Shown: positions 1-64,000 of the stretch, piece after piece
Numbering within the stretch: the stretch's first letter is position 1
Layout: each line of letters opens with the position of its first letter
Program-made: the position numbers and the translations under genes
Assembly (NCBI RefSeq): GCF_003997495.1
Contig: NZ_RZRU01000001.1
Coordinates: 372,001-436,000, forward strand
DNA from: Mesorhizobium sp. M7A.F.Ca.US.008.03.1.1
Lineage (GTDB): Bacteria > Pseudomonadota > Alphaproteobacteria > Rhizobiales > Rhizobiaceae
Length of the DNA: 64,000 nt
Reading direction: 5' to 3'
Notes under the pieces: model-generated
What the model was told of the DNA's origin: nothing
The model's database searches: none
The model's input: the letters and a program-made list of their open reading frames with translations, nothing else

Positions 1-1470
1 GGCGAACACCGGCTCACCTATGACGAGCTCGAGACACGTTCCAGCGCGGTCGCCTATCATCTTGTCGCGTCCGGAGTCACCCCCGGTGACCGCGTCATGA
101 TCTTTGCAGACAACACCGTCGAGACCGTGGTCAGCTTCTGGGCGGTTCTCAAGGCGAGCGCCGTTGTATGCGTCGTCAATCCGCTCACCAAGAGCGACAA
201 GCTGGGGTATTTGCTCAACGATTGCCTTCCGGCAGCATTGATCACCGACAAACATTTGCAGCTGATCTTTACTGAGCCGGCGCGTAACTGTCCGTCGCTG
301 CGGCGGCTCATCGTCTCCGGTCCGGTGGACGACGCCGAGCTTCGGGGATTGCCGCATGCCGTGCGCTGGGATGAGGCGGCTGCCGGCCACGGCAAAGGGC
401 CGGCCCGCCGCCGCATCGATATCGATCTCGCAGCCATCATCTACACGTCGGGCTCGACCGGCGAACCCAAAGGCGTGATGCTGACGCACAGGAACATGAT
501 GACAGCATGCACGTCGATTGCCTCGTACCTTGAACTTGGCGAAGACGACGTGATCCTCAATGTCTTGCCCCTGGCTTTCGATTACGGCCTCTATCAGATG
601 ATAATGGCATTCCGTGCCGGGGCGCGGTTGGTCCTCGAGCGCTCGTTTGCCTTCCCCGCACAGATACTTGCGATCATTGAAAGGGAGAGAGTTACAGGCT
701 TCCCCGGCGTGCCAACCATCTTTGCCGCGCTGTCGGATCTCAAGACGCTGAAGGCAAATGATTTTGCAAGCATAAGGTATGTCACCAACACGGCCGCGGC
801 CCTGCCGCTCAAACACATTCGCCTGCTCCAGGAGCTGTTTGCCGACGCCCGCATCTATTCGATGTACGGCCTGACCGAATGCAAACGCTGCACCTATCTT
901 CCGCCGGACGATCTTGTTCGAAAACCCTTGAGCGTGGGGATCGCCATCCCGAACACCGAAATGTGGATTGTCGATGAGGATGACCGAAAGGTCGGTCCCA
1001 ATGTCGTCGGCCAGCTGGTCATTCGCGGGGCAACAGTCATGAAGGGCTACTGGGGTAAGCCGGAGGCCACCGCGAGGAAGCTCAAGCCTGGCCCTTTGCC
1101 CGGCGAGCAGGTTCTGTACACCGGCGACTACTGCCGAATGGACGAGGAAGGGTACCTCTATTTTGTCGGCCGCAGCGATGAGATCATAAAATCGCGGGGA
1201 GAAAAGGTGGCGCCTAAGGAGGTCGAAAATGTGCTGATGGAAATCCCGGGAGTACGGGAAGCCGCGGTTGTCGGAGTTCCCGACGACCTGCTGGGGCAAG
1301 CAGTGAAAGCGTTTGTCGTCATGGAGCAAGGAACGATCATGGGCGAAAAGCAACTGCGGATGGAATGTCAGAAGCGGTTGGAGAACTTCATGATTCCGAA
1401 GTCCATCCAAATTGTGTCCAGTCTACCGATGACGGACACGGGCAAGCTCAAGAAAATAGCGCTGTCGTAA
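1..1470 (+). CDS. Acyl-CoA/acyl-ACP ligase (AMP-forming), 5' partial
   Basis: The reading frame is already open at base 1, so the start lies upstream of the window. The protein is an adenylate-forming enzyme of the ANL superfamily. The P-loop YTSGSTGEPKG is near bases 440-475, YGLTECKR near 870, the hinge block YTGDYCRMDEEG near 1118-1155, and the catalytic lysine motif TDTGKLKK sits at the C-terminus. It should activate a carboxylic acid as an acyl-adenylate and pass it to CoA or to a carrier protein. An acyl carrier protein gene follows 39 bases downstream, so loading that carrier is the simplest role. The TECKR variant resembles acyl ligases found with polysaccharide/exosortase loci. The substrate cannot be read from sequence. 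The neighbouring glycan genes suggest N- or O-acylation of a sugar. Confidence 0.85.
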   Translation, partial: GEHRLTYDELETRSSAVAYHLVASGVTPGDRVMIFADNTVETVVSFWAVLKASAVVCVVNPLTKSDKLGYLLNDCLPAALITDKHLQLIFTEPARNCPSLRRLIVSGPVDDAELRGLPHAVRWDEAAAGHGKGPARRRIDIDLAAIIYTSGSTGEPKGVMLTHRNMMTACTSIASYLELGEDDVILNVLPLAFDYGLYQMIMAFRAGARLVLERSFAFPAQILAIIERERVTGFPGVPTIFAALSDLKTLKANDFASIRYVTNTAAALPLKHIRLLQELFADARIYSMYGLTECKRCTYLPPDDLVRKPLSVGIAIPNTEMWIVDEDDRKVGPNVVGQLVIRGATVMKGYWGKPEATARKLKPGPLPGEQVLYTGDYCRMDEEGYLYFVGRSDEIIKSRGEKVAPKEVENVLMEIPGVREAAVVGVPDDLLGQAVKAFVVMEQGTIMGEKQLRMECQKRLENFMIPKSIQIVSSLPMTDTGKLKKIALS

Positions 1471-1509
1471 AGCGATTCACGGAAATTATTTGGATCGGAG
1501 GCCAATTCA

Positions 1510-1776
1510 ATGCTGAGCACGAACAACAGAATTGACACCTACAGCGATCAAATCCGCGCCTTTCTGGCGTCAAACTTCTACGTAGCCGACCCGCGTGCGC
1601 TGGAAATTGAAACGTCGTTGCTCGACCAGGGCATCATAGACTCGACTGGAGTGCTTGAAGTTATCGGCTTCGTCGAGGAGACATTCGGCATCACCGTCGA
1701 GGACAGTGAACTTCTGCCTGAGAATTTCGATTCCATCCAGGGAATTGCACGTTACGTACTCAGCAAGGAAAACTGA
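1510..1776 (+). CDS. Acyl carrier protein
   Basis: An 88-residue acidic protein of the acyl/peptidyl carrier family. The DSTGVLEVI segment carries the expected phosphopantetheine serine (Ser45), in the usual place before helix II, and the second acidic helix (VEETFGITVEDSE) follows. It should hold an acyl group as a thioester on a 4'-phosphopantetheine arm in the cytoplasm. The gene lies 39 bases after the AMP ligase on the same strand, so the two probably form a loading pair. Length and motif fit stand-alone carriers used in specialised pathways; fatty-acid AcpP usually has DSLD(T/S)VE. It converges with the methyltransferase gene downstream. Confidence 0.85.
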   Translation: MLSTNNRIDTYSDQIRAFLASNFYVADPRALEIETSLLDQGIIDSTGVLEVIGFVEETFGITVEDSELLPENFDSIQGIARYVLSKEN

Positions 1777-1833
1777 TCGCCGGGCTAAGGTTTAAGGGCG
1801 TCTTCCCCACCGAGCGCGCACCCATGGCGCAAC

Positions 1834-2526
1834 TCACGCTGGCGCTTTGGCCCGTGCACAAACCACCCTGGCTTCACCGGCTTTGTTCGCAACCGTGCGA
1901 ATGCTCTCATAGGCTTTGGAACGCTCAACCAAACTCATGACCTGCCGGTCCTGGCCAAGCCCGACCTCGAAAAGCAGCATACCACCTTGCCGCAGATAGC
2001 GCTGCGCCTCCTTGATCACCCGCATATGAATGCTCAGGCCGTAGGGCCCGGCAGCGAAGGCCTCACGCGGTTCAAGTTCCATCAGATGCGCGCGGTCATT
2101 TTCGAGCCGCTTCTCCGAGATGTAAGGCGGGTTGCAGACGACCAGATCGATCGTGCCTTCGAGTTCCAGACCCGAGAAGGAATTGAACAGGTCGCCCTGC
2201 AGCACCGAAATGCGTCCGGCCAGGCCAAGATGGGCGACGTTCCGGCAGGTGGTTTCGACACAGCTGTCAGTTAGATCGCTCGCCCAGACACGCGCGGTGG
2301 GGATCTTGAATCCAATGGCGCAGGCGAGATTGCCCGCCCCGCAGCACATGTCCACGACACGCGATACCGGCCGATTAAGTTCACGCAGCACATTGAGGGC
2401 GGTGCTGCCGAGCAGTTCGGTCTCCGGGCGAGGGACGAGCACGCCGGGCGCGACAACCAACTTCAGTCCCATGAAGTCGGTGCGGCCGGTGCTGTAGGCG
2501 CTGGCGACATCTATTTCACCAATCAC
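1834..2526 (-). CDS. PrmC/HemK-like SAM-dependent methyltransferase
   Basis: A class I methyltransferase of about 230 residues. The N-terminal VLVPRPETELL motif, the SAM-binding stretch VVDMCCGAGNLACAIG and the CNPPYIS motif are all typical of PrmC/HemK, which methylates glutamine amide nitrogen in release factors. The helical N-terminal domain of true PrmC (about 280 residues) is missing, so this is probably not the housekeeping enzyme. It closes the minus-strand block after the ExoF-like gene, separated by about 110 bases. It may methylate an amide or amine in this pathway, which is inference. The start is a GTG without a clear ribosome site, so the N-terminus is uncertain. Confidence 0.7.
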   Translation of the reverse strand: MIGEIDVASAYSTGRTDFMGLKLVVAPGVLVPRPETELLGSTALNVLRELNRPVSRVVDMCCGAGNLACAIGFKIPTARVWASDLTDSCVETTCRNVAHLGLAGRISVLQGDLFNSFSGLELEGTIDLVVCNPPYISEKRLENDRAHLMELEPREAFAAGPYGLSIHMRVIKEAQRYLRQGGMLLFEVGLGQDRQVMSLVERSKAYESIRTVANKAGEARVVCARAKAPA

Positions 2527-2636
2527 GGCAAACCCGCTTTCTTGATTTTCCCTTGTTGACTTCTCAGGCGCCCGGTCTTCACGCCGTGAGGCGAGCCATC
2601 AACCACGTGGTTCGGGCTCGGTTCACGTTCGCGCAA

Positions 2637-3899
2637 CTACTGGATCGCCGCGCTCTGCAGTTCACTGCTGAACCTCACCTCGATGGTGTCTCCAGGTGCG
2701 ACCTCAGTGTCCTGGTCGACCGGTCGACCTCTCGACGCGTCGCCGGCTCCACCGGTTATTGTGATCCGCGCCTGAAAGGTTTCGCCGGCGACCGGCAGTG
2801 GAAGAGCGGACGCCCCTGATGGCTGAAGCTTCTGGCTGGCTGCGTGGAGCCTTGCAGTGGTCTCGGCGAGACGAAGGTCGGTGTCCCTCAACTCGTTCAG
2901 AAGGCCGATCCTTCTTTGATTTTCATTGCGTTCCTGCTGCCTAACGAAGTCTTCCTGCTGGCGCCGCGTTCTCATGAGTTCGACCGAGGTCTCGAGCGCC
3001 CGGCTCGACGACATCAGCACGGCACGCCTGACGTCAGCGAGCCTGCTGTTGGTCAGGTTGCCCGATTCGAACGATTTGGTGACCCGCGCCAGATCGTCCT
3101 CATCCTGTTTCACCGCGGCCGCTTCCGTCTGCTCGCGCTTGAGCAGAACCTCGACCTGAGCCTCGGCATCCTTGGCGGTCTTGTCGAGATAGCTTTGCTC
3201 CTGTTGAAAATTGTTCAGTGAAATTTTGAGACCTTCCGCTTCCGCCTGCGCCACCGCCGACACCAATGCATTCGACAGGGGCGAGCCTTGCGGCGGCTGC
3301 ATGTCAAACTCTGCCTGGTTCTGAAGTTCGGCGCGGGTGCGGGCGCCATGAAAATAGTCCCTGATGTAATCGCCCCAGATCGATTCGTAGTCGCGTCGCA
3401 GATCAACGGGATCAGGTCCGCTTTGGCTTGCCCGCGACCGCAGAAGGCTGAAACCGCCGGCAACCGCAATTGCCTGCCGGACAGTCATGAGTGGTCGGTA
3501 GGCCTGCTGCCCTGGCGTCAGCACATCACCAGTCACATAGATCGGGCGGTACTCCGCGATCACGGCCGTGACGTCGCTCGGCTTGATGACGATCATTTGC
3601 TCCCGGCCATCAGGCAGGCGCTGGTGGACTATTTTGGTTGGCAGCACGGCCTCCATGCGCGTCTGCAATTCGGCCGGCGTCAGCCCGCCAACCGGGATCA
3701 TCCCGAACTCGGGCAGCGCGATCGAGCCATCCATCTGTACAATTGCGCGTTGCGTTCGTTCCGATATTGAGGCAATTCCTATCTCCACCGTATCGCCGGG
3801 CGACAGCTTATAGGCGACCGGCGCTTCAGCCGCGGCTGCGATATCCAGGGACAGGCAGCCGGCAAGCGCTGCAAAGAAAATTCGACTAACGAAGGCCAT
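2637..3899 (-). CDS. ExoF-like outer-membrane polysaccharide export protein
   Basis: About 420 residues, the size of ExoF-type proteins. It begins with a signal peptide (MAFVSRIFFAALAGCLSL, cleaved near AAAAEAP). The polysaccharide export domain follows (YKLSPGDTVEIGIASISERT, then MDGSIALPEFGMIPVGGLT), then an SLBB-like segment (RPIYVTGDVLTPGQQAYRPL) and a long charged coiled coil to the C-terminus. It should form or help form the periplasmic/outer-membrane channel for polymer export together with the ExoP-like protein. I chose the ATG at 3899 because AAGGGAG lies about 10 bases upstream; a TTG at 3908 is too close to it. The gene follows the beta-propeller gene by about 16 bases. Confidence 0.82.
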   Translation of the reverse strand: MAFVSRIFFAALAGCLSLDIAAAAEAPVAYKLSPGDTVEIGIASISERTQRAIVQMDGSIALPEFGMIPVGGLTPAELQTRMEAVLPTKIVHQRLPDGREQMIVIKPSDVTAVIAEYRPIYVTGDVLTPGQQAYRPLMTVRQAIAVAGGFSLLRSRASQSGPDPVDLRRDYESIWGDYIRDYFHGARTRAELQNQAEFDMQPPQGSPLSNALVSAVAQAEAEGLKISLNNFQQEQSYLDKTAKDAEAQVEVLLKREQTEAAAVKQDEDDLARVTKSFESGNLTNSRLADVRRAVLMSSSRALETSVELMRTRRQQEDFVRQQERNENQRRIGLLNELRDTDLRLAETTARLHAASQKLQPSGASALPLPVAGETFQARITITGGAGDASRGRPVDQDTEVAPGDTIEVRFSSELQSAAIQ

Positions 3900-3915
3900 T
3901 GATGGCAATCTCCCT

Positions 3916-5145
3916 TTAATTTAAGCCCGGCTGCTGCCGCCAATCGAGATGGGCGACGAATTCGTAGACCGGCCCACCAGGCACCCCCCAATTGCTCGAC
4001 CAGATCACTTGCGACCCATCAGGGGACGGTGAGGCATGTGTCTCGCTCCAATAGTCGAACGGAGCGTTTCGCGTCTGCACGATGCGTCGGACCTCCTGAC
4101 GGCCGTCGACACGCAGCGCGATCACTTCGCGCGTGTATGGTGCCCAGTCCGGGTGTTTCCGGACCTCATCGGGATTGCCCCCGTAACTTATAAATGCCCA
4201 TTCGGGCCTGTCCAAAGCACGCAGCGACGTATGCTCGGCCTCACCGTACTTCGTGAGCGACGTGACCTTTCCATCGGACAGCCGACGCTTGATCACCTGA
4301 TATTCGTCCGGAGCGGATTTGCTGGTTCCGACGTAAATTTCGCTGCCATCCGCATCGAGAGTCAAATCGCCATGGCCGGGTCGATGATGGTCCTTCCACC
4401 TCTGGCGCAGGGTGCCGTCGACTGCGAAAATGGCTCGCTGCTCGGTGCCGTCGATCAGGTTCTGGAAACACAGGATGTTCTCTCCGAGCGGAGAAATGGT
4501 GCAGGCACTGGTCGTTCCGGCAACCTGGGCGAGATCGATGTCCGGGTATTTCAGACGCCGGTCGATGTCGTATGCGAAGACGACGGCAGCTCCATCATCG
4601 CGGGTCGCGCGTACGGCAATACGGTTGCCGTCACGACTAGGATTTCCCTTGGACGGGCCGAATTCGAGATCCCGATATTTCGTTGCGGCATACACTATGT
4701 CCTCACGATTGGTGCGGGGAGCCCATGTCGAGATCTTTTGACCCTCGACACAGATCATCATCTCCGCGTTTCGAGGGCGCCATTCGCACTCACCCGACTT
4801 GTTGCGATGAAACAAAGGGAGGTAGGTTTTCCCGTCGAGGAAACACATGCCGTTGCAGCCGTTCATGAGGACGAGGAGGCTCTGATCCGCATTCCAGGCT
4901 TGCGCGATCGAGTAACGATGACTGCAATAGATTTTGCCGCAGACAATTCCGCCGCCAAGAGCTCCGGGCTGTGTGATCCGAGTAAAGCTGATCCCTGTCG
5001 CCGGATCAGTTGCAGGTTTGAGATAAGCGGGCAGATCCATTGCCGGCTCCGTGCCTGCCGCACCGCTCGGCCGGTTCCCGGCTGTGTGGATCGCCAACAG
5101 AGCGGCCATCAACAGCATGGCTGGTATGAGCCGCGGAAAGGTCAT
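3916..5145 (-). CDS. Predicted secreted beta-propeller protein, function unknown
   Basis: A protein of about 409 residues with an N-terminal hydrophobic signal (MTFPRLIPAMLLMAALLAIH), so probably periplasmic. The body has TolB/oligogalacturonate-lyase-like propeller repeats such as ASPSPDGSQVIWSSN near the end, and several cysteine pairs (VCGKIYCSH, NGCNGMCFLDG). No catalytic signature can be named. The start at 5145 makes an ATGA overlap with the stop of the upstream SDR gene, which implies translational coupling; a longer frame from 5202 would overlap that gene by 60 bases and is less likely. Its place between sugar-nucleotide and export genes suggests a role in binding or trimming the polymer, which is inference. 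Confidence 0.6.
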   Translation of the reverse strand: MTFPRLIPAMLLMAALLAIHTAGNRPSGAAGTEPAMDLPAYLKPATDPATGISFTRITQPGALGGGIVCGKIYCSHRYSIAQAWNADQSLLVLMNGCNGMCFLDGKTYLPLFHRNKSGECEWRPRNAEMMICVEGQKISTWAPRTNREDIVYAATKYRDLEFGPSKGNPSRDGNRIAVRATRDDGAAVVFAYDIDRRLKYPDIDLAQVAGTTSACTISPLGENILCFQNLIDGTEQRAIFAVDGTLRQRWKDHHRPGHGDLTLDADGSEIYVGTSKSAPDEYQVIKRRLSDGKVTSLTKYGEAEHTSLRALDRPEWAFISYGGNPDEVRKHPDWAPYTREVIALRVDGRQEVRRIVQTRNAPFDYWSETHASPSPDGSQVIWSSNWGVPGGPVYEFVAHLDWRQQPGLN

Positions 5146-6146
5146 GTCATATAGCTCATTTCGCGCCGGACGCGGCCTTCGCTGAGGCGCGAGCGCCACC
5201 ACTCGATGGTCCTTTCCAGACCATCACGCAGGCTCGTACGTGCCCGCCATCCGACTTTATTTTCAAGGTTCGAGGAATCGGCGAGCAACGCGCGAACCTC
5301 GGAGTTCTGCGGCCGCATCCGGCTTTCATCGCGGCGGACCGGTTTCCTGGTGCCACTCAACTCGAGCACCAACTCCAAGACGTCCGAGACACTGACGGCG
5401 CGCTGGCTGCCGGCATTGTAGGCATGGCCAAATTCAAGCTCGGCCGCCCCTGCCGCCACAAATGCCGCCGCAGTGTCTTCCACAAAGGTAAGGTCACGAA
5501 TAGGGCTGGTGTCGCCGACCATGATCGCCGGACAGTTCTCGTCCAGAGCCTGCCTTATGATGGTCGGCACGATGGCCCGCTCGCTCTGGCGCGGCCCGTA
5601 TGTATTGAACGGCCGCAGGATGACCACCGGCACATCGAAGGACCTGGCATAGGACGCCGCCATCATGTCCGCCCCGATCTTGGATGCAGAGTAGGGGGAC
5701 TGTCCCTGCAACGGGTGGGATTCCTGGATCGGCATGGTCAGGGCGGTGCCATAAACCTCGCTTGTGGACGTATGCACAATGCGCTCGGTTTCCCAGTGGC
5801 GTGCCGCTTCAAGGACATTCACGGTGCCCAGCACATTGGTTTCCACATAGGATTGGGCAGCCGCGTAGGAATAGGGAATCGCAATCAGCGCAGCCAGATG
5901 AAACACCACCGCCTGGCCGCGCACGATCCGGTTGATGAACGCGCTGTCACGAACGTCCCCACGAATGCATTGCAACTGGCTTCGAACGTGGTCGGGCAAA
6001 TCATCCAGCCAGCCATGGCTGTCGAACGAGTTGTAGAGGGCCAGGGCCGTGACATCGGCACCTTCGTGCACCAGCGCTTCCGTGAGATGGGATCCGATAA
6101 ATCCATCCGCACCCGTGACCAGGACCTTCCTGCCGTGATAGCTCAC
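5142..6146 (-). CDS. NAD-dependent sugar-nucleotide epimerase/4,6-dehydratase (SDR)
   Basis: A 334-residue extended SDR. The Rossmann glycine motif is VTGADGFIGSHL at the N-terminus, with DVRD after strand 3, the STSEVYG segment and the catalytic YSASK. RPFNTYGPRQSERAIVP is typical of NDP-sugar 4,6-dehydratases, including the LegB/GDP-mannose 4,6-dehydratase groups. It should form a 4-keto-6-deoxy sugar nucleotide, which the DegT aminotransferase two genes upstream could aminate. The start is GTG at 6146 with AAGGAG about 9 bases upstream. The exact NDP-sugar is unknown. Confidence 0.82.
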   Translation of the reverse strand: MSYHGRKVLVTGADGFIGSHLTEALVHEGADVTALALYNSFDSHGWLDDLPDHVRSQLQCIRGDVRDSAFINRIVRGQAVVFHLAALIAIPYSYAAAQSYVETNVLGTVNVLEAARHWETERIVHTSTSEVYGTALTMPIQESHPLQGQSPYSASKIGADMMAASYARSFDVPVVILRPFNTYGPRQSERAIVPTIIRQALDENCPAIMVGDTSPIRDLTFVEDTAAAFVAAGAAELEFGHAYNAGSQRAVSVSDVLELVLELSGTRKPVRRDESRMRPQNSEVRALLADSSNLENKVGWRARTSLRDGLERTIEWWRSRLSEGRVRREMSYMT

Positions 6147-6208
6147 GACCGTGCACTCCTTCGATCGTGTGAGCCGTCAAACTGGCGAACGAACAACAAT
6201 CCATTCAT
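6143..6208 (-). CDS. Possible 21-residue coupling ORF before the SDR gene
   Basis: A very short frame (MNGLLFVRQF...ARS) fills most of the 87-base gap between the phosphoglycosyl transferase gene and the SDR gene. GAGGAG lies 8 bases before its ATG, and its TGA overlaps the GTG start of the SDR gene as GTGA. The SDR gene also has its own AAGGAG inside this frame. It may couple translation, or it may be a chance frame in GC-rich DNA. Confidence 0.3.
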   Translation of the reverse strand: MNGLLFVRQFDGSHDRRSARS

Positions 6209-6233
6209 GCCAAACTCTCCTCACTTGCCAACT

Positions 6234-6908
6234 CTACCCACTTGCCGCGGGAGGCAGGGACACGCCGAAAACCGCCCTGAAGCCTCGCATTATCCAGACG
6301 AGGTCCGATACAATCGTGCGCCGCGGGTAGTAGGCGAGGTCGATCGTTGCCTTGGCCGGGAACAGGACCTCTCGATAAAACAGGAGCGGATCAAGGGAGG
6401 GCGGGTAAAAACAGGCTTCGTGACGGAAGAGAACCTGGGTTGGGCCGAGCAGGCCAGGCTTCCACTGTAGAACAGCTTCATTGCCGCCGCGGAAACAGTC
6501 GGCGAAAGCAAGGCTTTCCGGCCGCGGGCCGACAATTGCCATGTCTCCCGTAAAAACGTTCCACAGTTGGGGCAGCTCATCAAGTTTCGTTGCCGCGAGA
6601 AAACGACCTATCCGCGTCATGCGGCTGTCATCGTTCATGGTCAGCGCGAGGCCGAAAGGGTCGGCTGTCGTCTTGAATTTGCGGAACTTGTACATGCGAA
6701 ACGGTTTTGCGCCGGCACCCAGGCGCGTCTGTGCGAAAAGCACGGGCCAACCACCTTCGACAAAGAGTGCAACAGCAATCAATAGCATCAGCGGAGCGAG
6801 TGCCGTTCCCGCTGCTGCAGCGAGGATAATGTCCATCGCGCGTCTGGCAATTCCGTGGCTGGTGCCAGCTACGGCGGGCCGATGCATCGTCATGTCGAGT
6901 GCGTTCAT
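6234..6908 (-). CDS. Initiating phosphoglycosyl transferase (bacterial sugar transferase)
   Basis: A 224-residue monotopic phosphoglycosyl transferase of the PglC/WcaJ C-terminal type. One N-terminal membrane segment (MDIILAAAAGTALAPLMLLI) precedes the conserved KFRKFKT, DELPQLWNVFTGDMAIVGPRP and KPGLLGPTQV blocks. It should transfer a sugar-1-phosphate from a nucleotide sugar to undecaprenyl phosphate at the inner membrane, starting repeat-unit assembly. The short form without extra N-terminal membrane helices usually uses amino or acetamido sugars, which agrees with the aminotransferase just upstream. Its start overlaps the aminotransferase stop as ATGA. Confidence 0.88.
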   Translation of the reverse strand: MNALDMTMHRPAVAGTSHGIARRAMDIILAAAAGTALAPLMLLIAVALFVEGGWPVLFAQTRLGAGAKPFRMYKFRKFKTTADPFGLALTMNDDSRMTRIGRFLAATKLDELPQLWNVFTGDMAIVGPRPESLAFADCFRGGNEAVLQWKPGLLGPTQVLFRHEACFYPPSLDPLLFYREVLFPAKATIDLAYYPRRTIVSDLVWIMRGFRAVFGVSLPPAASG

Positions 6909-8041
6909 GCCGCGGCTCCCGCGCGCCCGCTGCTTTCAATCGCGGTGGCCAACGCAACAACCACCGACTCGATCGCACTTGCCGTAATTTGCGGGTGTAG
7001 TGGAATCGTCAACTCCCGCTGCGCGAAATCCTCGGTCTTCGGCAGATGGATTTCAGTGAACATTTGGCGATAGAGCGTCATCTGGTGCACGGGCGTATAG
7101 TGGATTGTGGTCTGTATTCCCTTCGTTCGCAGATGGTCGATCACCGTTTGCCGGTCGACGTCATGGGGCAGGAGGACAGGCATGATGTGGTAGGCCGAGG
7201 TCCGCGGTTTGCAGAACGGGACTGTCACGGCCGAGCAATAGTCTGCGATCAGACGTCGATAGAGGACGACCAATATGCGCCGGATTTCATTCCATTCTTG
7301 CAGGTTCTGAAGCTGGACCAAGCCAATAGCGGCGCGCAATTCATCCATGCGATAATTGAAACCGAGCATCGTCACATCGTATTGCGGCGTGCGGCTGTTC
7401 AGCCGCTGATGTGTGCCACTGGTCATCCCATGTCCGCGAGCCTGGCGGATCGCTTCACGGAGCCGTGCATCCCGGGCGATAACGGCCCCACCTTCCGCGG
7501 TGGTCATGTTCTTGTTGCCGTAGAAGCTAAAGGCCGCGGCGGCACCGTACGTCCCCACCTCCTTAAGGCCGGGAGCATGCGCGGCATCCTCGACAATATG
7601 CAGTCCTCGCACACGGGCAAATCTCTGCCATTCTTCCCGGTCGGCGAGGTAGCCGGCAAAATGGACGAGAATGACAGCCTTGGTACGTCCGGTGCACTTG
7701 GCTTCCGCGTCGCTTAGGGACATCAGTGGCACTTCGGCCGACTCTATGTCGACGAATACCGGTGTTGCTCCTACGTAAAGCACTGCATTCGCGGTCGCCA
7801 CGAAGGTCAGCGAGGGGACCAGCACTTCGTCTCCGGGGCCGATCCCAAGTGCATGGAGAATGAGATGCAGGGCGGCGGTGCAAGAACTGACGGCAACGCA
7901 ATCGACCGCATCATGCACGGCCGCGAAGGCCTCTTCAAAGGCTCGTACCTGGTCCCCCATCGTCAGCCATCCACTGTCGACAACTTTGGCCAGGGCCGCC
8001 TTTTCCGGAAAGCCAAGAATAGGAGCGCTGACCAAGAGCAT
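6905..8041 (-). CDS. DegT/DnrJ/EryC1/StrS-family sugar aminotransferase
   Basis: A 378-residue PLP enzyme. Its landmarks are the substrate segment SCTAALHLILHALGIGPGDE, VEDAAHA (PLP-binding Asp) and SFYGNKNMTTAEGG, where the lysine of GNK should form the Schiff base. The C-terminal half has the usual IHYTPVHQ segment. It should add an amino group to a keto-sugar nucleotide made by the neighbouring dehydratase. The ATG at 8041 has GAGGAGG 4-5 bases upstream. It sits between the nucleotidyltransferase and the phosphoglycosyl transferase, a standard amino-dideoxy sugar cassette. Position of amination (C3 or C4) cannot be decided. Confidence 0.88.
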   Translation of the reverse strand: MLLVSAPILGFPEKAALAKVVDSGWLTMGDQVRAFEEAFAAVHDAVDCVAVSSCTAALHLILHALGIGPGDEVLVPSLTFVATANAVLYVGATPVFVDIESAEVPLMSLSDAEAKCTGRTKAVILVHFAGYLADREEWQRFARVRGLHIVEDAAHAPGLKEVGTYGAAAAFSFYGNKNMTTAEGGAVIARDARLREAIRQARGHGMTSGTHQRLNSRTPQYDVTMLGFNYRMDELRAAIGLVQLQNLQEWNEIRRILVVLYRRLIADYCSAVTVPFCKPRTSAYHIMPVLLPHDVDRQTVIDHLRTKGIQTTIHYTPVHQMTLYRQMFTEIHLPKTEDFAQRELTIPLHPQITASAIESVVVALATAIESSGRAGAAA

Positions 8042-8085
8042 AACGACCTCCTCATGTTGGCGCGGTCGAGCGTTCAGCCCAGCCC

Positions 8086-8808
8086 TTAAGCGGCCGCTGC
8101 CGAGACCTCGATCGATGCGGACTGCTCTTCCCAGGCGATGGTTTGTGCGTTTTGAAAATCTTCAACGCGTCCGATATCCAGCCAAAGCCCGTCATGTTTG
8201 TAGACGTGGACATTCGTCCCGTTTTGCATCATCTGCAGCATGAGGTCGTCGAATCCGAAAGCGATTCCGTCAGGTATAAAGCGGAAAACGTCTGGATTCA
8301 TACAATATATTCCCATGCTTACGAGATGAGATAGCGTCGGTTTTTCGCGAAATACTTTTACAGTATTGTCGATCTCGTCGATTACGCCGAAGTCCATCTT
8401 GATGACGCGGGAAGCGGTGGCTATGGTGACTGGATCCGTGTGAGCGCGATGTGATGCTACAAACCGGCTGAGACTGAGATCGGTAAGTACGTCCCCATTG
8501 AGAACAATGAACGGCTCGTCCAATTCCTCCCTGATCAGGGAGAGTGGGCCAATAGTGCCCAGAGGTTCCAGCTCCTGGGTATAGCGTATCCTTAGGTTCC
8601 ACTGGGATCCGTCTCCGCATACGGTGCGGATCAAGTGCCCCAGATAGCCGGTCGTGACGTAGACGTCCTGAATGCCGTTCCGTCGCAGCCACTTCAAAAG
8701 CAATTCAAGAACCGGTCGAGCACCGATCGGCATGAGAGGCTTGGGCAAAATGGATGTGAAAGGCCGAAGGCGTGTTCCCATTCCACCGCACTGAATGACC
8801 GCTTTCAT
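8086..8808 (-). CDS. Sugar-phosphate nucleotidyltransferase
   Basis: A 240-residue NTP-transferase of the RmlA/GMPP fold. It begins with the nucleotide-binding loop GGMGTRLRPFTSILPKPL, then FIVLNGDVLTD (metal-binding Asp) and FREKPT. It should join a sugar-1-phosphate and an NTP to give the NDP-sugar for this locus. It is the first gene of the minus-strand block; AGGAGGA sits 5 bases before the ATG. The short length, without the C-terminal hexapeptide domain, is like HddC/WcbM-type enzymes. Sugar and nucleotide are not identifiable. Confidence 0.85.
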   Translation of the reverse strand: MKAVIQCGGMGTRLRPFTSILPKPLMPIGARPVLELLLKWLRRNGIQDVYVTTGYLGHLIRTVCGDGSQWNLRIRYTQELEPLGTIGPLSLIREELDEPFIVLNGDVLTDLSLSRFVASHRAHTDPVTIATASRVIKMDFGVIDEIDNTVKVFREKPTLSHLVSMGIYCMNPDVFRFIPDGIAFGFDDLMLQMMQNGTNVHVYKHDGLWLDIGRVEDFQNAQTIAWEEQSASIEVSAAAA

Positions 8809-9215
8809 CTCGTCCTCCTATTGATACGACTGTCGCGGTGTGATGGGTCCAGCCCACCGGCCGGAAGGTACGCCAGTGTTGGTTTCGCCTCTCCGGAGTG
8901 CAACGATGGTAAGTGGCGCCCGAGAAGGCGTCGTCGTGCATTTGAATGGCACTTTCCCGGCCTTTTGATTTCAATATTCCAGCTGGCAGGGCATGGGCGC
9001 GGCAACGCGATCAATCAGAGCTGGGGAGCTGTATCCGCTCGATTGGCAACTACTGCGCACATGTCCGGCGCCGGTAACGACCTTCCCGGAAGGGCATCGC
9101 TACCGTTCGTACGAAAAAAACACTTCGCTATCTGGCCCTGAAATGTTTGCGATTGTAAGCTATATTAGCAGGTTGATATGTGCGGATGGGCGGCGGCGAG
9201 CATCGGCATACGGGG

Positions 9216-9234
9216 GATCAGCGGGCGGCTGATC
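9216..9234. promoter_or_regulatory. Inverted repeat in the 508-base divergent intergenic region
   Basis: GATCAGC and GCTGATC are separated by five bases, about 82 bases before the response-regulator start. No T-run follows, so an operator is more likely than a terminator. The rest of 8809-9316 has no convincing gene. It must hold the divergent promoters of the nucleotidyltransferase operon and the response regulator; an AT-rich patch at 9108-9180 is the best place. Confidence 0.4.
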
Positions 9235-9316
9235 TGTGTTGGGTCACCGTATAGTCCATCCAAAGGGAGGTTTCGGCAGCTAGGGACACATGCGGGCTGC
9301 CAAAGGTGGGTGGTTC

Positions 9317-9991
9317 ATGTATCGAATTATCATCGCCGATGATCACGGCTTGTATCGCCGTGGGCTGCGACTGGCATTGACGGCCGGCATTCCAGACTTG
9401 GAAATATTCGAAGCGGCGTGTTTTGACACCGTCATAAGCCTGCTTGAAGATCAGGCGCCCGTTGATCTCGCCATCATCGACCTGAACATGCCGGGACTGT
9501 CCGGTCAGGATGATCTTCGCGACATCTTACCGGCTCATCCCGACACACGGTTTGCAATTGTCTCGGGGACGGATTCACGCGCCGAGATTCTGACTGCCCT
9601 TTCGATTGGGCTTCATGGCTATATCGTAAAGTCCCAAACGGACGAGGAGGTGGTCCTGGCGGTGAACGAAATCCTGGCCGGCCGTATTTACGTTCCGGCA
9701 CTTCTTTCACAAAGGTCCAAGGAATCGGTACGCCTTCCATCCGAGGCTCCCACGCAAGTGCCCCACAGGACCATCAGCGTCAACAATCTGGGCAGGCTTA
9801 CGTCCAGACAGAGGGAAGTCCTCAGGTTGATGGCCGAAGGTTACTCGAACAAAGAGATTGCCCGCTCTCTTGAAATTGCAGAAGCGACGACGAAGATTCA
9901 TGCTGCCGCCGTCCTGCGCGAACTTGGAGCGCGAAATCGGACGGAAGCCGCGGTCTTGCTGAAGACATGGGCCGCCAGAGACATCAACTAG
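9317..9991 (+). CDS. LuxR/NarL-family response regulator
   Basis: About 224 residues. An N-terminal receiver domain has the acidic pair (IIIADDH), the phospho-acceptor Asp55 (AIIDLNMPG) and the conserved lysine in GYIVKS. The C-terminal LuxR helix-turn-helix runs from LTSRQREVLRLMAEG through NKEIARSLEIAEATTKIHAAAV. It should bind DNA as a phosphorylated dimer. I chose the ATG at 9317 (AAAGGTGGG upstream) because the receiver domain starts right there; an upstream ATG at 9290 is possible. The convergent gene, overlapping by 8 bases, encodes an HWE sensor kinase that is the obvious partner. The position suggests control of the polysaccharide genes. Confidence 0.88.
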   Translation: MYRIIIADDHGLYRRGLRLALTAGIPDLEIFEAACFDTVISLLEDQAPVDLAIIDLNMPGLSGQDDLRDILPAHPDTRFAIVSGTDSRAEILTALSIGLHGYIVKSQTDEEVVLAVNEILAGRIYVPALLSQRSKESVRLPSEAPTQVPHRTISVNNLGRLTSRQREVLRLMAEGYSNKEIARSLEIAEATTKIHAAAVLRELGARNRTEAAVLLKTWAARDIN

Positions 9992-11726
9992 CGCCGATTG
10001 CTTTTGGCGGCAGCCGGACCGAATATTTCAGTCCGTGATCCAGCATCTCAAGCTTGGAAGAGTGGCCCACGATAGGCTCACCTTCGGCTCCAATGATCAA
10101 CGACCCAAAACCACGCCGCGCCGAGGTGGAGACCCGGCGCTCTCCCGATTCCGACCATTCAAACACTATGTCGGCGCCGGGCTCCTGCGCTGCGAATTGC
10201 CACACGACCTCGATCCGGCCTGCCGGAGTGCCGAGAGCCCCGTGCTTCACGGAATTGGTCGTAAGCTCGTGAACGATCATTGCGAAGCTCTCAGCCGAAC
10301 CCTCTGCCATCTTTACTTCGGGTCCACTGATCGAAATGTTGTGCGTCCCCATATAGGGCTGCAATTCCTGAGCAATTAGGTCACGCAGGGAAGCCGACAG
10401 GCTGCCATCGCGTGAAAGAAGCAGATGCGTCGCTTGGAGTGCGCCGATTTTTTTTATCAGTGTCTGCTTATAACGGGCGATATCGTTGTCGGGGGCACCA
10501 ACCATATTTACAAGCGCCGTGATCACCGGAAACAGATTGTTGAGCCTATGGCGCTGTTCAAGCAGGGCCCGCTCTCGCTTCTTCGCCGCAGCCCGCAGCA
10601 GAATGGTTATGCGCCGATCGGTGAGATCCGCGGCGACCCCTATTCGCTGTGCACGACCATCGCGCAATTCGTCCCGTCCCCGAAGAGCAATCCAGCGGAC
10701 ATGCCCGCCAGCTCGCCTGATGCGGATCTCCGCGTCATAGTTGGCGCCTGATGCAAGCTCTCCCGGGGCCGTCAGATTAGGCAAGTCGGCCGGGTGAACG
10801 ACCGCGGCCAATTCCTGCAATGGACGGCTCGGCGCGGGTGCCAGTCCCATCATCTCCCAGAACGCCGCCGAGCCGTTCACGGACCCGCTCTCGAAATCTA
10901 TGCGCCATGTTCCCAACCGGCTGGACGACAGCGCCAGGTCCAGCCATTCCTTCTGAGCCTTGAGTGCCTCGCGGACGGTTCGCTCTCCCGATATGTCGTC
11001 CACCATTACAAAGATGCTTTGAGGGAGAGCATCGGCTGGCACGGCCAAAGACAGTGCCAATCTTGTCCATAAAACCGTGCCGTCTTTTCTCATGAGACGG
11101 ATCTCCGAGCCGAACGAAGTGGTGTCTTTGAGGCGAGTCAACGCTTCCGCCAAAATGTGGTTGTCGTCAGGGTGGACGAGTGCGCTGAGCGGCAGACTTG
11201 AAAGCTCCTCCTCGGCATACCCTGTCATCTCACAAAGACGTTTGTTGGACCGCTGCAACTCTCCGTTCCCGCTCATGTTGGCAAAGCCAATGGCGGCACG
11301 TTCGAATGCCCAGCGATAACTGTTTTCGGTTGCCTCCAAGGCCACGAGTCTAGCCTCTGCAACCTGCAAAAGGGTGCGGTAGTCCTGCCTCTGCCGGTGG
11401 AAAGTCAGGGCGATCATCCCCCCTGCAACCAGCAGCAGAATGGCCCGAATCCAAACCTCGACGTCGGTTGGATTGTGCAGGACATCCCGCGCCAACAAGC
11501 CGACAGCCGCCATCACAAACGTTGCCGCAAGGGCGACCAGGCGATCTTCGAGATATGAGATGGCAATAGTGGTGGGAACAAATTCAAAAAAGCCGATGTC
11601 GTATGCCATAGACGCCGGCAGCGCTGTCTCCACTGCAAGTGTCGCGATCAGGAGCGACATCGAGGCAAGGTGGGTTAGCAACTTGCTTGAGCTGTTCGGA
11701 TGCAAACTGAGCGAATGCAAACGCAT
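9984..11726 (-). CDS. HWE/HisKA_2-type sensor histidine kinase with two PAS domains
   Basis: A 580-residue membrane sensor. About three hydrophobic segments lie in residues 15-110, followed by two PAS domains (about 130-245, FERAAIGFANMS..., and 260-375, SSRLGTWRIDF...). The kinase core holds EQRHRLNNLFPV (candidate phospho-His) and VHELTTNSVKHGALG (N box). The usual WxE motif is present as EWSESG. HWE kinases are common in Rhizobiales and often pair with unusual regulators. Here the LuxR-type response-regulator gene converges on it and overlaps by 8 bases. The input signal is unknown. Confidence 0.85.
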   Translation of the reverse strand: MRLHSLSLHPNSSSKLLTHLASMSLLIATLAVETALPASMAYDIGFFEFVPTTIAISYLEDRLVALAATFVMAAVGLLARDVLHNPTDVEVWIRAILLLVAGGMIALTFHRQRQDYRTLLQVAEARLVALEATENSYRWAFERAAIGFANMSGNGELQRSNKRLCEMTGYAEEELSSLPLSALVHPDDNHILAEALTRLKDTTSFGSEIRLMRKDGTVLWTRLALSLAVPADALPQSIFVMVDDISGERTVREALKAQKEWLDLALSSSRLGTWRIDFESGSVNGSAAFWEMMGLAPAPSRPLQELAAVVHPADLPNLTAPGELASGANYDAEIRIRRAGGHVRWIALRGRDELRDGRAQRIGVAADLTDRRITILLRAAAKKRERALLEQRHRLNNLFPVITALVNMVGAPDNDIARYKQTLIKKIGALQATHLLLSRDGSLSASLRDLIAQELQPYMGTHNISISGPEVKMAEGSAESFAMIVHELTTNSVKHGALGTPAGRIEVVWQFAAQEPGADIVFEWSESGERRVSTSARRGFGSLIIGAEGEPIVGHSSKLEMLDHGLKYSVRLPPKAIGAS

Positions 11727-11746
11727 GTGCCAGACTATAACCTTCT

Positions 11747-11791
11747 GACTAGTCCGTCGAGATTAGACCGAAAAGCGTACAGACTAGTCCG
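11747..11791. promoter_or_regulatory. Direct repeats GACTAGTCCG between two divergent regulators
   Basis: GACTAGTCCG occurs at 11747-11756 and again at 11782-11791, with a weaker copy (GATTAGACCG) at 11761-11770. The copies share one orientation and lie between the sensor-kinase start (11726) and the PAS-LuxR gene start (11940). The core ACTAGT is itself palindromic. This looks like a cooperative binding site for one of the LuxR-type regulators here. Confidence 0.45.
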
Positions 11792-11939
11792 ACCGCAGGA
11801 TTGTTCCCCGGGATTGTAGCGCGCATTTTGTCCGATGTCGGGGGCGGATCGGACCGCAACTCTCCAAGCGACCTGACTGACATGTTTAAGGCACCTCCTT
11901 TTGACTGGGAGGCGTTGCCGTTTTGTGGGAGGTAAGAAA

Positions 11940-12644
11940 ATGGCATTGGTTGGTAGGCAAGATGGAGTTCCTGGTCGCCAATATGGAAGTTTCGGGGGAA
12001 AGCCCGTCTCTGCCTTGAGAACGCAAGGTGGCCATGGGTCCCCGTGGCATCAAGCATCACAAAGGTTCGACGGCGTGGCTGTCGAGCCACGGCAAAGCAG
12101 CCTTGCATCTGTTGTGAGAATGCTTGATCGCATCGGTTGCGGCTATCTGATCCTGAACAGCGACAGGAAGGTTATGGAGTGGAATTCAGCCGCTCAAAAC
12201 ACCCTGGAGCGCGAGGGCGAGGCAGCTGATACGGCCGGCAAGGTGTCTGTTGCTCTGAGACGGCTGATCGCAAACGTGCCGGGCAATTTTCTTCCTGGCA
12301 CGCTTTCATGGGTGGTGATCCGCGGCATGGGCGACAGGCCTCTGATCCTGAACGAGAAGGGCATAGCAACGCCTGACGCGACAAGTATCGTGGCGCTGCT
12401 GGATCGTGAAAACAGGTCCGGGCCTAATCCCCAGACGCTGCAAAGAATGTTTGGCCTGACCAGTGCCGAAACGCAGCTTGCGCTGCGCTTGGCGCAGGGC
12501 GATGCCCCTTTGGAAATAGCTCGTAAGCGGCGCTTGAGCCGGACCACGATAAGGTCGCAGCTGGCGTCGCTGTTCGCCAAGACCGATACACGGCGCCAGG
12601 CGGAACTGGTAGCTCTTCTTGGGCGCATATGCGTCTTGCCGTGA
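11940..12644 (+). CDS. PAS-LuxR type transcriptional regulator
   Basis: About 235 residues. The start at 11940 is set by a near-perfect ribosome site (GGGAGGT, 7 bases before the ATG); an earlier frame start at 11901 has none. The middle region (LDRIGCGYLILNSDRKVMEWN) looks like a small PAS sensor domain. The C-terminus is a LuxR helix-turn-helix (LTSAETQLALRLAQGDAPLEIA...LSRTTIRSQLASLFAKTDT). No receiver domain or phospho-acceptor is present, so it probably senses a ligand directly. It is divergent from the sensor kinase and convergent with GT2. Control of the polysaccharide genes is inference. Confidence 0.75.
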   Translation: MALVGRQDGVPGRQYGSFGGKPVSALRTQGGHGSPWHQASQRFDGVAVEPRQSSLASVVRMLDRIGCGYLILNSDRKVMEWNSAAQNTLEREGEAADTAGKVSVALRRLIANVPGNFLPGTLSWVVIRGMGDRPLILNEKGIATPDATSIVALLDRENRSGPNPQTLQRMFGLTSAETQLALRLAQGDAPLEIARKRRLSRTTIRSQLASLFAKTDTRRQAELVALLGRICVLP

Positions 12645-12661
12645 GGTAAATGCCCGCACCA

Positions 12662-12692
12662 TGCGCGCGCACAAGAGGCTTGTGCGCGCGCA
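12662..12692. terminator. Perfect 14-bp hairpin between convergent genes
   Basis: TGCGCGCGCACAAG pairs perfectly with CTTGTGCGCGCGCA across a three-base loop (AGG). It lies between the stop of the PAS-LuxR gene (12644) and the stop of the convergent GT2 gene (12730). It has no T-run, so it may act as a bidirectional transcript end or 3' stabiliser, and not as a classic intrinsic terminator. Confidence 0.6.
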
Positions 12693-12729
12693 ATCTGTCG
12701 CTGGTGTTGCTTGTCCGCCCAGCTCCGCC

Positions 12730-13767
12730 TTACCGCCGTCGTGTGCGCACCCGGCCCAATCTTGGGCGGATTGCAAACACGTGGTTGAGCACGTGCCAGC
12801 CCGCCACCTTCATGACGGAAGGCCGGAAGATCTGAATCCCATCAAGGAACGTGGCCAACCAGGACTGCTGGTGGAACCGCATGGGAATACGAGCAACCCG
12901 CAACGCCCGCAGCAATGTCTCGGGAGGCGGGAGATGGCTGCGATCCTTGATGAGATTCCAGTTAAGCTGCTTGACGGCGAGGGTCACTTCGTCGACCTCG
13001 CGGAAACTCTTTGACGTGGTAATGCTTGGATGGTTCGTTGCATCGTAAAAGGTAAGCGGATCGCTTATCGCCACCATGTCCCCATGGCTGGCTAGATCGA
13101 CGAAGAACAGTTGATCCACTCCGGCCGGAATTTCTTTGTGCGTGCGCATCAAGCAGCCGGCACGAATGACCTCGCTGTTGATCAACAATGTGGATGGAAT
13201 GATCCCCAGGCAGCGTGTCGCGCGCACCAGATAGAGGTCCATCAGGCACTGCTGGCTGGAATAAAGGGAGATCGGTTCCTGCTCCTTGGGGACTTGGCGA
13301 AATCTCACCCGCTTGTCCTCGATTATGTTTGCTGCAGAGGTCATGAAGGCGACTGAGGGGTGCTGTTTGGCAACTTCGGCGAATGTCCTGAGTGCACCTG
13401 GCGCAAGCCAGTCATCGTCATGCAGCAACTTGATCCACCGTCCGGAGCAAGCCAGCATAGCGTTGTTGGTGTTCTCCACCTGACCGCGACCTCGGCTGTT
13501 TTCGATGATGCGGATGCGAGGTTCGCTTCGTGCATAGTCGGTCACGATAGCCCAGGTCTCGCCCTCCGGTCCCTCGTCGTCGCTCACGACCAACTCCCAA
13601 TCGGAGTAATCCTGGCCCAAGACGCTGTCGATCGCCCTGCGGATCGTATCCGGTCGGCGAAAGGTTGGTATCCCGACCGAGATAAAAGGGCATGACCATG
13701 AGACATCGGCACGGTCATGCTGGGTGACCGCAACTGCCGTTTGAAGGTTGTCAACCGACGAATTCAT
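12730..13767 (-). CDS. Family 2 glycosyltransferase
   Basis: About 345 residues with a GT-A fold. The N-terminus has SVGIPTFRRPDTIRRAIDSV and the VVSDDEGPEG segment. The metal-binding block is present as WIKLLHDDDWLAPGAL. It should add a sugar to the lipid-linked repeat unit on the cytoplasmic face of the membrane. I set the start at the ATG at 13767, which overlaps the flippase stop as ATGA with GAGGAAAA upstream; the longer frame start at 13788 is less likely. It is the last gene of the second polysaccharide block. Donor and acceptor are unknown. Confidence 0.83.
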   Translation of the reverse strand: MNSSVDNLQTAVAVTQHDRADVSWSCPFISVGIPTFRRPDTIRRAIDSVLGQDYSDWELVVSDDEGPEGETWAIVTDYARSEPRIRIIENSRGRGQVENTNNAMLACSGRWIKLLHDDDWLAPGALRTFAEVAKQHPSVAFMTSAANIIEDKRVRFRQVPKEQEPISLYSSQQCLMDLYLVRATRCLGIIPSTLLINSEVIRAGCLMRTHKEIPAGVDQLFFVDLASHGDMVAISDPLTFYDATNHPSITTSKSFREVDEVTLAVKQLNWNLIKDRSHLPPPETLLRALRVARIPMRFHQQSWLATFLDGIQIFRPSVMKVAGWHVLNHVFAIRPRLGRVRTRRR

Positions 13768-15131
13768 GGTGTTTTTTCCTCGAGACATTCATGTTGGATG
13801 CACGTTGCAACGCCTGCTGGTTGAGGGTCGTGGGTCAACAGATACAGCGATGCTGCCAGTTTCAGAGCGAAACCCGACGCGCCGCCCGCGGCCATGAAAT
13901 AGATGACGGTGACTGGCTGCCAGCCCGCCTGCGCACCGGCGAGCAGCGGGCCAAACACGAGAACCGCTCGTACGAGGTCGATGACCAGTCTTGTTCCTTG
14001 CCGCCGCAACAGAGCGGGAACGTCACTAAGGGGAGTTGATAAAGCTTGTGCCGCGCCCATCAGCGCCAGTGCGGTCATGATTTCCGCGGTTGGCATCCAA
14101 GGCTCGCCCAGGAGCGGAACGACCACATAGGGCGCGGCAAGTCCGAGCAGCAATATCGGCACCGCGGTAAAGCCGGCGGCCAGCAGGAGAAGCCCGCGGG
14201 CCACACCAAGCAGGTGTCCACGATTGTTGTTCTGGTTTGCTTCGGCGACAAAAACATTGCTGAGCGGTGAAGCGATCAGCGTCACGGGACCGGTAACCAG
14301 GCGCGTTGCTACGCCCAAATACCCGGCAAATGCGGTGCCGAACAGCCCACCGACAAGAACTGCCGGAAGATTGTTGATCGCTATGCTCGCGAGTGTTGCG
14401 GGAATATCGAACAGAGGAAATTTGTATTCCCGCCGAGCCTTTTCGAACACCGCACGCCAAGGTGCCCGGGCGATGCCGCGCAAATCCTCCCAGCTCGTCA
14501 CCCGATAACCAATATACCCGATAAAGACGAACTGGCTCAAAATATGGGCATGGATCATCGCTTCGCCGCCGAGGTTGGCGATGCCGAAAACCAATTGCAG
14601 TGCAGCCATGCTCGCCGGCAGGATCAGCCGCCCAAGAGCAAAATCGCGCAGAAGGCCGGCACGCAGACTCCAGCAGTTCATGGCTTCGACCAGACCTGCG
14701 CCTCCCATTCCAATCGGGATGAGCCAGACGAGGGAGCCGAGACGATTGGGAGCAAGGTTCGACAGCATCTGTCCGGCGGAAAAGGCCAAGACGGTGGTCA
14801 CAAACACGGCCAGGAGAATTAGCTTGACCGTTACATAGGCCTGCGCGCTCCCCTTCACCCCGTAGAGCGACGCCTCGAAGCGCAATGCCGCGACCCCGGC
14901 GAGTATGTTCACGATCGACAGATAAATCGTAAAGATGCCGAAATCCGTAGGCGAATAGAGCCGCGCCAAAACCGGAATTGCAGCAAGAAGGGTGAGTTGG
15001 CCGGCAATTGCCATCGCCGACACTTCACCAGCTGCACGAATGATCGAACCGATCGTGCTCGTCCGAACAACGATGATGGCTGTGTCGGCCGCGGGAACCA
15101 TCTTGGGTCTCAGAAGGTCGCTTGTTGCCAT
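13764..15131 (-). CDS. Wzx-type oligosaccharide flippase
   Basis: A 455-residue integral membrane protein with about 12-14 hydrophobic helices, in the polysaccharide biosynthesis/MVF superfamily. Family-like features are GQLTLLAAIPVLARLYSPTDFG near the N-terminus and RREYKFPLFDIPATLASIAI in the middle. It should move the undecaprenyl-linked repeat unit across the inner membrane for the Wzy-type polymerase. It lies 184 bases downstream of the ExoP-like gene, and that gap carries an inverted repeat. Its stop overlaps the GT2 start. Confidence 0.82.
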   Translation of the reverse strand: MATSDLLRPKMVPAADTAIIVVRTSTIGSIIRAAGEVSAMAIAGQLTLLAAIPVLARLYSPTDFGIFTIYLSIVNILAGVAALRFEASLYGVKGSAQAYVTVKLILLAVFVTTVLAFSAGQMLSNLAPNRLGSLVWLIPIGMGGAGLVEAMNCWSLRAGLLRDFALGRLILPASMAALQLVFGIANLGGEAMIHAHILSQFVFIGYIGYRVTSWEDLRGIARAPWRAVFEKARREYKFPLFDIPATLASIAINNLPAVLVGGLFGTAFAGYLGVATRLVTGPVTLIASPLSNVFVAEANQNNNRGHLLGVARGLLLLAAGFTAVPILLLGLAAPYVVVPLLGEPWMPTAEIMTALALMGAAQALSTPLSDVPALLRRQGTRLVIDLVRAVLVFGPLLAGAQAGWQPVTVIYFMAAGGASGFALKLAASLYLLTHDPQPAGVATCIQHECLEEKTP

Positions 15132-15201
15132 CGGTTCGCGCTTCCGAGGGAGGCAAATATCGGGGATTGCCGCAGCCTACGATGCACACCGGACCTTGCC
15201 A

Positions 15202-15217
15202 TCATTCACCTGAATGA
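15202..15217. promoter_or_regulatory. Inverted repeat upstream of the flippase gene
   Basis: TCATTCA and TGAATGA form a perfect 7-base inverted repeat with a CC spacer, 71 bases before the flippase start. The right half, continuing as TGAATGACGCA, recurs at 25657-25667, and TGAATGAC also ends the longer repeat at 22137-22159. This is probably an operator for an internal promoter in the polysaccharide cluster. Confidence 0.45.
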
Positions 15218-15315
15218 CGCACTCTGCGGACAAACTGCACCGCGAATCGTCCTAGCCTCTCCCTGGATGAACCGCCCCCGGATTGTCCGCAGCCCAAGGA
15301 CGAGCCTGTGCTTCG

Positions 15316-17553
15316 TCATGCTATTTGCTCGCGCAGGAGGTCGGCGCTATCCTCGAGCCGATATCCGGCATGTTTTTTCAAGTTCACTTGCGTGAGGACA
15401 CTGCCGACAGGTGTCGCAAGAGACCCGTTCGCCTGAAGGAGTTCCAGCACCCCGCGAGCGAGGGTGCGTGGCGTTTTCCTCCACCGAACGGCGAAAAGCA
15501 CGGCATCAGCCCATCCAGCCAGAAATTTGGCTTCCGGCCGCCCGAGCGCCGACGGCAGGTTTATGATGACGATGCGATAGGTCAAGTGCAGATCCGCCAT
15601 CACTTTGCCCCCATCCTCGCAGGACAACACCGCCAGCAGATCGTCCGACGGAGCAGCGGTCATCACGTCGATGCCGATTTCATGCAGACTGGCGACGGCA
15701 TTTTCCAGATTGCAGCGATTGCAGACATAGTCAGCGAAGGAATGGCGGCTCTTGCGCTCGCTGAACTGATGCAGGAACTCGAGCGTGAGCTGAACGCCCT
15801 TGCGTTCAAGATCGATCAGGAGGACTCGCCCGCCCATCCTCGTGCCGGCCAGTGCCAGACTCCATGCGAGCTCGGTCCCGCCATCCTCCGGGACGCTGGA
15901 GGTGACAAGCGCCGTGTACGACGAACGAGCCCTCAGCGCATTGGGCGCCGCAGCAATCAGCAACGACGTCACGGCGCGGCTATAGGCGGAGCTGCGCTCG
16001 CCCAGGACAAGGGTTCGCAGTTGTTTGGCATGCACCCTGCCTGCTTCGGGAATTTGCCCTATGCATGGAACCTTGAGCACCGCTTCCGCCTCGGCCTCGC
16101 CGCGGAAAGTCCGATCGAAGTGATTGCGCATCGTGACGAAAATCGCCCCCAGAATAGCGAATACAATCATCCCGGGCGGGACAAGGAAGATGGCAGGCAA
16201 GGTCTGCGGGATGGTCGGCGGCCACGCCGCCGATAGGATGGAAATTCCAGCCGAGGGAACTCCGATACGCCGCGTCAAATCCTGTTGCCGGCCAAGAAGC
16301 TCGTTGTATCGCTGGGTCAACAGACTGACCTGCGGCTCGAGAGCCCGCAACCCGGAAAGCCGGCCGGCGGTGTCCGCCATGACCGCATCCAAAATGGCCT
16401 TCCGGCTTTCAAGAGTGGCGATCTGGGCACGGAAAATGTTTGCGTCCGCAGCAATCTTGTCGATGCCTTGTTCGACCTTGCTTTCGGTCGTGTTTCTGAG
16501 TTCCTGGTCCGCAGGCGCGCGAGCCTGTCGAGCCGCAAGGTCGGCAAGTTCAGGCCCGCCAATAGCTTCAGCCACAGAGGCGAAAGAAGCCCCCTGCTTT
16601 CGAAGCTCCTGAACATGTCGCAGCCGAGCTTCCACAGCGGCGAGATCCGCGTTTGACATCGACAATTGCTGGCTGAGGTCAGCCCGTTCCCTGGCTGCAT
16701 TGTCCGCCGAGCCTTGGTCGATGGCTCCGTGGCTCAGCCGATATTTCTCGAGGCGGTCGGCCGCTGCTTGAAGATCGTTTTGCAGCATGGGCAGGCTGGT
16801 GGTGATCGCATCGAGTTCTTGCTGGTCGGATGCTTGCCTTCTCCTTACTAGATTGTCGACATAGACCTGAGCGAATGTGTTGGCCACGAGCGCCGCCCGC
16901 GCGGGACTGTCATCGGCGAAAGCGACGGAGATTACTCTCGATCGCAACTCCTGCCCGACCCGCATTCCTTGCCGCAAGGCTCTCAATTCGGAGGCATCCT
17001 TGGCTTGTGAATCGTTGATTGTTTTGTCCGCTCCTGGCCACAGCCGGTCCAGTAGACCACCGGCAAGTGAGCGTGTCCTCGGGGGAGGGATGGCAGACGG
17101 CTCAAGCCGGGAACTCCTGCTAGCGGAATTGTCCTGCCCGGTTTCAGCCGCACCTGTCTTGCGCAGTGCCGCCATGACGCGGCGCAGGTGATCTTGCGAC
17201 GATAGCATCGTGATGTGGTCATCTATGCTTGAATCAACGAGGTCCTGCGAAGACGGGGCGCCGACGGGCAGTGAACCGCGCGAGGGGGCATCGATGATAA
17301 GCTGGGTAGTTGCCTCGTAGAGAACCGGCCGAAGGCTTCCCAGCAACCCCGCCAGCAGGCCGCCCAACACAGCGAAGGCAACAATGGACCATTTTCGCCT
17401 TGCTAGAATCACGAAGAGTTGGCGCGACGCGGTGGGCGGCTCGACATATTCACGCAATGACCGCACGTGCGCTCTGCCTTCGAGAACCGGTGCCGGCGGT
17501 TGATTGACCCGTGGCAGCTGGATCGGGCTGATTGCGGAACCTACCATTGTCAC
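15316..17553 (-). CDS. ExoP/Wzc-like polysaccharide co-polymerase with degenerate kinase domain
   Basis: A 745-residue protein. A Wzz domain begins with a membrane segment near residues 50-75, then a long periplasmic coiled coil (about 225-430). A second membrane segment near 450-490 is preceded by the proline-rich block (PPTIPQTLPAIFLVPPG). The cytoplasmic C-terminus resembles the bacterial tyrosine-kinase domain, but its P-loop near residue 550 reads SSVPEDGGTELAWSLA, lacking the GK(S/T) of Walker A. Walker A' is weak (LLIDLE) and the tail is not tyrosine-rich. It probably sets chain length with ExoF but may lack kinase activity. A GTG start gives a GTGA overlap with the asparagine synthase-like gene. 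Confidence 0.85.
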   Translation of the reverse strand: MTMVGSAISPIQLPRVNQPPAPVLEGRAHVRSLREYVEPPTASRQLFVILARRKWSIVAFAVLGGLLAGLLGSLRPVLYEATTQLIIDAPSRGSLPVGAPSSQDLVDSSIDDHITMLSSQDHLRRVMAALRKTGAAETGQDNSASRSSRLEPSAIPPPRTRSLAGGLLDRLWPGADKTINDSQAKDASELRALRQGMRVGQELRSRVISVAFADDSPARAALVANTFAQVYVDNLVRRRQASDQQELDAITTSLPMLQNDLQAAADRLEKYRLSHGAIDQGSADNAARERADLSQQLSMSNADLAAVEARLRHVQELRKQGASFASVAEAIGGPELADLAARQARAPADQELRNTTESKVEQGIDKIAADANIFRAQIATLESRKAILDAVMADTAGRLSGLRALEPQVSLLTQRYNELLGRQQDLTRRIGVPSAGISILSAAWPPTIPQTLPAIFLVPPGMIVFAILGAIFVTMRNHFDRTFRGEAEAEAVLKVPCIGQIPEAGRVHAKQLRTLVLGERSSAYSRAVTSLLIAAAPNALRARSSYTALVTSSVPEDGGTELAWSLALAGTRMGGRVLLIDLERKGVQLTLEFLHQFSERKSRHSFADYVCNRCNLENAVASLHEIGIDVMTAAPSDDLLAVLSCEDGGKVMADLHLTYRIVIINLPSALGRPEAKFLAGWADAVLFAVRWRKTPRTLARGVLELLQANGSLATPVGSVLTQVNLKKHAGYRLEDSADLLREQIA

Positions 17554-19547
17554 ACTCCTGCCAGGTCGAGTTCATGAGTTGGGCCGGTTTGCTGTGCTTG
17601 CCGGTTGGCTTGGCTCCGCCAGGCCTGGAACATCAACGCGGACCACAATTCGCGCGAGCGGTTTTGACCATCAATGTGATCGCGCCAGCAGGCGTCGATC
17701 TTCGCAGGGTCCAATACGTCACTGCTTTCGGTTCGCATGTCGGCGAGAAGATCGGTGGCCCAGTTGCGCAGCGGACCCCGTAGCCATGCAGCGATAGGGA
17801 CATCGAAGCCCTGTTTCGGACGCTCGATCAGGTGCTGCGGGAGATAGCGGCGCAGCAATTGACGAAGGATCCATTTGCCGGCGCCATCACGAACTTTCAT
17901 GTTGGATGGCAGCCGCCAGGAGAATTCGACAACGCGGTGGTCAAGCAGAGGACACCGGCCCTCAAGGCCGTTGGCCATGGTGGCACGGTCCAGCTTCACC
18001 AAGATATCGCCAGGCAAGTATCCCGCCATGTCATCGCACAGAAGACGGGAGAGCAGGTCGTCAGGCGGCGGACCGCCATAGCCGTGGATTGGTTCGGTCG
18101 GGCGCTGATGCCCGAGGTTTTCAGCCTGTGGCCGCGCCAGCCGCTGAAACAATTCGTCTTCATCCGATGCCGCGAGCAGCCGGGCGAGACGTTCCATTCG
18201 GTCGCTCCGGATAAAATGCCTGGCACTTGCAGAGAGCGGCAATTTGCCAACGACATCGTCACGTCCGGCCCGCGCGAGTAACCCTGCGCCCGCCGCCAGG
18301 GTTCGGCGCAATTGTCGGGGCAGGCGCAGGTGTTGTTTCAGCCGCTCCGCCATGAAGTGGCGGCCATATCCCGCGAAGCATTCGTCACCACCGTCGCCCG
18401 ACAGCGCTACTGTGACGTGCTGACGAGCGAGCCTGGCAACGAGCAGGGTCGGTATCTGCGATTCATCGGCGAAGGGTTCATCCCAGACCTGCGGCAATTC
18501 GGGAATGACGTCACGTGCGGCGCTTGGCGAGAGGTGAAGTTCGGAGTGGTCGGTACCCAGATGACGGGCAACGGCCGCTGCGTATGGAGCTTCATCAAAG
18601 CCGCCCTCCGCGAACGAGATCGTGAAACTGCGAACCGGCTTGCAGGATTGGGCCTGCATCAAGGCGATCACGGCTGAGCTGTCGATCCCCCCTGACAGGA
18701 AGCCGCCTAGAGGGACGTCGGCGATCATGCGTTCCCGCACGGCCAGCCGAAGCCGGTTGTCCAGTTCGTCAACCAGATCTTCGTCGGTGCCGGTGGCGGG
18801 GTTCCGTCGCCCATCGGCAGCAACGTCAGCCAGTGACCACCAGCGGTGAACGCGTTGGGAAAGACGGTCCGCGCTGCGGTTTTCGGCAAAATTCGCCGCG
18901 GTGACGGAAAGGACAGAACCGGGCGGCAGTTTGAACACGCTTCGCCAGATACAGCGGTGGTCCGGCACCCATCCCGTTGAAAGCATTGCGGCCGCGGCAT
19001 CAAGATCAAGGTCGGGAGAAAAGCCCGGAAAGGAGTTGATCGCCTTCAGCTCAGAGGCGAAAACCAATGCGTCTCGGGTCGAAGCAACATAGAGGGGCTT
19101 TTTGCCCATCCTGTCGCGGGCCAGATAAAGGCTTCTTGTCTTCAGATCCCACAATGCGAACACGAACATTCCGGCAAAGCGTTTGAGGGAGGTCTCAAGC
19201 CCCCAATGCTCGATTGCGCTGAGCATAACTTCAGTGTCGCTGGCACCTTGAAAGGTTTGGCCCGCACTCTCGAGTTCGCAACGCAAATCGCGGAAATTGT
19301 ATATCTCACCGTTGAAGGTGATCACGTACCGTCCGCTGGCGGAATGCATCGGCTGGTGCCCGGCGGCTGACAGGTCGACAATTGCCAATCGCCTGTGGCC
19401 CAGTGCGATTCCAGCTTCGCGATCGGCCCAGAGCCCTTCGCCATCCGGGCCCCGGTGACGCAGCGATGCGGTCATCCGCCCGATCGCTCCGAGCGGCTTT
19501 ATGTCCGTGGCGTCGGAAGCCAATAGAATTCCCGCGATCCCGCACAT
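17550..19547 (-). CDS. asnB: Asparagine synthase-like glutamine amidotransferase
   Basis: A 665-residue class II glutamine amidotransferase. Mature Cys2 (MCGIAG) is the glutaminase nucleophile, with RHRGPDGEG and FNGEIYN in the N-terminal domain. The ATP-pyrophosphatase motif LSGGIDSSAVIALM lies near residue 275, and LSGDGGDECFAGYGRH follows. It should transfer ammonia to a carboxyl activated as acyl-AMP. Within polysaccharide clusters such proteins often amidate uronic acids, so this role is more likely than bulk asparagine synthesis, though that is inference. Its start and the Wzy stop share one base (TAATG). Confidence 0.85.
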   Translation of the reverse strand: MCGIAGILLASDATDIKPLGAIGRMTASLRHRGPDGEGLWADREAGIALGHRRLAIVDLSAAGHQPMHSASGRYVITFNGEIYNFRDLRCELESAGQTFQGASDTEVMLSAIEHWGLETSLKRFAGMFVFALWDLKTRSLYLARDRMGKKPLYVASTRDALVFASELKAINSFPGFSPDLDLDAAAAMLSTGWVPDHRCIWRSVFKLPPGSVLSVTAANFAENRSADRLSQRVHRWWSLADVAADGRRNPATGTDEDLVDELDNRLRLAVRERMIADVPLGGFLSGGIDSSAVIALMQAQSCKPVRSFTISFAEGGFDEAPYAAAVARHLGTDHSELHLSPSAARDVIPELPQVWDEPFADESQIPTLLVARLARQHVTVALSGDGGDECFAGYGRHFMAERLKQHLRLPRQLRRTLAAGAGLLARAGRDDVVGKLPLSASARHFIRSDRMERLARLLAASDEDELFQRLARPQAENLGHQRPTEPIHGYGGPPPDDLLSRLLCDDMAGYLPGDILVKLDRATMANGLEGRCPLLDHRVVEFSWRLPSNMKVRDGAGKWILRQLLRRYLPQHLIERPKQGFDVPIAAWLRGPLRNWATDLLADMRTESSDVLDPAKIDACWRDHIDGQNRSRELWSALMFQAWRSQANRQAQQTGPTHELDLAGV

Positions 19548-20806
19548 TAGGACACCCTCGGTTCAGCAAGCTGGCGCCGAAGTGCGGTCGGATTTCCGGC
19601 TACGAGGCAGAAAGCCAGCGAAAACCACACGATCGGATGGCGGATGATCAGGTGAGGCATGCTGAAGACTATCGTCGACGCACCGAGCACCAGCAGCGCG
19701 TCGAATCCCGCTCGCCAGGCAAGCGACATGGCGGCTCCCACGATCCAGACCAATGCCATCACGGCAAGCAATCCGCCCTGCAGGTAAAGGTCGAGAACGG
19801 TATTATGGGCCTCGAAGGGTCGCTGCAGAAATTGACGGTCGGCGACGGGCGGGCGCTCGAGGTGGGGGCCAGGGCCCAATCCCAGGGACCCGGATTTCAA
19901 CCCTTTTTCCACGGCCTCCTGCCACAGGTAGAGCCGGAGTTCGAACGTTTCGAGTGTCGCTTCCCCACCCTGGTCCTTGGTAAGGCTCTTGGCAAAATGG
20001 GCGACGCTGGCCTCTTCGGTGAGCGCGTACGGCGTCATCGCCAGCGCCAGAGGCAAGGAACCCGACAACAGCACAATTGCTGCCAGGCGAGACAGGCTGG
20101 CGCGACCGCTCGTTGCGATCCATGCACGAAGCCGCAATCCGAGAAAGACGAGGCAACTCAGGATACTGGTGTAGAGATAGGTGTCGCTCTTCGTCAGCCG
20201 GCCGACATAAAAGGTCAGGATCAGGCTGGAGAATGCGAGCAAACGGCGCCATGGGTTGCGGGTGGTCGTGGCAAGGTGCAAAGCCAGGGGGCCAAAAAGC
20301 GCGCAATAGAGCGCAAGTTGGTTTGGGTTCTCGGACCAGCCACGGAACCTGTCCCAGAACCAGGGGTCGACGCCGGACTGGTGGGCTACCCCAAATGCCA
20401 GTCCCAGCTGAATTACGAAGCTTCCATTGGCGATGGCGATCACCCACCAGGCACTGCGGCGAAGGTGACGATCGGCGTCGGGCTCCGCGGCCGCCAGGCA
20501 TGTGAAGCCGGCCAGCAGCATGTAGGCCATCACGTCATGTACCAGCCCGGTCAGGTAAAGGACGGTGGTCAGGTAGCCGACGATCGTGCCGATTCCCAAA
20601 GCCAGCGACAAGATCAGCCAGAAGCTCGCCAGTTGGACAAAAGCGGGTGTGACCTGGAGACGACCCCCGGCGAATATTCGTCCAATCGCCAGAACGATCC
20701 AGATCGCGATGAACAATTCGCCATAGCCGAGCGGCAATCCCGGAACGCCCAGTTGCGTCGCATAGGACATCGCAACTCCCAGGGCGAGCAAGGCGTCCCG
20801 GATCAT
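19547..20806 (-). CDS. O-antigen ligase/polymerase family protein (Wzy-like)
   Basis: A 419-residue membrane protein with about 10-12 helices. It has the periplasmic loop typical of the Wzy_C/O-antigen ligase family (ETFELRLYLWQEAVEKGLKSG, then LGLGPGPH and AHNTVLDLYLQGG). AHN following a Gly-Pro-rich loop is the family hallmark. It should polymerise repeat units in the periplasm. It is joined to the GT4 gene by a 4-base overlap and to the amidotransferase gene by 1 base, so the three are co-translated. Confidence 0.83.
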   Translation of the reverse strand: MIRDALLALGVAMSYATQLGVPGLPLGYGELFIAIWIVLAIGRIFAGGRLQVTPAFVQLASFWLILSLALGIGTIVGYLTTVLYLTGLVHDVMAYMLLAGFTCLAAAEPDADRHLRRSAWWVIAIANGSFVIQLGLAFGVAHQSGVDPWFWDRFRGWSENPNQLALYCALFGPLALHLATTTRNPWRRLLAFSSLILTFYVGRLTKSDTYLYTSILSCLVFLGLRLRAWIATSGRASLSRLAAIVLLSGSLPLALAMTPYALTEEASVAHFAKSLTKDQGGEATLETFELRLYLWQEAVEKGLKSGSLGLGPGPHLERPPVADRQFLQRPFEAHNTVLDLYLQGGLLAVMALVWIVGAAMSLAWRAGFDALLVLGASTIVFSMPHLIIRHPIVWFSLAFCLVAGNPTALRRQLAEPRVS

Positions 20807-22011
20807 TGACGTGCTCCGCCCCGGTGATCTGCAAGGCTGCCCTCGAGTGCGACAGCAGGTAGCGGTCGCGGAAGCCCCGCGCGGAGCGTGTTTTCGTACA
20901 GGTCGCAGTACTGATCGACCACCAACGGCAGGGCAAATCGCTCCCGCACAAGTTCAGCGGAACGGGCGCCCATTGCCTTGGCCGCAACGCGGTCGGACAG
21001 CAAGTCTATTGTTCGCGAGGCAAGGGCATCGGCATCATGCGGTGCAACCAGATAGCCATTCCACCCGTCTTCGACGACGTCTCTGCAGCCTGGCATCCTG
21101 GAAGCCACGATTGGTAGTCCCGCAAGCCCCGCTTCCAGCAACACACGCGGTATTCCTTCGCGATACTGGGTGGGAAAGGCGAATACATCGGCCATGCCAA
21201 GGAGATCAGCTACATCGCGTCGTGGCCCCAAGGCCAGCACATGAGGTGCGTGCCGATCGATCTCCGACTTGTCGATTGCGAATGAGCCTTCGGATTCTCG
21301 CGGACCGACAAGCACAAACCGTGCTGCGGGTCTTTCAGACAGGATGCGAGGGATCGCACGGAGAAGGGTCGCCACGCCTTTCTGGCGCGTCAAACGGCCG
21401 ACGAAGATCACCACTTCGGCGGACTGAAGGCCGAGTTCCCTACGCATCTTCGTTGCCGAGGACCCGAGATGGCGCACCGTTGCGAACGCATCGACATCGA
21501 TTCCGGAACTGCGTATCAGTCGTGAGCTTCCGCGACCGATCAGCCGAAAGCGCTCGAAGAACAGTTGGTCGTCGCGATTTTGGAAAACGGTCGCTGCCGT
21601 CCAGGAAGACGCAAGCCATTGCAGTGCGCAATAGATCGGACGCAAGGCCAAGGCGCGAGGCTCCAGCGATGAGAACGTCCAGCCCAGCCCGTTGATGGTG
21701 CGGATGACCGGGACGGTTCCCCGTACCGAAAGGGGCGTCAACAGATTTGGCTTGGTGTCGAAACTCTGGATGATGTCAGGCTGAAGCTCCCGCATCAAAC
21801 GGCGCATCGTTCCGAGGGCCCGCCATTCCCCGCCGCCAGATGCAAACCGGTCGAAGGAGAACCTGTGATGCGAAATGTCATGCCGTAAAAACGGTACTGG
21901 AGACCCGCTGGAGACCGCCGTAACGCGAAAGCCTTTCTCTCGCAGCGCTATGAGGAAGGGAACTCTCAAGGCGTGATCCTCGCCTCCCACGCAGACCAGA
22001 TGCGGGTTCAT
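20803..22011 (-). CDS. Family 4 glycosyltransferase
   Basis: About 402 residues with a GT-B fold. The C-terminal domain carries VIFVGRLTRQKGVATLLRAI and the ExxxGLPIVASR donor-site block (LLEAGLAGLPIVASRMPGCRDVV). It should transfer a sugar from an NDP donor to the lipid-linked chain on the cytoplasmic face. I set the start at the ATG at 22011, which has GGGAGAGG about 4 bases upstream; frames starting at 22032 or 22074 add residues unlike the family. It is the first gene of the second polysaccharide operon. Confidence 0.85.
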   Translation of the reverse strand: MNPHLVCVGGEDHALRVPFLIALREKGFRVTAVSSGSPVPFLRHDISHHRFSFDRFASGGGEWRALGTMRRLMRELQPDIIQSFDTKPNLLTPLSVRGTVPVIRTINGLGWTFSSLEPRALALRPIYCALQWLASSWTAATVFQNRDDQLFFERFRLIGRGSSRLIRSSGIDVDAFATVRHLGSSATKMRRELGLQSAEVVIFVGRLTRQKGVATLLRAIPRILSERPAARFVLVGPRESEGSFAIDKSEIDRHAPHVLALGPRRDVADLLGMADVFAFPTQYREGIPRVLLEAGLAGLPIVASRMPGCRDVVEDGWNGYLVAPHDADALASRTIDLLSDRVAAKAMGARSAELVRERFALPLVVDQYCDLYENTLRAGLPRPLPAVALEGSLADHRGGARQ

Positions 22012-22136
22012 CTGCCTCTCCCACGCGCACATGGCAGTCAAGTCGAGGAACCGATCGGCTCTCGATGCTGCCATCGCCCGGTTTCACCACCTCTGAGCGG
22101 ATGCGCCCGAGTGCACGCTATGGGGAGGCCAGGTTC

Positions 22137-22159
22137 CTGTCCTCGTCCGTTTGAATGAC
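22137..22159. repeat. 23-base repeat upstream of the GT4 operon (copy 1)
   Basis: A 23-base sequence containing CCTCGTCCGTTTGAATGAC is repeated exactly at 25642-25664. Here it lies about 126 bases upstream of the GT4 start, inside the 339-base gap 22012-22350. It may be a regulator site or a trace of duplication. Its TGAATGAC end matches half of the inverted repeat at 15202-15217. Confidence 0.6.
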
Positions 22160-22292
22160 ACCCATGATGTTGGAAAGGATAGCGACTGGTGGGTGCTCAA
22201 CTGGAGCAAGACGTGATGCCTGAGTTTTCGCGGTTGGCCGATGAACGCAGAAGTTCCCGACGCTTGATTTGCGTGGCACCGTGCAGACGAAA

Positions 22293-22327
22293 GTCGGCGA
22301 GGCCCCAGCGCCCCGCCGACTTTTTTT
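22293..22327. terminator. Rho-independent terminator after the RTX gene
   Basis: GTCGGCG (22293-22299) pairs with CGCCGAC (22314-22320) across a GC-rich 14-base loop. Seven T follow on the + strand; on the minus strand the stem is followed by TTTCGT. It lies about 25 bases past the RTX stop and can serve that minus-strand gene. No + strand gene ends nearby. Confidence 0.75.
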
Positions 22328-22350
22328 AAGGCATTCGCCGTTGGGCTGGT

Positions 22351-24120
22351 TCAGGTGACCAGGAAGGACGATGCGGTAATCGACAGATGTGGAGAGAGGG
22401 TCGCGAAATGGATCTGGTTTGCCCCTCCGACGCCGTCGCTGTCGAATGAAAGAGCTCCCGTCGCACTGTTGTAGACAATGTGATCGGAACTGTCGTGCGC
22501 AGCTTTGCCGGCGAAGAAAGCCTCCGACGAGAGCCCACCCTGATCGAGACCGGCAAAGATGGAATGATCGAGGTGGATCTTGTCCTGGGCTTTGTTGAAA
22601 TCGGTGATCCTGTCGACATTTCCGTCGCCAAGAGCGGTGCTGAAAACGAAGACATCGCTGCCGCCGCGGCCGGTCAAAGTGTCGGCTCCGCCGCCACCGT
22701 CGATCTTGTTGGCGCCGGCGTTGCCTTTGACGGTCTGAGCGAACTCATTGCCCGTCAGGTCGATTGCGGCCTTGCTTGACGCCTTGCTGGTCGCGAGTTG
22801 CTCGATGTGCGAGCCAGCCGATAGGGCGAAACTCACAGAAGCGAGGACTTTATCGATGCCGCTGCCCTTCTGCTCCACCACTTTGTCGTGAGCATTGTCG
22901 ACGGAATAGGTGTCATTCCCACCATATCCGGTCATCTTGTCGGCGCCACCGCCGCCATTGATCTTGTTGGCGCCGCCATTCCCATAGATGGCTTGACCGA
23001 ATTCGTTGCCGGTCAGGTTGATGGACGCCCTGCCACCCGAATTGGCGGTGGAGAGCTGTTCGACATGTGATCCCGCCGTAAGAGCGTAGCTCACCGAGGC
23101 CGCGACCTTGTCGAACCCCCCGTTTGGCGCTTCCATTACCTTGTCATGAGCATTGTTGACGAGATATTTGTCATTGCCCGTGGTTGCGTGAAAAACATCT
23201 GCGCCGCGCGTGCCATGGAAGACATGATCGCTGCCCGACGGGGCCGGCGCTGCGGGAGCAGGGGCGCCGGCGTTAGTTGGAGGCGTGGCCGGTGTGCCGA
23301 CCGGATCACCGACCGGCGCGGTGACAGGATCACTAACCGGGGGCGAGGCCGGGGCATGGGTGCCCTCGAGATTGTGCTGAAGGAAAAAGGCTTTCAGTTC
23401 CGAGGCGCTTTCAAGCGCGGTGTCGCCATTCTGCGTTCCCCATTTATAGGTATAGTCAAAGGCCGGTGACGGAACCAGTGCGGCCCAACGATCAATCATG
23501 GCCTGCTCTTGGGCAGCGGTGGGCATGACAAACTTGCCGCCGGCGCTGGTTTCCCAGTTGCCACCACCGAACGCCTGGTAAAGCGGGACGATCTTGTCGA
23601 TCGGGATGCCCGCTTCACCGGCAGCCGCTACCATCTTGTCGATATGAGAGTAGTCGGGAGCCGAGGTGTTATTGATGGGGTAATAGCCGATGCCGTAGAA
23701 ATCGATGCCCGTATTCGCCGGATTGTAAGCGGCGTGGGCCGGGTCATTCGGGTTCATGTAGCTCGGGGAGCCATCCGTGCCCAGGTTCATCATGGTGATG
23801 AAGGTCTTGGCGCCGGGAAAATGAGAATGGATCCAGTCGGATTCCGCCTTTAGGTTTGCAGCGGTTGCGTAGCTGCCCCACTTGCCTGTCGGATCAGGCT
23901 CGTCGCTAAGGTAAAATCCGAACACATCCGGATTGCCTATGAAGGGAGTGACTTTATCAATGAAAGACGAAGTTACTCCGTCGTGCTCACCGAGATAAAC
24001 CAAGCCTTTCATGCCATCCGGCAAAGCATTGACTTGCGAAACGTATTGAACATCAGCCAGATTGAATCCGGCGGTTGCGATCTCGGCGGCTGATCCACCG
24101 GACGCGTAGTGGAGTGTCAT
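22351..24120 (-). CDS. Secreted RTX calcium-binding protein with glycosidase-like N-terminal domain
   Basis: A 589-residue protein. Residues 1-255 look like a TIM-barrel glycoside-hydrolase-type domain (FGFYLSDEPDP with Glu74, later GIDFYGIGYYPIN). A proline-rich linker follows (about 255-300). Two repeats of about 100 residues, each ending in GGxGxD-type calcium-binding blocks (INGGGGADKMTGYGGND; IDGGGGADTLTGRGGSD), precede a C-terminal secretion region ending in ITASSFLVT. There is no Sec signal, as expected for type I secretion, and the PrsD/PrsE genes lie 2.1 kb away. It may process or bind the exopolysaccharide, as PlyA-type proteins do in Rhizobium. AAAGGA sits 7 bases before the ATG. 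Confidence 0.85.
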   Translation of the reverse strand: MTLHYASGGSAAEIATAGFNLADVQYVSQVNALPDGMKGLVYLGEHDGVTSSFIDKVTPFIGNPDVFGFYLSDEPDPTGKWGSYATAANLKAESDWIHSHFPGAKTFITMMNLGTDGSPSYMNPNDPAHAAYNPANTGIDFYGIGYYPINNTSAPDYSHIDKMVAAAGEAGIPIDKIVPLYQAFGGGNWETSAGGKFVMPTAAQEQAMIDRWAALVPSPAFDYTYKWGTQNGDTALESASELKAFFLQHNLEGTHAPASPPVSDPVTAPVGDPVGTPATPPTNAGAPAPAAPAPSGSDHVFHGTRGADVFHATTGNDKYLVNNAHDKVMEAPNGGFDKVAASVSYALTAGSHVEQLSTANSGGRASINLTGNEFGQAIYGNGGANKINGGGGADKMTGYGGNDTYSVDNAHDKVVEQKGSGIDKVLASVSFALSAGSHIEQLATSKASSKAAIDLTGNEFAQTVKGNAGANKIDGGGGADTLTGRGGSDVFVFSTALGDGNVDRITDFNKAQDKIHLDHSIFAGLDQGGLSSEAFFAGKAAHDSSDHIVYNSATGALSFDSDGVGGANQIHFATLSPHLSITASSFLVT

Positions 24121-24436
24121 CCAAAAATCCTTTGGTTGATTCGGTTATGCCCCATGTCTGCTTAGTTGACGGCGCATATTAGGCCCAAATCAAATACGAC
24201 ACCCGCTGGATAGAATCTTTGATCGCCGGCAGGATTGCTGCACAGCAGGAATGTCCTGCTTCGGCCAACCGAAGTCTTTTAAAACGGTGCCGCAACAACA
24301 ACATAAGCCCTCTCATCCGGCTCATTGTTGAGCGCGTGATTGGGAAATATCCGCCTTTCCCGACCGAGTTATCCCCAATTAGAGGAAAGCCATGGGGGTG
24401 CCTCGGCACATGAACCGAGGCTTACGCCCTTGCGGC
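24121..24436. promoter_or_regulatory. Leader/promoter region of the RTX gene
   Basis: No gene is seen here. The first 80 bases or so upstream of the RTX start (GGTTGATTCGGTTA and onward to AAATCAAATAC near 24185) are clearly related to 25810-25870, next to the RTX fragment. This segment therefore belonged to a duplicated unit and probably carries the RTX promoter. A short hairpin (GCGGC/GCCGC) at the end of the ATP-grasp gene is a weak terminator candidate. Confidence 0.45.
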
Positions 24437-25420
24437 TCAGCCGCCAACTTGGCGGTCGAAAGATCGTGCCGCTTGCGGCGTGAAGCGGCCACCTATCGCT
24501 GCTTTAGGAACACTTTCTGCCTTGATCCTATTTAAAAAATCTATGGCCCAACTCTCGTTTGAAATATGATCCGATCCAGCGCATGGAGAAAAGGTCATCT
24601 CTCCAAAATATATGTCCCCATTAACACAGTACAAATCAACCCTGACAAACTCAACATCTCTAGATATCGTCTCCGCAATCTCAGTCATTTTTTCGAGATT
24701 TTCGGGCCTTTCTACGTTTTCTGGTATGTCATAACCGTACATGACATCAATCTGCTTAAAATCCGGAAGAGAAAAGACAGCTCTCTTATGATCAACAAAT
24801 CTACCGACGTCGACTTGAAGATAGAGTGCCCTGCCGCGAATACAAAAGAATTTGTAATCGCTTAGTTCTGCTCCCGTAGAAATATTATCTTCGATAATTA
24901 TCTTCTTTTCCATCTTGTAATATTGCGTCTCTCGTCCAATATTGAAATAAGATCTCTTGGAAAAAATTAAGAATTCCTCTATGGTTTTCCTATTGAGCGG
25001 CTTGTCGAGGAATATAATTTTTCCGGAGGAGTGGGTCGGCTTCATCACGAAATGACGTCCGATGAAGGGCTCGATCCAAAGTTGAATATCATCTGCCGTT
25101 GTATTTCTATCTATCTTGAAGACAGAAATCGTCTTTGGGATTTTAAGACCTCCGATTCCATCAACTATGTACTTAGCATAATGCTTATCAACGCATATCT
25201 TCTCTAGATAGCCCCATCTATTCCGTATCATTCTGTCAAAGATAAAATCATTTATCGTGGCAGATTGGCTGGAAACCCGTCTTGGGAACCTATTGTTTCC
25301 GTTAAAGAATCCGGCGGCTGCTATGGGGTAGTTCAGAACGTAAAAATTCGGGGTTATCAAGCTGACCCTATATATCGTTTCCCAGACAGCTCTTCTTAAT
25401 TTTCGATACTTCTTTTCCAC
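24437..25420 (-). CDS. ATP-grasp (TupA-like) enzyme in an AT-rich island
   Basis: About 327 residues. ATP-grasp features are FVMKPTHSSGKIIFLDKP, then IIEDNISTGAELSDYKFFC, FVRVDLYCVNGDIYFGEMTF and the tail SNESWAIDFL. It matches the TupA-like family found in teichuronopeptide and capsule loci, which may attach amino acids or link sugar and acid groups. I place the start at the GTG at 25420 (VEKKYRK); frames extending to 25768 add about 116 low-quality residues read from the RTX fragment. Composition is much more AT-rich than neighbours (roughly 40% GC by eye), with many AAA, ATA and TTT codons, so recent acquisition is likely. The start is tentative. Confidence 0.7.
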   Translation of the reverse strand: MEKKYRKLRRAVWETIYRVSLITPNFYVLNYPIAAAGFFNGNNRFPRRVSSQSATINDFIFDRMIRNRWGYLEKICVDKHYAKYIVDGIGGLKIPKTISVFKIDRNTTADDIQLWIEPFIGRHFVMKPTHSSGKIIFLDKPLNRKTIEEFLIFSKRSYFNIGRETQYYKMEKKIIIEDNISTGAELSDYKFFCIRGRALYLQVDVGRFVDHKRAVFSLPDFKQIDVMYGYDIPENVERPENLEKMTEIAETISRDVEFVRVDLYCVNGDIYFGEMTFSPCAGSDHISNESWAIDFLNRIKAESVPKAAIGGRFTPQAARSFDRQVGG

Positions 25421-25641
25421 GCAACACCCCACTACGTTTCGATTCAACGCGCCGACCAACGCAGCCTCCGCTCTGATAACGACGATGGCGAAGGCGCGAT
25501 CAGGCTTCTTGGCAGATTGGCAGCCGTCGCAGCCGAGGCGGGTTCGAGCCCGTCGGCTAGCGCGCCCCGAGGTGAACGAGCCTTTTATCCAGTCGCCATC
25601 CTGCGCATGAGCTAAACCCAGAATACGGTCAGGCTCGATCA

Positions 25642-25664
25642 CTGTCCTCGTCCGTTTGAATGAC
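25642..25664. repeat. 23-base repeat (copy 2)
   Basis: An exact copy of the sequence at 22137-22159, in the same orientation, about 220 bases upstream of the ATP-grasp gene start and at the edge of the RTX fragment. After it comes GCATGCTGC, which partly matches the bases following the inverted repeat near 15211. The pair could have been brought here with the duplicated RTX 5' segment or by recombination. Confidence 0.6.
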
Positions 25665-25870
25665 GCATGCTGCGCGCCGGCCTGACGGTCGTCCACTTGC
25701 CGCCGCTGAAGTCTGGGGGACTGGATGATCTTGTCGATCGGAATGCCGGACTTCACTGCCGCACCCATGGCCCTATCTTACGCAATGGAGTGCCAACCAA
25801 AGAACATTTGGTTGATTCGGTTAAAGCGCTGTCTGCTCAGGTGATTGGTGTAATCAGGACGAAATCAAAT
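25665..25870 (-). pseudogene. Decayed fragment of a second RTX gene (5' end and leader)
   Basis: Read on the minus strand, 25810-25870 matches the leader of the intact RTX gene. The start codon position has become TTG and the AAAGGA ribosome site has changed to AAATGT. The first codons give LALHCVR then a stop, against MTLHYAS in the intact gene. The match then jumps to SGIPIDKI, which corresponds to a point near residue 175 of the intact protein, and continues out of frame through GGKWTTVRP (GGKFVMPT in the intact gene). So about 165 codons are deleted and at least one frameshift is present. It cannot make a functional RTX protein. Confidence 0.7.
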
Positions 25871-26224
25871 ACAAAATACAGAACGATAAAAGGTTTGATT
25901 GATCTAGGTTGTTGCTCCGTATCAGGTATTTTGCGCCGCGGACCGCGGCGTCTTTGAAAGTGTGTAGAAGCAAGGACATAGGCCTGTTTCGCGTGTTCCG
26001 TTCTGGACTGCGTTACTAGCGCGAATTGCCGCTTTTTGGGAAGTTATCCCCAGCCTGTGCACGCTCCGGGTCGCGTTGCGCTGGTCCCGCGCCACGAATC
26101 CGCTGCATTTTCCTCAAAGTCGACGTATGTAAGCAGAGCGTAATAAGGGGGCGACGGATAGCGGCTGCTATGCGCACCAAGAAAGGTTTGAGCCATCACA
26201 ACTTACGGAAGTAACGGCGCGGCA
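25871..26224. other. Intergenic region upstream of prsD
   Basis: No gene is supported in these 354 bases. They should contain the promoter for the prsDE pair. An AT-rich stretch at about 25860-25925 (AAATACAAAATACAG and downstream) is the best promoter candidate, but no clear -35/-10 pair stands out. Confidence 0.4.
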
Positions 26225-28000
26225 GTGTCGCGCGAACGACCGCTGGTCATGAAAACATCGGGGGCCGGTTCTCCCGAGCTACGTTCCGCCATTCTCGCCT
26301 GCATGCCTGGGCTGCTTGGCGTGGCGCTGTTCTCGGCAGTGATAAACATTCTCGCTCTGACCGGTTCGGTCTATATGTTGCAGATATACGATCGCGTTCT
26401 GCCGTCGCAGAGCGTTCCCACCTTGGTGGGGTTCACGATCGGCATGCTGGGCCTGTATGCGGTCTACGGGCTCCTGGATTTCGTGCGGCTTCGCGTGCTG
26501 GTCCGCATCGGCAGCCGGCTCTACAGGAATTTGCAGCAAAAGGTGTTCTCCATCTCCCTGTCCCTGCCACTCAAGGCGGGGCGTGATGCGGGCCGTTTGC
26601 AGCCTTTGCACGATCTTGACCGACTGCGCGGCTTTCTTTCCGGAACGGGACCGACGGTCATCTTCGACGCCCCGTGGATCCCTTTTTATCTGGTGATCAT
26701 TTATTTGCTCCACCCTTCGCTCGGCCTGCTGGCAACCGTCGGCGCGATCGCCGTGGTCCTCCTGACGGCGGTTGCGGAAGTCTTCAGCCGTGGTCCGGCC
26801 GCGCGCGCCTCCGAGGAGCTGTCTTCGCAACGGGCGCTTGCCGACTCCGCCCGTCGCAACGCCGAGGTCGTTCATGCAATGGGGCTTTCTGGTCGACTGG
26901 CTCGACGCTGGAGTGACGTCAGCCGCGCATATCTTGCCCAGCAGGAACGCCTCTCGGATGTCGTCGGTGGCGCCAGTTCCTTCTCGAAGGCGCTTCGCAT
27001 GGGTCTGCAATCCGGCGTTCTGGGGCTCGGTGCTTACCTGGTCATCGGCGGTGAAGCTTCTCCTGGGGTGATCATCGCATCTTCCATATTGCTCGGCCGG
27101 GCCTTGGCGCCGGTTGACGCGGCGATCGCAAACTGGAGAGGCTTTCTTTCGGCCCGGCGCAGCTATAGCGAGCTGGCAGCTGTCATGGCTGCATTTGGCA
27201 GTCAGGACGACCCGATGGAATTGCCTCGTCCACAGACACGATTTGCCGTCGAGCAACTGACAGTCGCGCCGCCCGGCCTGACAAGACCGACCGTTGTAAA
27301 TGTAAGCTTCCACCTGTCGAGGGGCGCTGGAATGGCCGTCGTCGGCCCGAGCGGCTCCGGCAAGACGACGCTGGCCCGTTCGTTGGTCGGGGTGTGGAAG
27401 CCGCTCCACGGCTCGGTGAGATTGGACGGCGCCTCTCTCGATCAATGGAACTCGGAACAGCTTGGCGCCCATATCGGCTACATGCCGCAGGACGTGGAGT
27501 TGTTTGACGGCACGGTAGCAGACAACATTTCGAGGTTCCGAGGCAAGACGGATCCGAAAGGCGTCCTTGCGGCGGCAAGAGCAGCTGGCGTCGAGAAAAT
27601 GATAATGCAACTCCCTCAGGGATTTCAGACCCGCATCGGGGAGGGGGGAGCTGCCCTGTCGGCAGGGCAGAGGCAACTCGTGGGCCTCGCTCGAGCACTT
27701 TACGGCGAGCCGTTTCTTGTCGTGCTCGACGAACCGAACTCGAACCTCGACGTGGACGGGGACGCTGCCCTGGCCGGCGCCATACGGGCAGTGCGTCAGC
27801 GCGGAGGCATCGTCATTGTCGTTGCGCATCGTCCCTCGGCACTCGCGAACATCGATCAGGTGCTGGTTATGTCGAATGGAACGGTTCATGCCTTTGGCTC
27901 GCGCGAGGAGGTCTTGGCGAACGTGCTCCGACCTTCACCGCCTGTTTCACCTCGGCCATCTTCTTTGGCGCCGATACCGGGGGTTGCCGGGCATGCATGA
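26225..28000 (+). CDS. prsD: Type I secretion ABC transporter (permease/ATPase), PrsD-like
   Basis: A 591-residue fusion of a membrane domain and an ABC ATPase. About five to six membrane helices lie in residues 25-310 (VALFSAVINILALTGSVYML and ILLGRALAP near its end). The ATPase has Walker A GPSGSGKTT near residue 375, Q-loop YMPQDVELFDG, C-loop LSAGQRQ and Walker B LVVLDEPN. There is no C39 peptidase domain, as in PrtD/PrsD. With the HlyD protein and a TolC-type outer-membrane partner it should export RTX proteins, most obviously the one encoded at 22351-24120. I used the GTG at 26225; an ATG at 26249 is possible. Confidence 0.9.
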   Translation: MSRERPLVMKTSGAGSPELRSAILACMPGLLGVALFSAVINILALTGSVYMLQIYDRVLPSQSVPTLVGFTIGMLGLYAVYGLLDFVRLRVLVRIGSRLYRNLQQKVFSISLSLPLKAGRDAGRLQPLHDLDRLRGFLSGTGPTVIFDAPWIPFYLVIIYLLHPSLGLLATVGAIAVVLLTAVAEVFSRGPAARASEELSSQRALADSARRNAEVVHAMGLSGRLARRWSDVSRAYLAQQERLSDVVGGASSFSKALRMGLQSGVLGLGAYLVIGGEASPGVIIASSILLGRALAPVDAAIANWRGFLSARRSYSELAAVMAAFGSQDDPMELPRPQTRFAVEQLTVAPPGLTRPTVVNVSFHLSRGAGMAVVGPSGSGKTTLARSLVGVWKPLHGSVRLDGASLDQWNSEQLGAHIGYMPQDVELFDGTVADNISRFRGKTDPKGVLAAARAAGVEKMIMQLPQGFQTRIGEGGAALSAGQRQLVGLARALYGEPFLVVLDEPNSNLDVDGDAALAGAIRAVRQRGGIVIVVAHRPSALANIDQVLVMSNGTVHAFGSREEVLANVLRPSPPVSPRPSSLAPIPGVAGHA

Positions 28001-29369
28001 GGCTCTGCTCGAAACATTCGTCACCTTCTCGTCGTATGCTCGGACCCTTCGTGGCAGCAAACAGCCTGCCGTGAGCTCGCCGGATCTGCCGGACGGTATA
28101 CGAGCCAACCTGATATTCGGTTTGGTGATTACAGGTCTGCTGGTCCTTGGCGGCGGCCTGTGGCTGGGGTTGACCAACATCGCCGGCGCTGTGGTTGCAC
28201 CAGCCACCGTGGTGGTAGAAACCAACGTCAAGAAGGTCCAGCATCAAACCGGAGGCACAGTGGGCGGGATCTTCGCGCAGGACGGAGATCATGTACGAGC
28301 CGGCGACGTGCTGGTCAGGCTGGATGACACGCTGACTCGCGCGAACCTGCAAATCATCAGCGAGGATCTCGATCGCGCGACCGTCCGCCTCGCCCGGCTG
28401 GAGGCCGAGCGCACGGGCCTGGCGGAAATGCAGTTGCCGGTCGGCCTGAAGGCGCGAATGAACCAACCGGAGCTGGCTGCGCTCGTCAACGGCGAGCGCG
28501 CCCTCTTTGAAACGCGCGCCTCGGCTTTGGCTGGGCAGAAGGCACAGTTGAGAAGCCAATCCCAGCAACTTGAACGTCAGATCGACGGTCTTAAAGCGCA
28601 ACAGAGCGCGGTGGATGAATCGGTTGCTCTGCTGAATAAGGATTTTGCCGATGTTGATTCCCTCTACGCCAAAAAACTCGTCTCCAAGGAGAGGGTGAGC
28701 AACATCAGGCTGGATGCCACCCGGGCCAGGGGAGAATCGGGGCGCCTCGCTGCATCAGTAGCTGAAGCCCAGGCGCGCATCAGCGAAACGGGGTTGCAGA
28801 TGCTGCAGCTGGATGACCAAAGGCGCACTGACGTGACGACCGAACTCCGCGAGACGGAAGCCAAGCAGACCGAACTCAACGAACGCAGGATTGTGGCGCA
28901 GGATGAATTGACCAAAACAACGATCCGCGCGCCGCAGTCCGGAACGATACAGGAATCGGCTGTCCACACTGTCGGCGGCGTTATCGCGCCTGGCGAGATG
29001 CTTATGACCATCGTACCTGATGCCGACGATCTTGTGGTGGACGCACTGATCCCTCCGTCGCGGGTCGACGACGTCCGGCCTGGGCAGCCGGTATCGATCC
29101 GTTTTCCGGCGTTCGACGTGGGAACCACTCCGGTCTGCCAAGGGTCGGTGAAACACATCTCGGCAGATCTGATTAAAGACCCGCAACGTCAGCTTTCCTA
29201 TTTCTCGGCGCGTATCAAGGTTGAAAGCAAATCGAACTGCCTGACTGAAGCGAAGGTGCTGAGGCCAGGTATGCCCGCCGAGGTTCATATCCGCACCGAC
29301 GAACGCAATGTCTGGTCTTATCTGTTGAAACCCTTTGCGGATCAGATGTCCAAAGCGTTTACGCAGTGA
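27993..29369 (+). CDS. prsE: HlyD-family membrane fusion protein, PrsE-like
   Basis: About 458 residues. A single membrane anchor (LIFGLVITGLLVLGGGLWLG) is followed by the lipoyl-like half (VQHQTGGTVGGIFAQDGDHVRAGDVLVRLDD), an alpha-helical hairpin (about 110-290) and the beta-barrel part (TTIRAPQSGTIQESAVHTVG, IVPDADDLVVDALIPP). It should bridge PrsD and the outer-membrane channel. The ATG at 27993 overlaps the prsD stop by 8 bases, so translation is coupled. A longer frame back to 27717 is only the shifted prsD sequence. No outer-membrane component is present in the window. Confidence 0.9.
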   Translation: MHEALLETFVTFSSYARTLRGSKQPAVSSPDLPDGIRANLIFGLVITGLLVLGGGLWLGLTNIAGAVVAPATVVVETNVKKVQHQTGGTVGGIFAQDGDHVRAGDVLVRLDDTLTRANLQIISEDLDRATVRLARLEAERTGLAEMQLPVGLKARMNQPELAALVNGERALFETRASALAGQKAQLRSQSQQLERQIDGLKAQQSAVDESVALLNKDFADVDSLYAKKLVSKERVSNIRLDATRARGESGRLAASVAEAQARISETGLQMLQLDDQRRTDVTTELRETEAKQTELNERRIVAQDELTKTTIRAPQSGTIQESAVHTVGGVIAPGEMLMTIVPDADDLVVDALIPPSRVDDVRPGQPVSIRFPAFDVGTTPVCQGSVKHISADLIKDPQRQLSYFSARIKVESKSNCLTEAKVLRPGMPAEVHIRTDERNVWSYLLKPFADQMSKAFTQ

Positions 29370-29421
29370 TGGCGAGGTGGAGGAGGGCGTAACCAATAGG
29401 ATATCGGGATTTCTGGCGGCC

Positions 29422-29450
29422 CGACGGCTTTTGGGGGCGGGCGGCCGTCG
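29422..29450. terminator. Hairpin after prsE in the 366-base convergent gap
   Basis: CGACGGC (29422-29428) pairs with GCCGTCG (29444-29450). No T-run follows, so termination strength is doubtful. The remaining sequence of 29370-29735 shows no gene. The gap lies between prsE and the convergent LysR gene. Confidence 0.4.
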
Positions 29451-29735
29451 AGCCTAACCGGCGACGCGGGGATGAAGCGCCTCCGGCTGGAGGAAACATG
29501 CGCGTTGTGTGACGCTACCGCATCATTCGAATAGCGCGGCAGCTTGTCCGCTGTTGGCAGTGTTTTGCTCAACGAATAAACGAACGCGGATGGCGTCTTG
29601 AACGCCGCCCGAACGGAACCGCAAGATCACCCATTAAAGATTACCTTGCTATGGTGCGGATGGTCGGGACCCAACCGCCGGAGGCGGCGTCGATGGCAGG
29701 AGCTGGCGCGGCCAAGGGGCGCTATGTCGGCTGGA

Positions 29736-30686
29736 TTACCGCCCCCAGACGACGGCATTCTCGTGCCGTTTGATGATGTGCTTCAGATTCTCGAAGGCGG
29801 TCGTGACGTGGCCCGCGAAGCGCTCTGCCGCCGGTGAGCGTGGCCCGCTGACCCGGCGCAGGATGCCGAGTGAGCGGCTGGGCTGCGGGATTTCATAAGG
29901 CAGCACGGTCACCCGGTTTTCCCTGCGCTGTGCGAAGACCACGGAGAAGGGCAGCACGGCCAGCGCATCGGTTTCGGCAAGGAAGTTGATCACGCTCATC
30001 AGCGAGCCTCCTGAATAGCGGATGTTGAGATCCGACATGCCGATGCTCATCAGGATCATCTGCAGGTCCGACATCAGCGGAGAGCCGGGCAAGGGAGCCA
30101 CCCAGGGAAAGCTGGTCAGGTCATGCGCCCTGAGGCGGCGATTTCGCAGCAGGGGATGGTCTGGCCGGCAAGCCACGACGTTGCGTCCGGGCAGGATTTC
30201 GGTGAATTCGAAGCCGGGCCCGAGGTCGAGCACGCCGATCGGTACGATGCCGAGGTCGATCTGGTTGCTCTCCAGCGCCGCGACCATCTCGGGCAGGTTC
30301 ATATAGCTTTGCTGAACGGTGACCTCTGGCTCGAGCTTCTGGAATTCTCCGATCATCCGGCTGATCATCGCATCCATGAAGAAAGGCACGCCGCCGACAC
30401 GGACGACGCCTTTGGTGCCTTTCATAAAGCCCTGCACCGCATCCGAAGCCTTGCGCGACGCGGTGATGATCGTGCGGCCCTGCGCCGCCAGCTGGAAGCC
30501 GAGCGGTGTCGCCTGCAGCGGCCGGCGGCCCTTGAGGAAGAGCGGCTCACCCACCCGCGCCTCCAGCATGGCCAGCGATCGGCTGACCGCCGGCTGGGTC
30601 AAGCCCAGCATGGCGGCCCCTTCCGACACGCCGCCGGCATCCAGCACCGCGGCGAGCTGCATCAGGTGGCGCTCGTTCAGCTTCAT
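29736..30686 (-). CDS. LysR-family transcriptional regulator
   Basis: A 316-residue LysR protein. The N-terminal helix-turn-helix is canonical (LMQLAAVLDAGGVSEGAAMLGLTQPAVSRSLAMLE), followed by the linker and a periplasmic-binding-like effector domain starting near GVVRVGGVPF. It is transcribed away from the 21-gene aromatic operon, the classic arrangement for regulators such as those of hydroxyquinol or protocatechuate pathways. A T-N11-A box overlaps its start codon, suggesting autoregulation. The inducer is likely an aromatic compound or a ring-cleavage intermediate, by family analogy. Confidence 0.88.
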   Translation of the reverse strand: MKLNERHLMQLAAVLDAGGVSEGAAMLGLTQPAVSRSLAMLEARVGEPLFLKGRRPLQATPLGFQLAAQGRTIITASRKASDAVQGFMKGTKGVVRVGGVPFFMDAMISRMIGEFQKLEPEVTVQQSYMNLPEMVAALESNQIDLGIVPIGVLDLGPGFEFTEILPGRNVVACRPDHPLLRNRRLRAHDLTSFPWVAPLPGSPLMSDLQMILMSIGMSDLNIRYSGGSLMSVINFLAETDALAVLPFSVVFAQRRENRVTVLPYEIPQPSRSLGILRRVSGPRSPAAERFAGHVTTAFENLKHIIKRHENAVVWGR

Positions 30687-30699
30687 AGCAAAACGCTAT
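30685..30699. promoter_or_regulatory. Predicted LysR-type binding site
   Basis: ATAGC and GCTAT flank AAAAC, giving an inverted repeat with the LysR consensus T-N11-A (30686-30698). It overlaps the regulator's start codon and lies about 80 bases before the first catabolic gene. That position suits repression of the regulator's own gene and activation of the divergent operon. Confidence 0.6.
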
Positions 30700-30779
30700 A
30701 CAAGGGACGCCACATCTCATCAAGCATCGCGTCGGGCCGTGCTATCCCGCTTGGCAAGGGGAAGGGAGGCCCCGGCGGA

Positions 30780-31685
30780 ATGCACGGCCAGCACGACCCG
30801 AAGCGGGATGAGTTCACCAAGGCGATCTCGACGCAGGCCGAGGAATTCTCGCGGCGCCTGACAGCAATGGGCCAGTCCCGCCTGGCAGCGGCGGCGCAGG
30901 CTGCTGTGGATGGTTTGCACGCGCTGATCGTGGAGTTGCGGCCCTCCGGCGAGGAGTTCCGCCAGGCGATCGATTTTCTGACCGAGCTTGGCCACTACGC
31001 CGATGCGCGGCGCCAGGAATGGGTGCTGTTCGCCGATGTCCTGGGTGTGTCGTCGCTGATCGAGGATCAGAACAGCCCGCGCCCCGCCGGGGCGACACCA
31101 AACACCCTGGCTGGGCCCTTCTACCGCGCCGATGTGCCGGAGATGGCGCCCGGCGCGAACATCTCGCGCGATCACAAGGGCGAGCCGCTGGAGGTTGCGG
31201 GCAGGATCGTCGCGCTCGACGGCGCAGGGATCGGCGATGCGACGGTCGAGATCTGGCAGGCCAATGCCGAGGGTCTCTACGAGAACCAGGAACCCGACCG
31301 GCAGCCGGAATTCAATCTGCGCGGACGGTTCCGTACCGATCCGCAGGGGCGGTTCCGTTTCGCGACGGTGAAGCCGAAGGGCTACACGCTGCCGTCGGAC
31401 GGACCGGTCGGTCAATTGATGTCAGCGCTTGGCCTTGGCCTCGAGCGGCCGGCCCATATCCATTTTCGCGTCTCGGCGGAGGGCTTCGAAACGCTGACCA
31501 CCCACATCTTCGACCGGTCCGACCCTGCGATCGGCCGGGATGCCATCTTCGGGGTCAAACCCGAACTCATGGCCGAGTTCCGCGCGCTGCCGCCCAATGC
31601 AGGAAAGCGGAAGTACGCGCTCGACCTCAACCTCGTGCTCTGCCCGCAACGGCGGGGCGAAACCGAAACCTCTGGGAGGAGATGA
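30780..31685 (+). CDS. Intradiol ring-cleavage dioxygenase, probable hydroxyquinol 1,2-dioxygenase (copy 1)
   Basis: About 301 residues of the catechol/hydroxyquinol dioxygenase family, with the N-terminal dimerisation helices intact. The non-haem Fe(III) ligands are Tyr167 (GLYEN), Tyr202 (KPKGYTLP), His226 and His228 (RPAHIHF), aligned with Tyr164/Tyr200/His224/His226 of catechol dioxygenases. It should cleave hydroxyquinol to maleylacetate; the maleylacetate reductase gene three genes downstream supports this over catechol. The ATG at 30780 has GGGAGG about 12 bases upstream. It is the first gene of the long operon. Confidence 0.88.
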   Translation: MHGQHDPKRDEFTKAISTQAEEFSRRLTAMGQSRLAAAAQAAVDGLHALIVELRPSGEEFRQAIDFLTELGHYADARRQEWVLFADVLGVSSLIEDQNSPRPAGATPNTLAGPFYRADVPEMAPGANISRDHKGEPLEVAGRIVALDGAGIGDATVEIWQANAEGLYENQEPDRQPEFNLRGRFRTDPQGRFRFATVKPKGYTLPSDGPVGQLMSALGLGLERPAHIHFRVSAEGFETLTTHIFDRSDPAIGRDAIFGVKPELMAEFRALPPNAGKRKYALDLNLVLCPQRRGETETSGRR

Positions 31686-31688
31686 CCG

Positions 31689-32648
31689 ATGGCACGTGTC
31701 AGCGGCTACCACCATTTGACGCTCTCGACCGACAGCGCTCAGGAAGATTTTGATTTCTATACCAAGGCACTGGGCCTGCATTCGGTGAAGCGCACCGTCT
31801 TGTTCGACGGCGTCATCCCGGTCTACCACCTCTATTACGGCTCGCCCTCTGGCGATGCCTCGACGATCATCACCACCTTCCCGTTCCGCAAGCCAGGCGT
31901 CTATGGCCGCCGTGGGTCCAACCAGTCGCGCACCATCATGCAGTCGATCCCGAAGGGGGCCGCGGATTTCTGGGTGGATCGGTTGAATGCGCGCGGCATC
32001 GAGGCGATCAAGATCACCCGTTTTGGCGCCGACCGTGCGGCTTTCGCACATCCCTGCGGTATCCCGCATGAGCTGGTGGAAAGCGACAGGGATCCACGCG
32101 CGCCCATCACCAACGAGGCGCAGGGCATCGGCAAGGCTCACGGCATCAAGGGAATCTACGGCGCCGTGGTGGCGGTGATGGACCGCACCGCCATGGACGA
32201 CTTCCTGACCATCGCATTGCCGCTGGAGAAAGAGGCCGACGACCATGAGGGGCTTGTGTTCCGCGTGCCCGACGCGGCCGGCGTCGCACAGCGCGTGGAG
32301 GTCATTGTCGACCGCGACAGCCCGCAGGGCACCTGGACGCTGGCGGGCGGCACGATCCACCACCTCGCCCTAAACACCGGCGACGAAGAGAACCAGCTGA
32401 AGCTGCGCGCTCATATCGAGGGCCTCGGCTTCACGGATATATCGGAGCAGAAGGACCGCAACTACTTCAAGTCCTGCTATGTCCGCTCACCCGGAGGCGC
32501 GCTGTTCGAGATCGCCTGGACCACGCCGGAAGGCTGGGCCAAGGACGAACCCCCGGGCCAGATCGGCAAGACGCTGGTCTTTCCGCCATGGTTCAAGGAC
32601 CGCGAAAGCGAATTGCAGGCCGGCCTGGAAAAGGCGGATTTCACGTGA
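31689..32648 (+). CDS. VOC-family ring-cleaving dioxygenase (PcpA/LinE/MhqO-like)
   Basis: A 319-residue protein with two vicinal-oxygen-chelate modules. Likely Fe(II) ligands are a histidine of GYHHLTL at the N-terminus, a histidine of TIHHLALN in the second module and Glu in ALFEIAWTTPEGW. This matches hydroquinone-type extradiol enzymes (PcpA, LinE, Bacillus MhqO). It should open a hydroquinone-like ring. The next gene encodes an esterase like MhqD, the usual MhqO partner. It starts 3 bases after the dioxygenase stop. The true substrate is uncertain. Confidence 0.82.
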   Translation: MARVSGYHHLTLSTDSAQEDFDFYTKALGLHSVKRTVLFDGVIPVYHLYYGSPSGDASTIITTFPFRKPGVYGRRGSNQSRTIMQSIPKGAADFWVDRLNARGIEAIKITRFGADRAAFAHPCGIPHELVESDRDPRAPITNEAQGIGKAHGIKGIYGAVVAVMDRTAMDDFLTIALPLEKEADDHEGLVFRVPDAAGVAQRVEVIVDRDSPQGTWTLAGGTIHHLALNTGDEENQLKLRAHIEGLGFTDISEQKDRNYFKSCYVRSPGGALFEIAWTTPEGWAKDEPPGQIGKTLVFPPWFKDRESELQAGLEKADFT

Positions 32649-33304
32649 GTTCAGGCAGCGGTCCGCTCCGGCTTGGGCCAAGAGGCCCGGAGGCAAAGGC
32701 GATCTGCGTCTTCGTCCACGGTCGCGGCCAATCGCCCGAAGAGATGCAGTCCCATGTGCTGTCACGACTATCCGCGTCGGCCGTGGCCTTCATCCTGCCG
32801 CGCGCACCGCTCGGCATGTGGTGGGAGGCGCGTGCCGTCGACCCGCTGACGCCGGTCGCCCGCGCGCAGCTTTCGGATGCGCTCGATCACCTTGCGGCCG
32901 CAATGGCCGCGGCGCGGGCTGAACTGCCCGGACTGCCGCTGCTTCTCGCGGGCTTCTCGCAAGGGGCGTGTCTCTCGATCGAATATCTCTGCGCGGGGCT
33001 GCCGCCGCCCGACGCCTTGGCGGCCTTCACGGGCTGCCGTGTCGGTGTACCAGCGGACGAAAGATCCGAGGCGGCGCCGGCCGGAATGCCGATCTATCTT
33101 TCCGGCGGCGATGCCGATCCCTGGATACCGGTCTCGGCGTTTGCCGATGCCGCGCAGTCGCTGGGCCGGATTGGCGCAAGCCTGCGGGCCGATCTGTTCC
33201 CGGGCCGCGGCCATGAGGTCTCGGACGCCGAGATCGCTATGCTGGGCACGATCCTCGACGACCTCGCCGCCGGGCGTGGCCCGCGCATGGAGGCGGCGCG
33301 ATGA
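32645..33304 (+). CDS. Alpha/beta-hydrolase, carboxylesterase/MhqD-like
   Basis: About 219 residues of the phospholipase/carboxylesterase family. The core shows VFVHGRGQSPEEM, the nucleophile in AGFSQGACLS, Asp in SGGDADPWIP and His in FPGRGHEVSD. The start is a GTG that overlaps the stop of the VOC dioxygenase as GTGA, and the stop overlaps the maleylacetate reductase start as ATGA, so it is tightly coupled on both sides. It may hydrolyse an ester or acyl intermediate, or protect against quinones as MhqD does. The physiological substrate is not visible. Confidence 0.78.
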   Translation: MSSGSGPLRLGPRGPEAKAICVFVHGRGQSPEEMQSHVLSRLSASAVAFILPRAPLGMWWEARAVDPLTPVARAQLSDALDHLAAAMAAARAELPGLPLLLAGFSQGACLSIEYLCAGLPPPDALAAFTGCRVGVPADERSEAAPAGMPIYLSGGDADPWIPVSAFADAAQSLGRIGASLRADLFPGRGHEVSDAEIAMLGTILDDLAAGRGPRMEAAR

Positions 33305-34365
33305 TGGACGGCTTCACCTTTCCAGGCCTGACGACACGGGTGGTCTTCGGTGCCGGCACCATGGATCGTGTCGAAGAAGAAGTCCGGCGGCTCGGTCATA
33401 ACAAGGTGATGGTGCTGTCGACACCGCATCAGAACGGCGATGCGGAAAGACTGGCCGCAAGTCTTGGCGGCCTCGCCGCCGGGATCTTTGCCGGCGCGGT
33501 CATGCATACCGCTGTCGAAGTTACGGAAAAGGCCGTCGATGCCTTCCGCACCAGCGGCGCTTCGGCGGTCGTCAGCCTCGGCGGCGGCTCGACTACCGGG
33601 CTCGGCAAGGCCATTGCCGTGCGCACGGGCGCCGACCAGGTGGTCATTCCCACCACCTATGCCGGCTCGGAAATGACCGACATCCTCGGCGAGACGGCGG
33701 CCGGCGAGAAGACCACTCGCCGCTCGCCGGACATTCGCCCCGAGACGGTGATCTACGACGTCGATCTGACGCTGAGCCTGCCGGTAAGCCTCACCGTCAC
33801 CTCGGCGATGAACGCGATCGCCCACGCGATGGAAGCCTTGTATGCCCCCGATCGCAACCCGGTCATCGTGCTGATGTGCAGGGATGCCATGGTTGCCTTC
33901 CGGGACGGCATTCCAAGGCTGATCGGCAATCCGCAGGATCGCGCGGCGCGGACGCAGGCGCTCTATGCCGCGTGGTGCTGCTCGACCGCACTCGGTTATG
34001 TCTCGATGGCGCTGCATCACAAGCTGGCGCATGTCTTCGGCGGCTCGTTCGACACGCCGCATGCCGAAACCCACGCCATCCTGCTGCCGTACACGACCGC
34101 CTTCAACGAAGCGGCGGTGCCCGATCTGCTGCGCCCGATCACTGAGGCATTCGGCGGTGGCTCGGCGGGTGGTGGGCTCTGGGATTTCGCGCAGTCGGTC
34201 GGCTCTCCGCTGAGCCTGAAGGCGATCGGCATCGAGGAGGCCGATCTCGACCGCGCGGCGGCGATCGCGGTCAAGAATGCCTATGCGAATCCGAGGCCAA
34301 TCGATCCGGGATCGATAAGGGAACTCCTTCAGGCGGCGTGGGAGGGACGCCGTCCGGGGGCTTGA
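33301..34365 (+). CDS. Maleylacetate reductase
   Basis: A 354-residue member of the iron-containing alcohol dehydrogenase family. It begins with FTFPGLTTRVVFGAGTMD and has the nucleotide-binding loop SLGGGSTTGLGKAIA, the YAGSEMTDILGET segment and the HHKLAHVFGGSFDTPHAETHA block. All are typical of maleylacetate reductases, which reduce maleylacetate to 3-oxoadipate with NAD(P)H. This is the diagnostic enzyme for the hydroxyquinol route. It is coupled to the esterase gene by ATGA and followed by an importer gene after 26 bases. No downstream 3-oxoadipate genes are in the window. Confidence 0.9.
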   Translation: MMDGFTFPGLTTRVVFGAGTMDRVEEEVRRLGHNKVMVLSTPHQNGDAERLAASLGGLAAGIFAGAVMHTAVEVTEKAVDAFRTSGASAVVSLGGGSTTGLGKAIAVRTGADQVVIPTTYAGSEMTDILGETAAGEKTTRRSPDIRPETVIYDVDLTLSLPVSLTVTSAMNAIAHAMEALYAPDRNPVIVLMCRDAMVAFRDGIPRLIGNPQDRAARTQALYAAWCCSTALGYVSMALHHKLAHVFGGSFDTPHAETHAILLPYTTAFNEAAVPDLLRPITEAFGGGSAGGGLWDFAQSVGSPLSLKAIGIEEADLDRAAAIAVKNAYANPRPIDPGSIRELLQAAWEGRRPGA

Positions 34366-34391
34366 GGAAAAATAAGAGGGAGGAACTACAC

Positions 34392-35666
34392 ATGATCACA
34401 AGACGCAGCCTACTGAAAGCCTCGGCGGCGACAGGCCTGGCGCTCGCCGGTTCGCGCCTGGCGACGCCGGCCATCGCGCAAGGCGCCAAGATCCGCCTGG
34501 GCTATGTTTCGCCGCAGACGGGGCCGCTCGCCGGCTTCGCGGAAAGCGATGCCTACAACATCGAGGCCTTCCTCGCTTCCGAGGCGGGCAAGAACTTCGA
34601 GGTCATCGTCAAGGACAGCCAGTCGAACCCCAATCGCGCGGCCGAGGTGGCGAAGAGCCTGATCGTCGATGACGAGATCAACCTGATGCTCGTCGGCTCG
34701 ACGCCAGAGAACACCAACCCGGTGGCCACCACCTGCGAAGCGGAGGGCGTGCCGGTCATCTCGACGATGGCGCCATGGCAGCCCTGGTTCATCGGCCAGC
34801 AAGGCAATCCGGCCGATCCGTCGTCGTGGAAGCCTTTCAATTTCGCCTATCATTATTTCTGGGGCCTCGAAGACATCATCGCCGTCTACACCGGCATGTG
34901 GAAGCAGCTTTCCACCAACGGCAAGGTGGGCGGGTTGTTCCCCAACGATGCCGACGGCAATGCCTGGGGCGACCCGAAGAACGGGTTGAAGCCGGGTCTC
35001 GATGCTGCCGGTTTCAGCCTTGCCGATCCTGGCCGCTATCAGAACCTTTCGGACGATTTCACCGCGCAGGTCAACGCCTTCAAGGCGGCCAATGCCGAGA
35101 TCGTCACCGGTGTGGTGATTCCGCCCGATTTCACCACCTTCTGGAACCAGGCCCGGCAGCAGGGTTTCAAGCCCAAGGCGGTGACGGTGGCCAAGGCGAT
35201 CCTCTTCCCGCAATCGGTCGAGACGCTCGGCGACGCCGGCCACAACCTTTCGTCCGAGGTCTGGTGGTCGGCCTCGCATCCGTTCAAATCGTCCGTGACG
35301 GGCGAGAGCTCGGCGGAACTCGCGGCGGATTTCACCGCCAAGACCGGGCGTCCCTGGACCCAGCCGATCGGCTTTGTCCATTCGCTGTTCGAGGTGGCGG
35401 CCAATGTCATGGGCCGTGTTTCGGATCCGACCAACGCCGAGGCGATCGCGGCGGCCATAGCGGCCACCGACATGACGACCGTGGTGGGCAAAGTGGCCTG
35501 GAGCGGTGCGGGACTGCCGCCTTTCGCCGCGAAGAACGTCTGCAAAACGCCGCTCGTTGGCGGGCAGTGGCGGAAGAAGGCCGGTGGTGGCTTCGATCTG
35601 GTGATCGTCGAAAACGCCGGCGCCTCCGAGATACCCACCGCCGGCAAGATGGAAGCCCTGGCCTGA
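34392..35666 (+). CDS. Liv-type ABC transporter substrate-binding protein (system 1)
   Basis: About 424 residues of the type I periplasmic binding-protein family (IRLGYVSPQTGPLAGF). The N-terminus has a twin-arginine-like signal (TRRSLLKASAATG, cleavage near AIAQGA). GGGAGG lies about 9 bases before the ATG, which fixes the start and excludes a longer frame from 34338. Such proteins bind amino acids, amides or aromatic acids; position among phenol-degradation genes suggests an aromatic ligand. A hairpin just after the stop probably raises its expression over the downstream transporter genes. Confidence 0.87.
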   Translation: MITRRSLLKASAATGLALAGSRLATPAIAQGAKIRLGYVSPQTGPLAGFAESDAYNIEAFLASEAGKNFEVIVKDSQSNPNRAAEVAKSLIVDDEINLMLVGSTPENTNPVATTCEAEGVPVISTMAPWQPWFIGQQGNPADPSSWKPFNFAYHYFWGLEDIIAVYTGMWKQLSTNGKVGGLFPNDADGNAWGDPKNGLKPGLDAAGFSLADPGRYQNLSDDFTAQVNAFKAANAEIVTGVVIPPDFTTFWNQARQQGFKPKAVTVAKAILFPQSVETLGDAGHNLSSEVWWSASHPFKSSVTGESSAELAADFTAKTGRPWTQPIGFVHSLFEVAANVMGRVSDPTNAEAIAAAIAATDMTTVVGKVAWSGAGLPPFAAKNVCKTPLVGGQWRKKAGGGFDLVIVENAGASEIPTAGKMEALA

Positions 35667-35672
35667 CGCTGC

Positions 35673-35699
35673 CGAGGGCGGCTGATACCGCCGCCCTCG
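35673..35699 (+). terminator. Intercistronic stem-loop after the binding-protein gene
   Basis: CGAGGGCGGC (35673-35682) pairs perfectly with GCCGCCCTCG (35690-35699) over a 7-base loop, 6 bases after the stop. There is no T-run, so partial termination or 3' protection of the binding-protein mRNA is likelier than a full stop. The second transporter has no such element. Confidence 0.6.
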
Positions 35700-35725
35700 T
35701 TCGGCGCGACCCAAGGATGACAGTG

Positions 35726-36442
35726 ATGATACTCAGGCTGGAAAACGTTTCGAAGTCCTTCGGCGCCCTGAAGGTTGCGGATTCCGTGACCGTCAGCGTG
35801 CCGCGCGGCGAAGCGCTGGGCATTATCGGCCCTAACGGCGCGGGGAAATCGACGCTCTTCAACCTGATCACCGGCAATTTGTTTGCCAATGAGGGTCGCA
35901 TTGAATTCCTCGGCCGCGACGTGACCCGCGCTCCGGCGATGGAGCGGGTGCGCATGGGCGTTGGCCGCAGCTTCCAGATTCCGCAGCCTTTCGAGGGGCT
36001 GACCGTGTTCGAAAATCTCCTGACCGCCGCCGCCTTCGGCCGGGGCGGTCGCGAAGCCGAGATGGTTGACGATTGCGCTGGTATCCTCGAGGAGACAGAG
36101 CTTCTCAGGAAGGCCAATTTCGTGGCCGGCTCGTTGAGCCTTCTCGATCGCAAGCGCCTGGAACTCGCCCGCGCCCTGGCGACGGGCCCTGAGCTTCTGC
36201 TTCTGGACGAGATCGCGGGCGGTCTGACAGAGGGCGAATGCAAGGCCCTTATCGCGACGATCAGAGCCGTCCACGCCAGGGGAACCACCATCATCTGGAT
36301 CGAGCATGTGCTGCACGCCCTGACGTCGGTGGTCGAGCGGCTTCTCGTGCTGGATTTCGGGCGTGTGATCGGGATCGGTGCGCCTGATGAGATCATGGGC
36401 TCGAAGGCGGTTCGCGAAATCTATCTGGGGCTCGAGGTCTGA
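35726..36442 (+). CDS. Liv-type ABC ATPase, LivG-like (system 1)
   Basis: About 238 residues. Walker A is GPNGAGKST, the Q-loop region is GVGRSFQIPQPFEGLTVFEN, and Walker B is LLLLDEIAGGLTEGE with the switch histidine in WIEHVLHAL. The signature loop reads LSLLDRKRLELARAL instead of LSYGQQRR. It powers the system 1 importer with the LivF-like partner. I chose the ATG at 35726 because AAGGA lies about 8 bases upstream; an ATG at 35717 is almost on top of that site. Its stop overlaps the next start as TGATG. Confidence 0.87.
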   Translation: MILRLENVSKSFGALKVADSVTVSVPRGEALGIIGPNGAGKSTLFNLITGNLFANEGRIEFLGRDVTRAPAMERVRMGVGRSFQIPQPFEGLTVFENLLTAAAFGRGGREAEMVDDCAGILEETELLRKANFVAGSLSLLDRKRLELARALATGPELLLLDEIAGGLTEGECKALIATIRAVHARGTTIIWIEHVLHALTSVVERLLVLDFGRVIGIGAPDEIMGSKAVREIYLGLEV

Positions 36443-37143
36443 TGCTGGAAACGCGTGGCCTCACCGCGAATTACGGCCAGTTCCGGGCGCTGTTCGGTGT
36501 GGATATCACCGTGGCCGCGGGCGAATGCGTGGCGATCATCGGCGCCAACGGCGCCGGGAAATCCACGCTGATGCGCTCGATCACGGGCGTGATCGGCAAC
36601 GCGCCCGGTATGGTGCTGCACAGGGGCGAGCCGATTGGCGCGCTGTCTTCGGCCGAGATCATGAAGCGCGGCATCGCCATGGTGCCGGAAGGGCGCCGGC
36701 TGTTTCCTTCGCTGACCGTCGAGGAAAACTTGCTGGTCGGCGGGCAGGCGCGCAAGGTGCCCGGACCGTGGAGCCTCGACGCGGTTTATGACCTTTTCCA
36801 GATCCTGCGCGAACGGCGCAAGAGCCCCGGCATCGCGCTCTCGGGCGGCCAGCAGCAGATGGTGGCGATCGGCCGGGCGCTGATGTCGAATCCCGAATTG
36901 CTGCTCTGCGACGAGATCAGCCTGGGCCTCGCGCCGGTCGTCATCCGCGATATCTACGCAGCACTTCCCAGGATCCGCGAAGGCGGCGCCGCGATCGTGC
37001 TGGTGGAGCAGGATATCGGCAAGGCGCTGGCGGTCGCCGACCGCGTCTACTGCATGATGGAGGGTCGCGTCACGCTGGCCGCCAGGGCGGCCGAGGTCAC
37101 GCGCGAAGATATTCACTCTGCCTATTTCGGAGTGGCGGCATGA
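36442..37143 (+). CDS. Liv-type ABC ATPase, LivF-like (system 1)
   Basis: A 233-residue ABC ATPase with Walker A GANGAGKST, VPEGRRLFPSLTVEENL, a normal C-loop LSGGQQQMVAIGRAL, Walker B ELLLCDEISLGLAP and VLVEQDI. This is the LivF pattern. It should pair with the LivG-like ATPase, whose C-loop is unusual; in a heterodimer each ATP site uses the C-loop of the other chain. Its first base is shared with the LivG-like stop. Its own stop opens a short frame (37140-37214) leading to the permease. Confidence 0.88.
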   Translation: MLETRGLTANYGQFRALFGVDITVAAGECVAIIGANGAGKSTLMRSITGVIGNAPGMVLHRGEPIGALSSAEIMKRGIAMVPEGRRLFPSLTVEENLLVGGQARKVPGPWSLDAVYDLFQILRERRKSPGIALSGGQQQMVAIGRALMSNPELLLCDEISLGLAPVVIRDIYAALPRIREGGAAIVLVEQDIGKALAVADRVYCMMEGRVTLAARAAEVTREDIHSAYFGVAA

Positions 37144-37214
37144 CGCGGGAACCAAGGCTCGGTCGTCTGCTCGCACGGCGCTCTTGTGGCCTGATCGAGG
37201 TGGCGCGGCGATGA
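37140..37214 (+). CDS. Possible 24-residue linking ORF between ATPase and permease genes
   Basis: A short arginine-rich frame (MTREPRLGRLLARRSCG...) begins in an ATGA overlap with the LivF-like stop and ends in an ATGA overlap with the LivH-like start. GGAGTGG lies about 7 bases before its ATG. It spans the whole 67-base gap, so ribosomes could pass through without leaving the mRNA. The permease also has its own GAGGTGG. It may be a coupling device or chance. Confidence 0.35.
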   Translation: MTREPRLGRLLARRSCGLIEVARR

Positions 37215-38074
37215 TCTGGCTGGACACCCTCGTGCAAGGGATTCTGCTGGGCGGGCTCTATGCCCTGTTTGCAGCAGGGTTGAGCCTCGTCTTCGGCATC
37301 ATGCGGCTGGTGAACCTCGCCCATGGCGACCTCATCGTTCTTGCCGCCTATCTGGTTTTGATGGGCGTCACGCTGCTCGGCCTGTCGCCCTGGATCGCTA
37401 CCCTGGTCGCCATGCCGATGATGTTCGCGCTCGGCTGGCTGCTGCAGGCCGCCGTTCTGAACCGCGTGCTGGGCAAGGACATCCTGCCGCCGCTTCTCGT
37501 CACGTTCGGCCTGTCGGTCGCCCTGCAGAACGGCCTGCTCGAGGCCTTCTCCGCCGACAGCCGCCGCATTCCGGTGGGCGCGTTGGAAGGGGCGTCGCTC
37601 GATCTCGGGCTGGTCACGGTGGGGATTATGCCGTTGATGACCTTTGCCTCGGCGATCGTGATGATCATTGCCCTGAACGGGCTCTTCTACCACACCGCCC
37701 TTGGCCGTGCCTTCCGCGCCACCTCGGACGACGCGGTGACGGCGGGGCTGATGGGGATAGAGCCGAAGCAAATCTTCGCCATCGCCACCGGGATCGCCAT
37801 GGTCGTGGTGACGCTGGCGGCGCTTTATCTCGGCATGCGCGCGAACTTCGATCCCTCGATCGGACCGGCGCGGCTGATCTATGCCTTCGAGGCGGTGATC
37901 ATCGGCGGCCTCGGCAGCCTGTGGGGAACGCTTGCCGGCGGGATCATCATCGGCGTGGCGCAGACATTCGGTGCCGCGCTCAATCCGGAATGGCAGATCC
38001 TGGCCGGCCACATCGCCTTCCTGGCCGTGATGCTGCTCAAGTCGCGCGGGCTTTTTCCGCGCGCAGTGGATTGA
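37211..38074 (+). CDS. Liv-type ABC permease, LivH-like (system 1)
   Basis: About 287 residues with roughly eight membrane helices. Family motifs are LLGGLYALFAAGLSLVFGIM and VNLAHGD near the N-terminus, and YAFEAVIIGGLGSLWGTLAG toward the C-terminus. It forms the inner-membrane pore with the LivM-like partner. The start at 37211 follows GAGGTGG by about 7 bases; an earlier GTG at 37184 adds nine residues without support. Confidence 0.88.
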   Translation: MIWLDTLVQGILLGGLYALFAAGLSLVFGIMRLVNLAHGDLIVLAAYLVLMGVTLLGLSPWIATLVAMPMMFALGWLLQAAVLNRVLGKDILPPLLVTFGLSVALQNGLLEAFSADSRRIPVGALEGASLDLGLVTVGIMPLMTFASAIVMIIALNGLFYHTALGRAFRATSDDAVTAGLMGIEPKQIFAIATGIAMVVVTLAALYLGMRANFDPSIGPARLIYAFEAVIIGGLGSLWGTLAGGIIIGVAQTFGAALNPEWQILAGHIAFLAVMLLKSRGLFPRAVD

Positions 38075-38084
38075 GGGGGGCGGC

Positions 38085-39134
38085 ATGTATCGACTGACAA
38101 CCCGCACCCGCGCCGGAACCGTAACCGCGATCATCGTGCCGATCTTCATCGTCGCCGCGCTCGCGCTCCCTATCGTGGCCTCGCGTGGCGTCATACAGGA
38201 TCTGTTCTTCATCCTCACCATGCTGACGCTGGCGCAGATCTGGAACCTACTGGCGGGCTATGGCGGCCTGGTCTCGGTGGGCCAGCAGGCCTTCGTCGGC
38301 ATCGGCGCCTATGCGATGTTCGCCGGCGTGATCCTGCTCGGCTGGAATCCGGTCTTGGCGATCCCGCTGGGCGGCCTTGCGGCGCTGGTGCTGGCGGTTC
38401 CGACGGCCTTCTTCGCATTCCGTTTGCAGGGCGCCTATTTCGCCATCGGCACCTGGGTGATCGCCGAAGTGACGCGCCTGCTGGTTGCGCAATGGAAGGC
38501 ACTTGGCGGCGGCACCGGCACTTCGCTGCCGCGCGAGGCGACGAGCAGCATCCTGGGTACCGATGCGATCCGGGCGCTGTTCGGCGTCCGCGAGGCCGCG
38601 GCACGCGATGTCATGGCCTACTGGCTGGCTTTGGCGCTGGTCGTGGTCGTGACGGGCGGCATCTATTGGCTGCTGCGCAGCCGCCTCGGGCTGGCGCTGG
38701 CGGCGGTGCGCGACAATGTCGACGCGGCGCAATCGGTGGGCGTCGATACCGGCCGGCTTAGATGGGCGGTCTTTCTGATCGCCGCAGCAGCCACCGGGCT
38801 GACCGGCGCGCTGATTTTCCTGCAGACGGCCCGCATCTCGCCGAGCGCGGCCTTTGCCGTCACCGACTGGACCGCCAACGTCATCTTCATTGTCGTCATC
38901 GGCGGCATCGGCACCATCGAGGGACCGATCCTCGGTGTGCTGGTCTTCTTTGCGCTGCGCTCGGCGCTGGCCGATTACGGCAGCTGGTACTTGATGACGC
39001 TCGGCCTCATCGCCGTCGTCGTGATGCTTTTTGCGCCAAAGGGGCTGTGGGGCCTGATCGCGTCCCGCAATGGCCCGCACCTGTTTCCGGTCCGCCGCAG
39101 GCTGACCGGTCCGAAGATCGAGGGAGGAATTTGA
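38085..39134 (+). CDS. Liv-type ABC permease, LivM-like (system 1)
   Basis: A 349-residue membrane protein with about nine to ten helices. It shows the LivM block QIWNLLAGYGGLVSVGQQAFVG, GAYFAIGTWVIAEV, and LRSRLGLALAAVRDNVDAAQSVGV near the cytoplasmic loop that contacts the ATPases. GGGGGG lies just before the start. Its stop overlaps the FAD hydroxylase start by one base (TGATG), linking transport to the hydroxylation genes. Confidence 0.88.
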   Translation: MYRLTTRTRAGTVTAIIVPIFIVAALALPIVASRGVIQDLFFILTMLTLAQIWNLLAGYGGLVSVGQQAFVGIGAYAMFAGVILLGWNPVLAIPLGGLAALVLAVPTAFFAFRLQGAYFAIGTWVIAEVTRLLVAQWKALGGGTGTSLPREATSSILGTDAIRALFGVREAAARDVMAYWLALALVVVVTGGIYWLLRSRLGLALAAVRDNVDAAQSVGVDTGRLRWAVFLIAAAATGLTGALIFLQTARISPSAAFAVTDWTANVIFIVVIGGIGTIEGPILGVLVFFALRSALADYGSWYLMTLGLIAVVVMLFAPKGLWGLIASRNGPHLFPVRRRLTGPKIEGGI

Positions 39135-40888
39135 TGGCGGATATCGAAACCGACGTGCTGATCGTCGGCACTGGCCCGGCAGGCTCGACCACCGCCGCGC
39201 TGCTGTCCAGCTACGGCGTGGCCAACATGATCGTCAATCGCTATCGCTGGTTGTCGAACACGCCGCGTGCCCACATCACCAACCAGCGCACGATGGAAGT
39301 GCTGCGCGACCTCGGTCCGGATGTCGAGGCAGAGGCCATGATGCACGCCTCGCCGCAGGAACTGATGGGCGAGAACGTGTTCTGCGAAAGCCTGGCCGGC
39401 GAGGAGATCGGCCGCATGAAGAGCTGGGGCATCCACCCGCTCTCCAAGGCCGAACATCTCCTGTCGTCTCCCTGCCTCATGAACGATCTGCCGCAGACCT
39501 TCATGGAGCCCATCCTGTTCAAGGCGGCCTGCGCCCGCGGGGCGCAGGCACGCATGAGCACGGAATATGTCAGCCATGTCCAGGATTCGGACGGCGTGAC
39601 CACGACCTGCCACGACCGGCTGTCGGGCAAGGATTTCACCGCGCGGTCGAAGTTCCTCGTCGGCGCCGACGGCGGCAACTCGCTGGTGGCAGAGCATCTG
39701 GGCCTGCCGCTCGAGGGCAAGATGGGCGTCGGCGGCTCGATGAACATCCTGTTCAGGGCCGATCTTTCGAAGTATGTCGCCCACCGGCCGAGCGTCCTCT
39801 ACTGGGTCATGCAGCCCGGCGCCGACGTCGGCGGCATCGGCATGGGTCTGGTTCGCATGGTGCGGCCGTGGACCGAGTGGCTCATCGTCTGGGGCTACGA
39901 CATCAACCAGCCGCCGCCTGAAGTGACGCCGGAACTGGCTACCGAGGTCGCGCGTCAGCTGGTCGGAGATCCCGCGCTCGAGATCGAGCTCCTGGGCGCC
40001 AACACCTGGACCGTGAACAACTGCTTCGCCACGCAGATGCAGAAGGGGCGGGTGTTCATCATGGGCGACGCCGCGCACCGGCATCCACCCTCGAACGGGC
40101 TCGGCTCAAACACCTCGATCCAGGACGGGTTCAATCTCGCCTGGAAGCTTGCCATGGTCGTCAAGGGCCAGGCGGGGGTAGGGCTTCTGGACAGCTTCTC
40201 GGCCGAGCGCGCGCCGATCGCGCGCCAGATCGTGACACGCGCGAACCGGTCCATCGCCGAATTCGGACCGATCTTCGAGGCGCTCGGGATGGATGGCGGC
40301 GTCGATCACGACAAGATCCAGAGGAACATGGAGGCTCGCGCCGATGCCACCCCTGCGGCCGAGGCGCAACGCGAGGCGCTCCGCAAGGCCATCGCCTTCA
40401 AGAAGTACGAATTCGACGCCCATGGCGTCGAGATGAACCAGCGCTATGCGTCGGGCGCGGTGGTGACCGACGGCCAGAGCGAGCCGGCTTTCGAGAAGGA
40501 TCGTGAACTGCACTATGCACCAACGACCTGGCCGGGTGCGCGCTTGCCGCATGTCTGGGTCTTCGAGCGCTCGGGCAGGAAGGTCTCGACGCTCGATCTT
40601 TGCGGGCATGGCGAGTTCACGCTGTTGACCGGCATTGGCGGCGAAGCGTGGGTCGCCGCGGCGGAAACGGTGGGCGCGGAGCTCGGTCTGCCGATCCGCT
40701 GCCATGTGATCGGCCCGCGCCGCGCGATCGAGGATCATACCGGCGACTGGGCCGGCGCACGGGAGATCCGCGACACCGGCTGCCTGATCGTCCGTCCCGA
40801 CCACCACGTCGCCTGGCGCTCCGAAACGCTGGCGGCCGATCCGGCGGCCGAACTGCGCCGGGTCTTCAAATCCGTTCTGGCGCGCTGA
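39134..40888 (+). CDS. FAD-dependent phenol hydroxylase (TfdB-like, class A)
   Basis: About 584 residues. It has the FAD dinucleotide motif VLIVGTGPAGSTTAALL at the N-terminus, the DG motif VGADGGNS near residue 180, GDAAHRHPPSNGLGSNTSIQDG (FAD ribityl block) near 310-330, and a C-terminal thioredoxin-like domain. This is the layout of 2,4-dichlorophenol 6-monooxygenase (TfdB) and phenol/resorcinol hydroxylases. It should use NAD(P)H and O2 to add a hydroxyl ortho to an existing one. With the intradiol dioxygenase just downstream, resorcinol to hydroxyquinol is a reasonable guess. GGGAGGA lies about 5 bases before the ATG. Confidence 0.87.
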   Translation: MADIETDVLIVGTGPAGSTTAALLSSYGVANMIVNRYRWLSNTPRAHITNQRTMEVLRDLGPDVEAEAMMHASPQELMGENVFCESLAGEEIGRMKSWGIHPLSKAEHLLSSPCLMNDLPQTFMEPILFKAACARGAQARMSTEYVSHVQDSDGVTTTCHDRLSGKDFTARSKFLVGADGGNSLVAEHLGLPLEGKMGVGGSMNILFRADLSKYVAHRPSVLYWVMQPGADVGGIGMGLVRMVRPWTEWLIVWGYDINQPPPEVTPELATEVARQLVGDPALEIELLGANTWTVNNCFATQMQKGRVFIMGDAAHRHPPSNGLGSNTSIQDGFNLAWKLAMVVKGQAGVGLLDSFSAERAPIARQIVTRANRSIAEFGPIFEALGMDGGVDHDKIQRNMEARADATPAAEAQREALRKAIAFKKYEFDAHGVEMNQRYASGAVVTDGQSEPAFEKDRELHYAPTTWPGARLPHVWVFERSGRKVSTLDLCGHGEFTLLTGIGGEAWVAAAETVGAELGLPIRCHVIGPRRAIEDHTGDWAGAREIRDTGCLIVRPDHHVAWRSETLAADPAAELRRVFKSVLAR

Positions 40889-40898
40889 GGAGGATCCC

Positions 40899-41789
40899 AT
40901 GATCGACGAACACGAATCCGGCTATTTCACCGAAGCGAACTCGGCCGAGGTCGTGGTGGCGCGGAACAGGAACGCCAAAGACGAGCGGCTCAAAGAGGTG
41001 ATGGAGGTCGTCACCCGCAAGCTGCACGAGGCGGTGAAGGAGATCGAGCCGACACAGGAGGAATGGTTCGGCGCGATCATGTTCCTGACGCAGACGGGCC
41101 AGATCTGCAACGAGTGGCGGCAGGAGTACATCCTGCTGTCGGATGTTCTCGGCGTCTCGATGCTGGTCGATGCGATCAACAACCGCAAGCCGTCGGGCGC
41201 CTCGGAATCCACGGTTCTGGGACCCTTCCACGTCGCCGATGCGCCGGAACTGCCGATGGGATCGAACATCTGCCTCGACCAGAAGGGCGAGCCGATGTTC
41301 GTGCATGGCCGCATCCTCGATACCGAGGGCAAGCCGATCGCAGGCGCCAAGATCGACGTCTGGCAGGCCAATGACGAGGGCTTCTACGACGTGCAGCAGA
41401 AGGGCATCCAGCCCGACTTCAACCTGCGCGGCGTGTTCCGCACCGGCGCGGACGGACGCTACTGGTTCCGCGGCGTGAAGCCCAAATACTACCCGATCCC
41501 GGATGACGGCCCGGTCGGCAAGTTGCTCGGCGCTCTGGGACGCTACCCCTTTCGTCCAGCGCACCTCCACTACATCGTTGGGGCTGAAGGCTTCGATGCG
41601 CTGACCACGCACATCTTCGATCCGGACGATCCGTACATCGATTCAGATGCCGTCTTCGGCGTGAAGAAGAGCCTGCTCGCCGAATTCCGCAAGGTCGAGG
41701 ACGCCGAAGCCGCCGCCAGGGCCGAGGTCGCGGCGCCGTTCTACGACGTGGAGTTCGATTTCGTGCTGTCGCGCAAGGGAGAAAACTGA
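40899..41789 (+). CDS. Intradiol ring-cleavage dioxygenase, probable hydroxyquinol 1,2-dioxygenase (copy 2)
   Basis: A 296-residue paralogue of the enzyme at 30780-31685. Iron ligands are Tyr163 (GFYDV), Tyr197 or Tyr198 (KPKYYPIP), His222 and His224 (RPAHLHY). N-terminal dimer helices are present. The two copies are clearly diverged: the site next to the second tyrosine is YY here and GY in copy 1. So they may prefer different ring substituents, which is inference. GAGGA lies 6-7 bases before the ATG. It follows the FAD hydroxylase directly and overlaps the SDR gene by one base. Confidence 0.87.
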   Translation: MIDEHESGYFTEANSAEVVVARNRNAKDERLKEVMEVVTRKLHEAVKEIEPTQEEWFGAIMFLTQTGQICNEWRQEYILLSDVLGVSMLVDAINNRKPSGASESTVLGPFHVADAPELPMGSNICLDQKGEPMFVHGRILDTEGKPIAGAKIDVWQANDEGFYDVQQKGIQPDFNLRGVFRTGADGRYWFRGVKPKYYPIPDDGPVGKLLGALGRYPFRPAHLHYIVGAEGFDALTTHIFDPDDPYIDSDAVFGVKKSLLAEFRKVEDAEAAARAEVAAPFYDVEFDFVLSRKGEN

Positions 41790-42607
41790 TGGCCGCACTT
41801 GAGAAGATGTTCGATGTCAGAGGCAAGTCGGTGATCGTCACCGGCGGCGCCAGCGGCATCGGGCAGGCCTATGCCGAGATCATGGCCGAGCACGGGGCGA
41901 AGGTCTGCATCTTCGACCTGAACCCTGCCGGGTTGGAGAAGACCGTGGCGGCGATCAGGGCGGCGGGCGGCGATGTCTGGGGCCAGGTCGTCGACGTCGG
42001 CGACCGTGCGGCCATGGAAGCAGCCTTCGACAAGGTGGCCGAGAAGGCCGGCTTGATCGATGTCGTGTTCGCCAATGCCGGGATCGACGCCGGTCCGGGA
42101 TTCAACACCCCGACGGGCGAAAGGAACCCCGACGGCGCCATCGAGAACCTGCCCGATGAGCACTGGGACAAGGTGATCGAGATCAACCTGACCTCGGTCT
42201 ACACCACGATCAAGCATGCCGTGCGGCACATGAAGCCGAATGGCGGCGGCCAGATCATCGTCACGTCGTCCATCGCCTCGCTGATCAACGAGAGCATCGT
42301 GGGCACACCTTACATGCCCGCAAAGGCCGCGGTGAACCATCTCGTCCGCCACATGGCGATGGAACTCGGCGCCTACAACATCCGCATCAACGCCATCCTG
42401 CCAGGTCCGTTCATCACCAACATCGCCGGCGGCCGGCTGCGCAATCCGGCGGACCGCAAGGCCTTCGAGGCCCAGTCGCTTATCGGCCGGATCGGCGACC
42501 CGGAAGAGATCAAGGGCCTGGCGCTTTATCTGGCCTCGCCGGCCGCGTCCTACGTCACGGGCTCGCTGATCGTCATCGATGGCGGCTCTCTGCTGCGGAT
42601 GACCTAG
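41789..42607 (+). CDS. Short-chain dehydrogenase/reductase
   Basis: A 272-residue classical SDR. The cofactor motif VTGGASGIGQAYAE, FANAGID, the catalytic serine in VTSSIAS and the YMPAK (YxxxK) pair are all visible, and the tail ends in SLIVIDGGSLLRMT. It should oxidise or reduce an alcohol/ketone using NAD(P). The role in this pathway is unclear. It could act on a side chain of the imported phenol or on a diol. It shares one base with the dioxygenase stop (TGATG). Confidence 0.85.
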   Translation: MAALEKMFDVRGKSVIVTGGASGIGQAYAEIMAEHGAKVCIFDLNPAGLEKTVAAIRAAGGDVWGQVVDVGDRAAMEAAFDKVAEKAGLIDVVFANAGIDAGPGFNTPTGERNPDGAIENLPDEHWDKVIEINLTSVYTTIKHAVRHMKPNGGGQIIVTSSIASLINESIVGTPYMPAKAAVNHLVRHMAMELGAYNIRINAILPGPFITNIAGGRLRNPADRKAFEAQSLIGRIGDPEEIKGLALYLASPAASYVTGSLIVIDGGSLLRMT

Positions 42608-42680
42608 GCCTTGTCGAATTGAGGCCGGCACCGTCGATGAGGGCGGGCCGGGGAGAGCTTAACAACGGGAGGAACCGACA

Positions 42681-43988
42681 ATGACCTATTACAACAGACT
42701 GGTGAAATCGGGCTTGCGGCCCAGCCGGCGAAGCGTCCTGAAGGGGATTGGAGCCGGCGTTGCCGCCAGCACGCTGGGCATGCCGACCTATCTGCGCGCC
42801 GCGACGGCGGGGAAGATCAAGCTCGGCTATCTCAGCCCGACGACCGGGCCGCTCGCCCTGTTTGGTGAAACGGATGGCTACACCTTGCAGAAGATACGCG
42901 CCCTGCTCGGCGGCCAGCTGCAATGCGCCGACGGTAATACTTACGAAATCGAGATCCTCGATCGCGACAGCCAGTCCAATCCGAACAAGGCATCGGAAAT
43001 CGCCGGAAACCTGATCCTCAACGACGAGGTGCATCTGCTCGTGCCGGCCTCGACCACCGACACGATCCTGCCCGCGGCCGAGCAGGCCGAGCTTTATGAG
43101 ACCCCCTGCATTTCCTCCGGTGCTCCCTGGCAGGCGGTGATCATGCCGCGCGGCGGCGGCAAGCAGACCTTCGACTGGACCTATCATTTCTTCTGGGGCC
43201 TCGACGAGGCGTTGAACACCTTTGTCGGACTCTGGAACCATCTGGAGACCAACAAGAAGGTCGGGATGCTATTTCCGCAGAACATTGACGGCGAGACCTG
43301 GGGCAACGACGAATACGGTCTGCCGGCGCCGACCCGCAAGGCCGGCTACGAGGTCGTGGTGCCCGGCTATTTCCAGCCGCGCACCAATGATTTTTCCGCA
43401 CAGATCGCCGAGTTCAAGAAGCAGGGCTGCGAGATCATCGGCGGCATCACCTATCCGGACGATCTGAAGACCTTCGTCACCCAGTGCAACCAGCAGGGCT
43501 TCAAGCCGAAGGCGGTCACGGTGGCGGCGGCACTCTTGTTCCCGGGTGGCGTCGAGGCCATGGGTCCTCTAGGCAACGGCATGTCCTCGGAGGTCTGGTG
43601 GACCCCGGCGTTCCCGTTCAGGTCGTCGCTGACCGGGCAGGTCAGCAGCGACATCGCCAGCCAATGGGAAGTCGATTCGAAGCGCCAGTGGACGCAGCCG
43701 CTGGGCTATTCGCATGCCTTGCTAGAGGTCGCGCTCGACATCCTGAAGCGCTCTTCCAATCCGCTGGACCGTACGGCCAACCGTGACGCTTTGGTCGCTA
43801 CCGATCTGCAGACGCTGGTCGGTCATATCAAGTTCGATGGCTCGCCCCACAAGAACATCTGCAAGACGCCGATCTTCGGCGGCCAGTGGGTGAAGGGCGA
43901 GAAATGGCCTTATGACCTGAAGATCGTCGACAACACGGTCAATCAGCTCTTCGCGCCGCAGCAGGCTATTCAGCCGATCGCCTGGTGA
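42681..43988 (+). CDS. Liv-type ABC transporter substrate-binding protein (system 2)
   Basis: A 435-residue periplasmic binding protein (IKLGYLSPTTGPLALFGE) with a twin-arginine signal (SRRSVLKGIGAG, cleavage near LRAATAG). GGGAGGA precedes the ATG by about 8 bases. It is a distant paralogue of the system 1 protein; the two share landmarks such as FWGL, SSEVWW and GGQW. A different but related ligand is likely. The gap of 73 bases before it is the largest in the operon but shows no clear promoter. Confidence 0.87.
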   Translation: MTYYNRLVKSGLRPSRRSVLKGIGAGVAASTLGMPTYLRAATAGKIKLGYLSPTTGPLALFGETDGYTLQKIRALLGGQLQCADGNTYEIEILDRDSQSNPNKASEIAGNLILNDEVHLLVPASTTDTILPAAEQAELYETPCISSGAPWQAVIMPRGGGKQTFDWTYHFFWGLDEALNTFVGLWNHLETNKKVGMLFPQNIDGETWGNDEYGLPAPTRKAGYEVVVPGYFQPRTNDFSAQIAEFKKQGCEIIGGITYPDDLKTFVTQCNQQGFKPKAVTVAAALLFPGGVEAMGPLGNGMSSEVWWTPAFPFRSSLTGQVSSDIASQWEVDSKRQWTQPLGYSHALLEVALDILKRSSNPLDRTANRDALVATDLQTLVGHIKFDGSPHKNICKTPIFGGQWVKGEKWPYDLKIVDNTVNQLFAPQQAIQPIAW

Positions 43989-43989
43989 C

Positions 43990-44742
43990 ATGAGCGGGGA
44001 CGCGGGCAGAGTTATGGGTAGGGAAATCCTGATGAAAGCGCACGGCGTGTCGAAGTCCTTCGGCGCTGTCCGCGTCCTGCATGACGTGACTTTCGACGTG
44101 CATCGGGGCGAGGTGCTTGGCATCCTCGGCCCGAACGGGGCGGGCAAAACGACGCTGTTCAACATGATCAGCGGCGATTTGAAGACGTCCGGCGGCGAGA
44201 TCCAGCTCGGCGACACCGCGCTTCGCGGCGAGCCGCCCTTCCGGCGCTGCCAGATGGGGATCGGGCGGACCTATCAGATCCCGCGTCCCTATTCCGGCAT
44301 GACCACCTTCGAAAACCTGCTGGTCGCCGCCGCTTTCGGCGGCGGCCGGTCCGAGAAGCAGAGCTATGCTTTCTGCGCCCAGGTCCTGCGCGATTGCGAG
44401 CTCTCCGATAAGGCCAATGTCTCGGCCGGCGCTCTGACGCTGCTCGATCGCAAACGGCTGGAGCTGGCGCGCGCGCTGGCGTCGGATCCGAAGCTGCTGC
44501 TGCTGGACGAGATCGCGGGCGGGCTGACCGACGACGAATCGAAGGCGCTGGTAGCGCTGGTGCGCCGCATCCGCGACCGCGGCATCACCATCGTGTGGAT
44601 CGAGCATGTGCTGCACGCGCTGCTGGCGGTGGCCGACCGGCTGCTGGTGCTGAATTTCGGCGAGAAGATCGCCGAAGGCGTGCCCGCCGAAGTGATCGCG
44701 CTGCCCGAGGTCCAGCGCGTCTACATGGGGATCGAGGGATGA
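43990..44742 (+). CDS. Liv-type ABC ATPase, LivG-like (system 2)
   Basis: Up to 250 residues. Walker A is GPNGAGKTT, GIGRTYQIPRPYSGMTTFEN is the Q-loop region, and Walker B is LLLLDEIAGGLTDDE with WIEHVLHAL. The signature loop is LTLLDRKRLELARAL, the same unusual form as system 1. The start may be 43990, one base after the previous stop, or the ATG at 44032, which has AGGGAA about 7 bases upstream and fits the usual N-terminus (MKAHGVSKSFG). I keep the longer frame with low certainty on the first 14 residues. Confidence 0.86.
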   Translation: MSGDAGRVMGREILMKAHGVSKSFGAVRVLHDVTFDVHRGEVLGILGPNGAGKTTLFNMISGDLKTSGGEIQLGDTALRGEPPFRRCQMGIGRTYQIPRPYSGMTTFENLLVAAAFGGGRSEKQSYAFCAQVLRDCELSDKANVSAGALTLLDRKRLELARALASDPKLLLLDEIAGGLTDDESKALVALVRRIRDRGITIVWIEHVLHALLAVADRLLVLNFGEKIAEGVPAEVIALPEVQRVYMGIEG

Positions 44743-45467
44743 CGGCCGTTCTTTCCACCCACGGGCTGTTGGCACGCTATGGCGATTTTCAGGCGCTCTA
44801 CGGCGTCGACATCGAGCTGCACCAGGGTGAGGCCGTGGCTCTGATCGGCGCCAACGGGGCCGGAAAATCCACCCTCCTGCGTTCGATTATGGGCCTGCTC
44901 CCGGTCGGGCGCGAGATGGTGTTGCTGCACGGCGAGCCCGTCGGCGGCACCGCCACCGACCGCATGGTGCAGAAGGGTGTCGCCATCGTGCCGGAGGGCC
45001 GCCGGCTCTTCACCGGCATGTCGGTCGAGGACAATCTGCGCGTCGCCATCGACCAGGCCGCGCGCATGGGCGCCAAGGGCGGATGGACGCTGCCACGGTT
45101 GCATCAGCTGTTCCCGATCCTCAAGGAAAAGGCCCGCACGCAAGTGCAGAGCCTCTCGGGCGGGCAGCAGCAGATGGTGGCGATCGGCCGCGCGCTGCTG
45201 TGCCAGCCGCGGGTGCTGCTCTGCGACGAGATCAGCCTCGGCCTCGCGCCCAAGGTGATCCGCGAGATCTATGCCGCCTTGCCCGAAATCCGCGCCACCG
45301 GAACGGCGATGATCGTGGTCGAGCAGGATGTCGGCCTCGCTCGCACCGCCACGGACCGCCTCTACTGCATGCTGGAGGGCCGCGTGACCCTGACCGGCAG
45401 GTCCGCCGAAATCACGCGCGAGCAGATCGGCAAAGCCTATTTCGGAGCGGATCATGGAGTGGTTTGA
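44739..45467 (+). CDS. Liv-type ABC ATPase, LivF-like (system 2)
   Basis: About 242 residues with Walker A GANGAGKST, VPEGRRLFTGMSVEDNL, C-loop LSGGQQQMVAIGRAL, Walker B VLLCDEISLGLAP and VVEQDVGLA. It is the normal-signature partner of the LivG-like ATPase. Its ATG overlaps the previous stop as ATGA, and its end overlaps the permease gene by 14 bases. It is very similar to the system 1 LivF-like protein, consistent with duplication of a whole transporter cassette. Confidence 0.88.
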   Translation: MTAVLSTHGLLARYGDFQALYGVDIELHQGEAVALIGANGAGKSTLLRSIMGLLPVGREMVLLHGEPVGGTATDRMVQKGVAIVPEGRRLFTGMSVEDNLRVAIDQAARMGAKGGWTLPRLHQLFPILKEKARTQVQSLSGGQQQMVAIGRALLCQPRVLLCDEISLGLAPKVIREIYAALPEIRATGTAMIVVEQDVGLARTATDRLYCMLEGRVTLTGRSAEITREQIGKAYFGADHGVV

Positions 45468-46317
45468 CGCCTTGGTGCAGGGTGTCCTGCTGGGTGGCAT
45501 GTATGCCCAGTATGCGCTCGGCATGGCGCTGATGTTCGGCGTCATGCGGATCGTCAACATCAGCCATGGCGATCTGGTGATCCTTTTGTCGCTGATAGGC
45601 ATCTCGATCGCCACGGCCTGGGGTCTGGGACCGCTGCCTGTGCTAATCGTGCTGGTGCCGCTCGCGGTGCTGATGGGCTGGGTGCTGCAGAAGGCCGTGC
45701 TGAACCGCGTGGTGGGCAGCGATCCGCTGCCCTCGCTGATCGCGACCTTCGGACTGTCGATCGCGCTGCAGAATCTGATGCTCCAGATATGGTCTGCCAA
45801 CAGCCGGTCGTTGCCCGGCCATGGGATCGAGAGCCAGTCCATCGAGATCGGAGGTATCTATGTCGGCCTCCTGCCGCTGATCGTGCTCGCCGTCGCCACG
45901 GGACTGACATGGGGCCTCGACCTGGCGCTGAAGCGCACGCGCTTAGGCCGGGCGCTCCGCGCCGCGTCGGCCGATGTCGAGGCGGCGGCGATGACAGGCA
46001 TCAACCCGCGCGCCGTCTATGCGATGGCGACAGCGGCGGCGGTCGGCATCCTCGGCTTTGCAGCCGTCTTCCAGGCGTTGCGGTCGACCGTTGCGCCGGC
46101 CGATGGACCTGCCCAGCTGATCTACGCGTTCGAAGCGGTGATCATCGGCGGCATGGGGACGGTATGGGGCGCCTTCGCCGGCTCGATGGTGCTCGGCATC
46201 TCGCAAGCCATCGGCTTCCGCATCGATCCGGGCTTCGGCGTGCTTGCCGGACATATCGTCTTCCTGATCGTGCTGGCGACCCGCCCTCAGGGCCTGTTTG
46301 GAAAGGCATTGTCATGA
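45454..46317 (+). CDS. Liv-type ABC permease, LivH-like (system 2)
   Basis: A 287-residue membrane protein with about eight helices. Family motifs are LLGGMYAQYALGMALMFGVMR, VNISHGD and YAFEAVIIGGMGTVWGAFAG. It has the same length as its system 1 counterpart. It overlaps the LivF-like gene by 14 bases and the LivM-like gene by 4, so all three are coupled. Confidence 0.88.
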   Translation: MEWFDALVQGVLLGGMYAQYALGMALMFGVMRIVNISHGDLVILLSLIGISIATAWGLGPLPVLIVLVPLAVLMGWVLQKAVLNRVVGSDPLPSLIATFGLSIALQNLMLQIWSANSRSLPGHGIESQSIEIGGIYVGLLPLIVLAVATGLTWGLDLALKRTRLGRALRAASADVEAAAMTGINPRAVYAMATAAAVGILGFAAVFQALRSTVAPADGPAQLIYAFEAVIIGGMGTVWGAFAGSMVLGISQAIGFRIDPGFGVLAGHIVFLIVLATRPQGLFGKALS

Positions 46318-47339
46318 GTGCGATCCCCTATACGGCAACCGAGGTGCCCGAGGTCCTGGTCCAGCGCCAGACCCGGTCCGGTCGCATCGCGATGACGCTG
46401 GCGGTACTGGCCATGATCGGTGTCGCTGCCATGCCGTGGTGGGCCTCGACTGGCACGATCCGGTCGGTTCTGGTGCTTTGCTGCTATATCGCCGTCGCGC
46501 AGATGTGGAACCTGCTCGCCGGCTATGCCGGCCTCGTCTCGGTGGGCCAGCACGCCTTCATGGGTGCTGCCGGCTACGCGCTTTTCGTGCTGGCGCAGAC
46601 TTACGGCATCAATCCGTTTGTGGCGGTCTTCCTTTCGCTTCTGGTTCCGGCCGCGCTGGCTGTGCCGATCTACCTGCTGCTGCATCGCCTGGATGGCCCC
46701 TATTTTTCGATCGGCACATGGGTGGTGGCCGAGGTCTTCCGGCTGACCGCTTCGAACCTGCCGCTCGTCAATTCCGGTGCCGGCATGTCGCTGCGCGTGA
46801 TGAAGGACTATTCGGCCTTCGAGCGGAATGTCGCCATGTCGCTGCTTTGCGCGGGGATGCTGCTCGTCACGCTGGGCGGCAGCTACTGGCTGCTTCGTTC
46901 GCGCTTCGGCCTTGCGCTGATCGCCATGCGCGACAATCCGGTCGCGGCCGCCAGCCAGGGCGTGAATGTCGTCAAGCTGCGCTTCCTGATCTACGTCGCC
47001 TCGGCGGTCGGTTGCGGCCTCGCGGGCGCGATCTATTTCATGGCGCAGCTGCGCATCACTCCGGGTTCGGCCTTTGATCCGATGTGGGCGAACGTCGCGA
47101 TCTTCATCGTCATGGTCGGCGGGATCGGGTCCATCGAGGGCGTTCTGATCGGATCGCTGATCTTCTTCATCGCGGACCGCTGGTTCGGCGAATACGGCGC
47201 AACCTATTTCGTCGTCCTCGGCCTAATGACGCTTCTGGTCGCGCTCTACGCCCGGACGGGCATCTGGGGCCTGATCTCGAAACGGTGGGATGCACCATGG
47301 TTCCCGATCCGACGCAAGCTCGTCGACCCGAACCGCTGA
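46314..47339 (+). CDS. Liv-type ABC permease, LivM-like (system 2)
   Basis: About 341 residues with nine to ten helices. Landmarks are QMWNLLAGYAGLVSVGQHAFMG, GPYFSIGTWVVAEVFRL and LRSRFGLALIAMRDNPVAAASQGV. The ATG at 46314 forms ATGA with the previous stop; a longer frame back to 45789 is an out-of-frame reading of the LivH-like gene. It completes the second importer. The zinc alcohol dehydrogenase gene starts 13 bases later. Confidence 0.88.
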   Translation: MSAIPYTATEVPEVLVQRQTRSGRIAMTLAVLAMIGVAAMPWWASTGTIRSVLVLCCYIAVAQMWNLLAGYAGLVSVGQHAFMGAAGYALFVLAQTYGINPFVAVFLSLLVPAALAVPIYLLLHRLDGPYFSIGTWVVAEVFRLTASNLPLVNSGAGMSLRVMKDYSAFERNVAMSLLCAGMLLVTLGGSYWLLRSRFGLALIAMRDNPVAAASQGVNVVKLRFLIYVASAVGCGLAGAIYFMAQLRITPGSAFDPMWANVAIFIVMVGGIGSIEGVLIGSLIFFIADRWFGEYGATYFVVLGLMTLLVALYARTGIWGLISKRWDAPWFPIRRKLVDPNR

Positions 47340-47352
47340 CGAGGAGGATTTC

Positions 47353-48369
47353 ATGAGAGCCGCCATCTTCGATAGGGTCGGCGTCCCGCTGCGGATCGGC
47401 ACGGTGCCGGACCCGACGCCGGCACCGGACGAGGTCGTCTTGCGTGTCGCCGCCTGCGGCATCTGCGGCAGCGATCTGCACATCACCGAAGATCCCGTGC
47501 CTTTCGGCATTGAGGCAGGCTTCGTGCTCGGCCATGAATTCTCTGGTGACATCGTCGCGGTCGGATCGGAGGCAACGGGCCTTCGGACCGGCGACCGTGT
47601 CGCTGTCGCGCCTATGCGCGGTTGCGGACACTGCGAGGCCTGCGAGCGCGGCGATCCGGCGCGCTGTCACGAGATGGAGCTGATCGGCGGCGGCTATGCG
47701 CAATACGCGACCGTGGCCGCACGCCAATGTCATATCCTGCCCGACGATGTGGCGCTCGAGGATGGTGCGTTGGCCGAGCCATTGTCGGTCGCTCTGCATT
47801 GCATCGTCCGCTCGGGCATGAAACCGGGAGATCGGGTCGCCATCCTGGGCGCCGGGCCGATCGGACTGCTCGTCGCCTTCTGGGCGCGGCGGATGGGGGC
47901 GTCGCGTGTCGTGGTGGCCGACATCCACGGCCATCAGCGAGAGCGTTCGCTTGCTCTCGGCGCGACCGGCTTCGCGCTTTCGGGCGAAAGGCTGACCGAG
48001 AACCTCGCCGATCTCTGCGGCGGAGCGCCCGACATCGTCTTCGAATGCGTTGGCAAGCGCGGCCTCATCGGCGCGGCGGTCGAAGCGGTGCGGCTGCAGG
48101 GTACGGTGGTCGGGGTCGGCCTCTGCATTGGCGGAGATCAGTGGGACCCGTTCATTGCGCTGATGAAGGAAGTGAACCTGCTGTTCTCGGTCTTCTTCCA
48201 TCAGCGCAACGAATTCGGCGTTGCCCTCGATGCGCTGCGCGGCGGACCTTTCGCGCCGCAGGCTCTGATCACCGATCGGATCGACCTCTCGCCGGTTCCG
48301 CAGATATTCGAGAGCCTTCGCCGTCGCACCACGCAATGCAAGGTGCTGATCCAGCCGGACCTTGTTTGA
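47353..48369 (+). CDS. Zinc-dependent medium-chain alcohol dehydrogenase
   Basis: About 338 residues. The catalytic zinc site is in AACGICGSDLH with GHEFSGD. The structural zinc cysteines are in GCGHCEACERGDPARC, and the Rossmann loop is AILGAGPIGLLVAFWA. This is the butanediol/sorbitol/threonine dehydrogenase branch. It should oxidise a secondary alcohol or polyol-like side group with NAD. The substrate in this pathway is unknown. GAGGAGGA lies directly upstream of the ATG. The end of the gene is part of a short tandem duplication. Confidence 0.86.
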   Translation: MRAAIFDRVGVPLRIGTVPDPTPAPDEVVLRVAACGICGSDLHITEDPVPFGIEAGFVLGHEFSGDIVAVGSEATGLRTGDRVAVAPMRGCGHCEACERGDPARCHEMELIGGGYAQYATVAARQCHILPDDVALEDGALAEPLSVALHCIVRSGMKPGDRVAILGAGPIGLLVAFWARRMGASRVVVADIHGHQRERSLALGATGFALSGERLTENLADLCGGAPDIVFECVGKRGLIGAAVEAVRLQGTVVGVGLCIGGDQWDPFIALMKEVNLLFSVFFHQRNEFGVALDALRGGPFAPQALITDRIDLSPVPQIFESLRRRTTQCKVLIQPDLV

Positions 48370-48387
48370 GGCCGGACCTGTTTGAGG
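48355..48387 (+). repeat. Tandem 16-17 base duplication across a stop codon
   Basis: CCGGACCTTGTTTGAGG is followed at once by CCGGACCTGTTTGAGG, differing by one base. The first copy holds the dehydrogenase stop codon and the second supplies the GAGGAG ribosome site for the hydrolase gene. It looks like a slippage duplication that created the spacer and ribosome site. Confidence 0.7.
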
Positions 48388-48396
48388 AGAGTGTAA

Positions 48397-49185
48397 ATGG
48401 CCGTTCAATTCGAAACGCTCGAATACGATATCGGTGGCACGAAGACAGTGGTGAAGACCATCGGTCAGGGCAAGCCCGTGCTGTTCCTGCACGGCGCCTC
48501 GACGCTTGAAGGCTTCGACTTCGCGGAGGGCCTCGCCGACCGCTTCCGCGTGCTCTGTCCGAGCCATCCGGGCTTCGGCTTTTCTGGTCCGGCGCCGCAT
48601 GTGGCAGGGATGTCCGACATGGTTCTGCACTATCTGAACCTGCTCGATGTCCTGGATCTGCCGGAGAAACCTCATCTCATCGGCTTTTCCATGGGCGGCT
48701 GGATGGCGACCGAACTCGCCGGCCTTGCACGCGAACGCTTCGACAAGGTCGTGCTGATCGCGCCGGCAGGGCTCAACGATCCCGCGCACCCGGCCACCGA
48801 TCTGGGCGCGGTCGCACCGCAGGAGCTGCCGGCCTATCTGGCGCATGATGTCTCGGTGGCGCTGCGTTATTTCCCGGATGGATCGGACCCCGCCTTTGCG
48901 GAGGCCTTCGGCGCCGATCGCGCCCGCGAAGGCGAGACGCTCGGCCGGCTGCTGGCGTCGTTTGGCATGGGCCATCCGAACCTGCGGCGCTTTCTGGCGC
49001 GCATCGCCAATCCGACGCTGGTCGTCTGGGGCACCAGGGACCGTCTGCTGCCGGCGAGCCAGGCGCCGCTCTTCGTCGAAGCCCTGCCCGACGCACGGCT
49101 GATCCTGGTCGAGGACGCCGGTCATTTCGTCATGCAGGAAAAACCCGAAACGCTCAGGAAGATCGGCGACTTCCTCGCCGGCTGA
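48397..49185 (+). CDS. Alpha/beta-hydrolase (C-C bond hydrolase-like)
   Basis: A 262-residue alpha/beta-hydrolase. It has the oxyanion segment LFLHGAST, the nucleophile elbow IGFSMGGWMA, the acid in WGTRDRLLP and the histidine in EDAGHFVMQEKP. Proteins of this shape include MhpC-like hydrolases of ring-fission products and various esterases. In this operon it may split a ring-cleavage product or an ester or lactone of the starting phenol. The assignment to a step is inference. GAGGAG precedes the start, provided by the duplication described at 48355-48387. Confidence 0.82.
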   Translation: MAVQFETLEYDIGGTKTVVKTIGQGKPVLFLHGASTLEGFDFAEGLADRFRVLCPSHPGFGFSGPAPHVAGMSDMVLHYLNLLDVLDLPEKPHLIGFSMGGWMATELAGLARERFDKVVLIAPAGLNDPAHPATDLGAVAPQELPAYLAHDVSVALRYFPDGSDPAFAEAFGADRAREGETLGRLLASFGMGHPNLRRFLARIANPTLVVWGTRDRLLPASQAPLFVEALPDARLILVEDAGHFVMQEKPETLRKIGDFLAG

Positions 49186-49212
49186 CCGCATTTTAAAAAG
49201 GAGGAGAAGACG

Positions 49213-50433
49213 ATGAACAAACCCATCAAGCACGGCTCGTGGGGGACGACCACCGACTATCGCGACTTGCTCAGGCAGATCACGGAGATCGGGCCGGCCC
49301 TGGAAGCCAACGCCACCGCCGATGAGGAGAGCGGCGAACTGACTGCGGCCACGTTCGAGCTGCTGAAGCCGCTGCGCATGTCGCATATCTTCGCCGCGGA
49401 GAGCCTCGGCGGTGCGCAGTTGCGACCCACCCAGGGTCTCGAACTGCTGGAGACGATCACCTGGTATTCGGGAGCGGCTGGCTGGGTTTCCATGGTGCAT
49501 TGCTGCATCGGTGCGATGTCGGCGGCCTTTCTGCCGGACAGCGCGGTCGAGCGGCTGTTCGCGCCGGGCACCGACAACCGTTTCTCGGGGCAGGGCGCGC
49601 CGCTTGGCATGCTGAAGAAGGTCGACGGTGGTTACCGGCTGAACGGCAAGTGGAGCTATGGCAGCGGCTTCAGCCACGCCACTTATAGCCACAGTGCCGC
49701 CTTCGTCGATGACGGCACCGGCAAGCCCGCCAAGGACGAGAAGGGCAACTTGATCATCATGTGCGCCCATGCGCCGATCTCGCAGCACAAGCAGCTCGGC
49801 AATTGGGACGTTCTGGGCCTCGGCGGCACCGGCAGCATCGACTATGCGGCCGAGGACGTCTTCATCGCCGACGATCTCGTCTTCCCGATCCTGACCGCAC
49901 CGCCGCTGCGCCAGAAGGAGTTCTTCAGTCTCGGGGTCGTTGGCCTCGCCGCCATCGGTCATACCGGCTGGGCGCTCGGCACCGGGCGGCGGATGCTGGA
50001 CGAGATCGCCAAGTTCGCCCGCTCGAAGTCAGGCCGCGCCGGACTGATCGGCGAAAGCGAGAAGTTCTGGCACGACTATGGCCGCGCCGAAGCCCGCTAT
50101 CGCGCTGCTCGCGCCTTTGTCTTCGAAGTCTGGCGCGACATCGAGGCGACGGTCGAAGCCGGCAACAGCGTATCGACGCGCCAGATCAGCCTTGTCCATC
50201 TGGCCAAATCCGAGATTCACGAGGTGGGCGTCGATATCTGCAACTTCGCTTACCGCGCCGGCGGCGGCGCGTCGCTGCGCGCCGGTGTGATCCAGCGCAC
50301 CTTCCGCGAAATGATGGTGGCTGCCAACCACTTCACGATCGCGCCGTCGATCGTCACCTCGGCTGGTCGCGATATCGGCGGCCTGTGGAGCGATCGCACC
50401 TGGCAGTTCTACGACCTGATCGAGAAGAAGTAG
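49213..50433 (+). CDS. Flavin-dependent monooxygenase, oxygenase component (acyl-CoA dehydrogenase fold)
   Basis: A 406-residue group D flavoprotein with the acyl-CoA dehydrogenase fold, like HsaA or the oxygenase of 4-hydroxyphenylacetate hydroxylase. Useful landmarks are AAESLGGAQLRPTQGLELLE, GYRLNGKWSYGSG, NWDVLGLGGTGSIDYAAEDVF and FAYRAGGGASLR. A flavin reductase gene follows, which supports a two-component monooxygenase over an acyl-CoA dehydrogenase. It should use reduced flavin and O2 to hydroxylate a phenol. AAGGAGGAG lies just before the ATG. A terminator-like hairpin separates it from the reductase. Confidence 0.83.
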   Translation: MNKPIKHGSWGTTTDYRDLLRQITEIGPALEANATADEESGELTAATFELLKPLRMSHIFAAESLGGAQLRPTQGLELLETITWYSGAAGWVSMVHCCIGAMSAAFLPDSAVERLFAPGTDNRFSGQGAPLGMLKKVDGGYRLNGKWSYGSGFSHATYSHSAAFVDDGTGKPAKDEKGNLIIMCAHAPISQHKQLGNWDVLGLGGTGSIDYAAEDVFIADDLVFPILTAPPLRQKEFFSLGVVGLAAIGHTGWALGTGRRMLDEIAKFARSKSGRAGLIGESEKFWHDYGRAEARYRAARAFVFEVWRDIEATVEAGNSVSTRQISLVHLAKSEIHEVGVDICNFAYRAGGGASLRAGVIQRTFREMMVAANHFTIAPSIVTSAGRDIGGLWSDRTWQFYDLIEKK

Positions 50434-50439
50434 TCGCAA

Positions 50440-50473
50440 GGCCGGACCGCGGACGCTGTCCGGCCCTTATTTT
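50440..50473 (+). terminator. Terminator-like hairpin between oxygenase and reductase genes
   Basis: GGCCGGAC (50440-50447) pairs with GTCCGGCC (50458-50465) and is followed by CTTATTTT. It begins 7 bases after the oxygenase stop. It could cause partial termination, so that less reductase than oxygenase is made. Confidence 0.6.
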
Positions 50474-50495
50474 ACGCTGCAGAAGAGAGACGTCG

Positions 50496-51044
50496 ATGAG
50501 CTTCCCGCATCCGATGACCAACGCCTTCCGCGAAGCGTTTCGCCACCACCCGGCCGGCGTTGCCGTGATCACGGCCGATCCCGGCGACAGACCGGTGGCG
50601 ATGACCGTATCCTCGCTGATCTCGGTAAGTGCCGCGCCGCCGGTCGTCGCTTTCTCGCTTTCGATGAAGTCAACTTCGTCGGAGCCCTTGCTACGGGCCG
50701 AGACCATGGTGATCCACCTGCTGCGCTTCACTGATATCGACCTGGCGCAGCTCTGCGCGTCGAGCGGCGCGGAACGCTTCCCTCCGGGAGGCGCCTGGGC
50801 GCGGCTGCCCACGGGCGAACCGCGCTATACCGGCGTTTCGACCTGGTTCCGCGCCCGCCGGCTTGGTATCTTGCCGATCGAGGGCGCGACGCTGGTCGCG
50901 GCCGAACTCCTTGACGGCGAGGTGCAGCCGGACGAGGTCCCCCCGGAGGCGCATTCGCTGGTCTATCTCGACCGTCGCTGGCATCGCCTGCACAAGGAAC
51001 TGGATGGGGTGGCTGAGCTTCTTGAGTCGTCGCGTTTTCTTTGA
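50496..51044 (+). CDS. Flavin reductase (HpaC-like), partner of the monooxygenase
   Basis: About 182 residues of the flavin reductase-like family. Typical blocks are FRHHPAGVAVITAD, PVAMTVSSLISVSAAPPVVAFSLS and the C-terminal LVYLDRRWHRL. It should reduce FMN or FAD with NAD(P)H and hand it to the oxygenase encoded upstream. The ATG at 50496 follows AGAGAGA by about 6 bases. A frame back to 49761 is only shifted oxygenase sequence. It is the last gene of the 21-gene run. A weak hairpin (GCGCC/GGCGC, 51048-51062) follows. Confidence 0.85.
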   Translation: MSFPHPMTNAFREAFRHHPAGVAVITADPGDRPVAMTVSSLISVSAAPPVVAFSLSMKSTSSEPLLRAETMVIHLLRFTDIDLAQLCASSGAERFPPGGAWARLPTGEPRYTGVSTWFRARRLGILPIEGATLVAAELLDGEVQPDEVPPEAHSLVYLDRRWHRLHKELDGVAELLESSRFL

Positions 51045-51275
51045 ACGGCGCCGAAGCGGCGCGGGTTGTCCGGTCGTTGCGCACGGAACTCGCAAAGCCA
51101 GTCGAAGCGCGTCCGGCGTCAGTCGCACCGCGCTCCCTGGCTCGCCGCGCAGGGTTGAGGGTCATCAGGCCAGCTGGCACTGGCCGGAACTTCGTCCCGC
51201 ATCGGATGCCGTGCGAGTGGATGGCAATTTTTTGTCGCAGATGATGTAAGAGTTTTCCGCAAAATATCTCACATG

Positions 51276-51304
51276 TTGACGTTAACTTAACATGCTATTA
51301 TGGT
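51276..51304 (+). promoter_or_regulatory. Promoter with palindromic operator upstream of the polyol kinase operon
   Basis: TTGACG (51276-51281) and TATGGT (51299-51304) are 17 bases apart and form a good -35/-10 pair. The palindrome GTTAA-C-TTAAC lies at the 3' end of the -35 box and in the spacer, and CATGTT/AACATG flank it. The same arrangement occurs at 55654-55682. The DeoR or SorC regulator encoded nearby should bind here. The rest of 51045-51437 shows no gene. Confidence 0.65.
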
Positions 51305-51437
51305 CTGTTTGCCGCGCCGGATGCGTCGCTTTTGTATCACCGTTGCTCGTTGATTGTCGTCATGTCTGTCATCCCTATCCCAACCTGCAGGATTGCCTTG
51401 CAGCGCCCTTCACCAGTTGCTGAAAGCGGCGGCGCCC

Positions 51438-52973
51438 ATGCCCAGTTTGCTCGGAATCGATAACGGTCTCACGGTCACCAAGGCGGTGATCTTCGATGCC
51501 GATGGCACGCAGTTGTCCGTGGCGCGTCGGCGGGTTCCGCAATCGATGCCCCATGCACACTGGGTGGAGCGCGACATGGCCGGCCTCTGGCAAGCGACCG
51601 CCGATGCAATCAAGGAGGCGATCGCGCTGTGTGGCCGCCCGGCGGACGACATCAGGGCGGTGGCGGCGACCGCGCATGGCGACGGTCTCTATTTGCTCGA
51701 CAAGGATCGTCGGCCGCTAGGCCCCGGGATCCTGTCGCTCGACAGCCGCGCCGGCGAGATTGTCGAACGATGGTCGGCGGACCGGGTCTTCGGAGACGCG
51801 CTAGCGCGAACAGGCCAGGCGCCCCACGTCTCGGCGCCGTCGGCGCTGCTGGCCTGGATCAGGAAGCACGAACCGGAACGCTTTAGTCGCATCAGACACA
51901 TACTGGCCTGCAAGGACTGGCTGCGCTTTTGCCTGACCGGCACGATCGGCACCGACCGTACCGAGGCCAGCACCTCATTCACGGATTTCCGCACGCAGGA
52001 TTACGCGCCGGAAGCAATGCGCATCTTCGGGCTGGACGATCTTTTTGACGCGCTGCCTCCGATAGCGCATTCGGCTGAAATCGCCGGGCATGTCACGGCC
52101 GAGGCAGCCGAAATGACCGGCCTTGCCAAGGGAACACCGGTTGCGTGCGGGCTGCATGACGTGACTGCCTCCGCACTTGGCATGGGCGGTCATGAGGAGG
52201 GCGTGCTCGCCATCGTCGCCGGGACCTATTCCATCAACGAAGTCGTCTCTTCGCAACCGCGCGTCGACCCGCGTTGGCTCTGTCGCAACGCCATCGACGC
52301 AGGCCGCTGGAACAACATGGCGATCTCGCCGGCCTCGACCGCGAACTACGACTGGTTTCTCGACACGTTCTGCCGCTCGGAGCAGGAAAAGGCATCGGTC
52401 GATGGTGACTCGATCCACGAGTTTCTGGCAGGGGAGATCGACGCGGCGCTGAAAAAGCGGTCGACCATCCTGTTTCATCCCTATCTGTTCGGCTCCCCCT
52501 TTGGCGATGTTGCCAGCGGCAGCTTTGTCGGCCTGCACGGCTGGCACGATCGCGGCGATATGCTCAAGGCGGTTCTGGAGGGCATTGCTTTCAATCATCG
52601 CACCCATGTCGAAGCCTTGCGCGACGGATTTGCCATCAGCGAAATCCGCCTGACCGGCGGCGGCTCGCGCAATCCGGCCTTCGTTCAGATGTTTGCCGAT
52701 GTACTGAACGCCCCGGTCATCGTCACCTCGACCGACGAGGCCGCGGCCTTTGGCGCTGCGCTTTGCGCCGGTGCGGCGGTGGGCATCTTCGCGACGCCGC
52801 AACAGGGCGCCAGGCAGGTCGGCATGACGGTGCGCCAATACGAGCCTGTGCCCGCCTCGAGTGCTGTGTTCAACGAGCGCTTTTCCCTCTATGGCCGCAT
52901 AGCCGGTGCGCTCGAACCGCATTGGCCTGAGATCGAGAAGCTGGCGCGGCCAGACACTGGGAGAACCGCATGA
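51438..52973 (+). CDS. FGGY-family carbohydrate kinase (LyxK/xylulokinase-like)
   Basis: About 511 residues. The ATPase phosphate-1 motif is LLGIDNGLTVTKAVIFD, GLHDVTASALGMG is phosphate-2-like, and the adenosine motif is RLTGGGSRNPAFVQMFADVL near residue 425. It should phosphorylate a ketose or polyol. The start at 51438 begins directly with the kinase fold; longer frames have no support. It is coupled by ATGA to a DeoR regulator, which is coupled to a GlpD-like dehydrogenase. Kinase plus FAD dehydrogenase parallels glycerol or erythritol catabolism. The substrate is unknown. Confidence 0.85.
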   Translation: MPSLLGIDNGLTVTKAVIFDADGTQLSVARRRVPQSMPHAHWVERDMAGLWQATADAIKEAIALCGRPADDIRAVAATAHGDGLYLLDKDRRPLGPGILSLDSRAGEIVERWSADRVFGDALARTGQAPHVSAPSALLAWIRKHEPERFSRIRHILACKDWLRFCLTGTIGTDRTEASTSFTDFRTQDYAPEAMRIFGLDDLFDALPPIAHSAEIAGHVTAEAAEMTGLAKGTPVACGLHDVTASALGMGGHEEGVLAIVAGTYSINEVVSSQPRVDPRWLCRNAIDAGRWNNMAISPASTANYDWFLDTFCRSEQEKASVDGDSIHEFLAGEIDAALKKRSTILFHPYLFGSPFGDVASGSFVGLHGWHDRGDMLKAVLEGIAFNHRTHVEALRDGFAISEIRLTGGGSRNPAFVQMFADVLNAPVIVTSTDEAAAFGAALCAGAAVGIFATPQQGARQVGMTVRQYEPVPASSAVFNERFSLYGRIAGALEPHWPEIEKLARPDTGRTA

Positions 52974-53746
52974 TCAAGGCCGATGAACGACGCGAAGAGA
53001 TCGCCGACTATGTGATCAAGCTCGGCCAGGTGCGCATCGACGATCTGGTCGAGCATTTCGGCGTGTCGCGCATGACCATCCACCGGCACATCGACCGGTT
53101 GGCGCAACAGGGCGTGCTGCGCAAGCTGCACGGTGCGGTGACGGTTCAGCCTTCCGGCCTCTACGAAAGCGCTTTCCGCTACCGGGTGACGGTCAACCGG
53201 GCCGAGAAGGATGCCCTGGCGCGGGCAGCACTCGATTATGTCGAAGCCGGCCAGGTGGTGATGCTGGACGATTCCTCCACGGCAAACGCCGTCGCCACAC
53301 TGCTGCTCGACGTCAAGCCGCTAACCGTCATCACCAATTCAGTGGCGACGGCTTCCCTGCTGACCAATGTCGACGAACTCGACTTCATCTGTCTCGGCGG
53401 CCAGTACCACGGCACCTACAACGCCTATATCGGCATCGTCTGCGAGAACGCCGTGGCGCAGCTGCGCGCCAATGTGCTGATCTGTTCGGCTTCGGCCATC
53501 ACCGGAACCACGGCCTTCATCCAGGATCCCAATGTGGTGCGGGTCAAGCAGGCGATGATGGCCGCATCGGTCAAACGCATCCTTCTGATCGACCATGCCA
53601 AGTTCGACAGAATCGCACTGCATGTCTTCGACGATCTGACCAGCTTCGATGTCGTGCTGGTGACCGAAAGCCTGGGCGATGCGCGGGCGCAAGCCCTCGA
53701 ACGGGCAGGCGTGAAGCTGCGCATCGTCAAGACGAAAGCGTCATGA
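52970..53746 (+). CDS. DeoR/GlpR-family transcriptional regulator
   Basis: A 258-residue DeoR protein. The N-terminal winged helix-turn-helix is clear (RIDDLVEHFGVSRMTIHRHIDRLAQQGVLRKLHGAV). The C-terminal sugar-phosphate sensor domain has the conserved MLDDSSTANAVA and TNSVATASLL segments. It normally represses until a phosphorylated sugar binds. It lies inside the operon it probably controls, overlapping the kinase stop and the dehydrogenase start by 4 bases each. The palindrome at 51276-51304 is its likely site. Confidence 0.87.
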   Translation: MIKADERREEIADYVIKLGQVRIDDLVEHFGVSRMTIHRHIDRLAQQGVLRKLHGAVTVQPSGLYESAFRYRVTVNRAEKDALARAALDYVEAGQVVMLDDSSTANAVATLLLDVKPLTVITNSVATASLLTNVDELDFICLGGQYHGTYNAYIGIVCENAVAQLRANVLICSASAITGTTAFIQDPNVVRVKQAMMAASVKRILLIDHAKFDRIALHVFDDLTSFDVVLVTESLGDARAQALERAGVKLRIVKTKAS

Positions 53747-55455
53747 GCTCGAGCGAAGCAATACGTACGGAAAATTCCGCCGGGCGTCTGGCCGCCATGG
53801 CCGGGACCGGCGAGGTCGACGTCGTCATTCTCGGCGCCGGCATCAACGGGGCTGGTCTGTTTCGCGATCTGTGCGCGCAAGGCGTCAGCTGCGTGATCGT
53901 CGACAAGACGGATTTCGGCTCGGGCACCAGTGCCGCGCCATCGCGGCTCATTCATGGTGGCTTGAAATACCTCGAAACCGGCGAGTTCGGTCTGGTGGCG
54001 CAGTCGACGCTCGAACGCAATCTGCTTTTGAAGAACGCGCCACACTATGTCAGCCCGCTGCCGACCGTCATCCCGATCTTCTCCTGGAGCAAGGGAATGC
54101 TGGCGGCGCTGCGAACGCTGTTCGGCTCGACCAGTGCGCCACGCAGCCGCGGCGCCATCCTGATCAAGATCGGCCTGATGATCTATGATTTCTACGGCTC
54201 GCGAAACCAGGTCATGCCGCGCCACCGCATGGTCGGGCGGCGCCACGCGCTCAGCGAGATGCCGGCGCTCAACCCCTCGATCGTCGCCACCGGCACCTAC
54301 TACGACGCCAAGATAAGCCACCCCGAAAGGCTGGTGCTCGAACTGATCCTCGATGGGTTGCAGGCAAACGTGGCCTCGGCCAGCGCGAACTACACGGCGC
54401 TTGTGAAGTCCACCAATGGCATTTTGACCTTCCAGCCGGAAAACGGCGCGGCTTTTTCGGTCCGGCCGAAGCTGGTGGTCAATGCCGCCGGTCCGTGGAT
54501 CGACAATGTCAACGATTTGCTTGGCGCGCCGTCGAAGATGATCGGCGGCACCAAGGGTTCGCACATTCTGTTGAAGCACGACGAATTGGTCAAAAGCCTT
54601 GCCGGGCGCATGCTTTATTTCGAGGCTGATGACGGCCGTATCTGCCTCGTCTACGACTATCTCGGCCTGGCGCTGGTCGGCTCCACCGACATCAAGGCCG
54701 ACAATCCCGACGCGGTGCGCTGCGAGCCTGACGAAGTCGAATACCTGCTCGACAGCGTACGGACGCTGCTGCCGGGGATGGCGTTCGAGCGCGACCAGAT
54801 CGTCTACGCCTATAGCGGCATCAGGCCGCTGCCAGCCTCGGATGCATCGGTGCCCGGGCTGATCAGCCGTGACCACTCGGCGCCGGTCGCCGAGCCGGAT
54901 CGAAACAGACCTTTCGCGGTGATCTCGCTGGTCGGCGGCAAATGGACGACATTCCGTGGCTTCGCCGAGGAAGTCGCCGACACCGTGCTCGATCGCCTGC
55001 AGCGCTGCCGCAAGGTGACGACGCAAGCCATGCCGATTGGCGGCGGCAAGGATTTCCCGCTTGACACCGCAACGCGAGCAACCTGGCTGGCTCTGGCTCA
55101 CTCGGAGACGGGGGCCGAGGAACGGCGTCTCGATGAGCTGCTGTCGCGATACGGCACCAGAGCCACGCAGATCGCCACGCACGGGTCGGGTGATGAGGGT
55201 CGGCTGCCGGATTCAGAAAGCTACAGCCGGTCGGAAATTGACTACATCGTCCGCAACGAGTTCGTCGAACATCTGGCTGATATCGTTATGCGCCGCAGCA
55301 CCCTGGCGATATCAGGTTCCCTGACAGGCCGGGATCTGCAGGAGATCGCCGCGATTGCCGGACGGGCGCTGGGCTGGAGCGCCGTGCGCCTTGCAGAGGA
55401 AGTCGCGGCCGCCGTTGTGGAACTTGAGGGCCGGAACCTGATGCGGTTGGACTGA
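53743..55455 (+). CDS. FAD-dependent glycerol-3-phosphate dehydrogenase-like oxidoreductase
   Basis: A 570-residue GlpD-family flavoprotein. The FAD motif is VVILGAGINGAGLFRDL, followed by GSGTSAAPSRLIHGGLKYLE, VNAAGPWID, GGTKGSH and LVGGKWTTFRGFAEE. The C-terminal domain is complete. It should oxidise a polyol phosphate at the membrane and pass electrons to quinone. Its partner kinase two genes upstream suggests the substrate is the product of that kinase, not necessarily glycerol 3-phosphate. A second GlpD-like gene (62868-64000) in the same locus supports specialised roles. Coupled to the DeoR gene by ATGA. Confidence 0.85.
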   Translation: MSSSEAIRTENSAGRLAAMAGTGEVDVVILGAGINGAGLFRDLCAQGVSCVIVDKTDFGSGTSAAPSRLIHGGLKYLETGEFGLVAQSTLERNLLLKNAPHYVSPLPTVIPIFSWSKGMLAALRTLFGSTSAPRSRGAILIKIGLMIYDFYGSRNQVMPRHRMVGRRHALSEMPALNPSIVATGTYYDAKISHPERLVLELILDGLQANVASASANYTALVKSTNGILTFQPENGAAFSVRPKLVVNAAGPWIDNVNDLLGAPSKMIGGTKGSHILLKHDELVKSLAGRMLYFEADDGRICLVYDYLGLALVGSTDIKADNPDAVRCEPDEVEYLLDSVRTLLPGMAFERDQIVYAYSGIRPLPASDASVPGLISRDHSAPVAEPDRNRPFAVISLVGGKWTTFRGFAEEVADTVLDRLQRCRKVTTQAMPIGGGKDFPLDTATRATWLALAHSETGAEERRLDELLSRYGTRATQIATHGSGDEGRLPDSESYSRSEIDYIVRNEFVEHLADIVMRRSTLAISGSLTGRDLQEIAAIAGRALGWSAVRLAEEVAAAVVELEGRNLMRLD

Positions 55456-55653
55456 TCGTTCCGTCGCCGGTGCTCTTCCCACGGCAATCCGGTCGGTTTG
55501 CCCAGGGATGTGCCGCGTGCGCAATCGCCCAGCTCACAGACAGATTGGGATTTCCCCAGAGCGGACATTATTTATTAAAAACAAATAGTTGATGCAAAAC
55601 AGAATGGCGTCAGACTGTCCAATTTTGCTCGTTTAAGAAGGAGGTAACACAGA

Positions 55654-55682
55654 TTGACGTTAAATTAACAGCGTCATACGAT
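55654..55682 (+). promoter_or_regulatory. Promoter with palindromic operator upstream of the SorC regulator
   Basis: TTGACG (55654-55659), a 17-base spacer and TACGAT (55677-55682) form the promoter. The palindrome GTTAA-A-TTAAC (55659-55669) is placed exactly as in the kinase promoter at 51276, with 16 of 17 bases shared through TTAACA. The rest of 55456-55840 has no supported gene. An isolated AAGGAGG at 55638-55644 has no start codon at a useful distance. Confidence 0.65.
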
Positions 55683-55840
55683 CGAATAATATGCTTATCT
55701 CCTAATAGGCCGATGCTGCCTGCCGAGATCTGTGAATCTCCGCAGGCGTGCGCCAAATCCAGCGAGGGATTGACAGCAATGCAAGGATGTGAAAATTTTT
55801 GCAGACAAAGATAATAATATCATCTCAGGGAGGAGATGGC

Positions 55841-56851
55841 TTGAAATCCGGCGGAACCGCTAACCGCGACCATGAATCCAGCCTCGCCACCCGCGCGGCC
55901 TGGCTTCATTATGCTGGAGGTCTGACGCAGGCCCAGGTGGCCAAGCGGCTCGGCCTGACCAGCCTCAAGGCGCATCGGCTCATCACCCGGGCCACCCAGG
56001 ATGGCCTTGTCAGGGTGATCATCGACGGCGACGTCGGCGAATGCATCGACCTTGAGCAGCAGCTGATCGATGCCTACGGGCTCGATTACTGCGAGGTCGT
56101 TCCTGATCTCGATCAGGACGAGCTGCCGCTGAAGCCGCTTGGCATCGCCGGCGCTCAGTTTCTGAAGCGGGAGATCGATCGCGGCGAGGACATGCTGATC
56201 GGCGTCGGCCATGGCCGTACCCTTGCCGCAAGCGTCGAGTATCTGACGCGCACAGCCGCCGCCCATATCCGTTTCGTCTCGCTGCTTGGCGGCGTGACGC
56301 GCAAATTCGCGGCCAACCCGCACGATGTCATGCATCGTCTGGCCGAGCGGACCGGCGCGCAGGCCTACGTGATGCCGGTGCCCTTCGTCGCCAACACCGC
56401 CGAGGACCGTGAGGTGCTGCTTGGCCAGCGCGGCATCAGCGATGTCTTCGACCTCGCAAGCCGGTCCGACCTGATGTTTGTCGGCATAGGGACCGCCGAG
56501 CGGGAAGCTTCGCTGGTCGCTACCGGCATGATCGAACATTCCGAAATCGATGAGGTCAAACGGGATGGCGGCGTCGGCGAGCTGCTCGCCCACTTCTTCG
56601 ATGACAACGGACGCCCGGTGGAAACGGCGCTGTCGGACAGGATTTTGGCGCTTCCGCGGGACCAGTTGAAAGGCCGCCGGATCGTCGCTGTCGCCGGCGG
56701 CAAGGTGAAGATACGCGCCGTCAAGGCGGTGCTCGAAAGCCGTTATCTCAGCGGCCTGATCACCGACGAGTCCACCGCCCGTGCCCTTGTCGAACAGAAC
56801 AAACCCAATGGTGCCAAGCGCCATGTGAACGGAGGATCGTCAAATGCGTGA
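55841..56851 (+). CDS. SorC-family sugar-binding transcriptional regulator
   Basis: About 336 residues. The N-terminal helix-turn-helix (RAAWLHYAGGLTQAQVAKRLGLTSLKAHRLITRA) is followed by the SorC effector domain, with GVGHGRTLAASVEYL and GIGTAEREASLVATG. I chose the TTG at 55841 because AGGGAGGAG lies 5 bases upstream, better than the TTG at 55799. It heads the ABC transporter-eryA-eryB run and probably controls it. EryD-type regulators of erythritol loci belong to the same family, but I cannot say this is EryD. Confidence 0.85.
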   Translation: MKSGGTANRDHESSLATRAAWLHYAGGLTQAQVAKRLGLTSLKAHRLITRATQDGLVRVIIDGDVGECIDLEQQLIDAYGLDYCEVVPDLDQDELPLKPLGIAGAQFLKREIDRGEDMLIGVGHGRTLAASVEYLTRTAAAHIRFVSLLGGVTRKFAANPHDVMHRLAERTGAQAYVMPVPFVANTAEDREVLLGQRGISDVFDLASRSDLMFVGIGTAEREASLVATGMIEHSEIDEVKRDGGVGELLAHFFDDNGRPVETALSDRILALPRDQLKGRRIVAVAGGKVKIRAVKAVLESRYLSGLITDESTARALVEQNKPNGAKRHVNGGSSNA

Positions 56852-56888
56852 CAAGCGCGGATCAGCCTTGCTGGCGGTTGCGTCATGA
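56844..56888 (+). CDS. Possible 14-residue leader ORF before the DUF2291 gene
   Basis: A tiny frame (MRDKRGSALLAVAS) starts 7 bases after GGAGGA, overlaps the end of the SorC gene and ends in an ATGA overlap with the DUF2291 start at 56885. The DUF2291 gene has no good ribosome site of its own, so this frame may deliver ribosomes to it. Unverified. Confidence 0.4.
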   Translation: MRDKRGSALLAVAS

Positions 56889-57541
56889 GCGCGAAGGCCG
56901 CCACCGCATCGACCAGGCCGGCTTCGCCCGGCCTGCGTCGGGCACTTGCGGGCGCCGCGGTTGTCGTCCTGCTCGGCGCCATGGCGCTCGACACCAAGGT
57001 GGTCAGGATCGGCTCTGCCGGCGATGTCCGCAGCGCCGTCTTTTCCGCCGCCGACTACGGCAAGTCGGAGTTTCCCAAGGTGCAGGCCGATGTCGAGGCG
57101 CGTGCCGCCGACGCGGTGACGGTGGCGAGGGCGATCGCCAAGGACAGGGCAACGGCGGAAAAGGAATACGGTGTGCCTGCGGGCGTCGGACCGGTCATCT
57201 CGGTCAAGTTCACCGGTATCGTCGGCGAAGGAAAATCCGGCATCTACAAGGTCGCAGTCGAGGGCGTGCCGGACACGCTGATGATCCGCGTGCAGACCGG
57301 GCCGGCGATCAACGGCACCGAGCTTCGTGACGCCACCGGCAAGATCACATTCGGCCAGTTCACCAATCAGATCGAATATCAGGACGCCGGCTCGGCGCTG
57401 AACAACGAGATGAAGAAGGAAGTGCTGGCGAAGGTCGACACCAGCGCCTTGACCGGCAAAACCATATCGGTGGTCGGTGCGTTCAAGCTGGTCAACCCGA
57501 AGAGCTGGCTCGTCACCCCCGTGAGGCTGGACGTCAAATGA
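56885..57541 (+). CDS. DUF2291-family protein
   Basis: A 218-residue protein with one N-terminal membrane segment or signal anchor (ALAGAAVVVLLGAMALDTKVV) and a periplasmic body. It matches the DUF2291 family, which often travels with ribose-type ABC transporters in Rhizobiales and has no known function. Recognisable parts are FSAADYGKSEFPKVQADVEARAADAV, VKFTGIVGEGKSGIYKVAVEG and FGQFTNQIEYQDAG. Its stop overlaps the ATPase start as ATGA, so it is made with the transporter and may be an accessory subunit. Confidence 0.82.
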   Translation: MSAKAATASTRPASPGLRRALAGAAVVVLLGAMALDTKVVRIGSAGDVRSAVFSAADYGKSEFPKVQADVEARAADAVTVARAIAKDRATAEKEYGVPAGVGPVISVKFTGIVGEGKSGIYKVAVEGVPDTLMIRVQTGPAINGTELRDATGKITFGQFTNQIEYQDAGSALNNEMKKEVLAKVDTSALTGKTISVVGAFKLVNPKSWLVTPVRLDVK

Positions 57542-59079
57542 AGCCGGCTGCCGACAACGGACCCGCGAATGGCGACGCCGTGCTTTCGGCGCGCAACATC
57601 GTCATGTCGTATGGCGGCGTCCATGCGCTCAAGGGCGTCAATTTCGACATCCATCGCGGCAAGGTCACCACGCTGTTCGGAGAAAATGGCGCCGGCAAGT
57701 CGACGCTGATGAAGATCCTCTCCGGCGTGGTCACGCCGACATCCGGCGAAATCGTGCTCGACGGCAATCTCGTCAGTTTTTCCTCATCCTCGGACGCACG
57801 CGATCGCGGCATCTCGATCATCCACCAGGAACTGAGCCTGGCGCCCAATCTCAGCGTTCGCGACAACATCTTCATGGGCCGCGAACTGCGCACCAGGACC
57901 GGCCTCGACTTCGCCGAAGAATCGCGCCAGGCGCGCGCGCTGATGGCCGACCTTGAAGAGGACATCGACCCGATGACCCTCGTCGAGGATCTGCGCCTCG
58001 GCCAACAGCAGATCGTCGAGATCGCCCGGGCACTGTCGGTCGATTCCCGGATCCTGATCATGGACGAGCCGACCTCGGCGCTCAGCGCGACAGAGGTGGA
58101 GGTGCTGTTCAAGGTGATCCGCGATCTGACCAGCCGCGGCGTCTCGATCGTCTACATTTCACATCACCTCGAAGAGGCGCTGCAGATCACCGACTATGCC
58201 GTTGTCCTGCGCGACGGCGCGATAACGGCGACGGCCGAAGCCAAGGATATCGATCTCGAGTGGATCGTGCGCAACATGGTCGGCGAGAATTTCGATCTCG
58301 GCTCGCCGCCGAGCGGTCATGAATTCGGCGAAGTCGCCCTGTCGATCGAGGATGTCAGCGTCGTCGACACTTCGGGCTCAGGTTATTCCGTCGTCGATCA
58401 CCTGTCGCTGGATGTGCGAGCAGGCGAGATCGTCTGCATCTACGGGCTGATGGGCGCCGGGCGCACGGAGTTGCTGGAAGCCGTCGCCGGACGAGTGCCG
58501 ATGGCGGGCGGCCGCGCGCTGCTGGAAGGCGAGGACGTCTCGGGGTTGAGCATTGCCCAGCGCATCTCCAAAGGGCTTGTGCTGGTTCCCGAGGACCGCC
58601 AGCGCGACGGGCTGGTGCAAACGATGACCGTCGGCCGCAATCTCTCGCTCGCCAGCATCGAAGCGTTCGCCAAGGGCCTGTTTCTGTCTCGTTCGAGAGA
58701 GCGAGAGCTGGTCGAAGACTCGATCCGCAAGGTGACCGTCAAGACCGCTGGCGGCAACGCCATGATCGGATCGCTGTCTGGCGGCAATCAGCAGAAGGTC
58801 GTCATCGGCAAGATGCTGACGACCAACCCGAAGGTCATCCTTCTCGACGAGCCGAGCCGCGGCATCGATGTCGGCGCCAAGGCCGAGGTCTTCCGCTTGC
58901 TGAGCGAACGCGCTGCGCAGGGCCTTGCCGTCGTCTTCTCGACCTCCGAGGTCAACGAGTGTCTCAGCATTGCACACCGCATCGTCGTCATGCGGCGTGG
59001 CAGGATTTCAGCTGAATTCGGCGCCAACGCCACCAAAGAGCAGATCATGGCCGCCTCCGGCGAAGCCGTGGTCGCCTGA
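57538..59079 (+). CDS. eryE: Ribose-type ABC transporter ATPase (two ABC domains), probable EryE
   Basis: A 513-residue RbsA/MglA-type protein. Domain 1 has Walker A GENGAGKST, C-loop RLGQQQIVEIARAL and Walker B ILIMDEPTSAL. Domain 2 has the usual degenerate P-loop GLMGAGRTELLE and C-loop LSGGNQQKVVIGK with VILLDEPSRGIDVG. It should drive uptake of a sugar or polyol. The gene order with permease, binding protein, EryA-like kinase and EryB-like dehydrogenase suggests erythritol; the symbol is by context. Confidence 0.83.
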   Translation: MKPAADNGPANGDAVLSARNIVMSYGGVHALKGVNFDIHRGKVTTLFGENGAGKSTLMKILSGVVTPTSGEIVLDGNLVSFSSSSDARDRGISIIHQELSLAPNLSVRDNIFMGRELRTRTGLDFAEESRQARALMADLEEDIDPMTLVEDLRLGQQQIVEIARALSVDSRILIMDEPTSALSATEVEVLFKVIRDLTSRGVSIVYISHHLEEALQITDYAVVLRDGAITATAEAKDIDLEWIVRNMVGENFDLGSPPSGHEFGEVALSIEDVSVVDTSGSGYSVVDHLSLDVRAGEIVCIYGLMGAGRTELLEAVAGRVPMAGGRALLEGEDVSGLSIAQRISKGLVLVPEDRQRDGLVQTMTVGRNLSLASIEAFAKGLFLSRSRERELVEDSIRKVTVKTAGGNAMIGSLSGGNQQKVVIGKMLTTNPKVILLDEPSRGIDVGAKAEVFRLLSERAAQGLAVVFSTSEVNECLSIAHRIVVMRRGRISAEFGANATKEQIMAASGEAVVA

Positions 59080-59104
59080 TCACCAGAATTTCGGAGCCCA
59101 CACC

Positions 59105-60235
59105 ATGACCGATGTCAGCCAGGCCAGAAAACAGTCCAGTCCAAGCGCGAGCGAAGGCTTCGATCTCGCCAAGCTGCTGCTCGAGGGCCGCGCTTTCTTT
59201 GCCCTGATCGTCATCATTGTCGTCTTTTCGATCCTGTCGCCCTACTACCTCTCGGTGGCCAACTTCCTGACCATGGCCTCGCATGTCGCCATCTTCGGAA
59301 TCCTCGCGATCGGCATGCTGCTCGTCATCCTCAATGGCGGCATCGATCTGTCGGTGGGATCGACTCTGGGCTTGGCCGGCGTCGTTGCCGGTTTCCTGAT
59401 ACAAGGGGTGACGCTGACCTGGCTGGGCGTCGTTCTCTATCCGCCGGTCTGGGTGGTCGCGGTGCTGGCCTGCATGCTGGGCGCCGTCGTCGGGCTGATC
59501 AACGGCGTGCTCATCGCGCGATTCAAGGTTCCGGCGTTCGTTGCCACGCTCGGCGTCATGTACATGGCGCGCGGCCTGGCGCTGCTGATGACCAGCGGTC
59601 TGACCTACAACAATCTCGGCGGCAAGCCGGAGCTCGGAAACACCGGCTTCGATGCGCTTGGCTTCAACCGCCTGTTCGGCGTGCCGACGGGCGTCGTGGT
59701 TCTCGTGGTCATCGCGCTCGTTGGCAGTATCGTCCTGAACCGCACCGCTTTCGGGCGCTGGCTCTACGCCTCGGGCGGCAATGAACGCGCGGCCGAACTC
59801 TCCGGCGTTCCGGTCAAGACGGTGCAGATTTCCGTCTATGTGCTGTCGGGTATCTGTGCCGCCATTGCCGGTCTGATCCTGTCCTCGCAGTTGACGTCGG
59901 CGGGACCGACCGCCGGCACCACCTACGAATTGACGGCCATCGCGGCCGTCGTCATCGGCGGCGCGGCACTGACCGGCGGCCGCGGCAACATCCGCGGAAC
60001 CCTGCTCGGGGCCTTCGTCATCGGCTTCCTGTCCGACGGTCTGGTGATCATCGGCATCTCATCCTACTGGCAGACAGTGTTCACGGGCGCGGTCATCGTG
60101 CTCGCCGTGCTCCTCAATGCCGTTCAGTATCGCCGCCGCAGCAAGCTCCCAAGCGCGACAGGTGGCCAACCGACTTCTCAGAAACGGGGGAAGGCCGAAC
60201 CGGCCAATCCTGCCCAAGGGAAGACTGCCAGGTGA
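59105..60235 (+). CDS. eryF: Ribose-type ABC transporter permease, probable EryF
   Basis: About 376 residues with eight to ten membrane helices. RbsC-family blocks are GILAIGMLLVILNGGIDLSVGS, INGVLIARFKVPAFVATLGVMYMARG and ASGGNERAAELSGVPVKTV. It forms the pore of the importer. The ATG at 59105 lies 25 bases after the ATPase stop; GGAG is about 6 bases upstream. A longer frame from 58925 is shifted ATPase sequence. A charged tail of about 35 residues extends past the last helix. Confidence 0.85.
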   Translation: MTDVSQARKQSSPSASEGFDLAKLLLEGRAFFALIVIIVVFSILSPYYLSVANFLTMASHVAIFGILAIGMLLVILNGGIDLSVGSTLGLAGVVAGFLIQGVTLTWLGVVLYPPVWVVAVLACMLGAVVGLINGVLIARFKVPAFVATLGVMYMARGLALLMTSGLTYNNLGGKPELGNTGFDALGFNRLFGVPTGVVVLVVIALVGSIVLNRTAFGRWLYASGGNERAAELSGVPVKTVQISVYVLSGICAAIAGLILSSQLTSAGPTAGTTYELTAIAAVVIGGAALTGGRGNIRGTLLGAFVIGFLSDGLVIIGISSYWQTVFTGAVIVLAVLLNAVQYRRRSKLPSATGGQPTSQKRGKAEPANPAQGKTAR

Positions 60236-60273
60236 ACTGGCAGCAACACCGCGTAATCATTGGAGGAATGTAC

Positions 60274-61215
60274 ATGAAAACCATGCTGAAAAGTCTGCTC
60301 GCCGCCGCGATGGTCGTCGGGTTCACGGCCGCCGCGTCGGCCGCGGGCCTGATCTCGATCATCGTCAACGATCCGGCCAACCCCTACTGGCTGACCGAGG
60401 GCAACGTCGCCAAGGCCGAGGCCGAGAAGCTCGGCTATACGGCCAATGTCGGCGCCCACAAGGGCGATACCAATACCGAAAGCAACCTGATCGACACTGC
60501 CATCACCAACAAGTCGGTGGCGATCATCCTCGATCCGGCCAACGCTGACGGCTCCGTCGGCGCGGTGAAGAAGGCGATTGCAGCCAACATCCCGGTGTTC
60601 CTCGTCAATGCCGAGATCAATCAGGAAGGCCTCGCCAAGGGGCAGCTCGTCTCCAACAACGCGCAGGGTGCTGCTCTCGGTGCCCAGCAGTGGGTGCAGG
60701 CCGTCGGTGAAAAGGGCAAATATGTCGAACTGCTCGGCGCCCCGTCGGACAACAACGCGGCCACGCGCTCGAATGGTTACGCGACTGTGCTGAGCCAGTA
60801 TCCGGATCTCGAAAAGGCTGCCTCGCAGGTCGCCAACTGGGATCGTACCCAGGGCCACGACAAGATGCAGAGCATGCTGCAGGCCAATCCCGACATCATC
60901 GCGGTGATCAGCGGCAATGACGAAATGGCTCTCGGCGCGGTTGCGGCGCTGAAGGAAGCCGGCAAGCTCGCCGGCATCAAGGTCGGCGGCTTCGACGGTT
61001 CCCCGGACGCGGTTGCGGCGATCAAGTCTGGCGAACTGCAGTACACGGTGCTTCAGCCGGTCGCCATCTTCTCGGCCAAGGCCGTGCAGCAGGCGGACTC
61101 GTTTATCAAGACGGGTGCCACCGGTGCGGCGACCGAGAAGCAGCTGTTCGATTGCCTTCTCATCACCAAGGACAATGTCGACAAGTACACCGCTCCCTTC
61201 GTGCTGTCGGAATGA
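60274..61215 (+). CDS. eryG: Ribose-type ABC transporter substrate-binding protein, probable EryG
   Basis: About 313 residues with a standard Sec signal (MKTMLKSLLAAAMVVGFTAA, cleavage near ASAAG). The mature part is a type I sugar-binding protein (LISIIVNDPANPYWLTEGN, IILDPANADGS, VKVGGFDGSPDA-like end). I used the ATG at 60274 because GGAGGA is 6 bases upstream; the ATG at 60268 is too close. It should capture the polyol in the periplasm. A strong hairpin follows the gene. Confidence 0.86.
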   Translation: MKTMLKSLLAAAMVVGFTAAASAAGLISIIVNDPANPYWLTEGNVAKAEAEKLGYTANVGAHKGDTNTESNLIDTAITNKSVAIILDPANADGSVGAVKKAIAANIPVFLVNAEINQEGLAKGQLVSNNAQGAALGAQQWVQAVGEKGKYVELLGAPSDNNAATRSNGYATVLSQYPDLEKAASQVANWDRTQGHDKMQSMLQANPDIIAVISGNDEMALGAVAALKEAGKLAGIKVGGFDGSPDAVAAIKSGELQYTVLQPVAIFSAKAVQQADSFIKTGATGAATEKQLFDCLLITKDNVDKYTAPFVLSE

Positions 61216-61223
61216 AACCTGCA

Positions 61224-61251
61224 CAGGGGGTGTCCTTGCGGACACTCCCTG
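61224..61251 (+). terminator. Intercistronic stem-loop after the binding-protein gene
   Basis: CAGGGGGTGTCC (61224-61235) pairs with GGACACTCCCTG (61240-61251) over TTGC, with one G-T wobble. It lies 9 bases past the stop, has no T-run, and probably protects the upstream mRNA or reduces readthrough into the kinase gene. Confidence 0.65.
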
Positions 61252-61264
61252 CCTCTTCTACGAA

Positions 61265-61315
61265 ATGACTGCCCTCGTGAACTGCCTTCGAAACCAATCG
61301 GAATTTGCGGCATGA
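61265..61315 (+). CDS. Possible 16-residue ORF coupled to eryA
   Basis: A short frame (MTALVNCLRNQSEFAA) ends in an ATGA overlap with the eryA start. No ribosome site precedes it, so it is weaker than the frame at 56844. The eryA gene itself lacks a strong ribosome site. Confidence 0.2.
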   Translation: MTALVNCLRNQSEFAA

Positions 61316-62871
61316 AAGACCTGCTGATCGGCATCGACGCGGGAACGTCGGTGATCAAATCGATCGCTTTCGATCTGTCCGGGCGGCAGCTCGCCATGAC
61401 GTCGGTGCCCAACAGCTTCGTCACGCTGGAAGGCGGCGGCGCCGAGCAGGACCTCGATCAGACCTGGCGCGACATGGCGCGGACCGTTCGCGATCTCGCG
61501 GCCAAGATTCCCGACCTCGCGCAACGAACCGCGGCGGTGGCCATCACCGGGCAGGGCGACGGAACCTGGCTGATCGATGGCGACGGCTTGCCTGTCTCGC
61601 GCGCCTGGCTGTGGCTCGACGCCCGCGCCGGACATTTGGTGGACGAGATGCGCGCCGATCCCCGGGATCGCAGGCGGTTCGATCTGACCGGCACGGGGCT
61701 GAATTCCTGCCAGCAAGGCGCCCAGCTTGCCTTCATGAAAAAGAACCATCCCGACATGCTGGAGCGGGCGGCGACCGCACTGCATTGCAAGGATTGGCTC
61801 TACTTCAAGATGACGGGCGAACGCGCCACGGATCCCTCCGAGGGAACCTTCACCTTCGGCGATTTTCGGTCGCGCACCTATTCCGACGAAGCCCTCGACA
61901 TCCTGGATCTGACGACGCATCGCCGCCTGTTGCCTCCCATGCTCGAAGGCACCACCGACCATCATCCGCTGTCGCGATCGGCGGCGGCGGAGACTGGCCT
62001 GCTCGAAGGCACGCCGGTGGTGCTGGGTTACGTCGATATGGTCATGACAGCGCTTGGAGCCGGCCTCTATGATCCCTCGGGTAATGTCGGCTGCACGGTC
62101 ATCGGCTCGACCGGCATACACACGCGCTTCGCCGCCACTCCCGACGATGTCGTGCTGAACGACGATGGCTCCGGCTACACGATCGCCATGCCTATTCCGG
62201 GCGCCTTTGCACAATTGCAATCCAACATGGCGGCGACGCTCAACATAGACTGGGTGCTTGGCCTTGCGCGCGACGTGCTCACGACGGCTGGCGGCAAGCC
62301 TTCCCATGACGAGTTGCTGAAGGCCCTCGACGCTTGGGTGGAAGCATCGGAGCCGGGATCGCTGATCTACCAGCCCTACATATCGCTGGCCGGTGAAAGA
62401 GGGCCTTTCGTCGACCCTGACGCACGCGCCGGCTTCATCGGCCTTTCGGTCAAGCATGGCTTTGGCGATCTGGCACGCGGCGTGCTCGAAGGGTTGGCCT
62501 TCGCCGCCCGTGATTGCTACCAGGCGATGGGCGCCGTGCCGAGCGAGATCCGCCTGTCGGGCGGCGCCGCACGCAGCCCGTCGCTACGCCGCATCATCGC
62601 GGCGGCGACCCGGGCGCAGGTGCGCACCAGCAGCCGCCAGGAAGCAGGTGCTGCGGGTGCCGCGATGATGGCCGCGGTCGGGCTCGGCGTCTATGGCTCC
62701 ATGGAAGACTGCGCCGCCGAGTGGGTGACACCGCTTCTCGGCGACTGCGATGCCTATGACGAGGCGCTGTCGCAAACCTACGATGCGCTCTTCCCTTCCT
62801 TCGTTGCGGCGCGCCAGGCGCTTCGACCGGTGTGGAAGGGCATGGCGCACCGCACAGGAGCAAGATCTTGA
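61312..62871 (+). CDS. eryA: FGGY-family kinase, probable erythritol kinase EryA
   Basis: A 519-residue FGGY kinase. The phosphate-1 motif is LLIGIDAGTSVIKSIAFDLSG, VAITGQGDGTWLIDGDG follows, and the adenosine motif is RLSGGAARSPSLRRIIAA. The size and the runs SEGTFTFGDFRSR and GYVDMVMTALGAGL fit the EryA group as I know it from Brucella and rhizobia, which phosphorylates erythritol. The next gene encodes a GlpD-type dehydrogenase as expected for EryB. It could also act on another polyol such as threitol. Starts 97 bases after the binding-protein gene. Confidence 0.78.
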   Translation: MKDLLIGIDAGTSVIKSIAFDLSGRQLAMTSVPNSFVTLEGGGAEQDLDQTWRDMARTVRDLAAKIPDLAQRTAAVAITGQGDGTWLIDGDGLPVSRAWLWLDARAGHLVDEMRADPRDRRRFDLTGTGLNSCQQGAQLAFMKKNHPDMLERAATALHCKDWLYFKMTGERATDPSEGTFTFGDFRSRTYSDEALDILDLTTHRRLLPPMLEGTTDHHPLSRSAAAETGLLEGTPVVLGYVDMVMTALGAGLYDPSGNVGCTVIGSTGIHTRFAATPDDVVLNDDGSGYTIAMPIPGAFAQLQSNMAATLNIDWVLGLARDVLTTAGGKPSHDELLKALDAWVEASEPGSLIYQPYISLAGERGPFVDPDARAGFIGLSVKHGFGDLARGVLEGLAFAARDCYQAMGAVPSEIRLSGGAARSPSLRRIIAAATRAQVRTSSRQEAGAAGAAMMAAVGLGVYGSMEDCAAEWVTPLLGDCDAYDEALSQTYDALFPSFVAARQALRPVWKGMAHRTGARS

Positions 62872-64000
62872 GCAATACAACAGATGTCGTCGATCTCTTC
62901 GTGATCGGCGGCGGCGTCAATGGGGCAGGCATAGCGCGTGATGCGGCAGGTCGCGGGCTGTCCGTCATCCTGTGCGAAAAAGACGATCTCGCCCAGGGCA
63001 CCAGTTCGCGCTCTGGCAAGCTGGTGCATGGCGGCCTGCGCTATCTCGAATATTATGAATTCCGGCTGGTTCGCGAAGCGCTGATCGAACGCGAGGTGCT
63101 GCTCGAGGCGGCGCCGCACATCATCTGGCCGATGCGCTTCGTTCTTCCGCACAGCCCGCAAGACAGGCCGGCATGGCTGGTCCGGCTCGGCCTGTTTCTC
63201 TACGACCACCTTGGCGGCCGTAAACGCCTGCCGGGGACAAGAACGCTGAACCTCAGGACGGCACCCGAAGGCGCGCCGATCAAGGACGAATTCAGGCGCG
63301 GTTTCGAATATTCCGACTGCTGGGTCGACGATGCGCGCCTGGTGCTGCTCAACGCCCTGGACGCCAGGCAGCGCGGCGCCAGAGTGCTCACGCGCACCGC
63401 CTGTGTCGCGGCCCGCCGAGAAAACGGACTGTGGTCGATCGACATGCAGGACGGCCGCACGGGCGCCGTCACGAAAGTCCTCGCGCGCGCGCTCATCAAC
63501 GCGGCAGGGCCCTGGGTCAACGACATTGTCAGCCGCGTTGCCGGGCAGAATTCGACGCGCAATGTTCGGCTTGTAAAGGGTAGCCATATCGTCGTGCCCA
63601 AATTCTGGGAGGGACGGCAGGCCTATCTCATCCAGAACAGCGACAAGCGGGTGATTTTCGTCAACCCCTATGAAAACGATCTGGCGCTGATCGGCACGAC
63701 CGACATTCCCTATGAAGGCAGGCCCGAGGAAGTGGCTGCCGAGGCAAGCGAAGTCGATTACCTGATCAAGGTGGTCAACCGCTATTTCAAGCGGCAGCTG
63801 ACGTCACAAGACGTGGTCTACAGTTTCTCGGGCGTGCGTCCGCTCTATGACGACAATGCCGACAATCCAAGCGCGGTGACGCGCGACTATATTTTCGAAC
63901 TCGACGCCTCCAACGGCAACGCACCGCTGCTTTCGGTGTTCGGCGGCAAGATCACCACCTTCCGCAAGCTCTCCGAACACGCGCTGGAAAAGATCCAGCC
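62868..64000 (+). CDS. eryB: Probable erythritol-phosphate dehydrogenase EryB (GlpD-like), 3' partial
   Basis: The frame is open from 62868 to the end of the window (at least 377 residues), so its C-terminus is outside. It begins with a TTG overlapping the eryA stop as TTGA, with GGAG 8 bases upstream. The N-terminus has the FAD motif FVIGGGVNGAGIARDAAGRG, then GTSSRSGKLVHGGLRYLE, NAAGPWVND and VFGGKITTFRKLSE, all typical of GlpD-family dehydrogenases. In erythritol pathways the EryB enzyme oxidises the erythritol phosphate made by EryA. It is a distinct paralogue of the protein at 53743-55455. Confidence 0.82.
   Translation, partial: MSNTTDVVDLFVIGGGVNGAGIARDAAGRGLSVILCEKDDLAQGTSSRSGKLVHGGLRYLEYYEFRLVREALIEREVLLEAAPHIIWPMRFVLPHSPQDRPAWLVRLGLFLYDHLGGRKRLPGTRTLNLRTAPEGAPIKDEFRRGFEYSDCWVDDARLVLLNALDARQRGARVLTRTACVAARRENGLWSIDMQDGRTGAVTKVLARALINAAGPWVNDIVSRVAGQNSTRNVRLVKGSHIVVPKFWEGRQAYLIQNSDKRVIFVNPYENDLALIGTTDIPYEGRPEEVAAEASEVDYLIKVVNRYFKRQLTSQDVVYSFSGVRPLYDDNADNPSAVTRDYIFELDASNGNAPLLSVFGGKITTFRKLSEHALEKIQ

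Follow-up and report, generated by a model that had tools for sequence, protein, structure and literature searches.

A two-module, 21-gene run of Mesorhizobium that may lead side-chain phenols through hydroquinone to maleylacetate

Layout of the run

Which compounds are broken down by a gene run that carries two importers, two kinds of ring hydroxylase and several ring-cleaving dioxygenases, and does it encode one pathway or two? The run lies in a window of 64,000 nucleotides, the whole stretch of DNA analysed here. According to the original prediction, two related phenols (e.g. resorcinols) would be degraded along parallel hydroxyquinol routes, a separate importer, hydroxylase and dioxygenase serving each of them.

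Positions 30780-51044 are filled without a break by 21 open frames on the + strand. The predicted same-strand run with gaps of up to about 75 bases was borne out, the largest gap being 73 bases; overlaps of 1-4 bases were also predicted and hold for most, with one overlap of 14 as the exception (neighbour distances from gene 1 to gene 21: 3, -4, -4, 26, 50, -1, 40, 10, -1, 10, -1, 73, 1, -4, -14, -4, 13, 27, 27, 62 bases). Start codons were chosen by us, including TTG for gene 8 and GTG for gene 3. Pfam agrees with the expected two intradiol dioxygenases, maleylacetate reductase, class A and class D hydroxylases and two five-gene importers. The features are:

29736..30686, -, LysR-type regulator, divergent (Pfam HTH_1 and LysR_substrate)
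30685..30699, no strand, predicted LysR box ATAGC-N5-GCTAT, overlapping the LysR start
30780..31685, +, gene 1, predicted intradiol dioxygenase A, divergent hydroxyquinol type (Pfam, PDB, iron-site residues)
31689..32648, +, gene 2, candidate VOC-fold hydroquinone-type ring-cleaving dioxygenase, PcpA/LinE relative (PDB 4huz, MhqO)
32645..33304, +, gene 3, alpha/beta hydrolase, carboxylesterase/dienelactone hydrolase type (Pfam Abhydrolase_2/DLH)
33301..34365, +, gene 4, maleylacetate reductase (Pfam Fe-ADH)
34392..35666, +, gene 5, importer 1 binding protein (Peripla_BP_6)
35717..36442, +, gene 6, importer 1 ATPase, LivG type (ABC_tran)
36442..37143, +, gene 7, importer 1 ATPase, LivF type (ABC_tran)
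37184..38074, +, gene 8, importer 1 permease, LivH type, TTG start (BPD_transp_2)
38085..39134, +, gene 9, importer 1 permease, LivM type (BPD_transp_2)
39134..40888, +, gene 10, class A FAD phenol hydroxylase, 2-hydroxybiphenyl 3-monooxygenase family (FAD_binding_3; PDB)
40899..41789, +, gene 11, predicted intradiol dioxygenase B, hydroxyquinol 1,2-dioxygenase type (Pfam, PDB)
41789..42607, +, gene 12, SDR dehydrogenase, opens module B (adh_short_C2; YxxxK at 175)
42681..43988, +, gene 13, importer 2 binding protein (Peripla_BP_6)
43990..44742, +, gene 14, importer 2 ATPase (ABC_tran)
44739..45467, +, gene 15, importer 2 ATPase (ABC_tran)
45454..46317, +, gene 16, importer 2 permease (BPD_transp_2)
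46314..47339, +, gene 17, importer 2 permease (BPD_transp_2)
47353..48369, +, gene 18, zinc-type alcohol dehydrogenase (ADH_N and ADH_zinc_N)
48397..49185, +, gene 19, alpha/beta hydrolase, constant partner of gene 20 (GFSMG motif; adjacency to gene 20)
49213..50433, +, gene 20, class D (acyl-CoA-dehydrogenase-fold) flavin monooxygenase, uncharacterised subfamily (Acyl-CoA_dh_2)
50496..51044, +, gene 21, flavin reductase (Flavin_Reduct)

The proposed route

Our tentative reading, to which we give a little less than an even chance, is that the run, under one LysR regulator, leads side-chain phenols to hydroquinone and then, likely through hydroxyquinol, to maleylacetate. Its substrates and reactions are all predicted, the deacylating role of gene 20 above all. 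Module B (genes 12-21) would be the upper half. A phenol whose side chain is a carbinol or a ketone likely enters through importer 2 (genes 13-17), and genes 12 and 18 would turn a side-chain alcohol into the aryl ketone. Genes 19-21 would then add oxygen and remove the side chain, so that hydroquinone remains. Module A (genes 1-11) would be the lower half, in which gene 2, with the hydrolase of gene 3, may open hydroquinone directly; alternatively, gene 10 would hydroxylate it to hydroxyquinol, to be opened by gene 11 (and gene 1) to maleylacetate. Gene 4 would then reduce maleylacetate to 3-oxoadipate, and importer 1 may serve the direct uptake of simple phenols.

Module boundary and importers

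The order of genes 5-21 is conserved in 11 of 18 fetched regions (L095-L105) at 78-97% protein identity, some of these regions continuing as far as gene 4 or 3 before they end, and genes 10-21 recur in other Mesorhizobium loci. Because gene order thus recurs in relatives, the run is more than a product of chance. In relatives the run also falls into two parts, with the break between genes 11 and 12. Module A holds both intradiol dioxygenases, importer 1, the FAD hydroxylase and the maleylacetate reductase; module B consists of genes 12-18 (SDR, importer 2, zinc alcohol dehydrogenase) and genes 19-21 (hydrolase, class D oxygenase, flavin reductase). Rhizobium johnstonii 3841 has a cluster of one importer, the FAD hydroxylase and both dioxygenases that lacks the remainder; Martelella, Roseicitreum and Rhizobium NZLR1 keep genes 12-21 as a block in which no ring-cleavage dioxygenase lies. 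These arrangements do not support the idea of paired importer, hydroxylase and dioxygenase sets.

By Pfam, each importer comprises a binding protein, two ATPases and two permeases of Liv type (HAAT). The two are paralogous (binding proteins 42%, ATPases 55/58%, permeases 45/41% identical), in keeping with related ligands; to this extent the prediction of two related phenols survives, without the paired sets attached to it. Against solved structures, the best scores of the two binding proteins were only 27 and 25 bits. The binding protein type of importer 1 was found at most 20 kb from gene 10 in 26 of 27 genomes.

Paralogous importers, two hydroxylases and two intradiol dioxygenases are what two parallel hydroxyquinol routes would show. 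However, importer 1 shares module A with both dioxygenases, an arrangement also seen in R. johnstonii 3841. In addition, the alignment of gene 20 to the resorcinol hydroxylase of the gamma-resorcylate (gra/tsd) cluster covers 213 of 406 residues at only 26% identity, and gene 2 is left unexplained, so that we regard parallel routes as improbable. The run was likewise rejected as a gra/tsd cluster itself, on this low identity and on the decarboxylase: as anticipated, no resorcinol-making decarboxylase was seen, gamma-resorcylate decarboxylase having no tblastn match in the window. Such clusters, e.g. on pRL12 of R. johnstonii 3841, share with the run a hydroxyquinol-type dioxygenase (55% identical to gene 11), a maleylacetate reductase (53% to gene 4) and a class D oxygenase with flavin reductase. 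Unlike the run, they have their own decarboxylase and an MFS transporter, and they do not contain its importer pair, SDR, zinc alcohol dehydrogenase, gene 2 or class A hydroxylase.

Ring-cleaving enzymes and the lower pathway

Genes 1 and 11 both have the intradiol N and C domains (Pfam). Against solved hydroxyquinol dioxygenases, gene 1 scored 163-208 bits (best 8r2x, 208) and gene 11 scored 236-324 bits (8r2x 324, PnpC 264), compared with at most 126 and 147 bits, respectively, against catechol dioxygenases; neither reached a catechol equivalog cut-off. Residues Y167, Y202, H226 and H228 (gene 1 numbering), which we take to be the Tyr/Tyr/His/His iron ligands of intradiol dioxygenases, were invariant in a 9-row alignment and then in 50/50 rows, B-type rows included. 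In rows aligned to gene 1, again with B-type rows, the GPF motif is preceded by A, R or L, and owing to this variation the specificity of gene 1 may differ. Both genes are thus predicted to encode hydroxyquinol-type intradiol dioxygenases, closer to hydroxyquinol than to catechol enzymes. Together with the 53% identity of gene 4 to an annotated maleylacetate reductase, this agrees with the hydroxyquinol cleavage and maleylacetate reduction originally placed here.

Gene 2, overlooked in that prediction, is a candidate third ring-cleavage dioxygenase. Two hydroxyquinol-type dioxygenases are retained, but with gene 2 counted the picture of two routes becomes one of three ring-cleavage enzymes. 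It matches PDB 4huz at 223 bits, aligned over 311/319 residues, and MhqO at 147 bits. H9, H225 and E274 are kept in 12/12 rows, with the Glu of 4huz aligning to E274, and presumably form a metal site of PcpA type (two His and one acid). The review PMC3727088 gives the site as 'two histidines and an aspartate'. Gene 2 is homologous to PcpA/LinE (2,6-dichlorohydroquinone 1,2-dioxygenase) and MhqO with the expected metal ligands kept; unlike them, it has intradiol dioxygenases for neighbours, within a long catabolic run. Gene 3 travels with it, adjoining gene 2 in L004-L007, L079 and L080.

In the case of another hydroquinone dioxygenase, direct opening of plain hydroquinone yields a semialdehyde, according to the portion consulted of PMC3222310. 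This counts against direct opening here, since the 21-gene run contains no dehydrogenase for that semialdehyde. For the hydroxyquinol branch, gene 10 matches HbpA (2-hydroxybiphenyl 3-monooxygenase) over its full length (4cy6, 602 bits) and also scores 473 bits against 6u0p. The partner of HbpA is an extradiol enzyme, whereas gene 10 adjoins an intradiol one.

Side-chain removal and genes 19-21

Gene 19 adjoins gene 20 in 69/69 class D loci and gene 21 is present in 67/69, although many of these loci come from one genus and hence are not independent. Genes 20 and 21 have the features of group D two-component enzymes, an acyl-CoA dehydrogenase fold and a separate flavin reductase; the AlphaFold model of gene 20 matches Rv3094c, HsaA and HPAH-C2 at 18-25% identity. 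In gene 19, S98 (within GFSMG), D215 and H243 are kept in 90-91 of 91 rows and probably form the catalytic triad. GMC oxidoreductases occur in 14/69 class D loci. As a point against the proposed route, Agrobacterium tumefaciens LN-1 has genes 19-21 with genes 5-18 not nearby.

A survey of 22 importer-2 loci (binding protein at least 57% identical) gave an alternation: 17 hold class D, five hold a cupin of the 2,4'-dihydroxyacetophenone dioxygenase (DAD) type, and none holds both or neither. The best fold match of the cupin family is DAD itself (5bpx/4p9g, 32% identity), an enzyme which cleaves an aryl ketone side chain. Since a cupin of this type substitutes at importer-2 loci, genes 19-21 occupy the place of a side-chain cleaver, and the oxygenase and hydrolase likely replace the side-chain-cutting dioxygenase of some relatives. 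Three of the five cupins are close and two (G110, G084) distant, only 33-41% alike. At these two loci no close SDR was seen (the G110 contig is 11 kb), the nearby zinc alcohol dehydrogenase of G084 is only 36% alike, and equally distant cupins occur elsewhere in 9 of 16 other class D genomes. The DAD-type cupin is absent from the window and, at E 1e-5, from its genome, while the same query finds matches in other genomes. Novosphingobium humi has a more distant version (SDR 48%, alcohol dehydrogenase 52%) with a FAD_binding_4/FAD-oxidase_C flavoprotein, which we read as vanillyl-alcohol-oxidase-like.

Gene 2 (at least 65% identity) was found in 16/17 class D genomes and in 0/5 cupin genomes, within 20 kb of the importer 2 binding protein in 15/15 measured class D genomes. 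It is not tied solely to class D, because 6 of 161 family genomes carry it without class D.

A more specific version, which we put forward as doubtful though worth serious consideration, is that genes 19-21 are a new aryl-ketone deacylase, in which a group D Baeyer-Villiger-type oxygenase and an obligate hydrolase alternate in evolution with the cupin, at loci that share importer 2 and the dehydrogenases, and give a hydroquinone rather than a benzoate exit. The class D enzymes described in the excerpted text of PMC10696468 hydroxylate or dehalogenate rings, none being Baeyer-Villiger. Ring hydroxylation is indeed the chief alternative: genes 20 and 21 would convert the phenol to a side-chain-bearing hydroquinone, gene 2 would cleave the ring adjacent to that chain, and the product would be split by hydrolase 19 or 3 into maleylacetate and a side-chain acid. 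In this manner 2-isopropylphenol is hydroxylated to 2-isopropylhydroquinone by the HsaA-like class D enzyme IppA1, as the consulted part of PMC12442392 describes, which provides a rival source of substrate for gene 2. Moreover, gene 2 tracks gene 20, and gene 19 weakly matches C-C hydrolases of ring-cleavage products (54 bits), but also an esterase (63 bits). On the other hand, gene 19 stands beside gene 20 at every class D locus whereas gene 2 has its own hydrolase neighbour, gene 3, and alternation with a ketone-cleaving cupin type better fits side-chain removal. Overall, we consider ring hydroxylation rather unlikely. The ipp cluster of Rhodococcus sp. D-6 otherwise resembles the run in its class D enzyme with flavin reductase leading to a hydroquinone opened by a dioxygenase; importers and an intradiol dioxygenase are absent from its Table 1 (PMC12442392), and its ring-opening dioxygenase is of a different kind.

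The genes could also be unrelated catabolic units with only read-through in common. The modules are also found apart, class D and FAD hydroxylase being separated by 1.2 Mb in one genome (G064), and occurrence is scattered (5/161 family genomes at no less than 71% identity, 13/146 Mesorhizobium at E 1e-150). Yet Martelella, Rhizobium and Paracoccus assemble the same set in other orders, a dioxygenase or the reductase of the set lies within 10 kb in 53 of 59 full-flank class D loci (six have none in that range), and gene 2 stays with class D as described. An accidental neighbourhood is thus improbable.

The favoured side-chain removal has a precedent in the 4-hydroxyacetophenone (hap) pathway of Pseudomonas fluorescens ACB. 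Its enzymes include a class B Baeyer-Villiger monooxygenase and a hydroquinone dioxygenase of two subunits, domains of which Pfam did not find among the 21 proteins, and its later steps lead to maleylacetate. Its logic, from aryl ketone to 4-hydroxyphenyl acetate to hydroquinone (as in the available text of PMC3727088), is common to the proposed route. If true, our reading adds an unassigned branch of phenol breakdown in Rhizobiales, Rhodobacterales and one Paraburkholderia, and a short list of candidate ligands for both importers. It also asks whether a class D monooxygenase inseparable from a hydrolase acts on an aryl ketone, a question which the cupin/class D alternation renders directly testable.

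Regulation

The best NCBIfam match of the divergent LysR regulator is PcaQ, at 104 bits against a cut-off of 304. The box 5' of gene 1, which we take to fit the T-N11-A rule for LysR sites, has identical arms in three genomes. The window holds one exact copy, plus one with a single mismatch against 0.69 expected, and the same box lies between a second LysR gene and the gene 2 orthologue in four relatives (L006, L079, L080, L110). Neither internal sigma-70-like promoters (3 vs 2.3 in dinucleotide shuffles) nor terminator-like sites (14 vs 11.5) were in excess inside the run. Control by a single LysR regulator, as originally suggested, is consistent with the conserved box here but is not general: an XylR_N/V4R regulator accompanies 21/69 class D loci, and in L112 it is placed between genes 11 and 12.

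Organisation of the run

The original prediction of 21 tightly packed same-strand genes was borne out in the window (G000:C11:372001-436000, from a 6.5 Mb genome), as gaps do not exceed 73 bases and overlaps measure 1-4 bases, once 14. The features are:

30685-30699: ATAGC-N5-GCTAT box, a predicted site overlapping the start of a LysR gene that lies divergently ahead of the run
30780-51044, + strand: genes 1-21, by family intradiol dioxygenases A and B (1, 11), PcpA/LinE-type dioxygenase (2), hydrolases (3, 19), maleylacetate reductase (4), importer 1 (5-9), class A FAD hydroxylase (10), SDR (12), importer 2 (13-17, with binding protein SBP2 as 13), Zn-ADH (18), class D flavin monooxygenase (20) and flavin reductase (21)
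51354-60235, downstream of the run: FGGY kinase, DeoR regulator, DAO-type FAD oxidoreductase, DUF2291 lipoprotein and permease, which together resemble an operon for sugars or polyols

The run is real, conserved and scattered in its occurrence. At E 1e-150, 13 of 146 Mesorhizobium were positive, one by a partial match, and the class D gene of the present genome (G000) shares 99% identity with that of Mesorhizobium norvegicum 10.2.2. The cluster is unnamed in the titles and abstract openings of the open-licence PMC papers listed in the literature searches. In another Mesorhizobium (G1037:C1:2660386-2661177) the gene 20 match covers residues 143-406 only, at 93% identity, and this copy is possibly truncated.

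The box is the sole exact copy in the window, and its arms are identical in genome G134 and in A. tumefaciens LN-1. Of 112 loci, 11 carry an exact match, L030, L031, L039 and L049 among them. Scans for internal promoters and terminators in the run gave none above shuffles.

It had also been proposed that the run combines paired sets of importer, hydroxylase and dioxygenase, and here the relatives point to another division. At this place, pRL12 of R. johnstonii 3841 carries only LysR and genes 1, 4 and 5-11, and A. tumefaciens LN-1 has LysR with genes 1, 2, 3, 4, 19, 20 and 21. Genes 12-21 form a block in Martelella, Roseicitreum and Rhizobium NZLR1, with the rest of the set around it in differing orders. 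Genes 11 and 12 lie side by side in 17 of the 69 class D loci (Mesorhizobium, Kaistia, Bosea, Prosthecomicrobium). In M. ciceri WSM1271 (L014), the flank examined covers genes 10-21, and their order is that of the run. In the case of L112 (genome G160, class D 71% identity), the order is the same and a divergent XylR_N/V4R regulator lies between genes 11 and 12. The natural sets are therefore A (genes 1-11), B1 (12-18) and B2 (19-21). In the simplest history, a step we infer, module B would have lost its own regulator here and come under the LysR promoter.

Two XylR_N/V4R regulators ahead of module B were scanned for a sigma-54 contact domain, which was borderline in L047:578-2224 (21.2 against a cut-off of 20.2, and 23.3 against 25) and clear in L081:8603-10198 (45 against 25). 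No -24/-12 site was found with these two, and a search ahead of gene 12 gave no convincing sigma-54 site of this kind. Locus L004 is NZ_CP066788.1. The plasmid CP070278.1, filed as 'Dysgonomonadaceae bacterium zrk40' (246,192 bp), shares its match values and source entry with a 246,197-bp plasmid of Martelella lutilitoris, and is probably a mislabelled or mixed assembly.

Alternation of class D oxygenase and cupin

The importer-2 binding protein, at an identity of at least 57%, marked 22 loci in three surveys (161 family, 397 order and 385 class genomes, groups that may overlap and whose overlap was not removed). A class D enzyme was present in 17 and a ChrR/DAD-type cupin (DAD being 2,4'-dihydroxyacetophenone dioxygenase) instead in 5, with both or neither in 0. 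Simple counting, relatedness ignored, gives a chance of 3.8e-5 for this alternation, or 8.8e-4 if just the three close cupins are counted; counting by genus gives 0.001. These close cupins (G117, G014, G288) are 70-74% identical to that of Pseudosulfitobacter or to P0122, a relative of it, and more distant ones occur in G110 (36-41%) and G084 (33-35%). The Pseudosulfitobacter plasmids hold a cupin-SDR-importer-ADH set; no close SDR was found in G110 or G084, and the nearby Zn-ADH of G084 is only 36% alike.

A whole-genome cupin search in 16 class D genomes gave no match in 7 and, in the other 9, relatives of 32-36% located elsewhere only, a range shared by the G110 and G084 cupins. The whole G000 genome likewise gave no cupin match. 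No cupin was present in the examined flanks of the 69 loci picked by gene 20 (59 with 10 kb on both sides, 10 with less; identity thresholds set by us), a supportive yet not unbiased count, as class D defined the sample. The cupin model (pLDDT 92.9) best matched 2,4'-dihydroxyacetophenone dioxygenase (5bpx, 4p9g; 32% identity), followed by two uncharacterised cupins and acetylacetone dioxygenase.

The Novosphingobium humi plasmid locus L084 holds a distant SDR/Zn-ADH pair and cupin-like frames (Cupin_7 23 bits, cut-off 27), together with a FAD_binding_4/FAD-oxidase_C flavoprotein, a second SDR and an AMP-binding ligase.

Predicted ring-opening enzymes

Besides genes 1 and 11, gene 2 is, judging by its sequence, a third candidate ring-opener. 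It scored 223 bits over 311 residues against 2,6-dichlorohydroquinone 1,2-dioxygenase (4huz) and 147 bits against MhqO. All 12 aligned rows retain H9, H225 and E274, the presumed metal ligands. Hydrolase gene 3 adjoins gene 2 in the inspected loci L004-L007, L079 and L080. In Rhizobium NZLR1, Shinella PSBB067, WYJ-E13 and L110, the gene 2/3 pair follows a second LysR gene, and the box pattern recurs exactly between that LysR and gene 2; the hydroquinone branch is thus predicted to share the same regulon.

This hydroquinone-type ring-opener accompanies the class D branch and not the cupin branch. In the same 21 genomes (16 class D, five cupin), gene 2 was found at 65-95% identity in 15 of the 16 class D genomes, each time within 20 kb of SBP2, and in 16 of 17 with G000 included. 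G064 has a relative of 41% only, adjoining its genes 4-11 (L109), and the five cupin genomes have none above 37%. The association reaches 2.3e-4 by simple counting, relatedness ignored, and 0.005 by genus. In the family survey, gene 2 occurred in 10 and gene 10 in 27 of 161 genomes, gene 10 being present in all 10 with gene 2. Class D is absent from 6 of these 10, and gene 2 therefore serves without class D too.

The intradiol dioxygenases of genes 1 and 11 are 49% identical, and both score higher against hydroxyquinol than against catechol enzymes. To the dioxygenase of a gamma-resorcylate (gra/tsd) cluster, gene 11 shows 55% and gene 1 42% identity. Each locus contributed its best match to their alignments, so that dioxygenases of both types occur among the rows. 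A third intradiol dioxygenase, 42% identical to gene 11, lies outside the window in the same genome (G000:C11:263562-263771; L002, L088), near an ABC ATPase and several SDR matches. In several loci a protein of about 110 residues follows dioxygenase B (L009:21952-22284 and relatives, a cluster spanning 20 loci); it had no NCBIfam match and, for a longer relative, no Pfam match.

Genes 19-21 and a proposed route

Gene 19 adjoins gene 20 in 69 of 69 loci, and its S98, D215 and H243 are kept in 90-91 of 91 rows; among the best 25 of its 27 NCBIfam matches, none reached the cut-off. The gene 20 fold model (mean pLDDT 74.7) matched Rv3094c, a Rhodococcus hydroxylase, XiaF, HsaA and HPAH-C2 at 18-25% identity. 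Its relatives at E 1e-30 number 368, and among the 120 matches listed names are automatic or missing. The cluster thus holds one enzyme pair whose chemistry is uncertain and may be new. A gra-type resorcinol hydroxylase was ruled out for gene 20 (26% over 213 residues). On a Rhodococcus sp. USK10 plasmid (L086), a class D oxygenase lies directly ahead of two further enzymes, of maleylacetate reductase and intradiol dioxygenase type; it is 35% alike to gene 20.

Because the 19/20 pairing is constant and class D alternates with a ketone-cleaver type, we favour a route by side-chain removal. Genes 12 and 18 would oxidise the side chain, and genes 19-21 would insert oxygen and hydrolyse the product to hydroquinone. 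Genes 2 and 3 could open this directly; alternatively, hydroxylation by gene 10 would lead to intradiol opening by 11 and 1. Reduction by gene 4 would be the last step. Against this route, the class D precedents in the part of PMC10696468 available are ring hydroxylases or dehalogenases, and the IppA1 product, according to the accessible part of PMC12442392, is a substituted hydroquinone. The 21 genes also include no semialdehyde dehydrogenase, so that in the favoured route no further step can be assigned to what direct opening of plain hydroquinone would yield.

Comparison with described systems

Matches to solved structures were too weak to assign importer ligands. A coumarin route was considered by analogy to HcdE of P. 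mandelii, where a Zn-ADH-type enzyme reduces coumarins (PMC7913881, excerpt). Compared by description only, it may serve as a lead; the P. mandelii route ends in a different ring-cleavage substrate.

For R. leguminosarum 3841, an excerpt of PMC4136779 reports a salicylate-induced dioxygenase and maleylacetate reductase, pRL120214-215; by gene content, not by locus tag, these fit the gra/tsd cluster and not the module found here. The portion of PMC3333776 available names neither, and guessed locus tags of the pRL12 module matched no open-licence PMC papers. On pRL12 of R. johnstonii 3841, L087 (NC_008378.1, 222-227 kb) is a separate gamma-resorcylate cluster, and genes of similar content appear in the salicylate-induced list within the same excerpt of PMC4136779.
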